DNA of 64,000 nucleotides from Hymenolepis diminuta (taxonomy: Eukaryota; Platyhelminthes; Cestoda; Cyclophyllidea; Hymenolepididae), in the NCBI GenBank assembly GCA_900708905.1, contig CAADRB010000001.1:4169929-4233928 (forward strand), written 5' to 3'. Made by a program: the position numbers and the translations under genes. Shown piece by piece: positions 1 through 64,000 of the stretch (the stretch's first letter is position 1; every line of letters starts with the position of its first letter). The notes beneath the pieces are model-generated. The model was not told the origin of the DNA and made no database searches. It worked only from the letters and a program-made list of their open reading frames with translations.

Positions 1-2129
1 CGGTGTGTAGGGATCAAGTTTGTGTGAAAGAGGCGAATTGATTATCAACTCCATCACAAACTGGCAGGATGCTGCGTCACGACAAATTGGACCCCAACAT
101 GGTACAACTAAAAAAGAACTTGGAGTTTTAATTTAGATCAGAAAGTGAAATATCGGTAAATAACTATTAGTCAAATGTGGATGAATCCATAAAGAAACTG
201 TATGAAAATAGCAACTGTCCGATAATGTCGAGAATCTGCAGAATTTAGAATACTACTTTAAGGATGTAATAACATCCATGAACCACGAAATCAGACTATT
301 AAATTTAACTGTATATCTTATGATAATTTGGACAACCAAATTATGATAGCAAACAGACGATTTTGACGCAGACGACAGGGTTCTTCGATGATGTGACTCT
401 TCGTACAGTCACACCATATCTTGCGGTACCATGAGGCCTGGTACTTCAACTCGAAATGACATTGAAGTCATTAACTACGTTTCTTGACAAGCAAAAGGGA
501 CAAGTAGCATAATCGAAACTTTGACTTGGAAGTTAAAGTGCCCCGACATTTGTCCAGTCACTCATGATCCGTAGCAGACAGTTCGTCCAGGGTTCTACGA
601 GATGTAACTCCGAAAAATAAAAACTCTATGTCAAGAGATATCACCGTTCGAACGGACAGATATCTAAACGGGTGTCGATCATCACGCCGAGACACCGACA
701 ACGAGACATGTCTGACGTCAACAAAGAAATACTTTGTATATGAACCTAATTTACTTATAAATAAATTGGGGGTGGCTTGTCAGCCACTTCCGAACTGATC
801 CGGCGACATGAGTGACTTGACTTATTCCATCTATTCGGTCGATGTGGTTTCGACAGACCCTCTCAAAGTTATGACACAAATACTTCCAGAATTTAAATAA
901 AGTATGATTCTTAATGTCGTGACTTTATTGCTTATTTATTCATGACATCTCCTCCACTCAACGACTTCCAAAAATTAAAACTCGCAAAAATCTACTTGCA
1001 AGATGCTATACTAATATCAATTTAAGGAAATTGAAAGAGCCTTAGCAAGATTAAAGAAGACATGATAGATCATGCTCTTTTTCCCCAAAAATTTCTCGTA
1101 AAACCAAAATAATTTCAATTGAAGTAGTAATTTTACATCCCTAAAATATTCACATATTTGAATGTGCAACAATGTATCATCACCACGATATAATAAGCAA
1201 GTACATAAGTACACGATAAGATCAGTGTGCATATCTCCAAGACCCGACGTGCAAAATTCACGGCTGCAGTTGCTACAATGGAACCATGACCAACTGCAGG
1301 AGAATGCTTGTGTTAAAAGCTTAAGCCTTTTATAATTACATTATTAAAATTTTAAAACAGGGAGTGGGTTCTCCGTCATACTGCAGGTCAGATCACTTTA
1401 TCCTATTTTTTTTTCAATAAAACGTTAACATTTGATTCTTAAACGATTTATCACCTGCTCTACGATAAAACATGCTTCTGGCAGTTAAGACGAGAGCATA
1501 TTCCCTTGCATATTGGCTCATTTGCAATGAAACAATTATTCTCTGATAAATCCTACATCCACTAATAGAGAGAGAGCGGGTATTCAATACAATCTTGTGA
1601 TATTACTATTGATCAGTGAGACTTTGAGACCGTCAGAAATCAAGTTTAAAAATGTTCAATCATCGACCGTCTCTCTTGAAAGAGGTCCAAGCTATCTTAG
1701 TATACGTTTTCAATGACATAATACAATCGCTTTCAAATATACGAAATTTAGTTATGTATCCTAGATTCAACTGAAATAGAGAAAAAAATGTAGGAAAGGG
1801 TGCAGCTCAGAATGTGCAAATCACTCAAATTATAACAGGCGTTTACTAACACGAAAATCGATTCAAGATGAAGCACAAACAGTATTTGATAAAAATTTCT
1901 AGTACAATAGATAAAATAAATAAGCTTAAAATTACCTAAACTCTTTATTATACATTCAAACATAATTTTTTAAAATCTACAGCATTCCTTAATAGATTTC
2001 CATCTTTCCAATATTCTGTCTTCAACTTTTAACTATAGTAATACGGTAAATAATAGAAATAAAATGTCATTTATCCACTTAGAAGATCAATACAATTAGT
2101 TAAGACTAGATTCCTGAGCCTAGATTCTT
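1..2129. other. no recognisable gene
   Basis: I see no convincing coding exon on either strand. This is where the missing C-terminal half of the FAAH gene would be expected if its minus-strand exons continued leftward, but the conserved GPM and GLPVGVQ blocks of that family could not be found. A short perfect inverted repeat lies at 1264-1272 and 1291-1299 (CTGCAGTTG / CAACTGCAG, 18-nt loop). Confidence 0.5.
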
Positions 2130-2360
2130 AGGAATTATACATTACAGAGGCGCTTCCTATATGGATATATCCTCTTTGGGTTCTCCCACAATCATACTAC
2201 TTTCTCTGCCAGTTCGTCATGGTACTGTTACGCAATTGCTTCACCAACTTCAGGCTCACAACCCACTATCTTTCTCCATACCTGTATGTCTGTATTGGAG
2301 AATGTCCTCATATAAAGTGCCCACCAGACTTGTTTTATTTCTTCCCACGTAAATATAGTC
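2130..2360 (-). pseudogene. degenerate protein-like stretch, unidentified
   Basis: Read on the minus strand from about 2352, one frame gives a Trp-rich, protein-like stretch (around TWEEIKQVWWALY) of about 45 codons, then a stop, then further sensible residues in the same frame interrupted by stops. This suggests an old protein remnant, perhaps of a transposon. A second frame, reachable by splicing from the last FAAH-like exon through the AG at about 2362, is open for about 38 codons and then stops; it does not resemble FAAH. I do not recognise either. Confidence 0.3.
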
Positions 2361-2548
2361 AACTACAAATTACAAGGGCGATTGTCATTGAAATATCCTT
2401 CATGAAGAAAGAATATTACAAGTTCATATTCCTTATGCAACTTTAAAAAAACGTCACTACTGTTTACGATTGTTAAAAATAATCAAGCTGGATACAGATT
2501 ATTTTGAAAAGAAAGCGATACAAAAGACACTTTCATATTTGAATTTAC

Positions 2549-5113
2549 CTGGTTTGCCAGTGGCCATTTTTGCCAAATCCCGATAACTAGAATAAAAAAA
2601 GGAAAAAATCGGGAATTACGTAGAACCTCTACAATCACTTAGAAATCTTATTGTCACTCACCCATTTTCAATATAACAATAGTAGGCTCCACTTACCTAA
2701 GACGATCTGCGGTCGGTTTGAATCCGACGACCCCGCACATAGCAGACGGAAGACGAATACTCCCTCCAAGGTCAGTAGCCAATCCAAGAATGGATCCACC
2801 AGCTCCAATAAGCGCCGCTTCCCCGCCACTTGATCCGTGAGGAGTACGATCGGATTTCAGAGGATTCTTAGTCACACCATTGATCGGATTGCTGCATTGG
2901 GTACTGAAACAGGATAAAAGATAAGGAGAAAGTATGTGGAGGTGTGGAAATAAGGAATTAATAATTTGATCGAAAATTCGAAGCCGGTCTAAAATTCAGT
3001 TCCTTACTCTAAATGGCACGTTAATATTAATTTCCGAATACTAAATGTCAACTAGCTAACAATTTCCCACGAATAAACGACCAGTAACCAATCGATTAAA
3101 GAAAAAAATTTGCCTAATCTAGAATAAGGATAAGAAGCAAGAACAACGGTAACTTCATGACTTGAGGTTTTAGCGAAAGTAGTACCTTCAACGGATGAAA
3201 AATACTAAAGATAAATACTAGAGCATCTAGAATGTAAATAGAATAAGTGTTTAACTCGACGAATGAGTTCATTAATTTCATTGATTTGAAGTGTTTTTCT
3301 ATTTCTAACACGTCTGATCGTTTGAAAAAGCAACGGCATATGTTCTTCGGTCTGAGAAGAAAAGGGAGTTGCTATCTCGATTTTCATTAACAAAATCTCT
3401 TACTTTTTCTCAAATCTGGTTCTCATCTGCTCTAGCTATACATTCGCTTCTCCCATTATTATATTGTATATTACCCTTATTAACCAACAGATATATATAT
3501 TTATAGGTGATTTCTTAAAGCCCGAAATGAGACTTTCAAATTATCGATAATAAGTCAAACTGGACGAATACGTCTAAAAAGCATTGATTAGATATTTAAG
3601 TGCCAACTAATCAAAAAACACATCAAAATAATAGCATAGCCATTTAGCTCGGCACTTTTAGGCAGCCTTCATAAACAGAATTAAAAAATAGTGATTTAAT
3701 TACATATTTTTGTTGCCGTAATTTGGTTATCATTTTTAACCTGTCTTCTGCCTTTTTGATTATGACTTATTCCCTGACCTTCAAGAAATTTGCTCATTTT
3801 CTTCCGTTATTTAACATTGGAATTGTGAGCTCCACTTTCCTAATGAATCCCTTTTCCAGCTTGCCGATTACAATGTTACTATCCGGTTCCTGTTCTTGCC
3901 TAATAAACCATTTCTTAATAATTGAGTAGACTTAGCGACCTTTTAAGGGGATAAAAACCATATCTAAATGACATCCACAATGTTGATAGTAAATTCAAAG
4001 CGAGTGTCTTTAAGGGCTTTTTGAGAAAGCAGCAAAAATAATAGAATATATTCTTCTGAAATGAAAGCGAAGAAGTAAAGTTCTCGCGGCCCATGGGCTA
4101 TGCATGCATGCAATGAGAAAGGTACGAGCACTTACCTCATCGTCGTTTGCGGAACATTGGTTATAACGAAAGGGACACCTCCAAGATCACGAATCACCTT
4201 CAGGGCTACTGCGTCGCAACCACGTGGTTTGCCGATATTGCGAGCGCACCCAATACAAGAATCACGACCCTTCAAAAAGACAAGTATAATTAAAATATTT
4301 CCATCATGCAATGATATATTTCCATGATTACAACCCTAGAGTAAGATTTCTATATAAAAATTTCAGTTCACATTTAGTGAGTTTTATTGACCTCTGATAT
4401 GTTGAAATCTTCTTAGCTCTTATCATTCTACTAGTACCTTAGGTATTAGAAAAAAAGTAAGATTACACTGACGTGGACAATATAATCGCACCAACTCGAG
4501 CCGAAACATCAGACTAAGTCAATATAAGGTTCTTAAATAAGTCATTTGAACAAAACAAATCAAGAGCTCACCTTCATTCCGAAACATTCCTTAATACTAA
4601 CTGGACAACCTGCAAGAGGACCCTTTAAATTAACCTCTGACAGCTAAAATAGACACCAAAATTCATTCTTAATAATGAATTAGCTGAATACTTTAATAAA
4701 AGCAAGTAGAAACTGACATCGGGATAGAGAAATTCAGTAACACAGTTTAGTCGCTTATCAACTTCGAATGCCTTGTGTTGATATGCTAGTAGAACGTATG
4801 CTACAGGAAGTTCCTGTCTTTTGAGTTTTTCAACTAGCTCCTGAAGGGTGAGACATGTTATCATCTCAATGTCTTCTCTGGGCTAGAAAGCGTATATAAA
4901 ATGTCGTAAAAAACGAAGATTTATTTATATACTCTAAAAAAACGGACGAACTATTTGGCGTTGTTGTAAATATGCTGCGAAATCCTCTTTAGCAGAATTA
5001 AGGTAAGCAATTTTAGTATTTCTGTTTGTATTTAAAACTTTACTGTTGAGATAGTTCTTGAGAGCATTTTTGACAAAATATAAGGAAACAACGCAGACAG
5101 ACGCTGTTAGGAG
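2549..5113 (-). CDS. FAAH: fatty-acid amide hydrolase (FAAH-1 type), N-terminal half
   Basis: This membrane serine hydrolase of the amidase-signature family would cleave fatty-acid amides such as N-acylethanolamines at internal membranes. Exons, in order of translation: 5113-4952 (hydrophobic segment [14 protein letters not shown]), 4882-4718 ([16 protein letters not shown]... [10 protein letters not shown]), 4643-4572 ([17 protein letters not shown], carrying the catalytic Lys), 4269-4136 ([12 protein letters not shown]), 2903-2697 ([13 protein letters not shown] and [10 protein letters not shown], carrying both catalytic Ser of the Ser-Ser-Lys triad), and probably 2586-2549 ([15 protein letters not shown]). 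All joins are in phase and have GT...AG borders, except that the donor after 4952 is weak (gttcgt). The catalytic core is intact. The start exon was not found, and the C-terminal 250-300 residues normal for the family are not recognisable below 2549. The gene is therefore either truncated or continues beyond the left edge. Confidence 0.88.
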
Positions 5114-6190
5114 CTAGAAAAAGAGAAAATAATTTTAAACGAAATTAAAATTTTCATATCTTAAAGAATATATGGCAGGGTTAATAAATGCCTTTCCACG
5201 ATGTATATCAATATCAAGTAACATATTCGAATTATATTAATGTTGACTATTGCATTGTAATCCATGTCAAGGCCATTGGAAAACTGATAGATTTTAATTG
5301 TCATTAGCAGTATTATTTTGTAAAAGAGCAAATTCATGCTTAACATTCTTAAGTGAAGTCTAAATAATTTATTTTCCAAAACATAGGTTCGTTTAATATT
5401 CTACTTATTAATAAAAAATAGGCAAAATATATTCTGATACTTTTATCAAGCATAACAACAAAAGAATATGCTCTATGAACTAGATATGTGAAATTATCCT
5501 AGAAAAGTGTGATAATGACTGTCAATGTTTCTGCGTATTTCTTTTTATTCAATGTCGAAAAGTACTCGAATGGTATTTCATTAGTAACTTAACTATTTCT
5601 AGAAATGATTAATATATAATCAAATTATTCTTACCAAAATTTTCCTTTGTTTAAGAACCCTGGTTCCGAAAATATAAAAATCGATGTAGTTACCTGCTAA
5701 ATCTTCATAAACACTTTTAAACAATTTCTTCGTCAGCGTAGATATTCTATTTTCACCGATAGACCAAATCAATTGCTGGATGGACCTTGTTTTTTTACCT
5801 GGTAGATAGATATCTAACATTACCTCAAGATGAATTTTCAGTCCTGCGCTGATTTACGTTTTAATATCAGTACAATATATATATTATATTAAACGGACTG
5901 TATAACTCACTTCCCGATGACTGATACTTCAAATGTTTGTAAGTGGCTTAAATGAATGATTTGATTCTGGGCATTTTTTTGATTATCGACTTCCGCTGCT
6001 TAGTTCGATAGATTATTTTGTCTCTACTGGATATCATTTTAAATTTGAATGTGCATCATATGAACTTGATTTTAGAATTTAGAATCTTAGAATTCAAACC
6101 TTAGTAATATTCAATACTTATAATGTTCTTAAATAATAGCACAAATTTCTTCAAGGTCATTTGTGGCCGTACAGGTTATTGAAATAAAAA
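5114..6190. promoter_or_regulatory. presumed shared 5' region of FAAH and TRAPPC4
   Basis: This AT-rich gap separates the two divergent genes and must contain the missing first exon of FAAH plus the promoters of both. An open minus-strand stretch starts with ATG at 5820 and could donate at 5693 (AG|gtaact). It ends in phase 1, whereas the next FAAH exon as read needs phase 0, so I do not join them. No TATA box is obvious before TRAPPC4. Confidence 0.35.
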
Positions 6191-6928
6191 ATGAGCGTAC
6201 TTTCTGTATACGTAATAAGCGAGTCTGGCTCCCTTCAAATGTACTATGACCGAACTCCTCCTCCGGTAGAAATACAAGGAACCTATAATTTTCCACTATC
6301 TTTTGTATTTGAAAATGTTGATGGTCGTATTGCTGTCGTTTTTGGTGCTACAAATGAGGTAAAGCTAGGCTATTGTGTTTTAGCCGTTAATGGTGTAAAT
6401 GCAAACGGTGCAGTATTGGAAGATAATAGGGATATTTTAGAGGTAAGTTCCAATTTTTTACACATATTCTTTTTTCCCTAGCTATTTCAAAATCCTGCTA
6501 ATTTTCCTATTACCCTTCGTTTGGGATCACCACGATTGAGTCCAAATGATCGCATCACGATTGCTAGCATGTTTCAAGCTGTTCACCACATGGCTCGAGT
6601 TATAACTCCTATTCCAGCAAATTCCGATGCAGGAAATTCAAAATGTCAGGCTGCCTCGGAACCCTCTGGAATTCAAACCATTGAAACTCCAGAAACTCGA
6701 ATTCACTGCTATGAATCGATTACCGGTGCAAAGTTTATCCTCGTCACAGATTCACGAATTCCAAACACTGCTCGCGATGCTTTAAAGTTGGTTTATGAAG
6801 CATACACAGACTACGTCCTTAAGAACCCTTTCTATTCTCCCAATCAACCGTTTAATTTTGAATTCTTTAATACTCGTCTTAGGAGAATTTGTGATCAAGT
6901 GGAGAAAGGTATTTATAACTATGTCTAA
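6191..6928 (+). CDS. TRAPPC4: trafficking protein particle complex subunit 4 (TRAPPC4/synbindin)
   Basis: TRAPPC4 is a core longin-fold subunit of the TRAPP tethering complexes, which act as exchange factors for Rab1/Rab11-type GTPases at the ER-Golgi and Golgi. The gene has two exons, 6191-6442 (84 codons) and 6482-6928 (148 codons plus TAA), joined in phase 0 across a 39-nt intron (gtaagt...ccctag). The 232-aa product is close to the 219 aa of the human protein. Diagnostic stretches in order: MSVLSVYVISESGSLQ at the start, YCVLAVNGVNANG, QNPANFPITLRLGSPRLSP, IHCYESITGAKFIL, and YVLKNPFYSPNQP near the C terminus. The extra length lies in a loop after ITPIPANS. The ATG at 6191 gives the expected N terminus, so the gene looks complete and functional. 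Confidence 0.95.
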
Positions 6929-8603
6929 TCCTCCTTGCCTTTTGTTTTCAACTGTGATGATAAGTTATTTAATTCCTTTTAAACTTCTTTTCTATCTTAA
7001 ATTCTTCGTTAGTTCTTTGATTGTCATTTTAAGCGTCCGTCTCAAGGAGCAATTAATTTGGTCTGATGTCTATTTTCATATTTTGTTCATACGAAATGTC
7101 CCAAAACAAGTTAAGTCTTTCAATTTTTACTGAAGTTAGTAGGTAAATTTCTTGAGACGGTTGTCGCACTAATAAATAGCCTTCAAACACTTAATGCTTG
7201 GAAATGTACTTGTGAAATTATTGCACCAATATATTTGACCGATTAGTGAGAAACTGCGAATGAGAAGGTTGGACTTGTTTCCATTGTTCGTGCTTAAGGA
7301 TGTCTTTTGAATTAAAAGTGTAGTGTTTTAGAATAATGACTATGAGGAACGGGTTGAACTTGTCTAAATTGGATGTGGGTGGTCTGCAATCTGAATGACA
7401 ACTGGATCAAGACCAGAGTACCTAAGTTGTGTTCATGAGAGTATGTAGATGTTGATTTTGGAAATACACATATGAGAGATATGATAATGGTATAAGTACA
7501 AACAAAGGCAAGGGGAGGGAAGACAGGTCCAAAATTGTGAATAATAAGGAGATCAGGCGTTGGCGCGACCGCACATCATGAATCAATATGCGTGTTCTCA
7601 CTTCAGCATACCTTTATTGTTTAACTCTGAATTTGTATTAGACAGTAAAGTGTAACTCAATATGTTTTTGGCGATCCACCGATTTGATGAGATTTTACGT
7701 TCAATTACCCTTACGTTTTCTAAATTTAGGTAGATTGTAGCTAACAAATTAGCGGAATGGAGTCGTAAGGACGTTAAATGATTTAAGTTTCACGATAAGT
7801 AGGTTAATACCGTATCCATTCCCGCAGTAAGCACCAATCAATGGTTGCTGCAGGTCTTTCACTCTAGTTTTCGATTAGTAGCGTAACACGGAGAGCATTA
7901 AATGTCGTAATGGAACTGCTCGTTAGAACTTTTGTACTCCATTTGTTAGAGCGTAGGCTTAAGATGATCCTCAACATGTATTTTAGAATTTTAAGGAATG
8001 ATATACTTTTTTAAACAAATGATATCACTTCAGTCGAGAATTTTATGTATTAAAATCCGCACAGTTGGGTGAATAATCCTCGAACGGGAAAAATACTAGG
8101 TTGCAAAAGGAAAATGCGATGAGCCATACTTGCGAGAAATTGAATTAAAGAGGAGTGATTTAGAAAAGAAATTTTTCCTAAAATGAAGTAAATTAAAGTG
8201 CAATGTTAGCGGATACCTGTCTTAAAAGATGACAACACAGAAATGGATACAAGAATATCTATTTAAAATATTTCAGTAGAATGCAAGTTTAAATATTAAA
8301 ATTATTTGTATTGCAATCAGAAAATAGCAAAGAAGCCCATACAATTAAGAAAAAAAGAAGTACAGAGAGCAAACATATACTGCCAAATTAAATATAGAGA
8401 TATGCAGAAATTAGCATATACCATTCGCCGAGATGGTAAAACAGAAAAAAATACCCCGACCGAATAATTTAAAAATAAAAACTGAGAGAAATAAATCGTA
8501 ATGATAAAAATAATCAACGTAAAAGCCAATGACGTCAAAATAAAGACTCATTAACGGCAAAAGATATATTGCTTCATTTTTCCAAGACTATCGCAGATGA
8601 AGC
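6929..8603. other. no recognisable gene
   Basis: This stretch holds the 3' side of TRAPPC4 and AT-rich sequence. Both strands have only short, compositionally random open frames. Nothing is assigned. Confidence 0.5.
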
Positions 8604-9427
8604 CACAATTGTTGTTCTTGAGCGCCCTCCCACCCTTAGGGTTGAGTGCCGAAAGTAATTGCTGGGAGCATTTAATAGCCGATGAATGAATACACAATTT
8701 GTTTTGCCATGTAGCATGCATGTGCATACATTCACGGCATTTTAATACTATAAAATGAACTCCAGGATGCCAGTGTTTGAGGTTATTTCGAGCTCACAAG
8801 CTGTACAGACGACCTATTTGAGGCAAACCATTTACAGCTGTGAATATCGGGCAGGCGCAATGATTTCGAAGTGTTCCTCCTTCTGCCCCTAAAGGCGCCA
8901 AAGGTGGCAAGTGCAATGCGTGATAACAAAAGACCGCGTGCAGAGCCCTTTTCACTCGACGAACCCTAAAACTTACCTCGAGAGAACTTCAATCCTCCGA
9001 ATATCTCAAGTCAAGAAACCAGACTCATGATTAATCGCTAGCTTCCAGTAGCAAATGGCAGAGCTCCATTATCATTTCCCCCTGATCTATCTAGTTTTGA
9101 GAAGGTGACATCTTCTTGCCCCAATGCCTATGTTAGCACTGACCTTCTCCAAACATTTCGGATCAAGTGGGGATAATGGGAGATTTGGTTGCAAGTAAAC
9201 CGAAATTCTGACTTCTTCATTTTCTCCATGTGTATTTAGCAGAGAGCAGGCACAAGGAAATTCCCAATTTACATGCCACTCCATCGGCGTCAATCTCTCC
9301 CACATACAGCACAGAGACGTGGCCTGGAGCCAAACAGTTTTCACCTTCATCTACTCCTACCTAAGCTCAAAGTGAGCCGAAGTCCTTTAACTTGGGAAGT
9401 TTAAGGGTCATTGAAATGGAAATCGGC
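8604..9427. repeat. 824-bp direct repeat, copy 1
   Basis: This copy is identical by eye to 10632-11455 at a constant offset of 2028, with no indel and one substitution (G at 9419, A at 11447). It starts with CACAATTGTTGTTCTTGAG and ends GAAATCGGC. It is richer in GC than the surrounding DNA. It contains a TATA-like CTATAAAATG near 8750 and an 87-codon open frame on the minus strand (9087-9350) that I take to be chance. Neither end has a clear TG...CA, so the LTR reading is not established. Confidence 0.9.
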
Positions 9428-10631
9428 CCCACTCTTGGAGAGGAGGCCAAATGGACATCTCTTCCTGTTAAGGGACAATAAACGGCATTAGGTGGATAAA
9501 TTAATATCTGCGTATATTTTGAAAGAGACGGGTAGGTGAATCATAATATCAACGTTAATAAGGATGTGAGGAGGCGTGCACGTTCAATGGGAGGGTGAAT
9601 TGGTATTCATGACGAAAACACTGGGATAAGGGAGGGGAGCAGTAAATGCCGGATCGCAGGGCAGGCTAGCGTTGACAAATCCGCAAGGTTTTGTACATAT
9701 GTAACGAAGTAGCCCGACCCATAGGCCGACGCGTGCACGCGCTCTCAATTCGCTCATGCATGTCGCGCAATCACACTCCACAATGACAACGATAGCAACT
9801 ACTGATTGGCGTAAGTGCATACCGATAACATCGGGCTCGATAAGAGTAAAGCGACAAATCGGTTGGTAATCCTACCTCCCTATATTTGAAGATTTGAGTT
9901 TTTCACGATCTTCAAGCCCATATCCCATGCAGAAGAGGGACAAGCACAAGTTCTCGTTGTTATTAGCCAATATGTAATACAATTCAATTGGAACTAATAC
10001 AACATGCATTAGATCGTAATCCAAGTTAGTTCACACGAACAATGTGGAGGTTAATCGTTACTGCAAGAATAATGGGCAGAAGACATGAAATAAAGTGTGA
10101 ATTTAGTCGAGGGAAAATGCTTACTAATTACGCCTTGTGACACTTTCACTTTGAGAGAAATACGAAGTAAAGTATTCTCAAACCTCTGAATAGGGTGTGA
10201 ACACTTAAACGTAGGACGTTTTAACCAGGGAATAGTAAAAATTGAGCATGAATATTCCTTATTGTGGAGGCTGATTTAAGGTGAGAAGGCGACGGTCAAA
10301 GAGCCTTGGGGGCATATATTTATAAAATATACCGACATGTTGTGTGGAGGGCTTTAGATTGTGGTGGTATTGTTCTATTTCCCTAACGGAGACCTCAAAT
10401 ATGATGTCGTCTCTAGTTTCCGAATGGGAGAAACTGGAGTAGTGAAGTAGTGAGTCAGGTGAGATGAGAGTTGAGAGACCACCCGAGAGAGGCATAGTAT
10501 GAGTGGCGTGTACTGGGCCACCAGGATGCGGTAGATCGGTCTATGCTTATGATCTCACCGGCAAATCAGAATGGCTACATTATTTAGCCACCCAACTATG
10601 TTCTAACTTATATGAGTATCGGAGACGCAGG
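9428..10631. other. 1204-bp spacer between the 824-bp repeats
   Basis: This single-copy stretch lies between the two direct repeats, with the same GC-richer composition as they have. No protein of a retroelement, no tRNA-complementary primer site after copy 1 and no polypurine tract before copy 2 could be seen in either orientation. It is either the interior of a non-autonomous element or sequence trapped by a tandem duplication. Confidence 0.55.
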
Positions 10632-11455
10632 CACAATTGTTGTTCTTGAGCGCCCTCCCACCCTTAGGGTTGAGTGCCGAAAGTAATTGCTGGGAGCATT
10701 TAATAGCCGATGAATGAATACACAATTTGTTTTGCCATGTAGCATGCATGTGCATACATTCACGGCATTTTAATACTATAAAATGAACTCCAGGATGCCA
10801 GTGTTTGAGGTTATTTCGAGCTCACAAGCTGTACAGACGACCTATTTGAGGCAAACCATTTACAGCTGTGAATATCGGGCAGGCGCAATGATTTCGAAGT
10901 GTTCCTCCTTCTGCCCCTAAAGGCGCCAAAGGTGGCAAGTGCAATGCGTGATAACAAAAGACCGCGTGCAGAGCCCTTTTCACTCGACGAACCCTAAAAC
11001 TTACCTCGAGAGAACTTCAATCCTCCGAATATCTCAAGTCAAGAAACCAGACTCATGATTAATCGCTAGCTTCCAGTAGCAAATGGCAGAGCTCCATTAT
11101 CATTTCCCCCTGATCTATCTAGTTTTGAGAAGGTGACATCTTCTTGCCCCAATGCCTATGTTAGCACTGACCTTCTCCAAACATTTCGGATCAAGTGGGG
11201 ATAATGGGAGATTTGGTTGCAAGTAAACCGAAATTCTGACTTCTTCATTTTCTCCATGTGTATTTAGCAGAGAGCAGGCACAAGGAAATTCCCAATTTAC
11301 ATGCCACTCCATCGGCGTCAATCTCTCCCACATACAGCACAGAGACGTGGCCTGGAGCCAAACAGTTTTCACCTTCATCTACTCCTACCTAAGCTCAAAG
11401 TGAGCCGAAGTCCTTTAACTTGGGAAGTTTAAGGGTCATTGAAATGAAAATCGGC
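10632..11455. repeat. 824-bp direct repeat, copy 2
   Basis: This is the second copy of the repeat at 8604-9427, differing at one base (11447). Right of it the sequence switches abruptly to a T-rich AT-rich stretch (TGTATTTTTTTTAAAG), so the right border of the compositional patch coincides with the repeat end. Confidence 0.9.
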
Positions 11456-11720
11456 TGTATTTTTTTTAAAGTATAGTATTTTTTCACTAATACGACTGTT
11501 ATATTAACGAAACTTTAATATGTGCATACCCAATTTATTGGTTCTTATTCGCTTTCTTTTTTGTTATATGTGGTTTTTATGGATTTAATTTATATTTTGA
11601 AACGCCGGTGTGTTTGATTTTGTATAAACTGCATATTTCATTTTTTTATATCCTTTTAACTTCCTTATTCTTCCAATTTCCTTTATGACTGTGCTTGGTA
11701 ACTCTCATCGATATAACAAA

Positions 11721-12592
11721 TGGGCTGAAAATCCGAGTCTATTAAAGGAAACACAGTTTTTATTTCAAAATTAGCATTATTCATCAAGGCAATCTCCATC
11801 AATTGCAACGCAATCATTCCAGCGCCGCTCTAACATTTCAATACTACTTTTGTAGAATGATTTATCTGTCACCTCAATCTGGACCTCAGTTTCGGCGTTA
11901 ATCTCTTCATTCGTGCCAAATTTCTTACCGGCGGGCATTTTTTTTAGGTCTGCGAACAGCCAGTGGTCGCTGGTTGCCAAATCTGGCGAATACGGTGGAT
12001 GTGGGAGCAATTCGAAGTTCAAGTCATGTAGTTTTGCCATTGTTTTGATTGTCTTGTGACACGCTGCGTTCTTTCCATTTGTGGTCGTTTCTGTGCAATT
12101 TCGGCCTTCAAACGCTCCAATAACGCTATGTAATATTCACTGTTAATGGTATTTTCTTTCTCAAGATAATCAATGTATATTATACGACGCACATCCCAAA
12201 ATACCGAGGCCATAATCTTTCCAGCCGATTGTTGCGCTTTCGGGCGCTTTGGACGATGTTCACCATCGGTGTCTTAACGACCACGTTTGAAGTCAGCAAA
12301 CCAACGTTTTATTGTTGTTTCTGATGGAGCGGAGTCCCCATAACACTTTTTAAGCCATTGCTTCGCTTGAACGGAATTTTTTCCCATCAAGAAGCAGTGT
12401 AAAATTAAAACACGAAATTTATTTGATCCATTGTTTTGAAAATAACAGAAATTGCGTCACTCTTAGCACAATAACTCACAAAATAATGAATAGAATATCA
12501 TGAAATTTTAACAGCTGTCTTTTGAAGGTTAGTGTTAACTGAAAAAAAGGTGACCGCCATCTATATGTTAGGCCCGGGACTTTTCAGCCTAT
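11721..12592 (-). mobile_element. internally deleted mariner element
   Basis: This is a Tc1/mariner element of about 870 bp in minus orientation. Its ends are imperfect inverted repeats: GGGCTGAAAATCC at about 11722 and, on the other strand, AGGCTGAAAAGTCCC from about 12590. The transposase inside is broken (see next entry). At under 900 bp it is shorter than the roughly 1.3 kb of a full mariner, matching a deletion within the coding region. It cannot move on its own but might be mobilised by a related transposase if the ends still bind. Confidence 0.85.
11777..12431 (-). pseudogene. mariner transposase remnant
   Basis: Three blocks in different frames match mariner transposase. The N-terminal helix-turn-helix part is at 12387-12274 (starts MGKNSVQAKQWLKKCYG and contains TIKRWFADFKRGR) and then runs into a stop. 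The middle block at 12213-12019 contains MASVFWDVRRIIYIDYLEKE. The C-terminal block at 12040-11777 contains HPPYSPDLATSDHWLFADLKK and ends LDE-stop. About 100 residues that normally follow the HTH domain are missing. A further small deletion plus frameshift near 12080 removes the HQD catalytic aspartate, so only the last catalytic Asp of the DD34D set is recognisable. The element is dead. Confidence 0.88.
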
Positions 12593-12900
12593 GTGGATCT
12601 AAGCCATCCATACAATTATTACCTAGTTAACTATACTCCATTAGTAAAAGTTTGATGATATAAACAATTTAAAACTGAAATTAACAAAATTCTTCTGATT
12701 TCCTCTTTCTTGCCCTTTTAAAGTGGATCCCCCCTTCAATTTCTATACCCTTCCTTTTCAAATTGATTGTTTTCTGCAATGAAGAAATTGTAAAAAATTT
12801 AGCTATCCCATGGTTTAGAATTATTAAAAGAGCGAAAGTAATAATGTCGAAATATTTTAAAATAATTTTATTGTTGATAGAAAAATCTTTAAATTGCAAA

Positions 12901-12906
12901 TTTATT
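12901..12906 (-). terminator. polyadenylation signal of gene A, overlapping its stop codon
   Basis: On the minus strand the last codons read GAT GAA TAA ATT, so AATAAA overlaps the stop codon itself. Gene B ends the same way. Confidence 0.55.
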
Positions 12907-15900
12907 CATCGAGTTTAAAACATTTTTTATCTTCATCTATGACTGCTTCAACACTGTTGTCATTATTAACTAGAAATAAAACATCAAAATATATTAGTCA
13001 ATAAAATTAAACATGGTTTAAAAATATGGAAAAATAAATAAATCTTCTCGAACATACTTGTTAAAATTTTTTTTGGAATTTTAAGTTTTCTTACATATAC
13101 AATATTTTCATCGTGCTTTTCCTCTATAATAAATATTAACAACAAAAGATTTCAAAATGTAAAAAAATTTTTCTAATATTTAAAGTCACTATTATTTTAA
13201 ATTTAATTTGTCCCAAAACTTACTGTACTTTTCCTTCTTGTGTTTCTTTTCTTTCTTTTTGCCTGTAATTATGCAAAATGATATCTTTTTTTTCGCTTCA
13301 ATTATTTGTGATAAAAACATACTATGCAAAAACAAATGTTAAATTAATGACGATAAAAAGGTAAGGAAATAATTCAGCAGCTTAATGCAATCCGTTTTCC
13401 TCACCTTTTTTGGATTCTGCATTTTCACAGACATCCAAATCCTTTATATCAATCGGCTTCTCTGATTCTAAATAGAAAATTGTGCAAATTAAAATGTATG
13501 AATCTGTAAGCAATGTATTTATGGGAGCTATTGACCTAAATAGGTGTATATTCATTTGAAAAATGCACTGATGTTGGACATAGCTAAGTTATTTTACTTT
13601 TGCAGGAATTGATATTAAAGGAGCTCGGTGTATCTCACCCTCTTTATAAGTATCCAGTTTATTGAAACACACTTATTGGAGTTTTTATTATATCAATTAA
13701 AAAGTAAGTGTATAGTACAACTTACCGACACCCGTACGAGTTTTATTTCCGGAATAGCAATTGCTTGCTTTGAAATATATATTTAAAATATATTTATAAA
13801 AGAAGTCCATGGTAATTAACCACAGCTCTTTATTCGCATTTTTATCTGCTTATTGTTCCGTAGTACAACAACTCAAGTCCAAGCTTATTCGATGCCAGAG
13901 GTATTTAAAAAGTTATGAAATGGGGGTAATGATGACATTACCTAAGAAATTTGGTAATCGCCTACTTAAAATGATAGTAACACGGGCTTAATTTTAATAT
14001 ATATAAGTTGCGTTGTTGTTACAAAAAATGGTAAATTGTACAGTAAATACTTATAAAATGGTATTTAATTTTAAATTTAATTTGTTAAACTGAAAGAAAA
14101 GGGCCTTCTATTGAAAGCCAGGATGCTAAATTAAGATAAGACGATGGAAGTTTCTCAAAACTTAAAAATCTCTCAAAATGATCAAATATTTACTTAAAGT
14201 AAATGATCTTTCTTAGCTTTGTTTACTGAATAAAAGCAGCTGGGCTATGTGAATTTGACCGGATATTAAAAAAAATGACGAAATTTTGGTGAATTTATGA
14301 TATGAGAAACCGTCAAGACGTCACAATATTTTACAACGATGATAATTAAGTATTAACCTCTTTATAAAGGATACATCATTATTTTAACATTTAAATAAAT
14401 TTCAAAATGCTCTTTTGTTTTTATAGCATTGTGTTCTCCTTAAAAAATTCTGCTTAAATTCACTACCATTCTTCCATAACGACCACTCCTACTCAGATTT
14501 GACAACATAACCGCAGATTACAGGTGGAAAAAGGAAAAAAATCAAATTACCCTCATTTACTTTTGAAACGCTTGCACACTCATTCTGGATTGGCATTTGG
14601 AAATATAAATAGTGCTGCTGAAGTTTTTCTGGTTCTCGACAATTATTCACCTCCATCTCAACTGAATTCTCAGATTTTGTTTCCACTTGACAAATGAAAG
14701 GATAAAAGGAGTTTAAATCATCTTAGTTAGGAATATTAAATCATGATGTCTAATAAATAAAAGGAGTTTTTCCTTTATTTGAAACTTTTTGGTTTAATTT
14801 ACTTAAATGTGGACCAATTTCATTAATAAACCTTCACCGTTATAAAAATCGCAAATTAAATTATAAATGCTTGCCTTTACAGGCCTGAGGATGGTCGTCA
14901 TAAAATATCTCGCCCTCAATTACATCGTTGTATGACTGATCTGTTAAAGTTTAAAAAAGTTATGAAAGTATTTAAAAAACAAAAAAAATTGTTCTATGAA
15001 GTTTAACTAAGTACTTTCTCATTATATAAAATCTTTAAAAAGTGAACTGAATTGGATTGCAATAAAATTCATACCGTGTTCCACAGTTGCATTTGACAGG
15101 CAATAAGAAAATAATGAAATTGACGAAGGTGGATCATTGTAATCCATACTAATCTCCTCCTCCTGTTCATCTTTGCAGACATCACTTTGTGAATGTGATT
15201 CTATTAACGAATTAAATATGAAAAATCTTAGCTGCGATTCGCTTTATTGATTTATTCGTTTGCTTTAATAAAAACAAACAACTTAAAATTTTTTTCATTG
15301 ATTTATTTCCAAAATGAGTAAAACAGACATTTTAATTTGTTTTAATAAGCTAAATTTCAGTGAAGAAGAAGTATTAATTTGATTCCGTTTGTATTTGATT
15401 GAAAAGGTCATTTACTCAAAATGAACACTCAAATGCTACAAATATTCGATATATCGCTCAAATTTTAGATTTTAAAGAATATTATAAATATATACTACTA
15501 GTTATAAATTTAGTTAAATTATTTTATTTCCTTTATATTTTGAAAAGTAATACAGAAGAAATATACTTACTTTTACAGTCATTGACGTTCATTGGCTCAT
15601 TTTCGATGACTAAAGTAAAATTACCAATGTCTATTTTTCGAGAGTAATTGAAAATTATTGCTCTGAATTTTTAATTAAACTAATCAAATGAAAGAATCAA
15701 CAAAAATTCTGAACAATACAAAACACCTGTTTCTTTTTGACAAGAGTTTTGATCAGAGTAATGACTACAATCAGCTAAAATTTGCAGAAAAAAAGCAAAA
15801 GCCTCAATAATGCCATATTTTTCAAAGATAATGCAAACGAAATTTTACATACTTTGCACCGCTGTGGTGATTAGAGCATTTGGTTTTGGGTTTGGGAGTT

Positions 15901-18900
15901 CTTCGGCTTGAAGATTTAAATTAAAATTTGGATTAATATAAAAGAAAGTAAAGTACTATAAAATATTTCGCCTTTAAATGACAATTAACTATATTCATTA
16001 GTCATGATTTTAAGAAGATTTAGGTAATTGTTTTTAATAGTAAGTCATGGTAACACTAATGAATACATATTATTACTTTGAGTCATAATTGATTTAAGTT
16101 CTTTGTCCAATTTGACCTTCAAATGATTTTCTAAAACAAAATAATACAGAGTGCTTAGGGTATCTGAGAACACTTATAATTTTTTGGTTTAAACTAACCC
16201 GATAATCATAATTGCATTTTTTATATCACAGGTTATCCTGGTAGACACTACTATAACTAATAAAATGAAAAGACACGCTGTAATAGTGTCTATAAAAGCA
16301 AAGCGCAGCAATTTAAATGTTGCGAGAATTTAAAAAAATTCACTAGATCCTTTGTTTGCTAAATTTAAAAAAGATGAATCGGCCGCCACGAGGAAGAGAA
16401 AAGAGCATTGTCAGAGCTCTGCTGACTCACTCACTCGGAACACGTGAGTTTGTAAGAAAAGTGCATGGCGTGATCGATGAAAATCCTGGGAAGTCAATGT
16501 GACATCTTGCCAAAGACTTTCAAATGTCTGAAGGAGCAATAATGAATGCTCTTCATCAAGATCTTGGATACAATTCTCATAAATTATAGGCGAGGTCAGA
16601 TCATGTGGACAAAAACAACTCAAGGGAACGTTTAACGACATGTAAATAGATTGAATCACTCAGAAGAATAGAAGTGTTTTTGGTTTTTCTTCGACAAGGA
16701 AAACTTTCACCAGAATGAAAAAGTCAATCGAAGAAATGATAGACGGGCATATGTGAGCAAACCTCACTAAAGTTCCAATTGTTATGCATACCCAGTAATA
16801 ATGACGGTTTTTGGTGTTGTTAGGAGGTGGGTGAGGGGCATATCATTACTCCTCCGTTAATTTCACAAGGTCTTAGCGTCAATGCAGATGTAACTGCTTA
16901 TGTAGAGACTCTTCAAACCATTACTGTTAAGCTACCTTGGAAAAACAACACAGCCAATTAAGGAAGAAGCCGCTATGTCTTCCAACATGAATCGGCTCAT
17001 GCAACAAAGCTCTCCAAACCCATGATGTGATGGAGGAGAATTTTCATTATCATGTCATACTAAACTTATGGCCGCATCCTAACTCATCAGACCTTAATCC
17101 TTGGGATTATTACATGAGGGGTGGGGTGGGGTGGGTGGAATGTGATTGAAAAGGTAGTTAATAAGCACATCCCTATAACACCAAATCCTCCTCTCTGATT
17201 TAAGCAATAGCGCGAGTAATGGAGGATATGAATAAAGAACACCTAATGAAAGCTTACAGTCAGTCGCTTTGACTCTAATTGAATGGGTAATGGAAGCCGA
17301 AGGAGGATACATCAAATAAAACCTAGATTAATATCATGTTTATTTGTTTTGCCAGAAGAAATTGTAAGTTTCAATCTTTAATAGTTCCATTTCCTGCTTT
17401 CTGAAAGTGTGTAATGTGTTCTCAGATGCCTTTCATAACCGAAGTCTAACAGAAAATACTGAATAATTATTTACCCGAAGTCAACTAGTATCATTAAGTA
17501 TTCAGTAAATTCATCCTTAAAACGTTGCTTTACAAATTAGGAATTTTCTCATTAATCAAAATGATTTTGCTTGACCAAATATTTTCTGGCTAATTATTAT
17601 TTGCTTACCCGCCTCCAAATTGTTCAAAAAACCCTCTGCTAAAGCTCCTGAATCTTAAAATTCAATGGAATAGTTAATAAAAGTCTTCATGAATAGCCAT
17701 AGTTAAAAGAAAAAAATGATCCTCAAACCTTCAACAGATCCGCTAGCGCTTAAATCAGGCATTAGATCTTCAAGTTCGCAAAGGTTTTCTGAAAACAAAT
17801 AAATTCAAATATGAATATTAAAATATTTATTTAGGCTACCATATTCTTTATTATTTAATTTTGATATTATAATTACGTGAATAAAGTTTTCATAAAAATA
17901 TTAAAACTTAAATATCGATATCAGGTTTTTTAATCTGGAAAAGTACCTGTTCTTTTACTCTCTTTAGGCTTCTTCAATATCTCGTAAGCCTTCTTGACGA
18001 TTGTTTTTATCTTTACAGCTTTATTAAAAGTTGATAGGAAAAATTTATCATTTTCCCATTATTTAATGAATTTAATATCCAATGATAAATATTAAATAAA
18101 AATATTGACAAAGACTTACTTTTTACAGTTCTGTCCACCAATTTTGGACCATACTTTTTTCTGTTCTTTGGTTCTTTGAAAGATGGAATTTAAGACATAA
18201 GAAATATCAAAATCGTCAAGTTATCGTCAAAAAATGATTAATTACCCTCAACTCCCCCACTCATATTGTTAAAAGGAAGGTCATCTGTAGTGTAAATAGG
18301 TAATTATTAAGAAGGTATAGGCCACTAGACATAAGCCGTTAACCGGTAACTTATTCGACACAGAACATAATAAGCATTACTTTCTGTTATGAAAGGTCAA
18401 AAGTGAAATCAAAGCCTACCCATTTCGGTTCGTCAGCTTACTGAAAATATTAGTATTTCGCCTCTGTTAACTCCTTTTAAAGTTGTCTTTGCGGAGTATT
18501 TATCTAGGGAGTCACGTGAAAGCAATCTGATTTGATATGATTTAAATCACAATTTGGAATCAGGCATTAATAATACGTTTCAGAGAAATGATCCCGTGAT
18601 GACTTCTGGTCATGCATTGGTGCTTGCAATTGAATAATTTTATGCATAAAAAGAAGTTAATAGCATCACATATATAATATTAACGCAAGTCAAATAACCG
18701 CATCACAACTACTATGGCTCATTCTCATGCATAAGTACAGCTTTAGAAGTCCGCTTTTGTAGTGGCTTAAAGTCTAATTTTTTTTATGGATTTAATTGTA
18801 CATTGTCCCACGTGTATCCATATCGCTTGTATGTTATGTTCTAGCAGGTCAATATGAAGGTTCGTTCATCTCATGATAACATATCATTGTTCACTAAATT

Positions 18901-21900
18901 GTCGCACTAGTTATACTAAATGAATTCTATTATGTCATGCTAACAGTTGTCAACTTATGTGTGCTACTTCTTTTCCCTATCCAATATTGGTTCATAGTCC
19001 GGTTATTCAATCGTATGTCTGGTTTCCTTTCCTATCCAGTATTGGTCAACTTTGGGATAGACACTTTATTGGCTATCAAAATCAATGCCTATAATAAATA
19101 ATTCCTGTCTGTGTACCTGTCTGTGACTGATTGCCGACCTCCGCATGCGAAGTGCTTTTAATACATCTCTGGATGTAAACTCCGTATAATACACATTTTT
19201 AAGAATACCCTTACTTCATTCCTAAGAGTTATCTGATGTGTTATCTGTGTAATACAATTTTTGGGACATGTCTCATTGGTTTAGTATTGTGCTTGTTTCG
19301 TGGCACTAAAATAATATGCTATTACTTTGTAAACTTCAATATACAACAGCTTTCTCTAAACGTCTAGCCAGTTTAGAAGAAGGAATGTGAAACTTTTACA
19401 TTTCCCTCCTTTCAAGTTGCCAGCCCAGGGTATAATAAGAGTTGTTACAAAACTTTTCCAAAAAAGTGTTCAAAGTATTCTCCATTTACCATAGTGACTA
19501 AGTGATCAATTAACTTATTATTTAATACGATCATAATGGAAGTGTGTTTTAAAATTACCCTAGCTTTTGTCGTCCTGCAAGTATTTTTATCATCACATGA
19601 TTTAATTCACTCTTTGAAAATTAAACTTTTAGCTAACTACCATTTGAAACCTTGGATTATGCAAATGCAGACAAATATAAACCTCTGTCCTCGAAAGTAG
19701 CCAATAGTCATTATGGCTCAGACACCTTTATTTTAATATTCTAACTAAAGGTAATAAATTTAAATGATTAGACCATGAAAACCCTATTTTATGCCGAAAT
19801 TGACGGTTTTATAACTAAAATCTTTAATTCTTACAACTTTACTTAGAAAGTTATAAACTCCTGTCTAATCATGTTATTTACAATTGAATGAACTCAGCAA
19901 TGTTCGGTCGAATTTTGTGGATGAAAATATATAAATATATATATTTTTTCAATTTCTACAAAAAAAGGACGCAATCGAAGTTCTTCAGATTTTTATGACA
20001 AACCATTTTGGCCATTATAGGGGAGAATTTACATTAACACCAAATAGGGGCTTAACCTAATTGCACTATTAATATTGGTAAATATTATTAATATCGACTG
20101 TAGTAATGGATGAACATACGAAATGACAACTTAATCAAATGTGCCGTAAAGGACATTAAAGTAGGTGTTACTGAAGTTCCAGATGAAGGAAATTTTACCA
20201 GAGGAGCCTCAAAAGGCTGAAATTACAGAGGTTTAAGCAATCAGGGCTTTTCGGCTTTGGAGCTTTTGAACTTCAAAACACAAAAACTTTTATTCTAGTG
20301 GATTAGCATTCTCTATCATAGAGTATATTACTTCTTCTAGTTCACTTATTCTATCTTTGAAGCTTCGGAACTTCAGGCGTATATATTCCCCATTCAAAAT
20401 ATCATAACATTTGGTTTTCTTATATTTTCAATTAATGATATGCAATAAAAGGAATTTTATCTACATAATAAAAATGTTCGATATAAATCAAGTGGGGTTA
20501 ACCTTAATATTTTTATAATTAAAATTTGACTGCAGGTTGTTTCAAGCAAAAAGGTTTGTCGACCAGATTTAAAATAGATTTTTGACGCTGTATAGATGAT
20601 CAAAATGCATTTTAACATGTCTTTATTTAACAATGTCATCTAAAATTTTTAAAAATAACGTATTATCAGCGAAATTATTCGAAAAAAGAAAAACAATGTT
20701 CTATATCCTTATTCTCGAACTGAGTCCAAAAAAGAAGGTTTTTGTCTAAGTTAATAGCTTTGAACAAAGCTTTTGCGGTCTACTTAAATATAATTTTCAG
20801 CTAAATACATTTTACAAAAGGTCACAAAATTATTAGTCATTTTCATTAATTGTCCATTGCATTTAAAGTTTCCAGAATATTGTCATCAGCTTTTCTTGTT
20901 TCAAACCAGTGTATAGTGCATTTATACAATTTGTGAAAGTAATTTACATCTATTAAATAATGTGCGTTATATTTTCAATTAAATAATATAAATACAATTG
21001 GAATAAGATTACAGACTCACTTCCATTATATTTAAAGTACCTTTTTATTAGATTATCTGCTTATTAATTGTCTTATTTGATTTATCAAATGATTAGAAGT
21101 ACATAAATGTTTTAGCTTATACAAAGAATTGTTTTATATTTCTAAATTTCAAATTAAACTTATTTCTTCCACATAACATTCTAAATTTTCTTTAATAGGG
21201 AAAACTAAGTCCTGCTTTAGGTGACTTAATTGATTTCATATCTGGTGAAAATCTAAACCCGACTGTTTTCAATCTAAAAAGTAAAGTACGATTCTTCAAA
21301 TACCTCTTGATGTACGAAGTAGTTTTTGTCGATGTGTTTCCTTATGTATTTATTCAGACCGTTAGGACTGGAGGGTTACTATTGAAGAGCTAATTGAATA
21401 ATATTTTTAAGTGCTCTTACTTTAAATGGACATTTATATTTGCTGTCCTATGGTACAATTTTGATAACTGCTTCTCAGCAAATAAACAAGGTCAGAGTTT
21501 ATTTTTACAACCATATTTATTTATGTTTAAACACTTAGTATAATGTAGTTTTGTAAAATAATTTTATTTTTAAAACAAATAATCAAATAGAAGGTAAAAT
21601 TGAGTAGTTTTTACCGAAATTTTGCGACATTAAAATTTAATTTTAATTCCAATTCAGTTTCCAACTTCTACACTTTTGAAAGTTTATTAAGAAATTAATA
21701 AATAATATGCTAAGGTACAGCGGTTGCAATTATTCAATATAAAGATAAGGAATGCTAACATGGAATTTTCCCCAAAAATATTAATGTTTCAAAAGATCTT
21801 TAAAAAAATACACCGCGCACATTTTAAAAATTTGTAAAAAAACAGGCATCAGATAAAATTTTATTTGTCAAATTTGAAAAAAAGATATTGTTCCATTTAT

Positions 21901-24900
21901 ATTAATAATTATCTGAAATAAAGAACCAAAAATAAGCTTTAATACACCAGGGAAATAAATTAATTTTATGTAGAAAATCATTTAATTATGATATTTGAAT
22001 AATTGAACTGTGAGGAATGTTCAGAAAGTTGTTATATAATGAAATAAAATTTAATTGTTAAATAGTTTTAATTGGATATATTGTAAACCAACTTAATAAT
22101 ATCGATACCGTTGGGTCTGTAGGGTGATTTCGGTGAGAAATATCGAACTGAGGAATAATAGTCTAAGAAAGAGGAAATATTTTAAGGTAGTGATCGAGTT
22201 TCAAGATGGAGTATGTGAAACTAGAAACTATGTATAATTATTAATTATATAATACTTAGCGATTGATTTTTGCCGACCTCTATCACCATGTTTTTATTTA
22301 CAACAAGAATATTAATTTATTTGTTCGCTAAATTAGCTATTTTTTTATCATTTGTACAAAATAATAACTCACTTTATTCAATGTAAAAATTAATAATTAC
22401 CTTCATATCTTTTGGAAGGACGTCGTTGGAATTGTTGACCACTTTGGAAGACCATTGGCTGGCATCGGCTTAGGGGATTACAGGAATCTGTAGTATTTAA
22501 ATATTAAAATATTTTTATTTATTTATTCAAAAAATTCTACAACGCAGTGGAGAACTAATTAGAAACTTGCACGAATTTGGTCTGTAAATCATCTCTTGAT
22601 TCGACCCATAAAGTTGATTTGCAACTACACAATAAACATTGTGATATGAAGGGTAATAAATACATGATATTCGCTTAGTAATGAAATTCAACTTAAATAT
22701 TGATATCAAAAATGTTGTACCAATAAATTTTGTTTTTCAGTAGATATCTTATGATTAATAGTTTAAGATGATGAATAGAATGATTCTTTAGTCATATCGT
22801 ATAAATTTACAGGACTATAATATTATTCAGTGATTTGCAGAGAAAAGAACATGTTAGATAAAACTCAAACAGTGAAAAAAATAAATCATGTTCATCGATG
22901 AAAAATCCTGTTGACAATTTATTGTTAAGTATTCATCAGTTTTGTACATTTGCCAAATGTGCAATTATAATATCGTTATTTTGCATAATTTTGAAGTAAA
23001 GACTACTATTAACTCAAGTGGGTGGTATCGTTGAGTCCTGGCTTTTGCATGCAATTTTGGGAGATTAATCAGGTTACAACAGAACATTACAAATTTGCAA
23101 ATGTACACGTTGAAAATACATACCTCTATGGTTAATCCCGTTCATATTGTTTTGCCCTGGTGACTGACAATTTACTGACGGAACATATCCGACTGAAAGT
23201 TTTTTCATTTTGTACGGTAAATGACAGAATAAATAAACTAAGAACTTGAAGAAAACTAAGTTGGTCATCTAATTACCTCTACTGCTAACCATATCTGGCC
23301 TGTATATGGGCGACTGGAAGTTGCAGTTTGGTGATCCACTTCCAACTTAGGGAAATAATAATACGACAAATTATGATTAAAGAATTTGATAATAAAAAAT
23401 TTTGCGTTGTTTTATAGAAATTCAAAAGTTCCCATATACCATAATTACTCATTTGAGTAGGCCTGTATAGGGGAGTTTGGTAATTAACGGGAGAATAACT
23501 AACTGAAATGAGAAAACACATCTATGAATCAATATGCTTACACCACTTCATCTAATTTTTTGAAATCAAAATATAATGCATATAAAATTAATATAAAAAC
23601 GGGATAATTACTTCTACATTAAAAATTATTAAATAGAAATAAATGGTATCAATTGATTATAATTGAGTGGTAGTAACTAATTGTGACAAAAATATGCAGA
23701 GAAAATAATTACTTCTAATGTATGAAGAACTGGGAACATAATCAGTGCGTTGATGTGAGGAAGATGGTGGATAAAAAACTAATTAAAAATATATGATTTT
23801 TCAGCCAAGTTTTTATAACTTCATGTATTAGTCGAGCAAAATAAAACTCTTACATCTGTATCTATCACCAGAGGGACTGTCGAACTGATACTGATATTTT
23901 TCAGAATATTTATGTCCAACTTATATAAGATATCGAAAAAATGAAAAATTCGATATTTTGAGCAAGAAAAACCAAGAAGAAATCATAAATCCTTACCTTT
24001 GTATTTATGACCATCGTAATCCTTGTTGAAAGATTGATCGTTTATTGGGTGTGAGCAGCTAGCTGATATATTTACACATTCATTTAGAAAAGTATTGTTT
24101 CATGCATTTTGTTTAACATAAATGAATTTAAGTTTCATACGTTTGTACCCCTCTCTAAGGAATGGAGGCACATATAATCTGGGCTGTTCTTCTTCAGCTA
24201 CAATAAAATTGTAGGAGAGCAGCAAATAATCCACTTTAAAATGTTAATTATTCTATCTAATTTTACGAACATTCGAATTAAATATAAATAAAAATGGAAA
24301 AACTTGTTCGTATGGTTTTTTTTCATTTAATAGACAGAAATTGCGGTATTTCATTTACCTTCTTCACCTTTCACAAACTCAGCTTTTTCCACTTCCTTGA
24401 TTTCAGATTCAACTATTTAAAAAATCCTAGAATTAAGCCTTTACAAAGTTGTATGTTTGTGTCATAATATTTACTTCTTTGCTTAAAATTAAGTGAAATG
24501 AGACAATGCTTTGTTGAAGCCAGATAGTTCTAGCTGCAACTATTTACCGCCATTGAAATTTAACTTCTCCGTTGTAGACTCCTTCGTCTTCGCTTCTGAA
24601 GCAATCAAACCATTAAAATGGAAATAAATGTTATAGAATTGGAGTCGGAATTGAAGCCTACCTGCTTCGCTATCATCAGGACAACTTTCATTGGATTTAT
24701 TTGCCTCCTCGTCAACTAAAATATTCAGAAGAAAATTTTTAGATTTACCTTGTTATAAATTAACAGTTGCAGTTACGTGCTCTTGTTACTTCATTTCTAC
24801 AAATATGCTTGCACCAATCTAACTGATTTTATGCCTTGGGAGTACAGTCTTCATTAATTTTTCAAAATGTATTTGATATTTATATAATTTAATGTCCTTT

Positions 24901-27900
24901 TAATTTTAAGTGTGTGTATATTAGTAATTTTATTAATTTTCATAAATTCTAGTTATATTATAAAATTTCTATCTCACCATTTAAAATATCTTACCGCAAA
25001 GTGCAGCCATTTTCTCTGTTATGACTTCTTCTTCCGGTTTTTCTTAAAATATTTAAGACGCTCATCAAAGTCAGGAAAAATTGTTATTTGTGTTACCAAA
25101 AATAAATGTTTCTTGCAATAACTCTGAATGAAAATTCTCATTTATTTTCTTAGTGAAGACATAACTTGGACGATACTTCGGTGTGCTATGAATTGCAACC
25201 AGTAAATATTCATCTTTAGTAGTATTAGAGATTAACTGGATGAATGGACAATTTTTAATTATGAGTGAGACATTGATAGCTGCTTACATTCACTCTCAAG
25301 TTTCAGTATCTAACTCTAAAGCGAACAGTCTAAAAGGATTAATTTTCAATTAAATCAAACGACTACGAATAAAACATATTGCTGTTAACTTTTTCCTTGC
25401 CATGAATGAGTTTTTAAGTAGTCTGTCTTAGTAGCTGTTAAATAATCAATTAGAATAATTAAAACAAGCCAGCAATGTTTCTATTGCAAAAGCCGATGAG
25501 CTTATTTGAGGTCATATGGGGTTATTTGAGGGGATTAATTATCTATAGATTATATTTTTTCAAATATTGTATTAAATATTAAGATTTGCAGTACCTAGAC
25601 AACATTAGAGTTGAAATTAAAGTTGTAATTACAATTTTGGCAGAACTACCTTTGAGAGAAAATTAAATTCATACATGATATTTAGAAAGAAAATTAATTA
25701 ACGTTAAGTGAAACAGACTAACCCTTATCATCATTATTATCAAAGGTTTTAGTTCCTTCTGTTTGTTCTGTAGCAATTGTGAGAAATTTGTTTAGAATCG
25801 TGTATTACAAAGATGGTATTAACTATAGTTAGGGGAAATGCAAAAGCTACCTTCAGATTCTTCGGTTTTTAGAGAAACATTTTCCTCATTCTTGATAATT
25901 TCAGCTGAAATTGAAACAAGAACCAGATACTATTAAAGCTTATTTGCATAAATTAAGTTAAAAATTTAAGGATATTCAATAAAAATCGCGTATTTATCAT
26001 TGAATAAAAGTGAATTTTAAAATTCTTTTGGCAAATTCTACTTTAGTCCTCTTAACTTGGGCTTAACTTATTAAATATTAAATTGATCGAAGAAGTATGC
26101 TTTTTATTTATTTTCCAAGTCTATAGGTTTATTAAATTTATTAAATAAACCAGAAAACCAAAAAATACCAGAAAAAGCAAGAAGAGCTTTTTCATAATGC
26201 TAATTTTTTTCACTTAGATTGCATCAGTTAGCATTTTAATTCATCTTCTTTTATTAGGCAAGTATTTATTTTATTTCAAGATACTTATTTCAGTATTTTT
26301 TTAAATATAAAAAAATACTGTTCCCATTTTTACATTATATTAAACATATTTTATTAAAAATTCATATCTAAAATAAAATTCAGTCAAGTCATATATATGA
26401 ATTTCAATATAAGAGCCTTTGAAGTTTGCAATTTTTAATCCTGAAAAAAATTATTTCTAAATTAATCTTGTTAAAATCAGTATTTTTTCAAATTGAGCAG
26501 ATACCGCATGAGGATTCCAGATATTGATTCTTAAAAGGATTGATTCTATTTGTCTGCAATTTTGTCTCATCAGGTTTGATAGTGGATGACATGCATTCGA
26601 GTTTACAAACATCAAAAGAGCCATTAGTTGACATGAGCCAAAACCTGCACTCAGTTGTATTTTCCCATGATAACGGAGAACTGGGGAAATGATAAGAGCT
26701 AACAGAAATTCAACATAACGCAGCTCAAGGCAGTTTGTGTTTACCTGCCAACTAATTTTCGCCCTACACTTCTTTATTTTCTTCATGAATATATAAATTG
26801 ACTTGATGTCATTTACTTATCTTCAGAATATTTCTCATTAAATTGCAATTATGCATCTCTTAATTTTGCTTACCGTCTTTTGTCTTTGTTTCAACATCTT
26901 GAATTTGGTCAGAGCAATTGTTATCAACTAAAACAGAGGCGAAATATGATAATTTTCAACGTAACTCCTAAAACTATAAATGAATCAAATATTTAGGTAT
27001 TTATTCACGTTTGAAACGACTTTTAACACTATGTATTTTTTCAGATTAGTGATAATTAATTTTTTGACATAATTGCAACAATTTTATATCAGAATGTACA
27101 AAATTTATACACAAATGGGAAAAAAATTTACCTTTTTTAGTTGATTCATTTGATTCACTTTCTATGGATTTAGTTTCAACTGATTCCTCTTTTTCTGTGC
27201 AAAATAATTGCTGATTAGATTTTATAAATTTTTTTGAAATCATTTTATATAGTTTTTGAATATATAAGATCTTCAACGCATACAGAGACCAAAAGTTAAT
27301 GCTTATTTCTGTTTGCCGATAAAATATAAAAGTTACCTTTACTGAACCTCTCCCGTTCATATCGGTAGGTTTTTCCTGGCCAACGACTATCTATTTTAAT
27401 ACATTCGCAATGTTACCTAATTTTTTGAATTAAATTAAAACATTCAGATCTCAATGAGCTCTGCTCACCTTCAACCGATATTATTTGAGAAGAAAAGTGT
27501 GGCCACTTTCCTAATCAAGTAATAGGCAACATAATTTTAATATAATTTCAATTAAATAATCTCTACTTACCTACAATTCCTTTGCGGTACGGCCTGCGAT
27601 TTATCCAAAGCTGCCTCTCTATGTAAAATATAATTTAGATAACTCCATCTTTGACTTGATTGAATTGGAATTTCCACAAATTGAGTTCACTTTAGTCAAG
27701 TTTACTACTTACCTAGGAAGGCTAAATGTACAAAAATGATGGCATATTTAACAAAATTTGCTTCATTTATTAAATAGAGATGACAGTTTGCAGCAATTGC
27801 ATTTAATAACGGACTTAAAAATTTATTCATTCCGCTGAATTGCAAATTTTTGCGAAAAAAGCGATTTACTTAAATGGTGTAGTATAAAATTAACATAAAC

Positions 27901-28485
27901 TTCTTTTCTAACTTATAAAATTATGCCTATTTGTAGGCGGTTTATTTTTTAATTAATTGCATAATACTTATAAATGAAAATGCATTGTTATACCCAGGTC
28001 TAGCATCTCTCATTTTATTTCATTAATGATCAGGCGATTATGAATTAAGCTAAAGATACCATCATATATGGCAGTATTTTCGAACATTTCAAAATATCAC
28101 GAAACGTCAAAAATAATCCCTTCCTACCTTTCTTTGGTCTTATCCTTTTTTCACAGACTCTTTCCTCTTGTGCGCGAGTTTTTGAAACTAAATTGTTATT
28201 ATAGTTTAAACTTTAGAATATATTACAAATAGTATGCATTTTAAAAATATACATATTTGTATCTTACGCTCAAACCTTTCTTTAACCAACTTTGCTGAAA
28301 ACTTTCTCCTTTCGGGAAATTTGAAAGATTTACCTAAACGGGTATAACAGACAAATATGCAAAATCGATTACATTTTGCTAAACAAAACCTCTTCAAGAC
28401 TTGAGGCGATATTCGCTGCATAAAATTGTAATATGCTAATTATAAATTAGGAAATAAACTTACCAAACTCGATAGGTTTTATCAT
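12902..28485 (-). CDS. gene A: 39-exon symmetric micro-exon gene, unknown function
   Basis: Not recognised by homology. Exons, 5' to 3' (high to low): 28485-28464, 28378-28334, 28294-28268, 28187-28128, 27721-27713, 27618-27571, 27510-27469, 27390-27337, 27194-27132, 26927-26874, 25904-25851, 25767-25723, 25042-24995, 24715-24662, 24595-24548, 24412-24359, 24197-24141, 24062-23997, 23919-23854, 23778-23713, 23502-23449, 23345-23277, 23192-23124, 22487-22401, 18284-18246, 18173-18120, 18018-17947, 17788-17729, 17638-17609, 15774-15727, 15609-15571, 15200-15075, 14940-14875, 14685-14551, 13767-13726, 13467-13405, 13262-13224, 13123-13058, 12969-12902. Joined, they give 735 residues without a stop, from MIKPIEF to KLDE. 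All 37 internal exons are multiples of three (9-135 nt) and every intron is phase 1. Composition changes by block: basic (residues 1-102), Glu/Lys/Ser-rich (103-242), Tyr/Pro/Ser-rich with duplicated exons (262-420), mixed and acidic (421-657), Lys-rich (658-713). There is no clear signal peptide. Expression and exact borders need transcript data; architecture is the firm part. Confidence 0.75.
13058..13467 (-). CDS. gene A, Lys-rich 3' exons
   Basis: Exons 13467-13405, 13262-13224 and 13123-13058 encode residues about 658-713. The middle exon is almost pure Lys/Glu (GKKKEKKHKKEKY), and the last ends VRKLKIPKKILT. Such a run could be a nuclear or nucleic-acid-binding tail, or merely low-complexity filler. 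The last of the three uses the donor at 13057 (ACAA|gtatgt) rather than an in-exon GTAAGA, because only that keeps phase 1 into the terminal exon. Confidence 0.6.
14551..15200 (-). CDS. gene A, the two longest exons and a GC-AG intron
   Basis: Exons 15200-15075 (126 nt) and 14685-14551 (135 nt) are the longest of the gene. Both are acidic, with clustered Glu and scattered Cys. Between them, exon 14940-14875 (66 nt) ends TGTAAAG|gcaagc, a GC donor with otherwise perfect consensus, which is the form GC-AG introns usually take. No GT donor gives an open, in-phase product there. Confidence 0.6.
16378..17320 (+). mobile_element. Tc1/mariner-superfamily transposase remnant
   Basis: Translation of the plus strand, across many stops and frameshifts, follows a Tc1/mariner transposase along its length. 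N-terminal HTH-like part: VHGVIDENPGKSM and HLAKDFQMSEGAIMNALHQD near 16470-16570. Catalytic region: GLSVNADVTAYVETL near 16880, then a decayed stretch with FQHESAHA where the second catalytic Asp should be. C-terminal part ends in an EAEGGYI-like sequence near 17300. It belongs to a different lineage from the mariner at 11.7 kb and is much older, as most codons near the active site are disrupted. It sits inside an intron of gene A. Confidence 0.75.
17118..17135 (+). repeat. G-quadruplex-capable (GGGGT)n run
   Basis: Four consecutive G runs (4, 4, 4 and 3 G) separated by single T. The run replaces the short G-rich stretch expected in the transposase remnant at the point where the family has a YVWGVVE-like motif, so it looks like a slippage expansion inside the dead transposon. 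Confidence 0.75.
18285..22400. other. gene A 4.1-kb intron
   Basis: This is the largest intron of gene A, between exons 22487-22401 and 18284-18246. It is AT-rich with no recognisable exon. Two similar short segments (around CTATCCARTATTGGT) occur near 18980 and 19035. I see no transposon protein in it. Confidence 0.5.
23124..24062 (-). CDS. gene A, duplicated Tyr/Pro/Ser exon block
   Basis: Six successive exons of 54-69 nt (24062-23997, 23919-23854, 23778-23713, 23502-23449, 23345-23277, 23192-23124; residues about 262-391) encode related peptides. Clearest: TPLYRPTQM in one exon and SPIYRPDMVSS in the next, then VPSVNCQSPGQNN. Three consecutive exons are exactly 66 nt. This supports growth of the gene by tandem exon duplication, which phase-1 symmetric exons allow without breaking the frame. 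Confidence 0.65.
24359..27194 (-). CDS. gene A, Glu/Lys/Ser-rich exon block
   Basis: Eight exons (27194-27132, 26927-26874, 25904-25851, 25767-25723, 25042-24995, 24715-24662, 24595-24548, 24412-24359), mostly 45-54 nt, encode residues about 103-242. Typical pieces are ESVETKSIESESNES, VDEEANKSNESCPDD and EVEKAEFVKGEE. The block is acidic, hydrophilic, probably unstructured, with an isolated Cys in some exons. Similar size and composition again point to repeated exon duplication followed by divergence. Confidence 0.65.
27713..27721 (-). CDS. gene A, 9-nt micro-exon
   Basis: Minus-strand CCTTCCTAG lies between a good acceptor (ttgtacatttag) and a perfect donor (gtaagt). It adds three residues and keeps phase 1. 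At 9 nt it is far below the size normal splicing recognises easily and within the range typical of micro-exons. Confidence 0.6.
   Translation of the reverse strand, partial: PS
28268..28378 (-). CDS. gene A, exons 2 and 3 around a 39-nt intron
   Basis: Exons 28378-28334 (45 nt; contains CNRFCIFVCYTRL) and 28294-28268 (27 nt) are separated by a 39-nt intron (gtaaat...tttcag). That is the same length as the single TRAPPC4 intron, suggesting a minimum intron size in this genome of about this value. Confidence 0.55.
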
Positions 28486-28535
28486 AGTAGTTAGAGTAGA
28501 TAAAATATGTTGTGCACTAAAATCCAAATCCAAGC

Positions 28536-28542
28536 TTATATA
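28536..28542 (-). promoter_or_regulatory. TATA box of gene A
   Basis: TATATAAG on the minus strand lies 57 nt upstream of the ATG at 28485. Gene C has TATATAAAAG 61 nt upstream of its ATG, so position and sequence agree between the two genes. Confidence 0.55.
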
Positions 28543-30326
28543 CTAAAATTTCACCCATCTCATGACTATTCACACCGTCGATTTGCCGGTTAAGCACCCG
28601 ATAACAAGATGCTCAGAGAATAGTACATCAGCAGTCAAAATTATGCCTCTTTGAATTCTGAAATATTATTTTTTTATAGTTACTAGTGATTTACAAATGC
28701 GAACAAGCAAATCCAATATTTATTGCAATAAACTCTGTTTTAATTAGAAAATATAATACCATTACTCCTAGGTACATTGACAATAGTGTCTATCTTTGTA
28801 ATGAATGTTTCTGGTCGTGTCTTGCGTTGTGTTGATTTGAATTCCAATCGAACTACTCCCGAGGGTCAACTTATACTATTCCAATGCATTCATCCTCTTT
28901 TCCAATTTCTCTTAAAGAGTGATCATGAAAGAAAAAATGTTGGACAAAAAAAATCCTAATGATTTAAGACATTTTAACTATCAGAAAATGTTGGTAATGT
29001 AATTTAGAAAACCACACCTTAATAAAGATGTTCGAGAGACCTATTTTATATTTAACGTTGACAAATGTTTAAATCACATATGCTTCTTTCATTGTGCATG
29101 GTTTTCATGTGCGCAACATCACAAGATATTAAAAAAATCATCTATTGTAGACGAGTATTGCTTTACTTTACATATTTACAAAGTTCAATTTAATGCTTCA
29201 TAAGCTTATCATTTAAAGATCGTTACAACAAAGAGAATAAGACAAAATACAGGGTTTTAAAATACTTGTCCACTGAATGGGAGGTCTAAAAATGTAGAAA
29301 TTACCTCGCGTTCATTTCGTTGCATTTTCCTGCTGGTGCGATTTGTATTCCAGCTCTTGTTTTAACAGTTTTTCACCCTGAAGATCGCATAACCAGGTGC
29401 ATATTTCTCTGGGGACAATATTCGGTCATTTTCAATCTTACAGAAGGGCCTTGCATTTGCAATTGTCATAAAAAAGCATACAGTTAGTAGAAAATTCGTA
29501 TCAAAGTTTTCTTTGCTTTTCCATCTATAATTATTTGGTGTATCCAACATGTAGACTTTTTAGACCAGCAGACTTCACGACCATTGGAAGAAAAATGGTT
29601 AAATCTTAGATGGTGTTGAAATCCATATCCGAAGCTTAAATTTAAACATAAATTGAAAATTTTCTTGTCAGTTTGTTTTTCTCTAAGGTATATGAAATCT
29701 GTGATAGAGATGACTTTAAATCTGCTTAAGATAAAATTTCAAACTTCGAAGAAATTTTCAGCAAACTTTTATTAGAATTTATAGATTAAAATAATTACAG
29801 ACTATTCATTTTATTAGTTTCACGCCATTGCATTATTTAATGAAATCTTAATTTAATCATAAGGAATAAAAACATTAAAGTACTTTATTTAAATTTTAAT
29901 TACTCGTGAAAATTTATCTACCATTGTCAGGTGTAGGATCATCTGCTTAAATATTTACCATTTAATATAAAAGAGGATGGTTTCCTCGGTCAAATACCTT
30001 AGGTTTAATTTATCAATGAACAAAAATTACGCAACTGGTAGGTTTGATATTATAATAAAATGTATTATAATTTATTCTTCATTATTTTCATTTATTTGAA
30101 TTACTTTTCTTTCGAAAACCCATTGCTATTGTTAAATTAAATGCACATTAAAAAGGAAATGGATAATGTAACCAAGTAAATACCATGAAACTCGTAAAAC
30201 AGGTTTTGCCTAGGATTGCTGAGACATAACTTATGTCATATAAGCATTATAAGTAACACTTGTAGAGCAAGAAGATACATTAGGAAAACATTATAAGAGG
30301 AAAATAAGAAATTCAAAAGTATTAAA
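28543..30326. promoter_or_regulatory. divergent intergenic region of genes A and B
   Basis: The two large micro-exon genes are transcribed away from each other, with start codons 1.84 kb apart. TATA-like sites for B occur at 30239-30244, 30247-30253 and 30292-30297. Short open frames at 28777-28959 (+) and 29362-29550 (-) are not recognised and are not called. Co-regulation from this region is an inference. Confidence 0.45.
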
Positions 30327-30474
30327 ATGCTTGATAAGTCAAAATATTTTGGCATTTTCTTAATATTTATTCCGATTTTGTACATCGACTTTTTAATTCA
30401 TTCAGAAGTTACAAAATTCAACAGCGACAGCAAAATTGCACCAGGCAGGGATTTTAAGAAAGTAAAATCCTCAG
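30327..30474 (+). CDS. gene B first exon: hydrophobic leader
   Basis: This exon of 49 codons plus one base begins MLDKSKYFGIFL and holds an uninterrupted hydrophobic run of about 18 residues near the N terminus, followed by a polar Lys/Ser-rich end. It fits a signal peptide or a type II signal anchor. The donor is CTCAG|gtagga. This is the only one of the three family members with such a leader. Confidence 0.65.
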
Positions 30475-33400
30475 GTAGGAATAAAAGAATGCTATTACTT
30501 TTAATTATGTTCGAGTAAGTAATCACTGACTCTATTACTCAAATTAAACTTCATTTTTACATTTAAAGGAAAAAATAAAGATAATCAGAAACAGTATGAA
30601 GGTTATGAGGCACAGAAAAATGGTGAATTTATTGTGATAAAAGATTTCCGTTAAATTTCTCTTATAATTTCATTTTAAAATGTCATTTATTTTAAGCAAA
30701 ATTTAATTGCATCGACAAGTCTTAAAGCAAGTAACAAAATAGAAATTCATCATTCCCAATATTATTTTAATTTTAGAGAAATCAGAAAAGAAACACAAAA
30801 AAGGAAGTCAAGGAAGAATTTTAGTTAAAGAAGACTTTCAGAGTAAGCATAACACTAGAGCTGAAATTGATTGCATCCATTGACATCAGTTTGTCTATGT
30901 GGAATTGTCTTCATTTTAGCCAAAACCACTAAAACCAAGTCAAGTCGAGAATACGAGAAAAAGAAACCCAGAAAACGTACGTCTATTTGTGTCATGAGAT
31001 TTGAGAATGTGCCTACAAAAAACTTTACCCGTGAAAAAATTTAGATCAAGAAGTAGCCATTGTATCCGTTGTCGAAAATAAACCAAAACGCGAAGAAGGT
31101 ATCTTTATTGGTCAATTAACTGTCTATCGCAAATTTCATGTTCATTTAGAATTTCAGACAAAATAAGTGTAATTGTTTATTACTTCGATGTAAATAAGCT
31201 TAATTATTTCCTTTTTGTTAGCAGTTGTTTGCCAACCGGTTTGTCAGCCTGTCTGCCAAGAGGTTTGCACAGAGATTGTCCGTACGTGTATTAAATTCTT
31301 TATATCTATCGATTTCAGTTGGGAAAGCACTATGTGCACTTGTAATTTTAAAAGTTTAGAATTTGATTCTTCAAAAGTGGGCTTTTGTCGGACACATTAA
31401 TATGTACTCATCGAAAAAATACAACAATGTGTTCATGGAAACGAGGTACCATTTATCTATGAAGAATGTAAAAAGCAGTGACTCACTTACGAAAATTAAA
31501 AGTGAAAATATATAAATAGAGTAAATAAATGTTTTGCTTCCATTTGTATATTAATTAATTCTTGTCTCGACCCAACGGGTCCTGATTTAATTGCCTTGAT
31601 GTGGGACAATTTGCCTCCACTGGCTACCAAACAGAGAGATGAATCCTCATTATTAGATGATATGATATTCCAATTCAGCCAAGTTGGTTTAAGACATAGT
31701 AATTTATAAGTCCAAAATGACATTGCTGAAGCCAAATGATATAAACGATTTTCATGGACAAACAGTTACACAAATATTTGTGTTAACGTAATCAAATTTG
31801 TTTTAAAACCAATTAAATATGTTTACATTTGTATACAAAGCAGTATATTTTTTTATAATACTTTAAAACACATTATATTCGTTATAGTAGCGCTAAAAGT
31901 TTTTATTAAATAAAATTATAAAAAATTTTAAAATTACATTATGGTATTACAAAAACTCAACCAACATGTGACTTCTATCCCTATTTTATCCCTTAGAACA
32001 TTGCCAACCGTATATTTGCTGTCTACCGGTTTGCATGCCTACATGTGGTAACGAAAATGATAATGTATTTTTACTTTCTTTTCATAGATCATTTATTAAA
32101 TATACATTACTTTCGTGTAGTAGATTATCAACAATGTATACCTTGCCAGCCAAGATGTGAACAAATTTTTAGTAAGGCGGTTATTATAATTTGTTTCATT
32201 TCTCAAGATCAAAATAGATGCGACAAAAAAATTAATTAAATTTGCGCTCTTAATTTCCAATTCATTCAAAATTTAATGACGGCTTTTATTTTTTCCAGTT
32301 GAGCGTCATCCAAGCCAGCCATATCAGCCTTGGCAACCAATGTACCATACATATCAAGGTTGGAGCTGTTTTAGAAATTCAATAATTGCTCATTTTTTTG
32401 ACTAATTATTCTATTATATAAATGAGAATGGCAGGATGCAAAGATATCAAAATTCAAAATTAAAGTCACTTAAAATATAAATTCATAAACTTACAATTAA
32501 CATCTGTTGTGCAATATAGCAATTAAAATGGTCTGTCTGATATCAATTGGTAACATAAGCAGCCACAAGTCTGCAATTTACATTTGAAAGTAAGATTTTT
32601 ATATGTTTGAAATCTTTAGTTGGAGAGCAGATGTTCCAACCCGTCAACGAAACAGTTCAAGGTATATGAAATGAAAATATTTTGTAAATATTGGCATAAT
32701 TTTTAGAATTAATATTAATTTATTTGCTCTAAAATGTAGTTGATTTTCAACGACCCTCGCCCTTATTAAAAGAAAGTGGGCGCTACTTAGGTACATGTTC
32801 ACTTATTTTTATTGTAAGATGAATCTAGAGAAGAAACTAATCAAAATATTCTTAATTTATATAACCCTTCACTTTTTGCTTACAAGAACTCATTTTTAAC
32901 ATATCTTAATTTCTTTATCTGCCAATTGAATAAAACATTTATATATTTGAAATTGACAAAATTTAGTGAAAAGTCAAGTTATCCAGGCCAACTACGAAGA
33001 CGATGACGGTAATACGATTGAGAATTAACATTTTTCTTTGTTCTGAAAAAGATTCAATATCTTTCTATCCCAAATTTGCATCAAATACTTATTCAAACAT
33101 TAATTTAACTCATTTTCCTATAAAAGTTTATTATTCTACCATAAAATGAAACTTTTCGTTGTTGACTACGCACTATTTCCTATGTAATTGTTTATTTTAA
33201 TAATATAGTCGAATTCTATTTTCGTAAACTCTTCTCTGAAACCTTTATGAGTAATCTATGAACACGTTGCATTATCAGGAAAAAGGGAGTTAAATATTAA
33301 AGAATCATATTTGGTGTGTTTAATGTCATCCGAAGGAACATGGGGTGGAAAAGGATTTTACGAATAAAGAACTTAGATTTACTCATTCTTTAAAAGCGAA

Positions 33401-36400
33401 AGAAATCTACTCTTCAATATATGTCAAATGATTTCTGGATTGTAATGAGTTTGAACTCAAAGAATCCAGAAAGCAATCTTAATCTTATTCCATTAACGAA
33501 ATTATGTCCATCTTAATAGTTGAAGAGCGTAAAGGTGGTATAAGCTTAGAATAGTGGAAAGTCAAATGAACCAAATTTATTAACTATTTGCTAGCAATTC
33601 TCATAAAATATATTTGTATAGTTATTAGTCATATTATATAATGATTACTATTTAAATTTTTTCAAATTTATATTGCATTAAATTTAAACACAACATTACA
33701 TAACATTGTGGGACATCGATATGGGTTTTAATCGATCTAGACCCGTCCCGTCTGTACATATTCTCCTCAAATGTGTTCCATCTACTCCTCTTATACTCAC
33801 GACTAATATTAATTTAGTAATCAGACATAGATTTTTGGATTTAGTAGCGTAGATTTTCTCCACTTATACCTTCGAATGTTAATATTTTTTAATCTCTTTG
33901 TGAAATAGTAGTAGACATAGGAGGAAAGTGAAAATGGGGTAGAGTCCAAATGGATTCAGTATTGCATTAAGCATTACAAACATTGTCTGCAACCACCTTT
34001 TGGTTGCAATAACACGCTAACAACAGTTTCTTATTGTAGAACATGAAAGTCAATCCACTTCTGATAATGAAAATACTCAATCTTACGAACCTGTCTATGA
34101 AAATGTTGCAGGTACTTTGAAACAGAGTCAAATGTCTTTTTAAAAGCTTAGTCAGTTGAAATAGTTGAACACCATGAAATAGGGCCAGATGGACCAATAG
34201 TTAATATATAAAGCACATGTAATTAGAAATCTCCAGTGATAATTACCTCGAAATACGGATATTAAATCTTCATTGATATTCAGGATATACTCTAGAATTA
34301 TTTTACGAATGCAGTTTTGATTTAATATTTAAAATGAATATTTTTTGATAGCTGAACGCCGTCAAAGTGAACCACATGAATCAATATCCTTTGAAGAAGC
34401 TACAGGTAATTAAATCCCTTTAATAATAATTACCAATGAACACAAATTTATTAAATCTTGATTGACATTTAGCATATGCCATAGAAAAATAGCCGTCTAA
34501 AATAATAAATGAGGTTTTCAATATAAATTTTAAAGCATTTTAAATTTATACTTTATAGTTGAATGCAGTCAGACAAAACCAAATGGACCAATTACATGTG
34601 AAGGAACGTTGGGTAATTAAAACTCTCTAATTAAAAATTAGAAGAGAAGGCTGATAACTTAAGAATTCAACCCTATTTAATTCCAATATATGTCCAAAGA
34701 GCATTCCAGGATTATTTCTCTATTCATTATAAATAAAATTTTGAATTAAAATTCAAATGTCTACAAAAACTTTACAGTTGAATGCCATCAAGAGGAACCA
34801 AATGGATCCATAAAATGTGAAGAAGCAACAGGTAAAATAGTTCGCTTGTTATTGTGGAAAGAAGTCAATATCTCCAAAAAGATTCCTTATCTAATCTTAA
34901 AATGTATTCGAAGTAATTATTAATTTATAATCTTTTAATTTTTTACCTAAAATGAAACTTCTATTGCCTTTAATTAAGGTAATATCCGCAATATTTTTCT
35001 AAATTTTAAGAGAAACTAAACCGAGCGAATTCTGACATTGTTTTTTAATAGCCATAGGCAAATTTGAACTCCCACCAAACCCCTCAGGTAATGTCCCAGC
35101 AACTAATTTGATTGAAAATCGAAAGTAGCAAATTTGAAACTCTCTACAGAATGCATAATTGTTGACTTCAAGATCTTAACATTTTTTCATCCTTATGAAC
35201 ACATATATTACAAAACTATATCAAACCGATTTCAAATCGGGAAATATTGTTCAATACTAGGCGTTGATTTCATTTATATCATCATTTTAAGAGTAAACAG
35301 GGTCATCGTAAGCTCATTTCGCGTTTTGTTGAAATAAATTACAATAAATTGGCCGAGAGTATGCTTATTTTTCACTCATTGTCATATTTAGGTTTTATTT
35401 TTATTGTCCACAGAACTGTAAAAAAGGTCCAAACAAAAAAAACTGCGAAATGGCTAGAGAATCAAGCAAAAGGAAGTAACCAAGTTATAGCATCAAGAAC
35501 CTTACTTAAATCGAATTATGAAAAATAATTCGTCACTCCTAAATATATTAGTGTTTAAATCTATTGACTCAACTTCTGGGTTTCGGATGGTATCATATCC
35601 ACGATATTAAGATTTTGTAACAGTTGATTTAATTCCGCGGTTGGTCATGCCATCAAATATAACTGCTTCCTGCTACAGCAAGAATCACTTTGATCAGTCT
35701 GTCATTTAATTTAATTTTATAATTAAATTTCATTAAACGAGGTTTGATTTGATCAAATTTCCCACAAAATTTGCTTACATCTGCCTTAGACGGGTAATAA
35801 ATGCACACGGTCTTTCTTTCTTGCAGAAGAAAATAACCAAACCACCTCTGGCACTATCACAATAAATGTGAATGAAGGAGATAAGGCTCCCTGGCCTGAT
35901 GCCGAAACAGTTACAGGTATTAGTAAATAAAATTAGGCGGTTTTCTGAAAAATGACCGTTTTAAATAAATATTTTTTCTAGTTGAATGCTACCAGGCGGA
36001 AGAGAATGGACCAATAGTCTGCGAATATACCGCAGGTAATAAAAGACATTTACTTTAATATTTTAATAGAACATTTTTATCCAATTTTCGTAAATATGTA
36101 TTTTTGAGCTGAAATTTCCTTTAATTATACTGTATTTGAGAATTAGAAATACTCATGTGTTTCTAATCTTTTAGAAGGTCAAAACCAAACAAATTCTGGC
36201 ACAATTGTTAAAAGCCCAGAAAGGAAACCAGAACCTTTATCAACACCATTATCTTCTACCTCACCACCTTCAGATTTACCATCTTCAATATCATCATCGA
36301 AGTCATCATCATCATCCTCTACCTCATCTTCTTCCTCCTCTTCATCATCATCTGATTCTTCCTCAACTTCTACTTCTTCGTCATCGTCATCGTCATCATC

Positions 36401-39400
36401 CTCATCATCCTCATCCTCATCATCCTCGTCCTCATCATCCTCATCCTCATCTTCATCGTCTTCTTCCTCATCCTCATCAACCTCATCATCGTCGTCTTCA
36501 TCATCATCTTCTTCAGAGGATTTATCAAAATCCCCCAACAGTAAGTAGTTTTAATTTCTCACAAATCTGCAATGCAGTGTGCTCTATTTATTAATCCTCA
36601 CGAAAAGCAGAATGGACTTTTACTAGTTTCGATCAAGAGCATGCACCTGAATAAAGCAAACCGCAAGATGATCTTAAAAACATGGCACAGGTATTTGGAG
36701 TTAGGCTTAAGAAGGTAATGAAGACAGAGCATCATGATTCCCACTTTATTCAAATTTTGGAAGCATTAACTCGTCCAATTATCTCGTAAATGCAGTAATA
36801 TTTATCCCCACAATGTTCGTATTTCATAATGTGATCATCAAGTTCGTGGGTGAGATGATGTTCAAATCATTCCAGGCATAATATAGAGTGGCTGATTCAA
36901 GCAGCTGAAAACGGGTTGATGATAGTAATAAGTTAATGTTAGAAAATATGCTGCGGGATGATTAATCTGTCAAGCGATTCCTATTCAGTGTATTGCATTA
37001 GTTATGAAAATTATTATTTTAAATATGGATGCATTTTGATGAATAGAAAGTTTTCAACAAGAAGAGGAAGAGAGAAAAGAGAGACAATTTAATTTTTTAA
37101 TACATTATTTGTTTTCTGTTTTATATTTCTTCATCATTATCTATTTATGTGATTTCTTTTAATATTGTGGCATCTTTTTTAAATTGAAAATCATTGGTAC
37201 CGATTTTTTCCCGAAATAACCTTAACGAATCTACCAAATCTGGGATCCCCATACTTACAGGAAGGCGGCTAGGCTCTAATAGCTAGGAATAGACACACCG
37301 CCTTTTTCCAGGATTGAGTGGACGCTCAGACTAAAAACAATGAAAATGCAAGACAGATAAAGACGTGAGAATATAGAGGAAATAAAGCATCCTTGCAGAG
37401 TTAATGTGTGATGAGTGTAACAAACGCAAAGGAGCAGAATCATAATGGACAGAGAGTAAAAAGCCGTAATTGATGTACAAATGCACCTAAGATACACGTA
37501 TTGAAAGGAACTGATTCGATTCAATTTGATCAAGAATATGAATATAATAATTGTTTCAATATTGTCTTAATCGACCGGGCGGAATGTACATATGGTTTAA
37601 AATTAGGTTCAACAAGACATTTGAGAAATAAATAAATGTTAATCGTTTTCGTATGCTCTGTAAGCATAAAATGAGATCTTCAGTAGAAATGTATGAAAAT
37701 ATAATTTGCTTAACCTTCAGAAAAAGAAAGCTTAAAGTTTTAATTCTTTTGTTTAAGTGGGTATTAAAACTTTTCCTCTTTTTCCTATTCTTATTCTTAA
37801 ATTAGAGAAGGAAAGAATGACCATCACAGATAGCGAAATGATGGTCCAAGATTCTACTGATTGCGAAATTAGATTTGCTAGGTTTTCCTTAAACCAAATG
37901 CTAATAATGAGTATCAAACAAATCGTTTTTAGAGCGCAAATTTGCTGGATCTAATGGCGTCGTAATTAGAACCGTCAATAAACACGGTAATTTGGGTAAG
38001 TTTAATTATTTCTGTATTATTTATAATAGGGCATTATTAATTACCACTTCTTCCGTGAGCGATTTTAAAATAATATCTCTTCTTCAGTTGAATACCAGTC
38101 AAGAATACCATATGAAACAATTTTCGAATCTCTTCCAGGCATGTTTAAAATGAACTCATTTTCCTATTTTATTATTCTAAAATCTGTTTAATTTTTCTCA
38201 ATTTTTTACAATTAGCCGAATGCCGAGAAGGACTAAATGGAAGAGAAGCACTAAGTAAGGAATATATATGATACTAAAATTTGATGAAAGATACAAATAA
38301 ATCCTCCCTTAAAGTGTATCTCGTTTATTTTAGTTGAAATTCACCCGATCATGCAAAACAATTATTGTTATCGGGCAAAACCACGTAATAATTTACAGTT
38401 TTGTGATTTTCTAAGTCATACTCTATTGGAGGAATTTAAATGTATATTATTATTAGATTTCTTATTTTAGATATGTTTCAACCATGTGTGGCTTGTGAAC
38501 CAATTTACAATGCTGTTCCGGGTAAAATTTATGAGTAGTATATTTAAAGTCGATGTCCGGCTTAAATTTTGCTATTTTGAAAAAAAGTAAAAATTGTTTT
38601 TTTAAGAGAAATTTGTTTCAATGAGAAGAGAAGGCACATATAAGACTCTAATGTATTCTTTAAAAAAACTCCGGTGCAAAAGTTGAATAATTTAATACTC
38701 TTATATGTTGAACTTTTTTAGGAATTTGTCCACCAAAACGATGTAACTACAGCTGCAATACTCCCAAATCCAGAGAAATTAGTAAGGAGATGGCTAAAGT
38801 GCTTTGTTCCAAAATAATGTAATAATTTAACAGACATCTCATCAACTAATTGACAGATAGAGGTCAATCTGTAGCCGAATCTACTGAAAAACTTAATTCC
38901 AGAGTATGCGAGTAGACTTGGAGTCAATCCGTTGAATAGGAATTATCTGTTTGAAACCTAAAGCTAGAATTTGTGGCCCTAATCCATGTCTGTCAACTTA
39001 TTATTAGAGATAGAAAAGAAGCTCCTGTAGTGTAAAATGTCAGGTCGGTCGTTTGATAGGACTGATTTCGCTTCAAAATTTTTATAATGGCTAATTAAAA
39101 ATTAATAAACACATTTTTTACTACATCTTAAATCAGTGAAAGGTATTATATGCAACAATGCATCAGTTAATGTATGGACAACTTGAAGCTACGTTACTCA
39201 TCATGCTCTCTTAAAAATTTTTATATTATTTCAAACAGAGGACAAGCGTCAATTTATAAAGGAGGTCATAGTCGTTAATTACGACACTTCCGACGCACAA
39301 TCTTCCTGCTCGTCTGATTCTTCCTCCTCAACGTCAGGTATAGACTACCATGTTTAAATTAATTATTAAATGTTCCATTATAATTTGATGAAAATCCACT

Positions 39401-41791
39401 GCGTCCTTGCTGTCAAAATTAAAAGATATTCATTTGGCGTTAAAATTGTATTTATGCTATTTCAATGTACCACAGAAGTCATTTTATCGTAAAAAGCGTA
39501 ACGTGTAAACAACCGGTCAATTTTAATAGTTTTTCTTGAAGGGAATTCCCAACCTACCTCAATTTTCTTAGTAATTTTTGTAACTTTTCGAGAGTAATTA
39601 TTATTGTACTCGTAGATTTTGGATTTAAATTACGGTGTCTTTATTTTTAAATTTAGCAATCACTTCTTAGGTTTAAAAACTTGAAGAATTGGGAGGGATG
39701 ACGAAGGATTCAATTCATTTGGTTTCACCTCATTTATATTACTCATCTAAATTTGAGAGATGATATTTCTAATAATTCCCTAGTATATCTTTTCAAACCA
39801 AACTTTCTTTTCGAGTTTGCAAAATTTGGCAAGTGAAAATGAAAACTTCGCGGCAGATCGAATGGGATTAAATGAAATTTTAAATCTTAGACACAGATTC
39901 ATATTTCTAATTTATATATCTGTAGAAATGGCGGAAATGGAATAAAAATGTCTCAACAGAAGAAAGTGTTTTCAAGCTTGACTAAAATAATATCAATACT
40001 TAGATTATCGCTTCGAAGTATTAATGGATGTTAGTTCTGTTTGTATTGAATTAGGGAGACAAATACCGTAAATTATGAGGATAAAAAAAATAATATAAGA
40101 AATCAGTTTAAATGAATATTAAATGCACTATCACTGATCCACAGTTGATAGTTACCAATGAAACGAGGAATCATTCACATTGTGGAATCTTTCAGCTCGG
40201 AATCTTCTTTATTTTCCCCGTCATTCACGTCTGACCCATCAGATAGTAGAAAAATATTTTCGTGTATCATAAAATCTCGAAATTTATTGTTAGAGCTCTA
40301 TTTTTTATTTCAGATTTTTGCGATTGGCGCCGTTCTAAAGTACCGCCCAAGAGTAAGCCAAACAAATTGTTTTATTTATTAGAAAATGCGAATTCTTTTT
40401 GTAATTTGAAACAAAAATTAATTCTCCATGAAAATTTATTTAACGTTCATGTTATTTAAAGATTTCAACGCTTGAGTCGCAACAAAAATAGTATTAAATG
40501 TACAAATATTATAGAAGGTGGTCAATCCAAATACAGTGCTGTATATCTCAGGAAAGTCAAGGTTAAGTGGGATGTCATTCATAGTACGCTTATCGTTCTT
40601 ACTAAACACAATCCCACATCTAATTCTGAGTCTTCTAAATATCAGCTGGAAGAAATCAGAGCAAACACGTTGAAAGTGGCAAAATTAAGTATGTAATATG
40701 TGCGTTGAATAAGGAGTAATAGGGATGTAAATTCCTGTTTTAGGAAATAAATAACAATTTTTCTTGTTGTTTGATGGAAATTTATGATTAAAGAACACCA
40801 ATAAGTAACTTTTTATTAGAAAAACAAGCTACAGTGTCTCAAATTTCATTATGAAACCAGTTGGTTATGACCTTACCGTTGGCCTGCCAATATACGCCAT
40901 CACCCTTGTGCTCTGGCAATAGGTCCTTAAGTTTAACAGTCTACTGATAAATCAGCATTTACAAAGCTTGAGAATTTAAACAGGACTATTTCTCCGTTAT
41001 CTTTTATATGATTAATGATTGTTCCACCCATAGTGGTATTGAAATAATATTTTTAGATAAGCACAACAAGAAAAGTGATGCTGCCTTGTCCAAGAAGACC
41101 GAGGAAAAGAAACAACGAGGTATATTGCTTGTTCATTTGCTTTCACTTTCTTTATTTCTACAATTTAATGCACATAACTTTAATTCTGACAGACTGTAGA
41201 CGCAAAAAATCTGTCGAAGTGGAGAGCAAAATCACTGGAGTCGTCACACCTCTAAAACTTGAGGAATGGAATCGTCAAGGTAAATTAAATATTAGTAATG
41301 GAGGAATCCAGTTTATAATTTGTCAGAGTGTGGCGTAAGTAAATCGCCAAGCTATAATCTCTCCCGTTTTTACGAACTTCACTTTAACAAGAAAGCATGG
41401 TGAAAGAAGCAGTGGCGTACCATTAATATTTACAGATATCATTTTTATGATCTTGTAACCAATATACTGAAATGAAACCACATGGCAGAGTAAAGCTTGC
41501 AATACGGGTAACGATAACGGAGAAATATCAGTATATGGCTTATAGCCGAGGGATGAAACATACGCTGTACAAAAAATAAGTGGACAAAAAGCAGAATTTG
41601 ATCAGTAAACAAATCAAGGAAGCAGTTTGCAGAGATTTAAAAAGAGAAAATCTTTTCTTTATTTGTTTGCACATTATTACCTATTGCGGTTAATGCAGTA
41701 CAGCAGAGTACATTCCATCATTTATTTTATAAATTAAACACTTTGCTATTTTATAGGTTGCAACGACGGGAAATGTAACAAGGAAGAATAA
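30327..41791 (+). CDS. gene B: 35-exon symmetric micro-exon gene, Cys- and Ser-rich product
   Basis: Not recognised by homology. Exons: 30327-30474, 30569-30649, 30777-30842, 30920-30976, 31045-31098, 31222-31281, 31997-32047, 32121-32171, 32299-32358, 32620-32661, 32740-32790, 32967-33008, 34040-34111, 34352-34405, 34559-34612, 34778-34831, 35052-35087, 35392-35475, 35827-35916, 35982-36035, 36175-36540, 37806-37910, 37933-37995, 38088-38138, 38216-38254, 38334-38384, 38471-38521, 38722-38781, 39239-39337, 40196-40261, 40314-40352, 40515-40688, 41057-41119, 41193-41279, 41757-41791. The joined frame has 869 codons and ends GCNDGKCNKEE-stop. All 33 internal exons are multiples of three, all introns phase 1. 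The N terminus has a hydrophobic stretch (YFGIFLIFIPILYIDFLI, residues 7-24), a signal peptide or anchor. Then follow a Lys-rich part, Cys-Gln-Pro exons, repeated 54-nt exons, a long poly-Ser exon and further Cys exons. Exons at 35392, 37806, 40196 and 40515 are the least certain; splice choice there leaned on frame. Confidence 0.72.
31222..32171 (+). CDS. gene B, Cys-Gln-Pro repeat exons
   Basis: Exons 31222-31281, 31997-32047 and 32121-32171 encode VVCQPVCQPVCQEVC, then HCQPYICCLPVCMPTC, then CIPCQPRCEQ. The CxxxC and CxxC spacing is regular, and the last two exons are each 51 nt. Very similar peptides occur on 51-nt exons of gene C (52721-52771, 52963-53013), which is the main sequence evidence that B and C are paralogues. 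The Cys pairs could form disulphides in a secreted product or bind metal. Confidence 0.72.
34352..36035 (+). CDS. gene B, duplicated 54-nt exons
   Basis: Four exons of exactly 54 nt (34352-34405, 34559-34612, 34778-34831, 35982-36035) begin with the same TTGAATGC-type sequence and encode variants of VEC-Q--PNG-I-CEEAT: AERRQSEPHESISFEEAT, VECSQTKPNGPITCEGTL, VECHQEEPNGSIKCEEAT, VECYQAEENGPIVCEYTA. Similarity extends to the acceptor, so these are whole-exon duplications. The exon at 38216-38254 (AECREGLNGREAL) is a shorter relative. Confidence 0.8.
36175..36540 (+). CDS. gene B, poly-serine exon
   Basis: This 366-nt (122-codon) exon, bounded by cttttag and ACA|gtaagt, is the only long exon in the gene. 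It starts EGQNQTNSGTIVKS, which echoes the start of the 35827-35916 exon (ENNQTTSGTITI), then becomes roughly two-thirds Ser from TCA/TCT/TCC codons and ends SEDLSKSPN. The complementary frame reads as Asp/Glu and another frame as His/Pro; both are shadows. Poly-Ser of this kind suggests a heavily O-glycosylated or phosphorylated linker. Confidence 0.75.
36541..37805. other. gene B intron, no further feature
   Basis: Large AT-rich intron after the poly-Ser exon. No acceptor/donor pair with an open phase-1 product was found inside. Confidence 0.4.
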
Positions 41792-41792
41792 A
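41787..41792 (+). terminator. polyadenylation signal of gene B, overlapping its stop codon
   Basis: The end reads GAA GAA TAA AAT, so AATAAA covers the stop codon, exactly as in gene A. A second AATAAATAAA lies near 41845. Confidence 0.5.
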
Positions 41793-41799
41793 ATATAAT

Positions 41800-44700
41800 T
41801 AAATACGTTAGTTTTCATTAACGCCGAGTTTAATATACAATTAGAATAAATAAATCACCAACTTTCAAAATGTTTGATGTGTAATCTAGCATTTGAATCA
41901 AAACTTAGAAGTTCCGCACTGTGTGAGCTTGAGTTTGACTAAAATTATATTACATAAGTATATGTTTAAGATGCTTAAACATCAATTTTCTCTTTTAGAT
42001 ACCAGATAGACCCTTAGTAAATCATTACCAAAATGCCATATATTTTCTGTTATTGAAACGGTATTTTCAATAAATGTTTATTTGATACTTTGATTTTTAC
42101 TCCCAACGTATATGATTCCGAATTGTGTCATGTTGTATTTGAAGAAAAGGTCGTTTTTAGCAGGTAACATTCCAGTGACTGGGTAAGTAGCAAGTTTGCA
42201 TCAAGGCGTCAGTGGTAAAATTATAAAGATCCCGTTCGGTGTTTTATCAAATTGGTAATGATTTTAAAATAAAAATATAATGGAAGGATATTACTTTATT
42301 GGAGTTTATGCGATAAAAAAATACCATAATAAGGATTAAGGTATTTACGGGAATGTAGCAGTTGCATGCTTTCAAAGAATTCACATCGATTTTGGCTTAA
42401 AATGGCATAAAAAAATAAACATAATCATATGCTTCTTAAAGTCCACCCTAAGTAAATTCTATTGGGCACAAGGAGATTAAATAGCGTTGTTACTCTCGAC
42501 CTTTTCCTCTTGAATGCTTAGAGATACAAGTAACTGAAGGTGGCGTGATAAACCGCGGAAATAAACAACTAATCATCAGGCTTTGTATATTATGGGCAAA
42601 ATGTTGATCATGAATACAGGAACCAATTCATAAAATTCAACTTTATGATACAGTTCTCCTCATGAGAATATGTATAACAAATAACTGATCTCTTTTCCTT
42701 CTCCAAACCTTATTGTTATTTCCTTTATTTAGGTACTTTCCCGTGCTTAAAACTTGTAAAAGTTTTCATACTGCCATGGGCACTAATATTACATGAAAGT
42801 CAGCCCTATTTTTTGTCTTGATTTCTTGCAACTTATAAATAATAAACATGATATATTATCTGACGTCGGGTGAATCATTGATGCAATATAATGCTTTAAT
42901 TAATATAATGCATGCTTTCTTAATGATACTGCGCATGTTATATAAACGTATTAAAGGAAAAAATTGTGAATTAAAACAAGGCATTTACAAAATGAACAAG
43001 AAACCTTCTTTTATTAAATGGATTCGATATCGGAGCATAGAAGCGTATAATAGTGTCAAATTTTCATTTAAACGTAGACGGTTATTCTAAGAGTGGAAAG
43101 TGCTTTCCTTTAGAATTTAAGGCAATTAACAATCACTTTATTTTCAACAAGAACGTCTATATATTAAAATAAATTAAAATATGTAAAATATTAGGGTATT
43201 TAGCGTTATATTAAGAATAACATATCGGTGGAATAAATATCTACCTGGAAAATTGTAGAAAGAGCTCATATGATTCTATCATGCTTAACAAATAAGACCA
43301 TATTTTTACTCAAAATTTTGTACTTACTCGTGTTCTTACTAAAGATTTCGAACGTTCACAGGGTGCTATTGACTAGGCGATGAGGTCAAATAGAAAAATC
43401 CATTGGAACTGAATAATGCTTTGGGCACACAGACCCAGGAGGTGCTTATGAGTTAACGAAGCGTACACACTTTCTTAATTCAGATTATAAACTTTTCATA
43501 GGCACAGCCTTTACTCAATAATCCACAGATGTGCACATTTTTCATCTTTTAGGAAGCAAATGCATGTATGGAAATTAGTAAAAAAATGTATAATTGCGGT
43601 AGATATATTTATCTAACCACCACTACCGGGAGAATTTGATCCCCGTTTGTCTGTAGAACTGAAGACTTATGCGTATTTAAAGGCATATTTAAGAAAATTC
43701 GTTTTAAAAATGACCAAATAATTAGTTAAATTTTGTTGGCGGAGCCACATACGTGTATGAAATGATAGATTAGTGATTGAAGACTTCTAATAAAACAAAT
43801 GCATCGTGATCATTAAATGAAGACTTAAAATTTTAGTGTAGTGATCTCGACAGATAAGAAGAGTACATATTAATTAGTTAGAGATTTCATTAAAGTGCAA
43901 TCTTGGGGAAATTAGTATGACCAGAATACTAGGAAAATGCCTAGAAATTCCTATTTATTTGGAAAAATGGAGTAAAGTCTGAGAAGCTTGTGGTACAAAT
44001 GATCGGTTCGCTACTATTGCTGTTATATTTATTATTACTAAACACAGTATTACAAAACAAAAACATTAGATGTTTTTAATCGCAGAAAAGCATCTGAATG
44101 CTAAAAATAGTAAAACGGATGTGATGGGACAATAAGAAGTAGAGAACAACATTTATATTACTTAAATTTTAGGTTTTCCACTTCTTATTTTTCCGAAGCT
44201 GAGCAATTACATTTAGTAGATGGTAGTCGCGACTCAGATCTGACAGTATGCATGCTCTTAACATCTACGCATAAAGCAGTTGTTTATCTTTTAATCACCA
44301 TAAATAGTTTTGGTTAATTTAATAAAGAGCCTAAAATGTAAAAATATTGACGTCTCAATACGTTTTCTGTTGGTTATCAGTCAAATGCATTCAAAAGAAT
44401 ATTATACTCTATGCTTTAAACCTTAGTTTCTGAATGAGCTCGTATCTGGAATGTTCAAAGCCTATTGACCAGTTTGTTGAATTGAGTTGCTGGCTTCGTC
44501 ATTTCCATAAATTTGTATATCTTTAAATTCGCATTGTTAAAGTAGTGTTAATTCAAATAAGTAGAAATTAATCCATAATTTAAATTGCACAAAAGCATTT
44601 GCTAGAGTGATCCTCAAAGGCTTATATGAATCTATTTAAGTGGTGAATAGGCGTCAGCGAGTAAAAAACGATCATGAATACCAAATCAGTTTAATAAGGT

Positions 44701-45345
44701 ATGAAGGAATCCTAATGAAGGTAAACTAGAGATACATTATCCAGGTTCGAAGAGTCTTGCTAAGCTACCACCTTCACAATTCATTGGATATTTTCTGCAC
44801 AAAAAATTTGCCACGGGCAAGGTTTCTTGAGAAGTAAATAGAAGTCACATGAGTTGATGTGCAAATTATCTGGATTAAAATGGGGGATTTATTGTTCACC
44901 GATATAAGGATATAAAGAACAAGTACGTTGGGGCTCCACAATTAGCTATAAGTTGTATAATTTCGGGTCATTCTTCACCCTAAGGAGCCACATCTTGGTG
45001 AATCGGTTACTTTAAATCAGGTCTCAATTGATCGATTTTACTAAAAGCTCTTAAATAAATATAATTTTGAATGAATGATTCCTGCTTATGCAGATATTTT
45101 ATACGGATCGACCATAACTATGTTAGCTGAAAAGCAATAATTCTTCAAGGTTAACCTTTCAATTTGGTCATGAAAAGAAATTAGAAAATATTCCTTTGAA
45201 CTATGCTATACATTGTGGTTGAAAATACGTCAATCTGCCTATTCCTATTCTATTTATAATGAGTTAGCAATAATGTGTCACAGAAATATTAAGCGACATT
45301 TTTCTTCCTTCCAGTGTTGAACTATATAATCAAATGAATATACAG
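41800..45345. other. no recognisable gene
   Basis: AT-rich intergenic sequence between genes B and D. An 80-codon Lys-rich open frame (42848-43090) has no recognisable motif and is treated as chance. Upstream exons of gene D may be hidden here. Confidence 0.4.
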
Positions 45346-47047
45346 GACAAAATGCACCCACATGCCTCTTATTAGGCCATGAGGATCATCCAAGAGTAAG
45401 TAAATTATACACTCCGAGTGAATTTGAATAGATTTTGTCTGTGTTATAACTTTTACCAACACTAGCTCCCTTTTCGGGTAGTAAAAAGACATTAAAATCA
45501 CATTTTCATATCAAAATGCCAAAAAGCTGCTTCGATTCACGTTATTTTGTCATCAGTGATTCAGGTGGCTCCGACACGGGGATAACGTTCATGTAAACAG
45601 ATGTAGTCTTGAGAATCTCGAGCATGTGAATAAATAAATTTATTAGTAAGGTGTGGTTATCATAATTTTTATGAATATAATGAAAATTTAGAGAAAAATC
45701 TTTCTTTGGCATGTCGAAAGTTTAAAATTAAAGCAACAAAAGTTTGATGAAAAACGATACAATAGAATTTGAAATACTATTATTTTTTCCCTCGTGTTCA
45801 TGGACCTTACAAAAGTTAAACGCCCTGAACTTTTGCCTATATTCGGGGTTTGAAAGGTGGATGTAAATTTTGTAGTTATATTATTTTCGTCGTTTTAAGG
45901 AAGCTGAAAAACTAAGGATGGCTGACAGAAAGGGATTATAAATTACTTTAACAATAATAAGGCAAGTGGAGGAAAAAGCTCTAAATTCGCTTTCAATCTG
46001 GTCAATTTTGTTGCCTATCATTAGGGAATAAAACCTCCTTTATATGGATGTGTTATTCAGATGTCAGTGACATATTAGGAGACCATCCATTAAGTGAAAA
46101 TTTCTTTATTCCATTCATTCGTTATACCTCGATGTATTAGATGCTTCTGATTTCCGGATAACTAGGAAATTAATGTTAGATCCCACATCATCACAAGGAT
46201 GTTTACTCTTTTTTATAAACCGCCCTTTATCTGTACTTATCATATGGTTACCTACATTAATACAAACATCATTTTGAGTTAGGAGTTTTGTTTCGCCATT
46301 CATCATACAGAATTTTAATCCACACCAATCAAAATTCTGCCATCAAATCTTCTTTTTTATGAGTTTGTCTGATTTTCTATTCCCCGTGGAGATTGATATT
46401 ATTTTAAAATATTTGCCTCCTTGTTCTCTAACTTAATTCGTAAAATTAAGCAAATGTGAGCTGGTTACGATACTATAAAAGAATGAAAATCTTTGTTTAT
46501 GAAAATCACTGCGATTTTTCCTTAATTGTCAGGAAAACCTGTCTCCATCAGAAATAAACATTACAAATATCCCAAAGGCATTAACACCAAAGTTTCCAAA
46601 TTGTAACCCGAGCTCCGGATATAGCTTTTCCTCTGAAAAAAAGAAATCTCCATTCTTTGGTAAGTTCTCATCCAATTCTTATTTGTAATACGAATATTAA
46701 TTGATCAGTCATTTAGGTAAAATGTACCTGATGCAATGCGTGATCAGTTCCTATTAAGGCCATCTCGTCTGCGCATCCTTCTGAAAAAAGACAATGAACC
46801 TCAGCTGTATGCTAATTGGCATTCATATTGCCAATTTACAGTATATATACATATTGACTGAACTGTGTAAGACTCATTTCATACGGGCACATGATGTGAT
46901 CTGTATTTAGATGGCATACACCCTGGGCGTGGCTACTTTGATAGGCATAGTCTTCGTCTACAAAGCTGCATGCAGAGAGAGGAGTCATTGTCAGTGGTGT
47001 ACAAACCAAAGTCCTTTTTGTCAGAACCAAATGTACCTGCAGATTAA
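45346..47047 (+). CDS. gene D: partial, three exons, unknown function
   Basis: Three exons join in frame: 45346-45395 (50 nt, enters in phase 1, leaves in phase 0 at AAGA|gtaagt), 46533-46659 (acceptor attgtcag, donor TTTG|gtaagt) and 46911-47047 (acceptor tgtatttag, ends in TAA). The product contains APTCLLLGHEDHPRENLSPS, then SSGYSFSSEKKKSPFFDG, then IHPGRGYFDRHSLRLQSC, and ends KSFLSEPNVPAD. The composition is that of an ordinary protein rather than a random AT-rich frame, and phases agree across both introns. Exon phases are mixed, unlike genes A-C, so it is probably unrelated to them. I do not recognise the family. The start and any earlier exons were not found. Confidence 0.45.
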
Positions 47048-48135
47048 AGTCCATAAGTAAAATTAATATTTATTGACTAAAAGTGTTTATTGTATCCACC
47101 AGACTTCGTTTTACATACCATACTACATATCCGTATTCAAAATGCATAACTCACTGTTCGTAATGGACTCGATTAAGATAATTACATCTACTGATTGTGT
47201 CACCACTGATAATATACGATATAAGATGAGAGTAATACAAAGCAATGCATTTTACAACACGGCAAAGAATCGTCCTGGATCAAATCAGTTTGAATTATTA
47301 CTAATATTGAAGTACAGCTATCAAAATCATAGCATCGTGAATGTAGAAGGAAATAAAATCAAACCAAAAAGCGATTTACTGAAATTAGGAGATAAAATAT
47401 AGAGATATGTGATCCAGCTGCAAAAGCGAATGAATAAGGGAGGCAATGAATAAACATAAGATCTGAAACTTTTCAGAAATCCCACAGATACTATTTATCA
47501 ATAATTACTTTTCTACTTTAACTCTACTTCTTTATTCCCCATGAACGCTTTCAGTGGAACTACAGAAAGAATATCTAGTCTAGACCTTGTCAATGGATGC
47601 TATAAGAAAATATTCGCCATAAAAAGGGATGAAATATGTTAATTTTAATTTGACAAATAAGATAGACCAGAGTCGGCAGTAATTCGACATCAAACATTGA
47701 TGTCACAGCAAAGTAATTAATTTTATTCCATTTTAATTTGCATGGTTTCAGCCCTAGGGTAGAGAAAACAGAATATCTATTGAAAATACACATATGACAT
47801 TATATTCTAGACATATGAGACAAGTGATTCTGATGATTATGCATTAGGGATGCATTTATCTCTTTGTTTTATCTAGATATCAGAGCAAAAATTGTTTTAC
47901 AATCTATAAGCAAGATATCCTAGTTTACAAATAGGGTAGAGCTAGTGGGATCACACACGTCAGTTAGGCACAAAATCGATTAATTATCACCTTGAAATAT
48001 AAAAACGGGCTAATGACAGAAAATACAATCCTTATGGGAAATTTGATAGACATAACTGACTAAAATGTTATTTACTCAAGAGGAAATACCTGACTTGTTC
48101 ACGTTACAATAATGCTTCCGCCCTGAAATCACCCC
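47048..48135. other. no recognisable gene
   Basis: 3' side of gene D and AT-rich DNA. A 109-codon open frame at 47073-47402 starts with TTG, has no motif and is not called. Confidence 0.4.
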
Positions 48136-49610
48136 TTATAAACACAGCCGTCTTTGTAAAACTTCTTCGATTTTGTTTGAAGTTCTTTGAGTTTTATTTC
48201 CTGGCGACCTACCCCTCTTCAAGGGTGTCCTCAGTGACTCATGCAGCTTCTTCTCATTAATAATGCCATTCATAATTTTAGACCAAGCATTCCGCTTCTT
48301 GTTATTCAGAAGTTCAAAAAAATCCTTTAGCAATTTCTGTCATCGTTCCGTTCTCTTTTTTGCCAGATCTCATTACTTGATATACCTTGGGCTGGATGCG
48401 CTGAAAGAATTCAGGATTTACTTTTGGATTCAAAGGTAGATCCCAATTCTCCGTTCGTTCAATATAGTTCACTTTCAATTACAGTTTTAATTCTGTGCTA
48501 GAGCAGAATTCATTTTAGAATTAAGCTATTTCTTTGACAGGTAAAGTGATCATTTTTATCCGCTTCAGCAATTTCAATTTGTCCAACGGGTTCAGACCAG
48601 TTGGACTCAATTCAGGTTGGCATGTAGCATCACCACAATAGACACAAAATTCCTATTCTTCTTTAAGATTCAGGATCCGTAGGAAAAATTTTTTGCAATC
48701 ACATTTAAAAGGAATTAATCTGCTCAAATCTCCATTTATTTTTTTTAAAGATAAGGGTAATATCGGAGACTGTGCCCAGCTACGGTTTGATCTCACGACA
48801 ATTAACTCCATAGTCACATATTTTTGTTTACTGACACCACTAACATTATTCTTAGGGTAAACGCTTAGAGATTTCGTAGGGTTTGTTGATTTAAACCCGG
48901 GTTCATGTTTTCTATTTTGAATTCCGTTTTCATTCGGCACTTTTTATTTTTATGTCCCTGTTTGCCACACAAATGGTAAATGTGAGACTTGTAAGGACAA
49001 AATCTTGCAAGGTACAATTCATTCTAGAGCCAGTATTCAGATAGGGAGAGAGGGGGTTACATAAAGAGGAAACATTCTGGAATATTTTCATTGTACTTTA
49101 TTTTAATTCAGTTTACATAACTGTGTTTGGCAGATTTCCGGTGAGCCGTCTCACTGTTACGCTTGATGCTACGTTCAAGCAATATCCTCAAATGTTATTT
49201 GTTCTAACCGTTCGGATGATCCGACAACAGACATCAGTCAGACGAATTGTCTTGAATACGATACAAAAGTAGTAGGAATTCGAAGTGGTATTTCATAACG
49301 GAGGAAAAATTAGAGAGTTCAAAACGTGTTCATATACAGCAAACATAGGTAAACCAGTCTTCATCATGGTCTTGGAGATAGGAAGACATTTTCAGCACTT
49401 TTGAATTTCGGATGATTTTTTGCACGCCTTTTACATTCACCAGTTTCTAACCACCGTAACAAAAGATCGACTTTTTTTGTATTTGTATGGGAAATGTGAG
49501 AGATGGTTTGGTAAAAACATCTTTGCATTTTCCAAACCAGTTGATAAAAGTACAATCTACTTAGATTTATAGCGAAATAAATTAATTTCCCGAATCAGAG
49601 ACTCCGTAGA
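48136..49610 (-). mobile_element. Ty3/Gypsy retrotransposon remnant, Gag to protease junction (copy 1)
   Basis: Minus-strand fragments in order: 49555-49364 with KVDLLLRWLETGE, typical of the capsid part of Gypsy-type Gag; decayed sequence with RLEQITFEDIA; a nucleocapsid segment near 49010-48930 with NELYLARFCPYKSH and HLCGKQGHKNKKC, a CCHC zinc knuckle whose first Cys is now Tyr; and an open 95-codon stretch 48940-48653 running into KYVTMELIV, a position that in this class begins the protease. Further minus-strand open sequence to 48136 is not identified. Several stops and frameshifts are present, so it is a pseudogene. Related to the remnant at 59.9-60.5 kb. Confidence 0.7.
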
Positions 49611-51053
49611 TAGAAGATGGTTTTGAAAAAATTCTCTAGCAGTACCATCAAAATTTCTTGCTGTTTCTGCAGCGTCAAATTCTAGTGTTTCTGTGGTTTC
49701 ATTAATATTAATTCATTCTGCTCCTCCTGTTTTATCTACACGAGGTCGAATTCTTCAACATTCAAGAGCATCTCCTGAATATTTATTCAAATTTTGAGGT
49801 TTTTTGCACTCTGCATTGTTATCTTTTACAACTGGCAGGCTCAATACTCTACTCTTCTGGATTAGATAGAGAAGGAGAACATCAAAGTCAGTTAAGCCCA
49901 AAATATATTCAGTTATGATCTTGAAATGTAAAACGGGTTAATAATATAAAATATGGTGTTTAAGGGAAATACAGTTGACTTATACGATAGAAATAATATT
50001 TGTTCAATAGGAAATACTTGATAAAATATTTTTCCACATTAAAATAATAATTGTGCCTTAACAAATCGGTGGACTTTTTCAGTTAATTTTCATATGACTA
50101 GTATTTAAAGGCACAAAGCCTACACATTTGCGCGATGAGTCAAGATCCTTAGACTGAAATCTTGGAAATTGACATCGATCCCATCACACATGCTCACAGC
50201 AAATAAAAGATTTTGATTCATACTTGCTTGCTCTCAATTATCAATGGGATATTAGAATTACTTTGCCATGAGACCAAAGAAAACTGAATCTATGCAGTCA
50301 ACTCTGTTTTTCACAAATGACCCTATGCATTTCTTGTAAAGGCTCTGCCTTACTTCGTCTTTTTCGCATCCTTTCTTTATCCTTGTTCTTTTCTAAAGAC
50401 GTTTTGAACATTACTCCTCAATAAACTTCAAATATTCAAGAAAAGCAGTTGCCTATTTTTAAATTTTAGAATAATTTATTGATTTGTAAGGAGACTTATG
50501 GTATTAAAAGTTACATCTTCCTGTATTACAGTTCTAGGAATCATCGATTAGATAAGTTGTTTGGAGAAGTGCTATGAAACCTGGGTTTTGAAGTTAAAAC
50601 TAAGTTCCCCATCCCCCAAATATAAATTCTTTTGGAGTTATAAGCGCCATTTCATATTATTTTATACTTATTTCTTTACTTTCTTTACCTAACTGTCTCA
50701 GCAATCATTTACGACTATCGAGTGCAGTACTCTTCCTCCGAATGAAAAAGAAATATTTATAACTGAATATGTTGACACATAAAGTTAATTAGATTTAGTC
50801 GAAAGGAGCTCGTGGTATGACAGGTACTCATAATGGATATTTTTACAAAGATGCATGCAAGAACTTAGATGTACGCACGTGATTATCAAACTAGCGTAAT
50901 TTTGAGAGTAAAAATTATTCTTAAAAGATACAAAATACCTCCATCACCTGAAAACCACACTTGGTATTTACGTTTTAATATTTTATCATGCAAATCCGGC
51001 TTTATGGAAATCACTTGAATATATCAGGAGGAAAGTCTCGGGAACGGAACATC
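49611..51053. other. no recognisable gene
   Basis: AT-rich sequence upstream of gene C. Nothing assigned. Confidence 0.4.
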
Positions 51054-51063
51054 TATATAAAAG
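51054..51063 (+). promoter_or_regulatory. TATA box of gene C
   Basis: TATATAAAAG lies 61 nt before the ATG at 51115, implying a 5' leader of roughly 30 nt. It is the best TATA match seen in the window. Confidence 0.7.
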
Positions 51064-51114
51064 GCCTATTATACCTAGAGACACCAGCTAGAATTGAAAA
51101 CAACTAAAAAAAAA

Positions 51115-53901
51115 ATGACCACAAACTTTGAGTGCAGTAAGTTTTAAATTTTGATTACATACGATGCTTTACGTAAAAAAAAATTTAAAAATTTACATTT
51201 AGCAAATACCGAAATACAATCTAGCCACAGCTGGGAATCACTCAGCGAAAATAATGGTAACTACAATATTATATTAAAATTCCTATTTGATGAAAATTAA
51301 TGCGATAAATAATATATAATAACACGTTCATACACTCTAAATTAATTTTGCACTTTTGCAGAATTCGTTGAAGTTGTAAATTGCGATGCCAGCGTTGACA
51401 GTAATGACAACTGCTGCGAAAGAAGTAAATTTATTATTACAGATTAAAAACCAGTTGGAATAGTTTATTGCCCTGTTTAAATAGCCGAAACCGGAAGAAT
51501 GAATACAGACTTCTCATGAAGAATATGTATTTTTTGTAGGACCCTGTGAGACTGAATGGACAGAGTGTTGTAACAACGGAAGAAATCCAGGAATCATCAT
51601 TATTCGTGAGATATTTTTTATACTTAACACAGATATTCAAGCTATTATCTATTGTAAATTACCTGATGTCCTATACAAATTATAAATTTGAATCTTCTAA
51701 TAATGCAGGGGATAAGGAAAAACATGAAAAGAATAAGAAATGTGCACTTGAATTGATAAAAGAGGATTTCAAGTGTAGGTCATCAGTTGTAATCAAATTT
51801 GAGAATTTTTGTTTGACAACCATATTCAATATTATAATCAAAGAAACTTTGTAAATCAACAATATGTATTTCAATTAAATTGTAGCCAGAACAACCTCGA
51901 CAAAAGCTAACCGTATATACGAAAGACGGATGCCGAAAAGACGTAGGCTGTTTGAATTAATTGAATATGGGTTTAAAATTTTAAAATATGCTTTTACATT
52001 TAAAGATTAAATAAACATTGTTTTTCCGGCTTCAGAGAAGAACATTGAAATTTTAATCGAACAAGAACAACCCAGATGCAAGCCGCGTAAGTGCTAAAAA
52101 TATTCTTTCTATAAAAACGCATGGTTTTTACTTTACTACGCTCATGTCCTTCAGAAAACAGAATGTTACATAATTATGTCTACGACAAAAGCCCTTATTA
52201 ATACAACCGCCACAATCACTCTAATAATACACTCTTCCTCGGCAAATTCAGTTATGCACCCAATTGTTTGCCAACGGGTGTGCAAGAATTATAAAGATAA
52301 ACGTCTTAAATGATTTAATTCGTGTCTGCTGCTTATTGCCTACCACTCTCTACTTAATTAAGTTATAACAATTTTAGTACAGCGTCGTCCGCGCTTACAA
52401 TACCAAAATGTTTTTGCCTGTGCAAAGTAATAATATCTATGAGATAATTTATGCGTTATACCTCCTGAATTCCCCAACGATCACTGAAGCCACCGTAAAA
52501 GGTTGAGAGACTATTGTTAGAGAGTTCTAATTACTCCCCATATGAGTGAGGATATGTTTTTTCAATAATATTTAGTTCAATATATTATATTAAAAGCAAT
52601 AATTGTCTTGTCAGCTTGTCTTCTAAGCCAACTTTACTTTTTGACAGATTGAAAATTGTGTTCTCACTTTTTTAACTTACCCATACAAATACGTCAGACC
52701 ACATTTTCTATTATCCTTAGCTGAACGCCAGTGCTGTATAGTGTGCCAGCCAGTTTGTCAACAAACTCAAGGTATCATAATCTTCATTCCTAACTAAAAT
52801 TTCTATACACAGCTCCTCTATTTAATAAACGATATTCTGTTTTTTAAATCAGTCCGAACCATTTATCAGCCGCAATGCGAACAAGGTAAAATAGCCTTAT
52901 TCTTCACGAAATTTAAATAAATATATTCATTCTCTTTAATCAAGAAATTTTTTATTAATCAGTGATCTGTAACGAATGCCCCAGGATACAAACAGTGTGT
53001 CAGCCAGCTCAAGGTGAAAGGAGAATTTTTATTGAATCTTTCTATTTTATAAATAATAAGAACAATAATATTGACTCATGATCATTTTAAATTTAGTCGA
53101 ATGCAGACAAAATCTGAGCTGTGGAACAATTTGTACTAATGGTAATACAGAAAACGTGGTTAATTTAATTCTTTTTGATATCACTAGGTCTAATAAAAAA
53201 TATTCCAAAAGTCCTTCTTTATAATTTACATTAAAGAGGGGTGATAATTAGTTTTTAGTCTAAACACTGAATGCGAATATTAAATTGAATGTCTATTGTT
53301 TTTCTATTTTTCACTTTGCAGACCGTTTTATCAGATGCCCCATAGAGAGATGCCCGAGACCAAATACCAGTATCTGTTTGGACTTTGATGATATGAAACC
53401 AAGATGTAATAGAGGATATAACAATACTTAATATGCACATTAATTAACCATTTGTTTTAAAATACATAACGATTAAACATATTTTAGGCACTCGAAGATA
53501 CATAGGCAGAACAAGAAGACCGGTCGATAGGATTATGATTCTAGATAGGAAGTGCAGAGGTAATGAAGATACGAACACCCATTTACCCTAAAAACCTTTT
53601 GTAACATTATCAACAAATTATTCACAAAATATTTATTCCATATTGAAGGACGTGGACAGATATTAGATTGTCAAAATCCATGCAATAGGACGCCTGTTTA
53701 TATGACGCTAAAATGCAAGGAAAAGAGGCGTAATAGCAACTATATTATTTAAATTTCATGTCAAAAATTTTTAAATAACTTTTAAAAAGATTTCCATATC
53801 AATTTTGGCCAATATTTTGAATTAAATATTGCCATTTTTTCCCAGGCCCCTGCTTCTGCAGAAGATTTAAGCCTTTCAGAAGATGCCATTGCTGTTGTTA
53901 A
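51115..53901 (+). CDS. gene C: symmetric micro-exon gene, Cys-rich product
   Basis: Not recognised by homology. Exons: 51115-51136, 51203-51256, 51362-51424, 51540-51605, 51709-51774, 51886-51942, 52036-52086, 52721-52771, 52853-52885, 52963-53013, 53097-53141, 53322-53405, 53488-53559, 53649-53729, 53846-53901, giving 283 residues. An additional 51-nt exon may begin near 52250 (VCQRVCKN, weak donor gtctta). All internal exons are 33-84 nt, multiples of three, phase 1. The first coding exon is 22 nt, as in gene A. The product starts MTTNFEC without a signal peptide. It has an acidic N-terminal part, a Lys/Arg-rich middle, then Cys motifs (CCIVCQPVCQQTQ, CNECPRIQTVCQPAQ, VECRQNLSCGTICTN, CPIERCPRP), and ends with a basic Cys cluster (RPCFCRRFKPFRRCHCCC). 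The Cys-Gln-Pro exons match those of gene B in sequence and length. A poly(A) signal candidate is AATAAA at 54179-54184. Confidence 0.78.
52721..53141 (+). CDS. gene C, Cys-Gln-Pro repeat exons
   Basis: Exons 52721-52771, 52853-52885, 52963-53013 and 53097-53141 carry VCQPVCQQTQ, IYQPQCEQ, TVCQPAQ and VECRQNLSCGTICTN. Compare gene B: VCQPVCQ, CQPRCEQ and VECSQT. The shared peptide vocabulary together with shared exon length (51 nt) and phase supports common descent of B and C. Confidence 0.72.
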
Positions 53902-54760
53902 AATGTTGGTTCTCATGAATTCAATTTTACCATAAATTTGCCAACCTCCCTAATTTCTTCTTGTTTATTTTATAACAGAAACGAAATAGATTATATTCAA
54001 GTCCCTCTTCAATGCCAAACATGCAGATTTGTATGGCATAATATTTGATATTAATGAAAACAATTGAATTCTATAATCTGTCTCATAATTTTTCCTTTGT
54101 TTTAGTTCAGCGCGGAATCGATAACAAATAGCTCATTTCAAAATATATCCTGATATCTCTGTTTAGTTTATAATCACAATAAATTATAGATTAAATTCAA
54201 ATTTCATTTTGTTTAATATATTTTACGTTGTCGGAACTGGAGTTCGTGAATTTTAGAAATTTTTTGTATGTATGTGCTACTTTTAAGGCTGAATTTCACT
54301 TATCAATTACAACCATTATATGTAAATTATTTAATGATTTACGTCTTCATCTGTTTGTAATATTAATTATTAAAATACAATTACAAATGTGCAATTCGAC
54401 AAATAGTTTAAGTTACTAATACCAATTGGAAAATATACAAGAATATTGTAGAATATAGAGTAAATAGTGGAAAATATGAGTATTGTGGAGTTACTGAGCA
54501 TATATAATTTGTTCTCAAAAGAACCAACTGACCCTTTATCTGAATAAAAGGGCTTTATGACATCAAAATTGCACACTGACCAATAGTGTCATTTTCGCGT
54601 AATTATACGTTCAAGGGAAACAAAGAGAATTGCTTATTAGGAGCGCATATTGATAGTTGTAAATTTTAATAATATATTTGGATTATTTAATATAGAATTG
54701 AAAGCATACAAAACAAAGATTACGAATCTGAATTAATATAAGATGTCATTTGGGTGGCAT

Positions 54761-55090
54761 TCAAACTTCTAGAGTCTGATCACTTAATAATTCTTCAATG
54801 GACCGCAATCTGTGGATAACTGAAATTCCTCTGATGTCACATATATCGAGTTTTTCTGTTTTTGTATTTAGCATTTGCAAAATGTACTGGATAATAAGCC
54901 TTTTGTGACTTTTCCCCTTTTCATAGTTCTGGGTATTACGAAATATAATATCAATAGCATATTTATTATAATATTTGATTGTCAAATTTATAATGCTCCA
55001 ACTCTTCATTGTTAACATAATAGTTATTTGTTCATTTATAATATACTTATTACAAATTAGTGGCTTAAAAGCTTGTCTAAAATAATGCAA
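54761..55090 (-). CDS. candidate 3' exon of an unidentified minus-strand gene
   Basis: A minus-strand frame is open from an acceptor-like sequence (gcattattttag, ending near 55083) to a TGA at 54761. The C-terminal half (CDIRGISVIHRLRSIEELLS) has ordinary protein composition and little AT bias. The upstream part is Ile/Tyr/Lys-rich, as expected of chance AT-rich frames. No upstream exon was found and no family is recognised. Confidence 0.3.
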   Translation of the reverse strand: MHYFRQAFKPLICNKYIINEQITIMLTMKSWSIINLTIKYYNKYAIDIIFRNTQNYEKGKSHKRLIIQYILQMLNTKTEKLDICDIRGISVIHRLRSIEELLSDQTLEV

Positions 55091-55099
55091 AATAGTATT

Positions 55100-56176
55100 A
55101 GCACGTTATCCAATTCGCTAGAAGAAAAAATCTCTATTTTTACCAAATAATGTCCCGACGATTTTAAAAGAGGATGGCATAACTGCCCAGTCCTTAAATC
55201 CTGGTCATTTCATATGTTTGCTTTCTTCCAAACTCAGAAAAATTTGACCTTGATTGCGTAATATAAAATTAAAAAATGCAAATGAATGCCAAGATTTGCC
55301 AATGAAAATCAACATCATCCGAGATCTCATCCACATGAAATGAAAGCAAAGCTCCTACCAAATGCTTAAGCAATCTCATTTAAGAATAAAAGTCCTAGTC
55401 TACAAGCGCTCAATGTAAAAATTGCTAAATATTAAATTTAAATTTAAATAAAAAATATAAATGTTAAATAGCTAAGGCTAACACCAAATTAAAATTCCAT
55501 ACTGATTGCAACCACTATTATTGTTATCAACAGTGTTAAAAAAAATTACAATTTTAACGGCGGGAAGCAATTGAAGTGGATAAATCAGTAGCCTAACAAA
55601 CTAAAGATGGAAGGAGAACGAGGTTATTGAGTTAAATCTACTTAAGTAATAAAAGAATCCTCCTTAATTTGATTGTCTGAGTAGAGATATACGATATTCA
55701 GCAAAAAGGTAGTTTACGTTCCAAAATTTTTAATTTGTGAGTCGTTCTCACGACTTCGACAAACGATCATTTAAAAATTCCATTGTTTATTAACGGTTTT
55801 AAATGACAAGAGTTGATCTTTCCACTTAAATTCGTTCTTTCTTCTAATGGCTGATATTTGGTAGCCGACAGTCTTAGCATAGCATAGATGAAGTAGCTAG
55901 AAATTTTAATTTGACAGGACATCCTAATCTGTGTTTACTCAAGGTAAATGATATTACGAAACTGTGGATGTAATAAAAATAAACTAAATAACATTTGAAG
56001 GGTCAATGGAAATGAAGGAATAAGTAAATCAATGGAACACTCATATTCACATTTTATTTGAGGCATCTAAAAATAAAGACTTAAGAAATAGGACAAAATG
56101 CATTCATCATTGAAAAGTAATACGAAAAATAGCACTTATTGACAAACTGTCCTTAGTGAATGCTTTCAACCATCGT
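55100..56176. other. no recognisable gene
   Basis: AT-rich sequence without identifiable exons, RNA genes or transposon proteins on either strand. Confidence 0.4.
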
Positions 56177-56329
56177 TTAGCTAAAATTCCCAGATCCAAT
56201 ACAGATTTGTATATATAGACAGGAACCACGGGGATTGCGAGATTGTACTACATCTCCTAATGACTCAGCCATAACAGCCAGAGTCATCCACAAAAGGAAA
56301 AAAACAAATAGCCTCTCAAAGCGTACCAT
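56177..56329 (-). CDS. candidate small secreted peptide (50 aa)
   Basis: From the ATG at 56329 the minus strand reads MVRFERLFVFFLLWMTLAVMA, a textbook signal peptide (basic n-region, Leu/Phe core, small residues at the cleavage site). A short tail follows with SRNPRG, CLYIQIC and a TAA stop at 56177. The frame is also open upstream to 56428, so the start could be earlier or the sequence could be part of a longer exon. The mature part of about 29 residues holds two Cys spaced CLYIQIC. No homologue is recognised; a neuropeptide-like or effector-like product is speculative. Confidence 0.35.
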   Translation of the reverse strand: MVRFERLFVFFLLWMTLAVMAESLGDVVQSRNPRGSCLYIQICIGSGNFS

Positions 56330-56489
56330 TAATAGTATAAGCTCACAATTACATTTTCGAACACGCAGTTTGGATATGCAACCCAATTCTCTTCTCTGCA
56401 AGCCACTGAAAGATACCTCTTTATGCATTTCAAGAATTAACTTTTATTCGCATTCTCTATGCCAGTACTTCGGTATTTCGTCCACGAAG

Positions 56490-56870
56490 GTGGAGTGATG
56501 TCTTTTATGTCCCTATGACGCATAACCCCTGTCTGGCGTGTCTAAACGCGCCCGTCGATTTCCCCCTCTCTATAATCTTGTTTCACTTAAAAGGCATATC
56601 TGCGCTTATGTTTTCGCGCTGACTTACCCAAGTGACTCACATAAAGCTATCTTTGTTTTCTACCCAATAACAAAGCATGCGTGTCAGTTACCGGCTCCTA
56701 CACTTCCTGCTTATCTCCTTTCTTCCTCAGCACGCTCCCCTCCCTCCCTCCCTCCCTCCCTCTCACTCGTTTCAAACTCGTTGTAGCTTCCTTGAATACA
56801 TTTTGGTCTAATCAACTCTTGGTGTTCTGCTCCACAATTGTTGTTAGGTTTCACTCAAACACTTGCAAAT
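56490..56870 (+). mobile_element. possible LTR of a retrotransposon
   Basis: This pyrimidine-rich, GC-richer segment begins near TGATGTCTTTTATGTC (56496) and is followed at 56871 by TGGTGACC. TGGTGACC complements the 3' end of tRNA-Trp (GGTCACCA) and so looks like a primer-binding site. It contains the (CCCT)n tract. No matching second LTR or coding region follows directly, so a solo or truncated LTR is the best reading, held loosely. Confidence 0.3.
56735..56761 (+). repeat. (CCCT)n microsatellite
   Basis: An uninterrupted tract of CTCCC units about 27 bp long. Confidence 0.8.
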
Positions 56871-58102
56871 TGGTGACCGTTATTGCTGTTGTTATTTGTT
56901 GATTGCAAACCGTTAGTTGTCATCTTAACTTTAACACCTCCCTTTACTCTCTCTTCTGCCATGGTCCAATGCAGTACAGATCCATCTCAAATCTCGACCT
57001 TTACACTTAGGAATTGTTATTGTGTCCTATTATTTTTAAGATTATTGACCGATCTTACTTTAATCAAGTTATAAAATCAGTTTAACTTAAAATTAGAGCT
57101 TTCTTTAGAGCATGAAACAATAATATTATGTGGAGAACAGTAATTTCTTAAAATAACCACATTTGTTTTTGAAATGTGTGAAAATTTATTATATACGGTG
57201 AATATTAAAAAATAAATATTGAAACTATGAAATTATAAAATAAGTGTTATTTTTTGTGAATCTAGACATAAATATTTGTGCTTATAGCGATCTACCACGT
57301 ATAACTTTGTGATCCCATTCGCCTATAATCATAAAAAATAATAACAAAATGCAGAAACAAATAAATGGAAATAACTATGAAATTATGAAAAATTAATAAA
57401 TATTTAATAATGTATGAAAATGAATTTAAAATATTTAACTTATGTTAAATGAATGATATTCATTCCATTCTGCAGTAGACGAAAAATATAAAATGTCAGC
57501 CAACCAGAGGGAGTTGATTTAAGGAAATCTTAAACAGGAGTTATGTCCAACTACCAAAGTTCTTTGCCTATTTTTAAAAAAAGGATTCTTAAAAACACCC
57601 GCAATATAGTGCTTAACATTGGAAAAATAAAATTTCCCAAAATTGGTTTATTTATTTCATTGATAAGATATAAAAGTTATTATGAGATGAGAGGATGCAC
57701 TTTTTAACAAATACTGATGAAAACGATCAAACGAGGGATGTTCCATTACTAAAATGGACTAAGTAATTTTTAAAAGGTTACTATGAAAAAATAGGTTCAC
57801 AGTAATATAAGAAAAATCATTAAAACACTAATTATATCAAGGGCGATCAACAATTGAAGAAAAGTAACAACTGAGCGGCGTTTTATTATTTTATTGCTTA
57901 CTTGACCAACTATTTCATTTGCTTCTGTAGCCTATTAAAATTTGCTAAATTTGCACGCATGAATGAACTATGAGATAAGTTAAGATAATAAATAATAAGT
58001 GATTTAGAATTCACATAAATTTATTTCTCAATTTTCTTTTCTTTATTACAAATAGTTATAAAGTTGCTCATTGATGCAGTAAACATTTCTTTTCTCACTT
58101 TA

Positions 58103-58303
58103 TTACACAATTAGAAGAGCAGCCTTAGAATACTTAAAATGGTCGCATTTGATCGCATTTAGATAGGTGTGAATTATATTATTTATCTTCTTAAAACTAT
58201 GTTCTATCGGTACTTTGCTGCTAGTGACTTTGGGAAAGGTTATCAACAGTAAATCTATTGAAGGATGAATCCCTTTTCTCCGAAATATTTTATCTTCTAC
58301 CAT
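58103..58303 (-). pseudogene. hAT transposase C-terminal remnant
   Basis: The minus-strand frame contains FPKVTSSKVPIEHSFKKINN followed by IIHTYLNAIKCDHFKYSKAA. This aligns by eye with the C-terminal dimerisation domain of hAT transposases (pattern P-TS-E-ERSFS-L-IK--YR----ER---L-L). The invariant Glu-Arg-Ser-Phe-Ser is degraded to EHSFK. No N-terminal part of the transposase was found nearby, so this is a fragment. Confidence 0.6.
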
Positions 58304-58319
58304 CTCTAATCATCACTAA

Positions 58320-58915
58320 ATTTAATTATCTTTATAGTAATGTCTGTAAACTTTTAACCGTTCCTGTGACCCCATGCACTCTATAGACCAACATCGTGTA
58401 TCCTCAGCTGGCCTATTTCTCATCGATCGGAAAAGGTAAATATACCTCAGACGATAGTAGCAGACACCGTTTATTTAACCCCGCTATTAACCAATCTTGT
58501 CTGCACTGACCCTTCCTTTTCCTACAATCATTTCTACCAATTAAACATGCATGCAACCATATCCTTATGCTTGTTCTCACCCAAAGTCTCGATTATTAAT
58601 AGCCTCCATTAGACACACGACATAACACACCAAGGGACCCTACCTCGTCCAACGCCTCTTTCCATTGTTCCGTCCTTCTCCAATCTCTTATTTCTCTATT
58701 GAGACTGTACTGGACTGTATTCAATATAACCTGGTCAACGCAATCCTTGTGTTGTTTTCTTTTCATTTACTGTTAGACAACTACCGCTACAAACTGGTGA
58801 GCTACTCCTACCACAAATTGACGACTCTGGCACTACAAACCGGTGACCCTCAACAATCTGGTGGCCCGCTACACTATAAGTTTAGCATTCTGCTACTCTT
58901 TTCCAAACCGATATA
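58320..58915. repeat. GC-richer repeat-like segment with recurrent CAAAYYGGTGA motif
   Basis: Compositionally distinct from its AT-rich surroundings and pyrimidine-biased on the plus strand. Near the end, variants of ACTACAAACYGGTGA recur four times at about 20-30-nt spacing (58790-58875). The motif resembles the TTGGTGACC at 56870, so both segments may derive from related LTR/primer-site regions. Confidence 0.35.
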
Positions 58916-59869
58916 AATCCAAGACAAATAATTAAAAGTGAGATAGACAAATATCTTAAAAGTAGTTTATTTTACAATCTACTGATCCAGGGATTTTCAT
59001 ATATCCTAAAAATAAGAATCGTCCATGTACAATCTCCCCATAATTTTTCGCTTTGGTGTTGAGCCAAGTCACAACCAGCCCAAACTAAGTATTGTCATTT
59101 GAAATAGGCTGTGTGAAATGCATCTTCTTACCATCTTCAAGCTGAAATCCCAGGACGGGGAAGAAGGAAAAATATAAGTTTAATTCATGTTTGAAATGTT
59201 CAAAATAATATAAATCATAATAGTTAATATTAATAATTTAAGGCGGAGACGTTATTTTCAAAAAATACTGGAAAAAAACATAGAATAAAATATGTAAATT
59301 TCGTCAAGAAAAAACAATAAACATTTATCCATAAGTATATTATCACATTGACACCTCTACTTTTAAGCAGAAATTTCCTTGTAGAATTTGTTCCTTGGGT
59401 TTGCTTGAAGTCATATATTTGTTCTGTATTCCCGCACAGTGACCTATTTCCTAATTAGGAGAGCATTCAGAGCAGTGCTGAAGATTTAGTCTGCTTCTTC
59501 CCATTAGGAATTCTGTCGGGGGTTTTTAACCAAGTTATTAATGGGCATCAGTCAAGAAGTTCATGAAACTATGACCTATTCTTTTGTCTTCTTTTGATTT
59601 GGGGCTTTTGCTTCGCGTGCTTGTAACAAAACAAAGATTTAATTATCAATCTCACAGAAAGATCTCTATTCTCTCTCATCTTGACAGCTCTCATTTTCCA
59701 TTCGGGCTTTAGTTCATCGACTATGGTAGGAACCAGTTCAAAATACGGCTTAACTGTCTTCCCCTTCTTTCTGCACGTATATATAATACATTCGTAGGGA
59801 TTGGTTATACCAATTGATTCATCATTGAACTAACTTTCCAAATGACACTCTACTTTCCGAATTTTGGTC

Positions 59870-60480
59870 TAGTTTGATACATTTTTCCTTATGTCCTCGT
59901 TCGTCACACGATTTACAACAATAAGATTTTTACAGACACAATCTAGCAAAGTACAAATCATTACAAAGCCAGCATTCAGTAAGAGTTTTACAGAGTAGAA
60001 ACGTTTTGTAACACAATTTAACGAGAAATTCTATCGACATACTTGACCCTACTAGAATTCTCTTGATTTATGCCACTGTCACAATTGACGTTTAATTTTC
60101 TGCATTCATTAACAAGACCCACTAAGGCGATTTTATCACTCTCTTTGAGCATTTTTAGTCTTGAAAGTTAACATCAGTTTGTTAAAGTTTAAAAGACCAC
60201 TAAAATAGCAGAAATTTAAAATAATCATTCAAAATTTAAGAAAAATCAAAGAATTCGAAAGCACTACTTAGACAGCAATCACGTTTTTTAGTAAGAGAAA
60301 TACAAGTAAAAGCACTTTCGAAGTTCAGAACACTTTTTTACCTAATAATCCAGAGAGAATCAAAACAGTTTCGTCGAAGGTAATGTTCAAAATAGTCCTA
60401 GCATTGATGAAATCATTGAGCTTTTCATTTCTGGCCGTTTCTAGCCTCCTGTAACAACGGTTTAAATTTCATATAATATA
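59870..60480 (-). mobile_element. Ty3/Gypsy Gag remnant (copy 2)
   Basis: Minus-strand fragments: near 60475-60360, RRLETARNEKLNDFINA and FDETVLILSGLLGKKV (capsid region); near 59990-59880, CWLCNDLYFARLC and CKSCDERGHKEKC (nucleocapsid, the CCHC box one residue short). The zinc-knuckle segment is clearly the same family as copy 1 near 49 kb, where YWL-stop-NELYLARFC stands in the same place. Multiple stops make it a pseudogene. Flanking sequence from about 59,050 to 60,880 probably belongs to the same element. Confidence 0.65.
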
Positions 60481-61075
60481 GGATATCAGGGATATCTCTT
60501 TAGTAAACATGCCTAGACTTTTCAAACCAGTAAGCAAAGGTTTTGATCCGCTTCTGGGTCATAGTAAAGTTCATTAACTTGTGGAACCAGAATAATCTGT
60601 TTTGGTTTTCTAGTTCATAGTTTAGGAAACTTTTCCTTCAACTTTATTAGATTCCCCTGCTATTTCTTCAGCAATAATCTATGACATTTCTAACGTTACT
60701 TCAGAAAAATTCATTTTTTTAGGATACGCTCGAATTCCTTAATATTTAGTGGCATTTTAAAATTATTCAAATCCTGGAGTTTTGAAGTTTTCCGCCAACT
60801 TTTGTTATTTAAAAGTCAAAATCTCAGCCAAAGAAGAAGAAAATAACGTAAATTCTTGTTGCTACAGTAAAAATCTTTTTTTGTTTCAGAGTATTGCAAT
60901 TAATAATAGTTCATTTTGATAATTTAGGTAATATGAATCATTTAAATAAAGCTAAAAAAGCATAAAATAAAACTTATTTCTCCAAGGGAAAATATTAAAT
61001 AAGTATTAATAATTATATTCTCTCCTTAACACTTTACTAATGCAACTTTCTCAACCTTATTAAATCTCATCAGAA

Positions 61076-61155
61076 ATGGTGCGTCCGCTGGCCACAGTGC
61101 TTCCGATTTCAATCGGTATTGTATTTGATATTTCTGGATCCAAAACGAATCGCCG
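61076..61155 (+). CDS. candidate first coding exon, unidentified
   Basis: ATG at 61076, preceded by an acceptor-like TCATCAG, opens MVRPLATVLPISIGIVFDIS and ends at a strong donor (CG|gtgagt). GC content is above that of the surroundings. No continuation exon was found, and it may instead be retroelement sequence next to Gag copy 2. Confidence 0.25.
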
Positions 61156-62485
61156 GTGAGTCTAATTCTGTCTTTGCTAGAACAAAACGTGCTTTTGAAT
61201 TCTGATATTTTCTCGAAAGTTTTCAGTATAAGACCGTTGGTAACACTAACAAAGCATCACCAATAAAAGAATAACAGACCTTAACATTCGACAATAGGCT
61301 GATGCTCACATGAATCAATGGTGAACTTTCAGGAAAAGTTTGATGCATATATATTCGTATTTACCTATCTCGAGATCGCAGTAATCTTTAATCATTTATA
61401 ATAATAGTACGTAGGTACTTTTGTAATCAGTTTTAAAGCAGGTGAGGCAAATTATGTGGCATATATTATCTAAACTCGAACACCGTATTCTTATTAAAGA
61501 ATTAAAATGACTTTGATTCCTTTCGGCATAGTTTTTTAGGTATTTCGATAAAAAGCTCCTTTGTTGATAGAAGGATAAACTTTTAACAATCACTATCATG
61601 TCAAAGTCTTACGTTAAAGCAAACTATGGAAAAAAGACTGATTTTGGTGCTAAGAAAATAACAGGTGTCTTCATTGACTGGATGGCAAATATTAAACCTG
61701 ATATTACCCGATGCTTCATACCATCCGAAGAATAATATCAAAATAATTTCTTTGACCTGAACAACTGTATCTTCATCAAGCAATCTGTAAAGGCGTCATT
61801 TAGATCAAGGGATTGGGGAGGAACAAAAGAGACTGACTGATTAATTTTTCGCTGCTAAATTCACTCGTCATCTATCATTTGGAAATGTTTCTTATCATGG
61901 TACATAAATAAACTATTGTTCAAAATCGGTATTCTTTTGGAAATTCTATGCACGAAAGTGCTGGTTGAACCCACATGACGTTTTAATTTAAGCTCAGAGT
62001 TTCCATTTCAGTTTAAAATAGAGATTGATTATGAATTTAAGTCACAAAAAATAGCAATTTTGCCTTGGCGGTTTGTAATGAAAACGCATATAATGTGAAA
62101 ATAAATATGATACTCATTAACCGTACTTTCCTAAGGGATGGAGCAATTCTCCCCTTAAAAGCAGAAATGCATTTAAAGGACTTACAATTTGAGTAGCTCG
62201 ATATGTTTAGTGTAACGTGTTTGAAGAAATCATAAATTTTATCGTGGATTCGTGATTGGTTTAACACCAAAAGCATCACGTCATTTTAGTAAAATAGAGA
62301 AAGCTATAATAGCTCTATTAATAGAATAAAACGGACTTCCAAAATCTGATACTATATTTTAAATAAACAATTCAACTATAATGGATTTTGCTTCCAACTT
62401 TTATAGGTAATAATTTAAATCTTAAATAATCATCTTATTTTTACTGATTTTGAACATATCACAGTCTTAGGAATGAACTATTTTT
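61156..62485. other. no recognisable gene
   Basis: AT-rich. Short open frames only. Confidence 0.4.
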
Positions 62486-62489
62486 GAGA

Positions 62490-62760
62490 CCTGTGGGGTT
62501 CACAATGCTAACAAGACTGATTGAATCACGTGCGGTAGAACTCACCACGGGAAGTGCGGCCATGTAACCGGTCGCGTTGAGATCAAGCGCGGCCGTGTGT
62601 GCAGAGACCTGCCCAACCAATCAGCAATCAAGATCCCTGCAGCCCAGCATGGTTTTGTATTTAATGACTAAGCTTTTACGAAAAATCAACGAAGTGGTCA
62701 ATAAACCCTCTCCACTCAGTATCTTACCGGTTCTTACCATTTTGGGCATAGTTTAGCTAA
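62490..62760 (+). mobile_element. possible solo LTR
   Basis: This GC-richer island begins near TGTGGGGTTCACAATG (62491). It contains promoter-like elements (CCAACCAATCAG near 62610, GTATTTAATGACTAAGC near 62655) and a polyadenylation signal (CAATAAACCCTC at about 62700), and its composition ends near TTTTGGGCA (62748). The order of CAAT, TATA-like and AATAAA fits an LTR. No partner LTR is in the window. Confidence 0.35.
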
Positions 62761-64000
62761 TTTGGGAGTGAATTAATAATAGAGGACTCTACGAGAGGCT
62801 ACTTGGACTGCTAGGAGGATTACTTAGGTGTAGCAAAAGAATTATTGGTGTAGCATCCGCTACAGACCTTATGATCTCGCAGTGTTTGTTGATTATAATC
62901 ATTGTTTCCAGGTGACTAAAAGAGAGGACGGAAAAGAGAGCCATTTTAATAAAAGAAATACGATATCATATATTTCATAAAATAATGGCATTGTATTTTA
63001 ACTATCAGAAGCAAAATTTTTACTCGAATTTTTATGATCAACCAAATCATTCAATCCCTTAAGCCGTATTTACTGGATGTATAGATGAATGGCTGACAAA
63101 CAACACCCAGAACATAGACAATTTCATTCGGAATGAAGTGTGGTAAGGCCAGAAAATATAAACAGTGACACGAGGAATAAATCCATCCTGTTGAGAATCT
63201 AAATAATTGCGATTTTTTAAATAAATTATTATGTAAATGAAAACAAATAAACTATTTCTTCCTTATAAACAATACTTCCTTCTAATTATTTTGTATATCT
63301 TGATGAATCTTAACCAGATATTTCAAATATTTTAAAGAAAAGTAAGTCTTCTGAACGCAGAAGGTCCTTTTCCTTATTTTAAGTTAAAAGATCACTACAT
63401 TTTGAAATTTAAGCTTCAAATCTCTATATTAAACTCAATTTAGCTAGAAAATAAGGTATTATTCTGTGCTTGCCGCTCAAATTATATTCAAAATTAATGA
63501 ATTTGATGTAACAGCAATTAATTCAAAATGAAGCCTACGTGAATGAATTTGCGTGAATGTATGATCAAAAGGGATAAATGCCTGAGGATTTCAAGCCTCA
63601 TAAATCCGTTTGAGAACTTTAATTTTCTTAAGTCCTCTTGAGTCTCCGATGGTTCAAATCAATGAAATCAATAACCTTTGGGCAGTCAATAAGCATCCGG
63701 CAATTTTGAACATATTAGATCTTCAAATAGATGATAAATCGATGAAAAGCAAATGTATTCCTTTTGGTATAGATTTTGCAGTAAATTTTGCTTACAAATA
63801 CCAATAAATATATTGCTGAAATAGCTGGAATGTGGATTTGACGTGAGAATGACAAAATTATCTTTGGTGTGGGTAGAAAGATCAGCGAGGACGCCTGCTA
63901 TGTTAAAGATCAGTTGATGGATTCATGTTCAAAAATGTGGACGGCTGATTGGCGGAATGGATGTTGAAATAATATGCTTTATAAGAAGAGCTTCAGAATA
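62761..64000. other. no recognisable gene
   Basis: AT-rich to the right edge. A 65-codon open frame at 63610-63807 (contains NNLWAVNKHPAIL) has reasonable composition but no recognisable motif or splice context. Confidence 0.4.

Follow-up and report, generated by a model that had tools for sequence, protein, structure and literature searches.

A cluster of predicted micro-exon-type genes with phase-1 introns on the longest scaffold of the Hymenolepis diminuta genome

The structural rule for flatworm micro-exon genes (MEGs) requires at least seven exons, at least half of which have a length below 70 nt that is divisible by three, with a run of at least four (Olson et al. 2020, PMC7653826; the parts of that paper considered here). 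The same source describes 52 MEGs in Hymenolepis microstoma and places ten MEGs in a single region of 430 kb. In the sections of the schistosome papers used here (Nedvedova 2023, PMC10526429; Philippsen 2015, PMC4350168; Li 2018, PMC5825161), the MEGs of Schistosoma mansoni have 10-20 exons, most of them 15 bp long and none above 81 bp, and all Schistosoma MEG products are said to carry a signal peptide. A further comparison is offered by the bicycle and megacycle genes of aphids, in which almost all internal exons begin at codon position 2; megacycle genes hold more than 100 micro-exons and are described as growing by internal duplication (Stern and Han 2022, PMC9168663, in the portion considered).

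The window, the 64,000-nucleotide stretch of DNA under analysis, belongs to the longest scaffold in the public genome of H. diminuta. An initial annotation had recognised three genes, A, B and C. All three are recovered in the gene models, but this list is incomplete: the predicted cluster is larger than first read and spans about 79 kb (ca. 12.9-92.2 kb in window coordinates; scaffold positions 4,182,800-4,262,100), continuing rightward with D, a paralogue of B and C, and a large A-like locus, E/F. It is likely that the window represents the left part of a cluster of five to seven related micro-exon-type genes. Seven blocks were predicted (A1, A2, B, C, D, E and F), four of them inside the window, with lengths of 273-738 aa, 15-37 exons per block and a median internal exon of 52-60 nt. 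Two gene pairs, A/B and D/E, are arranged head to head. An Rfam search of the window returned no match. The main features, with exon entries from the trained models, are as follows.

6191..6908, plus strand: TRAPPC4 gene, in the window, part of the TRAPPC4/FAAH flank of the cluster
12902..18423, minus strand: 3' block of gene A (A2), 22 predicted exons, 19 of 21 entries in phase 1
21902..28485, minus strand: 5' block of gene A (A1), 25 predicted exons, 23 of 24 entries in phase 1
28464-28485, minus strand: predicted first coding exon of A1, 22 nt
30016..41791, plus strand: gene B, 32 predicted exons, 31 of 31 entries in phase 1
51115..54131, plus strand: gene C, B-like, 15 predicted exons, 14 of 14 entries in phase 1
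115.5-121.5 kb: SETD2-like gene on the other flank, an ordinary gene used as comparison

Exon phase was left free in the gene finder, which used generic splice motifs, codon usage from 18 kinase hits and one TRAPPC4 exon, a minimum exon of 9 nt and neutral codon scoring for the serine run of B, with the same settings for controls. Its defaults yielded mostly models of neighbouring genes and transposons and only eight exons of B; penalties were loosened afterwards. Under the generic model 59 of 69 exon entries in A, B and C were in phase 1 (28/34, 23/26 and 8/9, respectively), and under a self-trained model, in which the training is partly circular, 87 of 90 (42/45 for A, the others as listed). 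The SETD2-like gene gave 2/14 and 1/10 with the two models. The trained models contain 86 internal exons (A1 23, A2 20, B 30, C 13), 80 of which are divisible by three and 67 of which are also shorter than 70 nt; the earlier reading gave about 83 internal exons, all readable as multiples of three with phase-1 introns. D is weaker, with 18/23 (trained) and 9/15 (generic) phase-1 entries and no AATAAA after its stop.

Could such exon chains be an artefact of splice-site fitting in AT-rich DNA? The circularity of self-training, together with the choice of splice sites by frame in the initial annotation, would allow this, as would one false gene antisense to SETD2 in the generic model (5/13 entries in phase 1), whose score of 15.0 exceeds those of C (0.9) and D (13.4). 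However, neither model found a gene of at least five exons on the antisense strands of the five cluster regions, and dinucleotide-shuffled DNA gave none either (60 shuffles, with A and B each shuffled 15 times per model; B without its serine run). Moreover, a statistic free of any gene finder was derived from acceptor/donor pairs with generic motifs, 27-75 nt apart and a multiple of three, with exactly one open frame. Entry phases 0/1/2 were 0/30/4 on the sense strand (34 pairs; A, B, C, D and EF), 1/2/2 on the antisense strand (five pairs; A, B, D and EF) and 1/2/0 in two outside stretches (plus strand only). An artefact, already disfavoured, is therefore very improbable: the unforced models, the antisense and shuffle controls, the statistic free of a gene finder and, independently, a public protein, P0027, agree on a real phase-1 architecture. 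Since nearly all internal exons are symmetric and flanked by phase-1 introns, each could be copied or omitted as a cassette with the frame kept.

P0027, an unnamed H. diminuta product, agrees residue for residue with what the first 13 exons of B encode. It derives from RNA-seq-aided annotation and begins at the same ATG as the model. Public annotation is known for these 13 exons, and the remaining exons of the cluster are predictions. Ten of the 13 match the unforced model, and two that the model missed are again symmetric and in phase 1. The features of B are given below.

30016..33028, plus strand: part of B covered by P0027, 13 exons
32121-32171 and 32740-32790, plus strand: the two annotated exons missed by the model
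30777..31098, plus strand: module of the B/C/D family, LVKEDF | TKTTxTxxxRxYEKKxPR, and the exon after it
34352..36035, plus strand: tandemly duplicated 54-nt exons of ECxQxxPNGPIxCEEAT type, at 34352, 34559, 34778 and 35982
35827..36540, plus strand: exon pair with similar starts, EENNQTTSGT and EGQNQTNSGT, matched by eye

The 869 codons first assigned to B become 711 aa in the model, to which the two missed exons add 34 aa. The end of P0027 at 33028 raises the possibility that B is two genes. In the second exon of the pair (36175-36540) the frame is fixed by a serine run. C was read as 283 codons ending at 53901; the model gives 273 aa and an end at 54131, and the 3' end is uncertain.

All seven predicted blocks agree with the structural rule for MEGs as given in the cited part of Olson et al. 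(exons below 70 nt and divisible by three: A1 20/25, A2 13/22, B 24/32, C 10/15, D 12/24, which is borderline, E 21/27 and F 21/37). Like the MEGs described there for H. microstoma and other flatworms, they have short exons divisible by three in runs of at least four, with relatives clustered on one chromosome, and H. microstoma belongs to the same genus; the comparison with flatworm MEGs is supported for this tapeworm. Short symmetric exons and clustered copies are shared with Schistosoma MEGs as these are presented in the sources above, from which the blocks differ in their exon size, exon number and protein length. The parallel drawn with aphid bicycle genes also stands as far as the published excerpt goes, internal exons starting at codon position 2 and very small exons occurring in both; it is taken as convergent. 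The megacycle genes are insect genes with a secretion signal. Given the ten-MEG region of H. microstoma and the giant aphid genes, to describe genes of this type as undescribed was an overstatement.

The N-termini are a point of difference. When modelled without forcing, A1, B, C and D each open with a 22-nt exon, and their N-termini are hydrophilic, with no hydrophobic leader or signal peptide seen, unlike Schistosoma MEG products and aphid megacycle proteins in the accounts cited; nor do these four show such a start as the common, leader-like N-terminal motif described for the ten clustered H. microstoma MEGs in the part of PMC7653826 considered. The call rests on hydropathy and upstream stops in A1, B, C and D, the starts of A2, E and F being uncertain. 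As all schistosome MEG products are said to possess a signal peptide, the term effector-like, initially brought in through the comparison with schistosome MEGs and aphid bicycle genes, is unsupported for these proteins.

It has to be considered whether these are ordinary secreted tapeworm MEGs, with a true signal-peptide exon further upstream and products released toward the host and varied by exon skipping. The architecture shared with published MEGs of the same genus (in the excerpt cited), the clustering and the Cys-rich products are consistent with this, and a further upstream exon could splice in, because A1, B, C and D each have AG dinucleotides in the interval from the upstream stop to the ATG. 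In-frame stops 9-60 nt upstream of the ATG in these four genes, their common 22-nt opening exon and the use of the same ATG of B by P0027 make it improbable. Sites of the 22-nt first-exon type are weak proof of a gene start, with a frequency of one in 7.3 kb on each strand; one is present for E, and none was found upstream of A2 or F. No convincing match emerged among the sequences that precede A1, B, C and D. At the other end, an AATAAA lies within 60 nt of the predicted stop in six of seven blocks, a motif that 31% of random 156-nt windows contain.

B, C and D are similar at E-values of 6e-8 to 1e-3 in a comparison among the seven sequences, and an exon junction is conserved among them. Their predicted products are Cys-rich (10.3% Cys in C). 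Those of A, E and F are charged, with dynein-light-chain-like QT motifs (KxTQT occurs twice, as KSTQT and KETQT, against 0.10 expected), and A2 and F are similar at the C-terminus (E 0.006, same comparison). A2 ends in a C-terminal module, YVRKLKIPK, with an AATAAA 29 nt past its stop; A1 has its stop at 21902, followed by an AATAAA 36 nt on. The single frame of 735 codons proposed for A appears in the model as two blocks of 461 and 375 aa, from one gene or two: the start exon of A2 is doubtful, and A2 may continue A1. Forcing A1-A2, or E-F, into one gene filled the long gaps mostly with out-of-phase, presumably spurious exons, and a plus-strand gene tried within the A1-A2 gap was weak. The start of E varies among models, one version being mildly hydrophobic.

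A profile from parts of B, C and D, without the serine run, matched P0027 alone, in a search that needs shared five-residue words. With whole B, candidates were crowded by serine words, and the two matches with bacterial-type domains were of low complexity. Pfam gave no match above the cut-off for the six sequences scanned (A1, A2, P0027, C, D and F), and the single match of a PDB profile search (E 0.95) was judged to be due to chance. When segments of B, C, D and F were searched against the H. diminuta genome, each returned only its own locus, apart from one match at E 6.4; the same searches also missed known paralogues (C and D from B; B from C and D).

Alternatively, the genes may encode structural proteins, for example of the tegument, sperm or egg envelope, that are spliced constitutively and have expanded through exon duplication; exon symmetry would then be a by-product, with no system of variation. 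This would accord with the tandem duplicate exons of B and the hydrophilic, Cys-rich or charged composition. It would also accord with pN being below pS in 11 of 12 scored paralogous exon pairs (above it in one), the pairs having been chosen by protein similarity and their DNA identity of 56-75% being near random level (95th percentile 70%). That nearly all exons, duplicated or otherwise, share one phase tells against this reading, which is possible, if doubtful.

The DNA itself displays the predicted exon architecture, the tandem duplication of single exons within B, the two head-to-head pairs and a paralogous relation among B, C and D that includes a conserved junction. Overall, we favour as the probable explanation a cluster of related micro-exon-type genes, with which the pN and pS values of the exon pairs also accord. 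In this explanation the genes would have grown through duplication of exons and of whole genes, and variable splicing of cassette exons could yield many protein variants. With lower confidence, the products may be soluble, mostly disordered and intracellular (six of seven predicted proteins fall on the disordered side of a charge-hydropathy plot), and could serve a cell layer specific to tapeworms as multivalent scaffolds or structural components, not as classically secreted effectors. More speculatively, and rather unlikely in this full form, MEG design may be separable from secretion: giant micro-exon genes with phase-1 introns would form a second class in tapeworms, with intracellular products and an arrangement in duplicated head-to-head pairs, each pair with a Cys-rich B-type and an LC8-binding A-type partner, and their cassette exons would give a very large combinatorial range of disordered scaffolds.

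Because P0027 holds 13 of about 34 exons of B, public annotation may truncate such genes, which suggests that their number in tapeworms is perhaps underestimated. If transcripts confirm the models, the locus would part micro-exon architecture from host-facing secretion, two properties usually joined in flatworm biology, and a laboratory tapeworm could show whether symmetric micro-exons serve protein variants or result from exon duplication.

The initial annotation proposed that the internal exons of three micro-exon genes, A, B and C, are read with phase-1 introns, in which the intron sits after the first base of the codon. This is supported by a purpose-written gene finder that left exon length and phase free, took its codon usage from 18 kinase hits and one TRAPPC4 exon, and used generic splice motifs (its penalties were loosened after the first runs). 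Phase-1 exon entries numbered 28/34 in A, 23/26 in B and 8/9 in C with this generic model, and 42/45, 31/31 and 14/14 after self-training on its own output. Over all five cluster regions, 105 of 123 entries (generic) and 163 of 175 (trained) were in phase 1, D, a further predicted gene, being the weakest. No gene of at least five exons was returned from the antisense strands of the five regions or from 60 dinucleotide-shuffled sequences made from regions A and B. For a SETD2-like gene (115.5-121.5 kb), the same code gave 2/14 (generic) and 1/10 (trained); the generic model also called one spurious gene on the strand opposite SETD2, which outscored both C and D and had 5/13 phase-1 entries. Because self-training is partly circular, the weight rests on the generic figures and on a finder-free test of generic splice-site pairs with a spacing that is a multiple of three and a single open frame. 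Of 34 such pairs in A, B, C, D and EF read in the sense direction, 30 enter in phase 1; the antisense direction (A, B, D and EF) offers 5 pairs, 2 of them entering in phase 1. Moreover, of 14 paralogous exon pairs compared, 12 were scorable and 11 had pN < pS, as expected for coding exons in the predicted frames; this is mild evidence, since similarity at the protein level guided the choice of pairs, two of which may not be aligned in register.

The phase-1 reading is also supported by a public unnamed protein, P0027 (232 aa), labelled Hymenolepis diminuta and encoded at the B locus. It is the exact translation of 13 exons (window 30016-33028), of which ten are identical in the unforced model of B and the thirteenth has the same acceptor; the two exons missed are each 51 nt, symmetric and in phase 1. 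The underlying annotation was built with RNA-seq-aided tools. P0027 is probably a truncated version of gene B, because its stop arises by read-through of the splice donor at 33008 (33008-33028) and the next 150 nt contain no AATAAA. In agreement with this, the model of gene D holds early and late B-like modules together.

The assembly comprises 170.6 Mb in 203 contigs, and the contig that carries the window is 6,937,183 bases long; the longest scaffold given in the consulted part of the H. diminuta genome paper is 6937 kb (PMC6890685). The TRAPPC4 protein (window 6191-6908) shares 89% identity with that of Hymenolepis microstoma, 82% with those of Hydatigera and Taenia solium, and 57% with that of Schistosoma mansoni.

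The cluster was initially described as having three genes. All three come out of the gene finder, but in the 60 kb examined to the right, predicted genes D, E and F (64001-92154) carry it past the edge of the window.

Genes predicted by the gene finder to the right of the window (window coordinates)
68795 to about 64430 (3' end uncertain), minus strand, gene D
70792 or 70897 to 79903, plus strand, gene E
83738 to 92154, plus strand, gene F

The 3' end of C is likewise uncertain. Beyond F lie apparent transposon pieces and then SETD2; no further gene of micro-exon type was found to the left, in 10 kb outside and window 1-12000. B, C and D have a common module with an identical exon junction (LVKEDF / TKTTxTxxxRxYEKKxPR, then CQPVC units). 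Gene A, which may be one gene or two, was modelled as a 5' and a 3' block, A1 and A2, and E and F may likewise be one gene or two; A2 and F have a common C-terminal YVRKLKIPK-like module (E 0.006, in a comparison among seven sequences), with weak-looking versions seen by eye in B and D (YLRKVK, FLKKVK). Starts are head-to-head in A/B and D/E. This layout suggests a duplicated divergent pair, with C as an extra B-type copy.

Several other features were observed. A 300-nt direct repeat of 98% identity, longer by eye, occupies 8586-8885 and 10614-10913, near a mariner-like transposase fragment (11777-12136, minus; named by eye, no Pfam hit). Transposon-like relics were seen by eye within A (16370-17300, plus) and between B and C (47000-49800, minus); schistosome micro-exon gene (MEG) regions are likewise reported, in the sources consulted, as rich in transposable elements. 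Antisense within the A1-A2 gap, a 54-codon open ORF with a signal-peptide-like start (19536-19700, plus) may represent a small gene for a secreted product, or have arisen by chance. Elsewhere, a reverse-transcriptase match (G000:C177:57508-57987) sits, oddly, in an open frame given as 19,846 codons, which may reflect tandem repetition or the way the sequence was assembled.

Six proteins scanned against Pfam (A1, A2, P0027, C, D and F) gave nothing above cut-off. Cysteine content is 10.3% in C, 6.9% in D and 3.9% in B, and charged residues reach about 30% or more in A1, A2, E and F; a charge-hydropathy plot places six of the seven blocks on the disordered side and D on the folded side. KxTQT is the classical motif of LC8 (dynein light chain). 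E and F each contain one (0.10 expected; at least two in 0.2% of 2000 shuffles). Together with related QT cores in A2 and F, the LC8-type motifs of the predicted A2, E and F proteins read AVQTD, KSTQT, AQTEN and KETQT. The KxTQT excess is only a lead, since E and F could share this stretch by common descent. At their predicted N-termini A1, B, C and D are hydrophilic, and a stop in the same frame lies 9-60 nt before each start; AG dinucleotides between these stops and the starts leave room for another exon. The effector-like reading suggested initially, by comparison with schistosome and aphid genes, loses ground, as no export signal is visible at these four starts; for this reason soluble intracellular scaffolds are preferred, with modest confidence, over secreted effectors.

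In the parts consulted of Olson et al. 2020 (PMC7653826), MEGs are defined by structure, 52 are counted in H. microstoma, and ten of these lie in one 430-kb region with a common N-terminal motif, which we read as leader-like. All seven predicted blocks conform to the structural rule of that paper as consulted, D being borderline. In contrast to schistosome MEG products, described in the sources consulted as all carrying a signal peptide, none was seen on A1, B, C and D, the four blocks with trusted starts. Exon start position is identical to that of aphid bicycle genes, and aphid megacycle genes have more than 100 micro-exons (PMC9168663, in part). The cluster was at first thought undescribed; given the H. 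microstoma and aphid precedents, giant size, single phase and clustering are each already known, but the joint occurrence of a very large number of symmetric exons, divergent gene pairs in a cluster and starts without a visible signal peptide looks new. The term 'micro-exon' is absent from the main text, as consulted, of the H. diminuta genome paper (PMC6890685). No published description of the A-F locus was found in literature whose coverage stops short of the H. microstoma MEG table. Orthologues of A-F may already stand in that table or in an earlier paper, reportedly the first on tapeworm MEGs.

One-phase cassette exons, exon duplication in B and gene duplication are all seen in the sequence. 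With such cassettes, any subset could be spliced in frame, and the genes could evolve through exon addition; the predicted genes may thereby produce protein variants.
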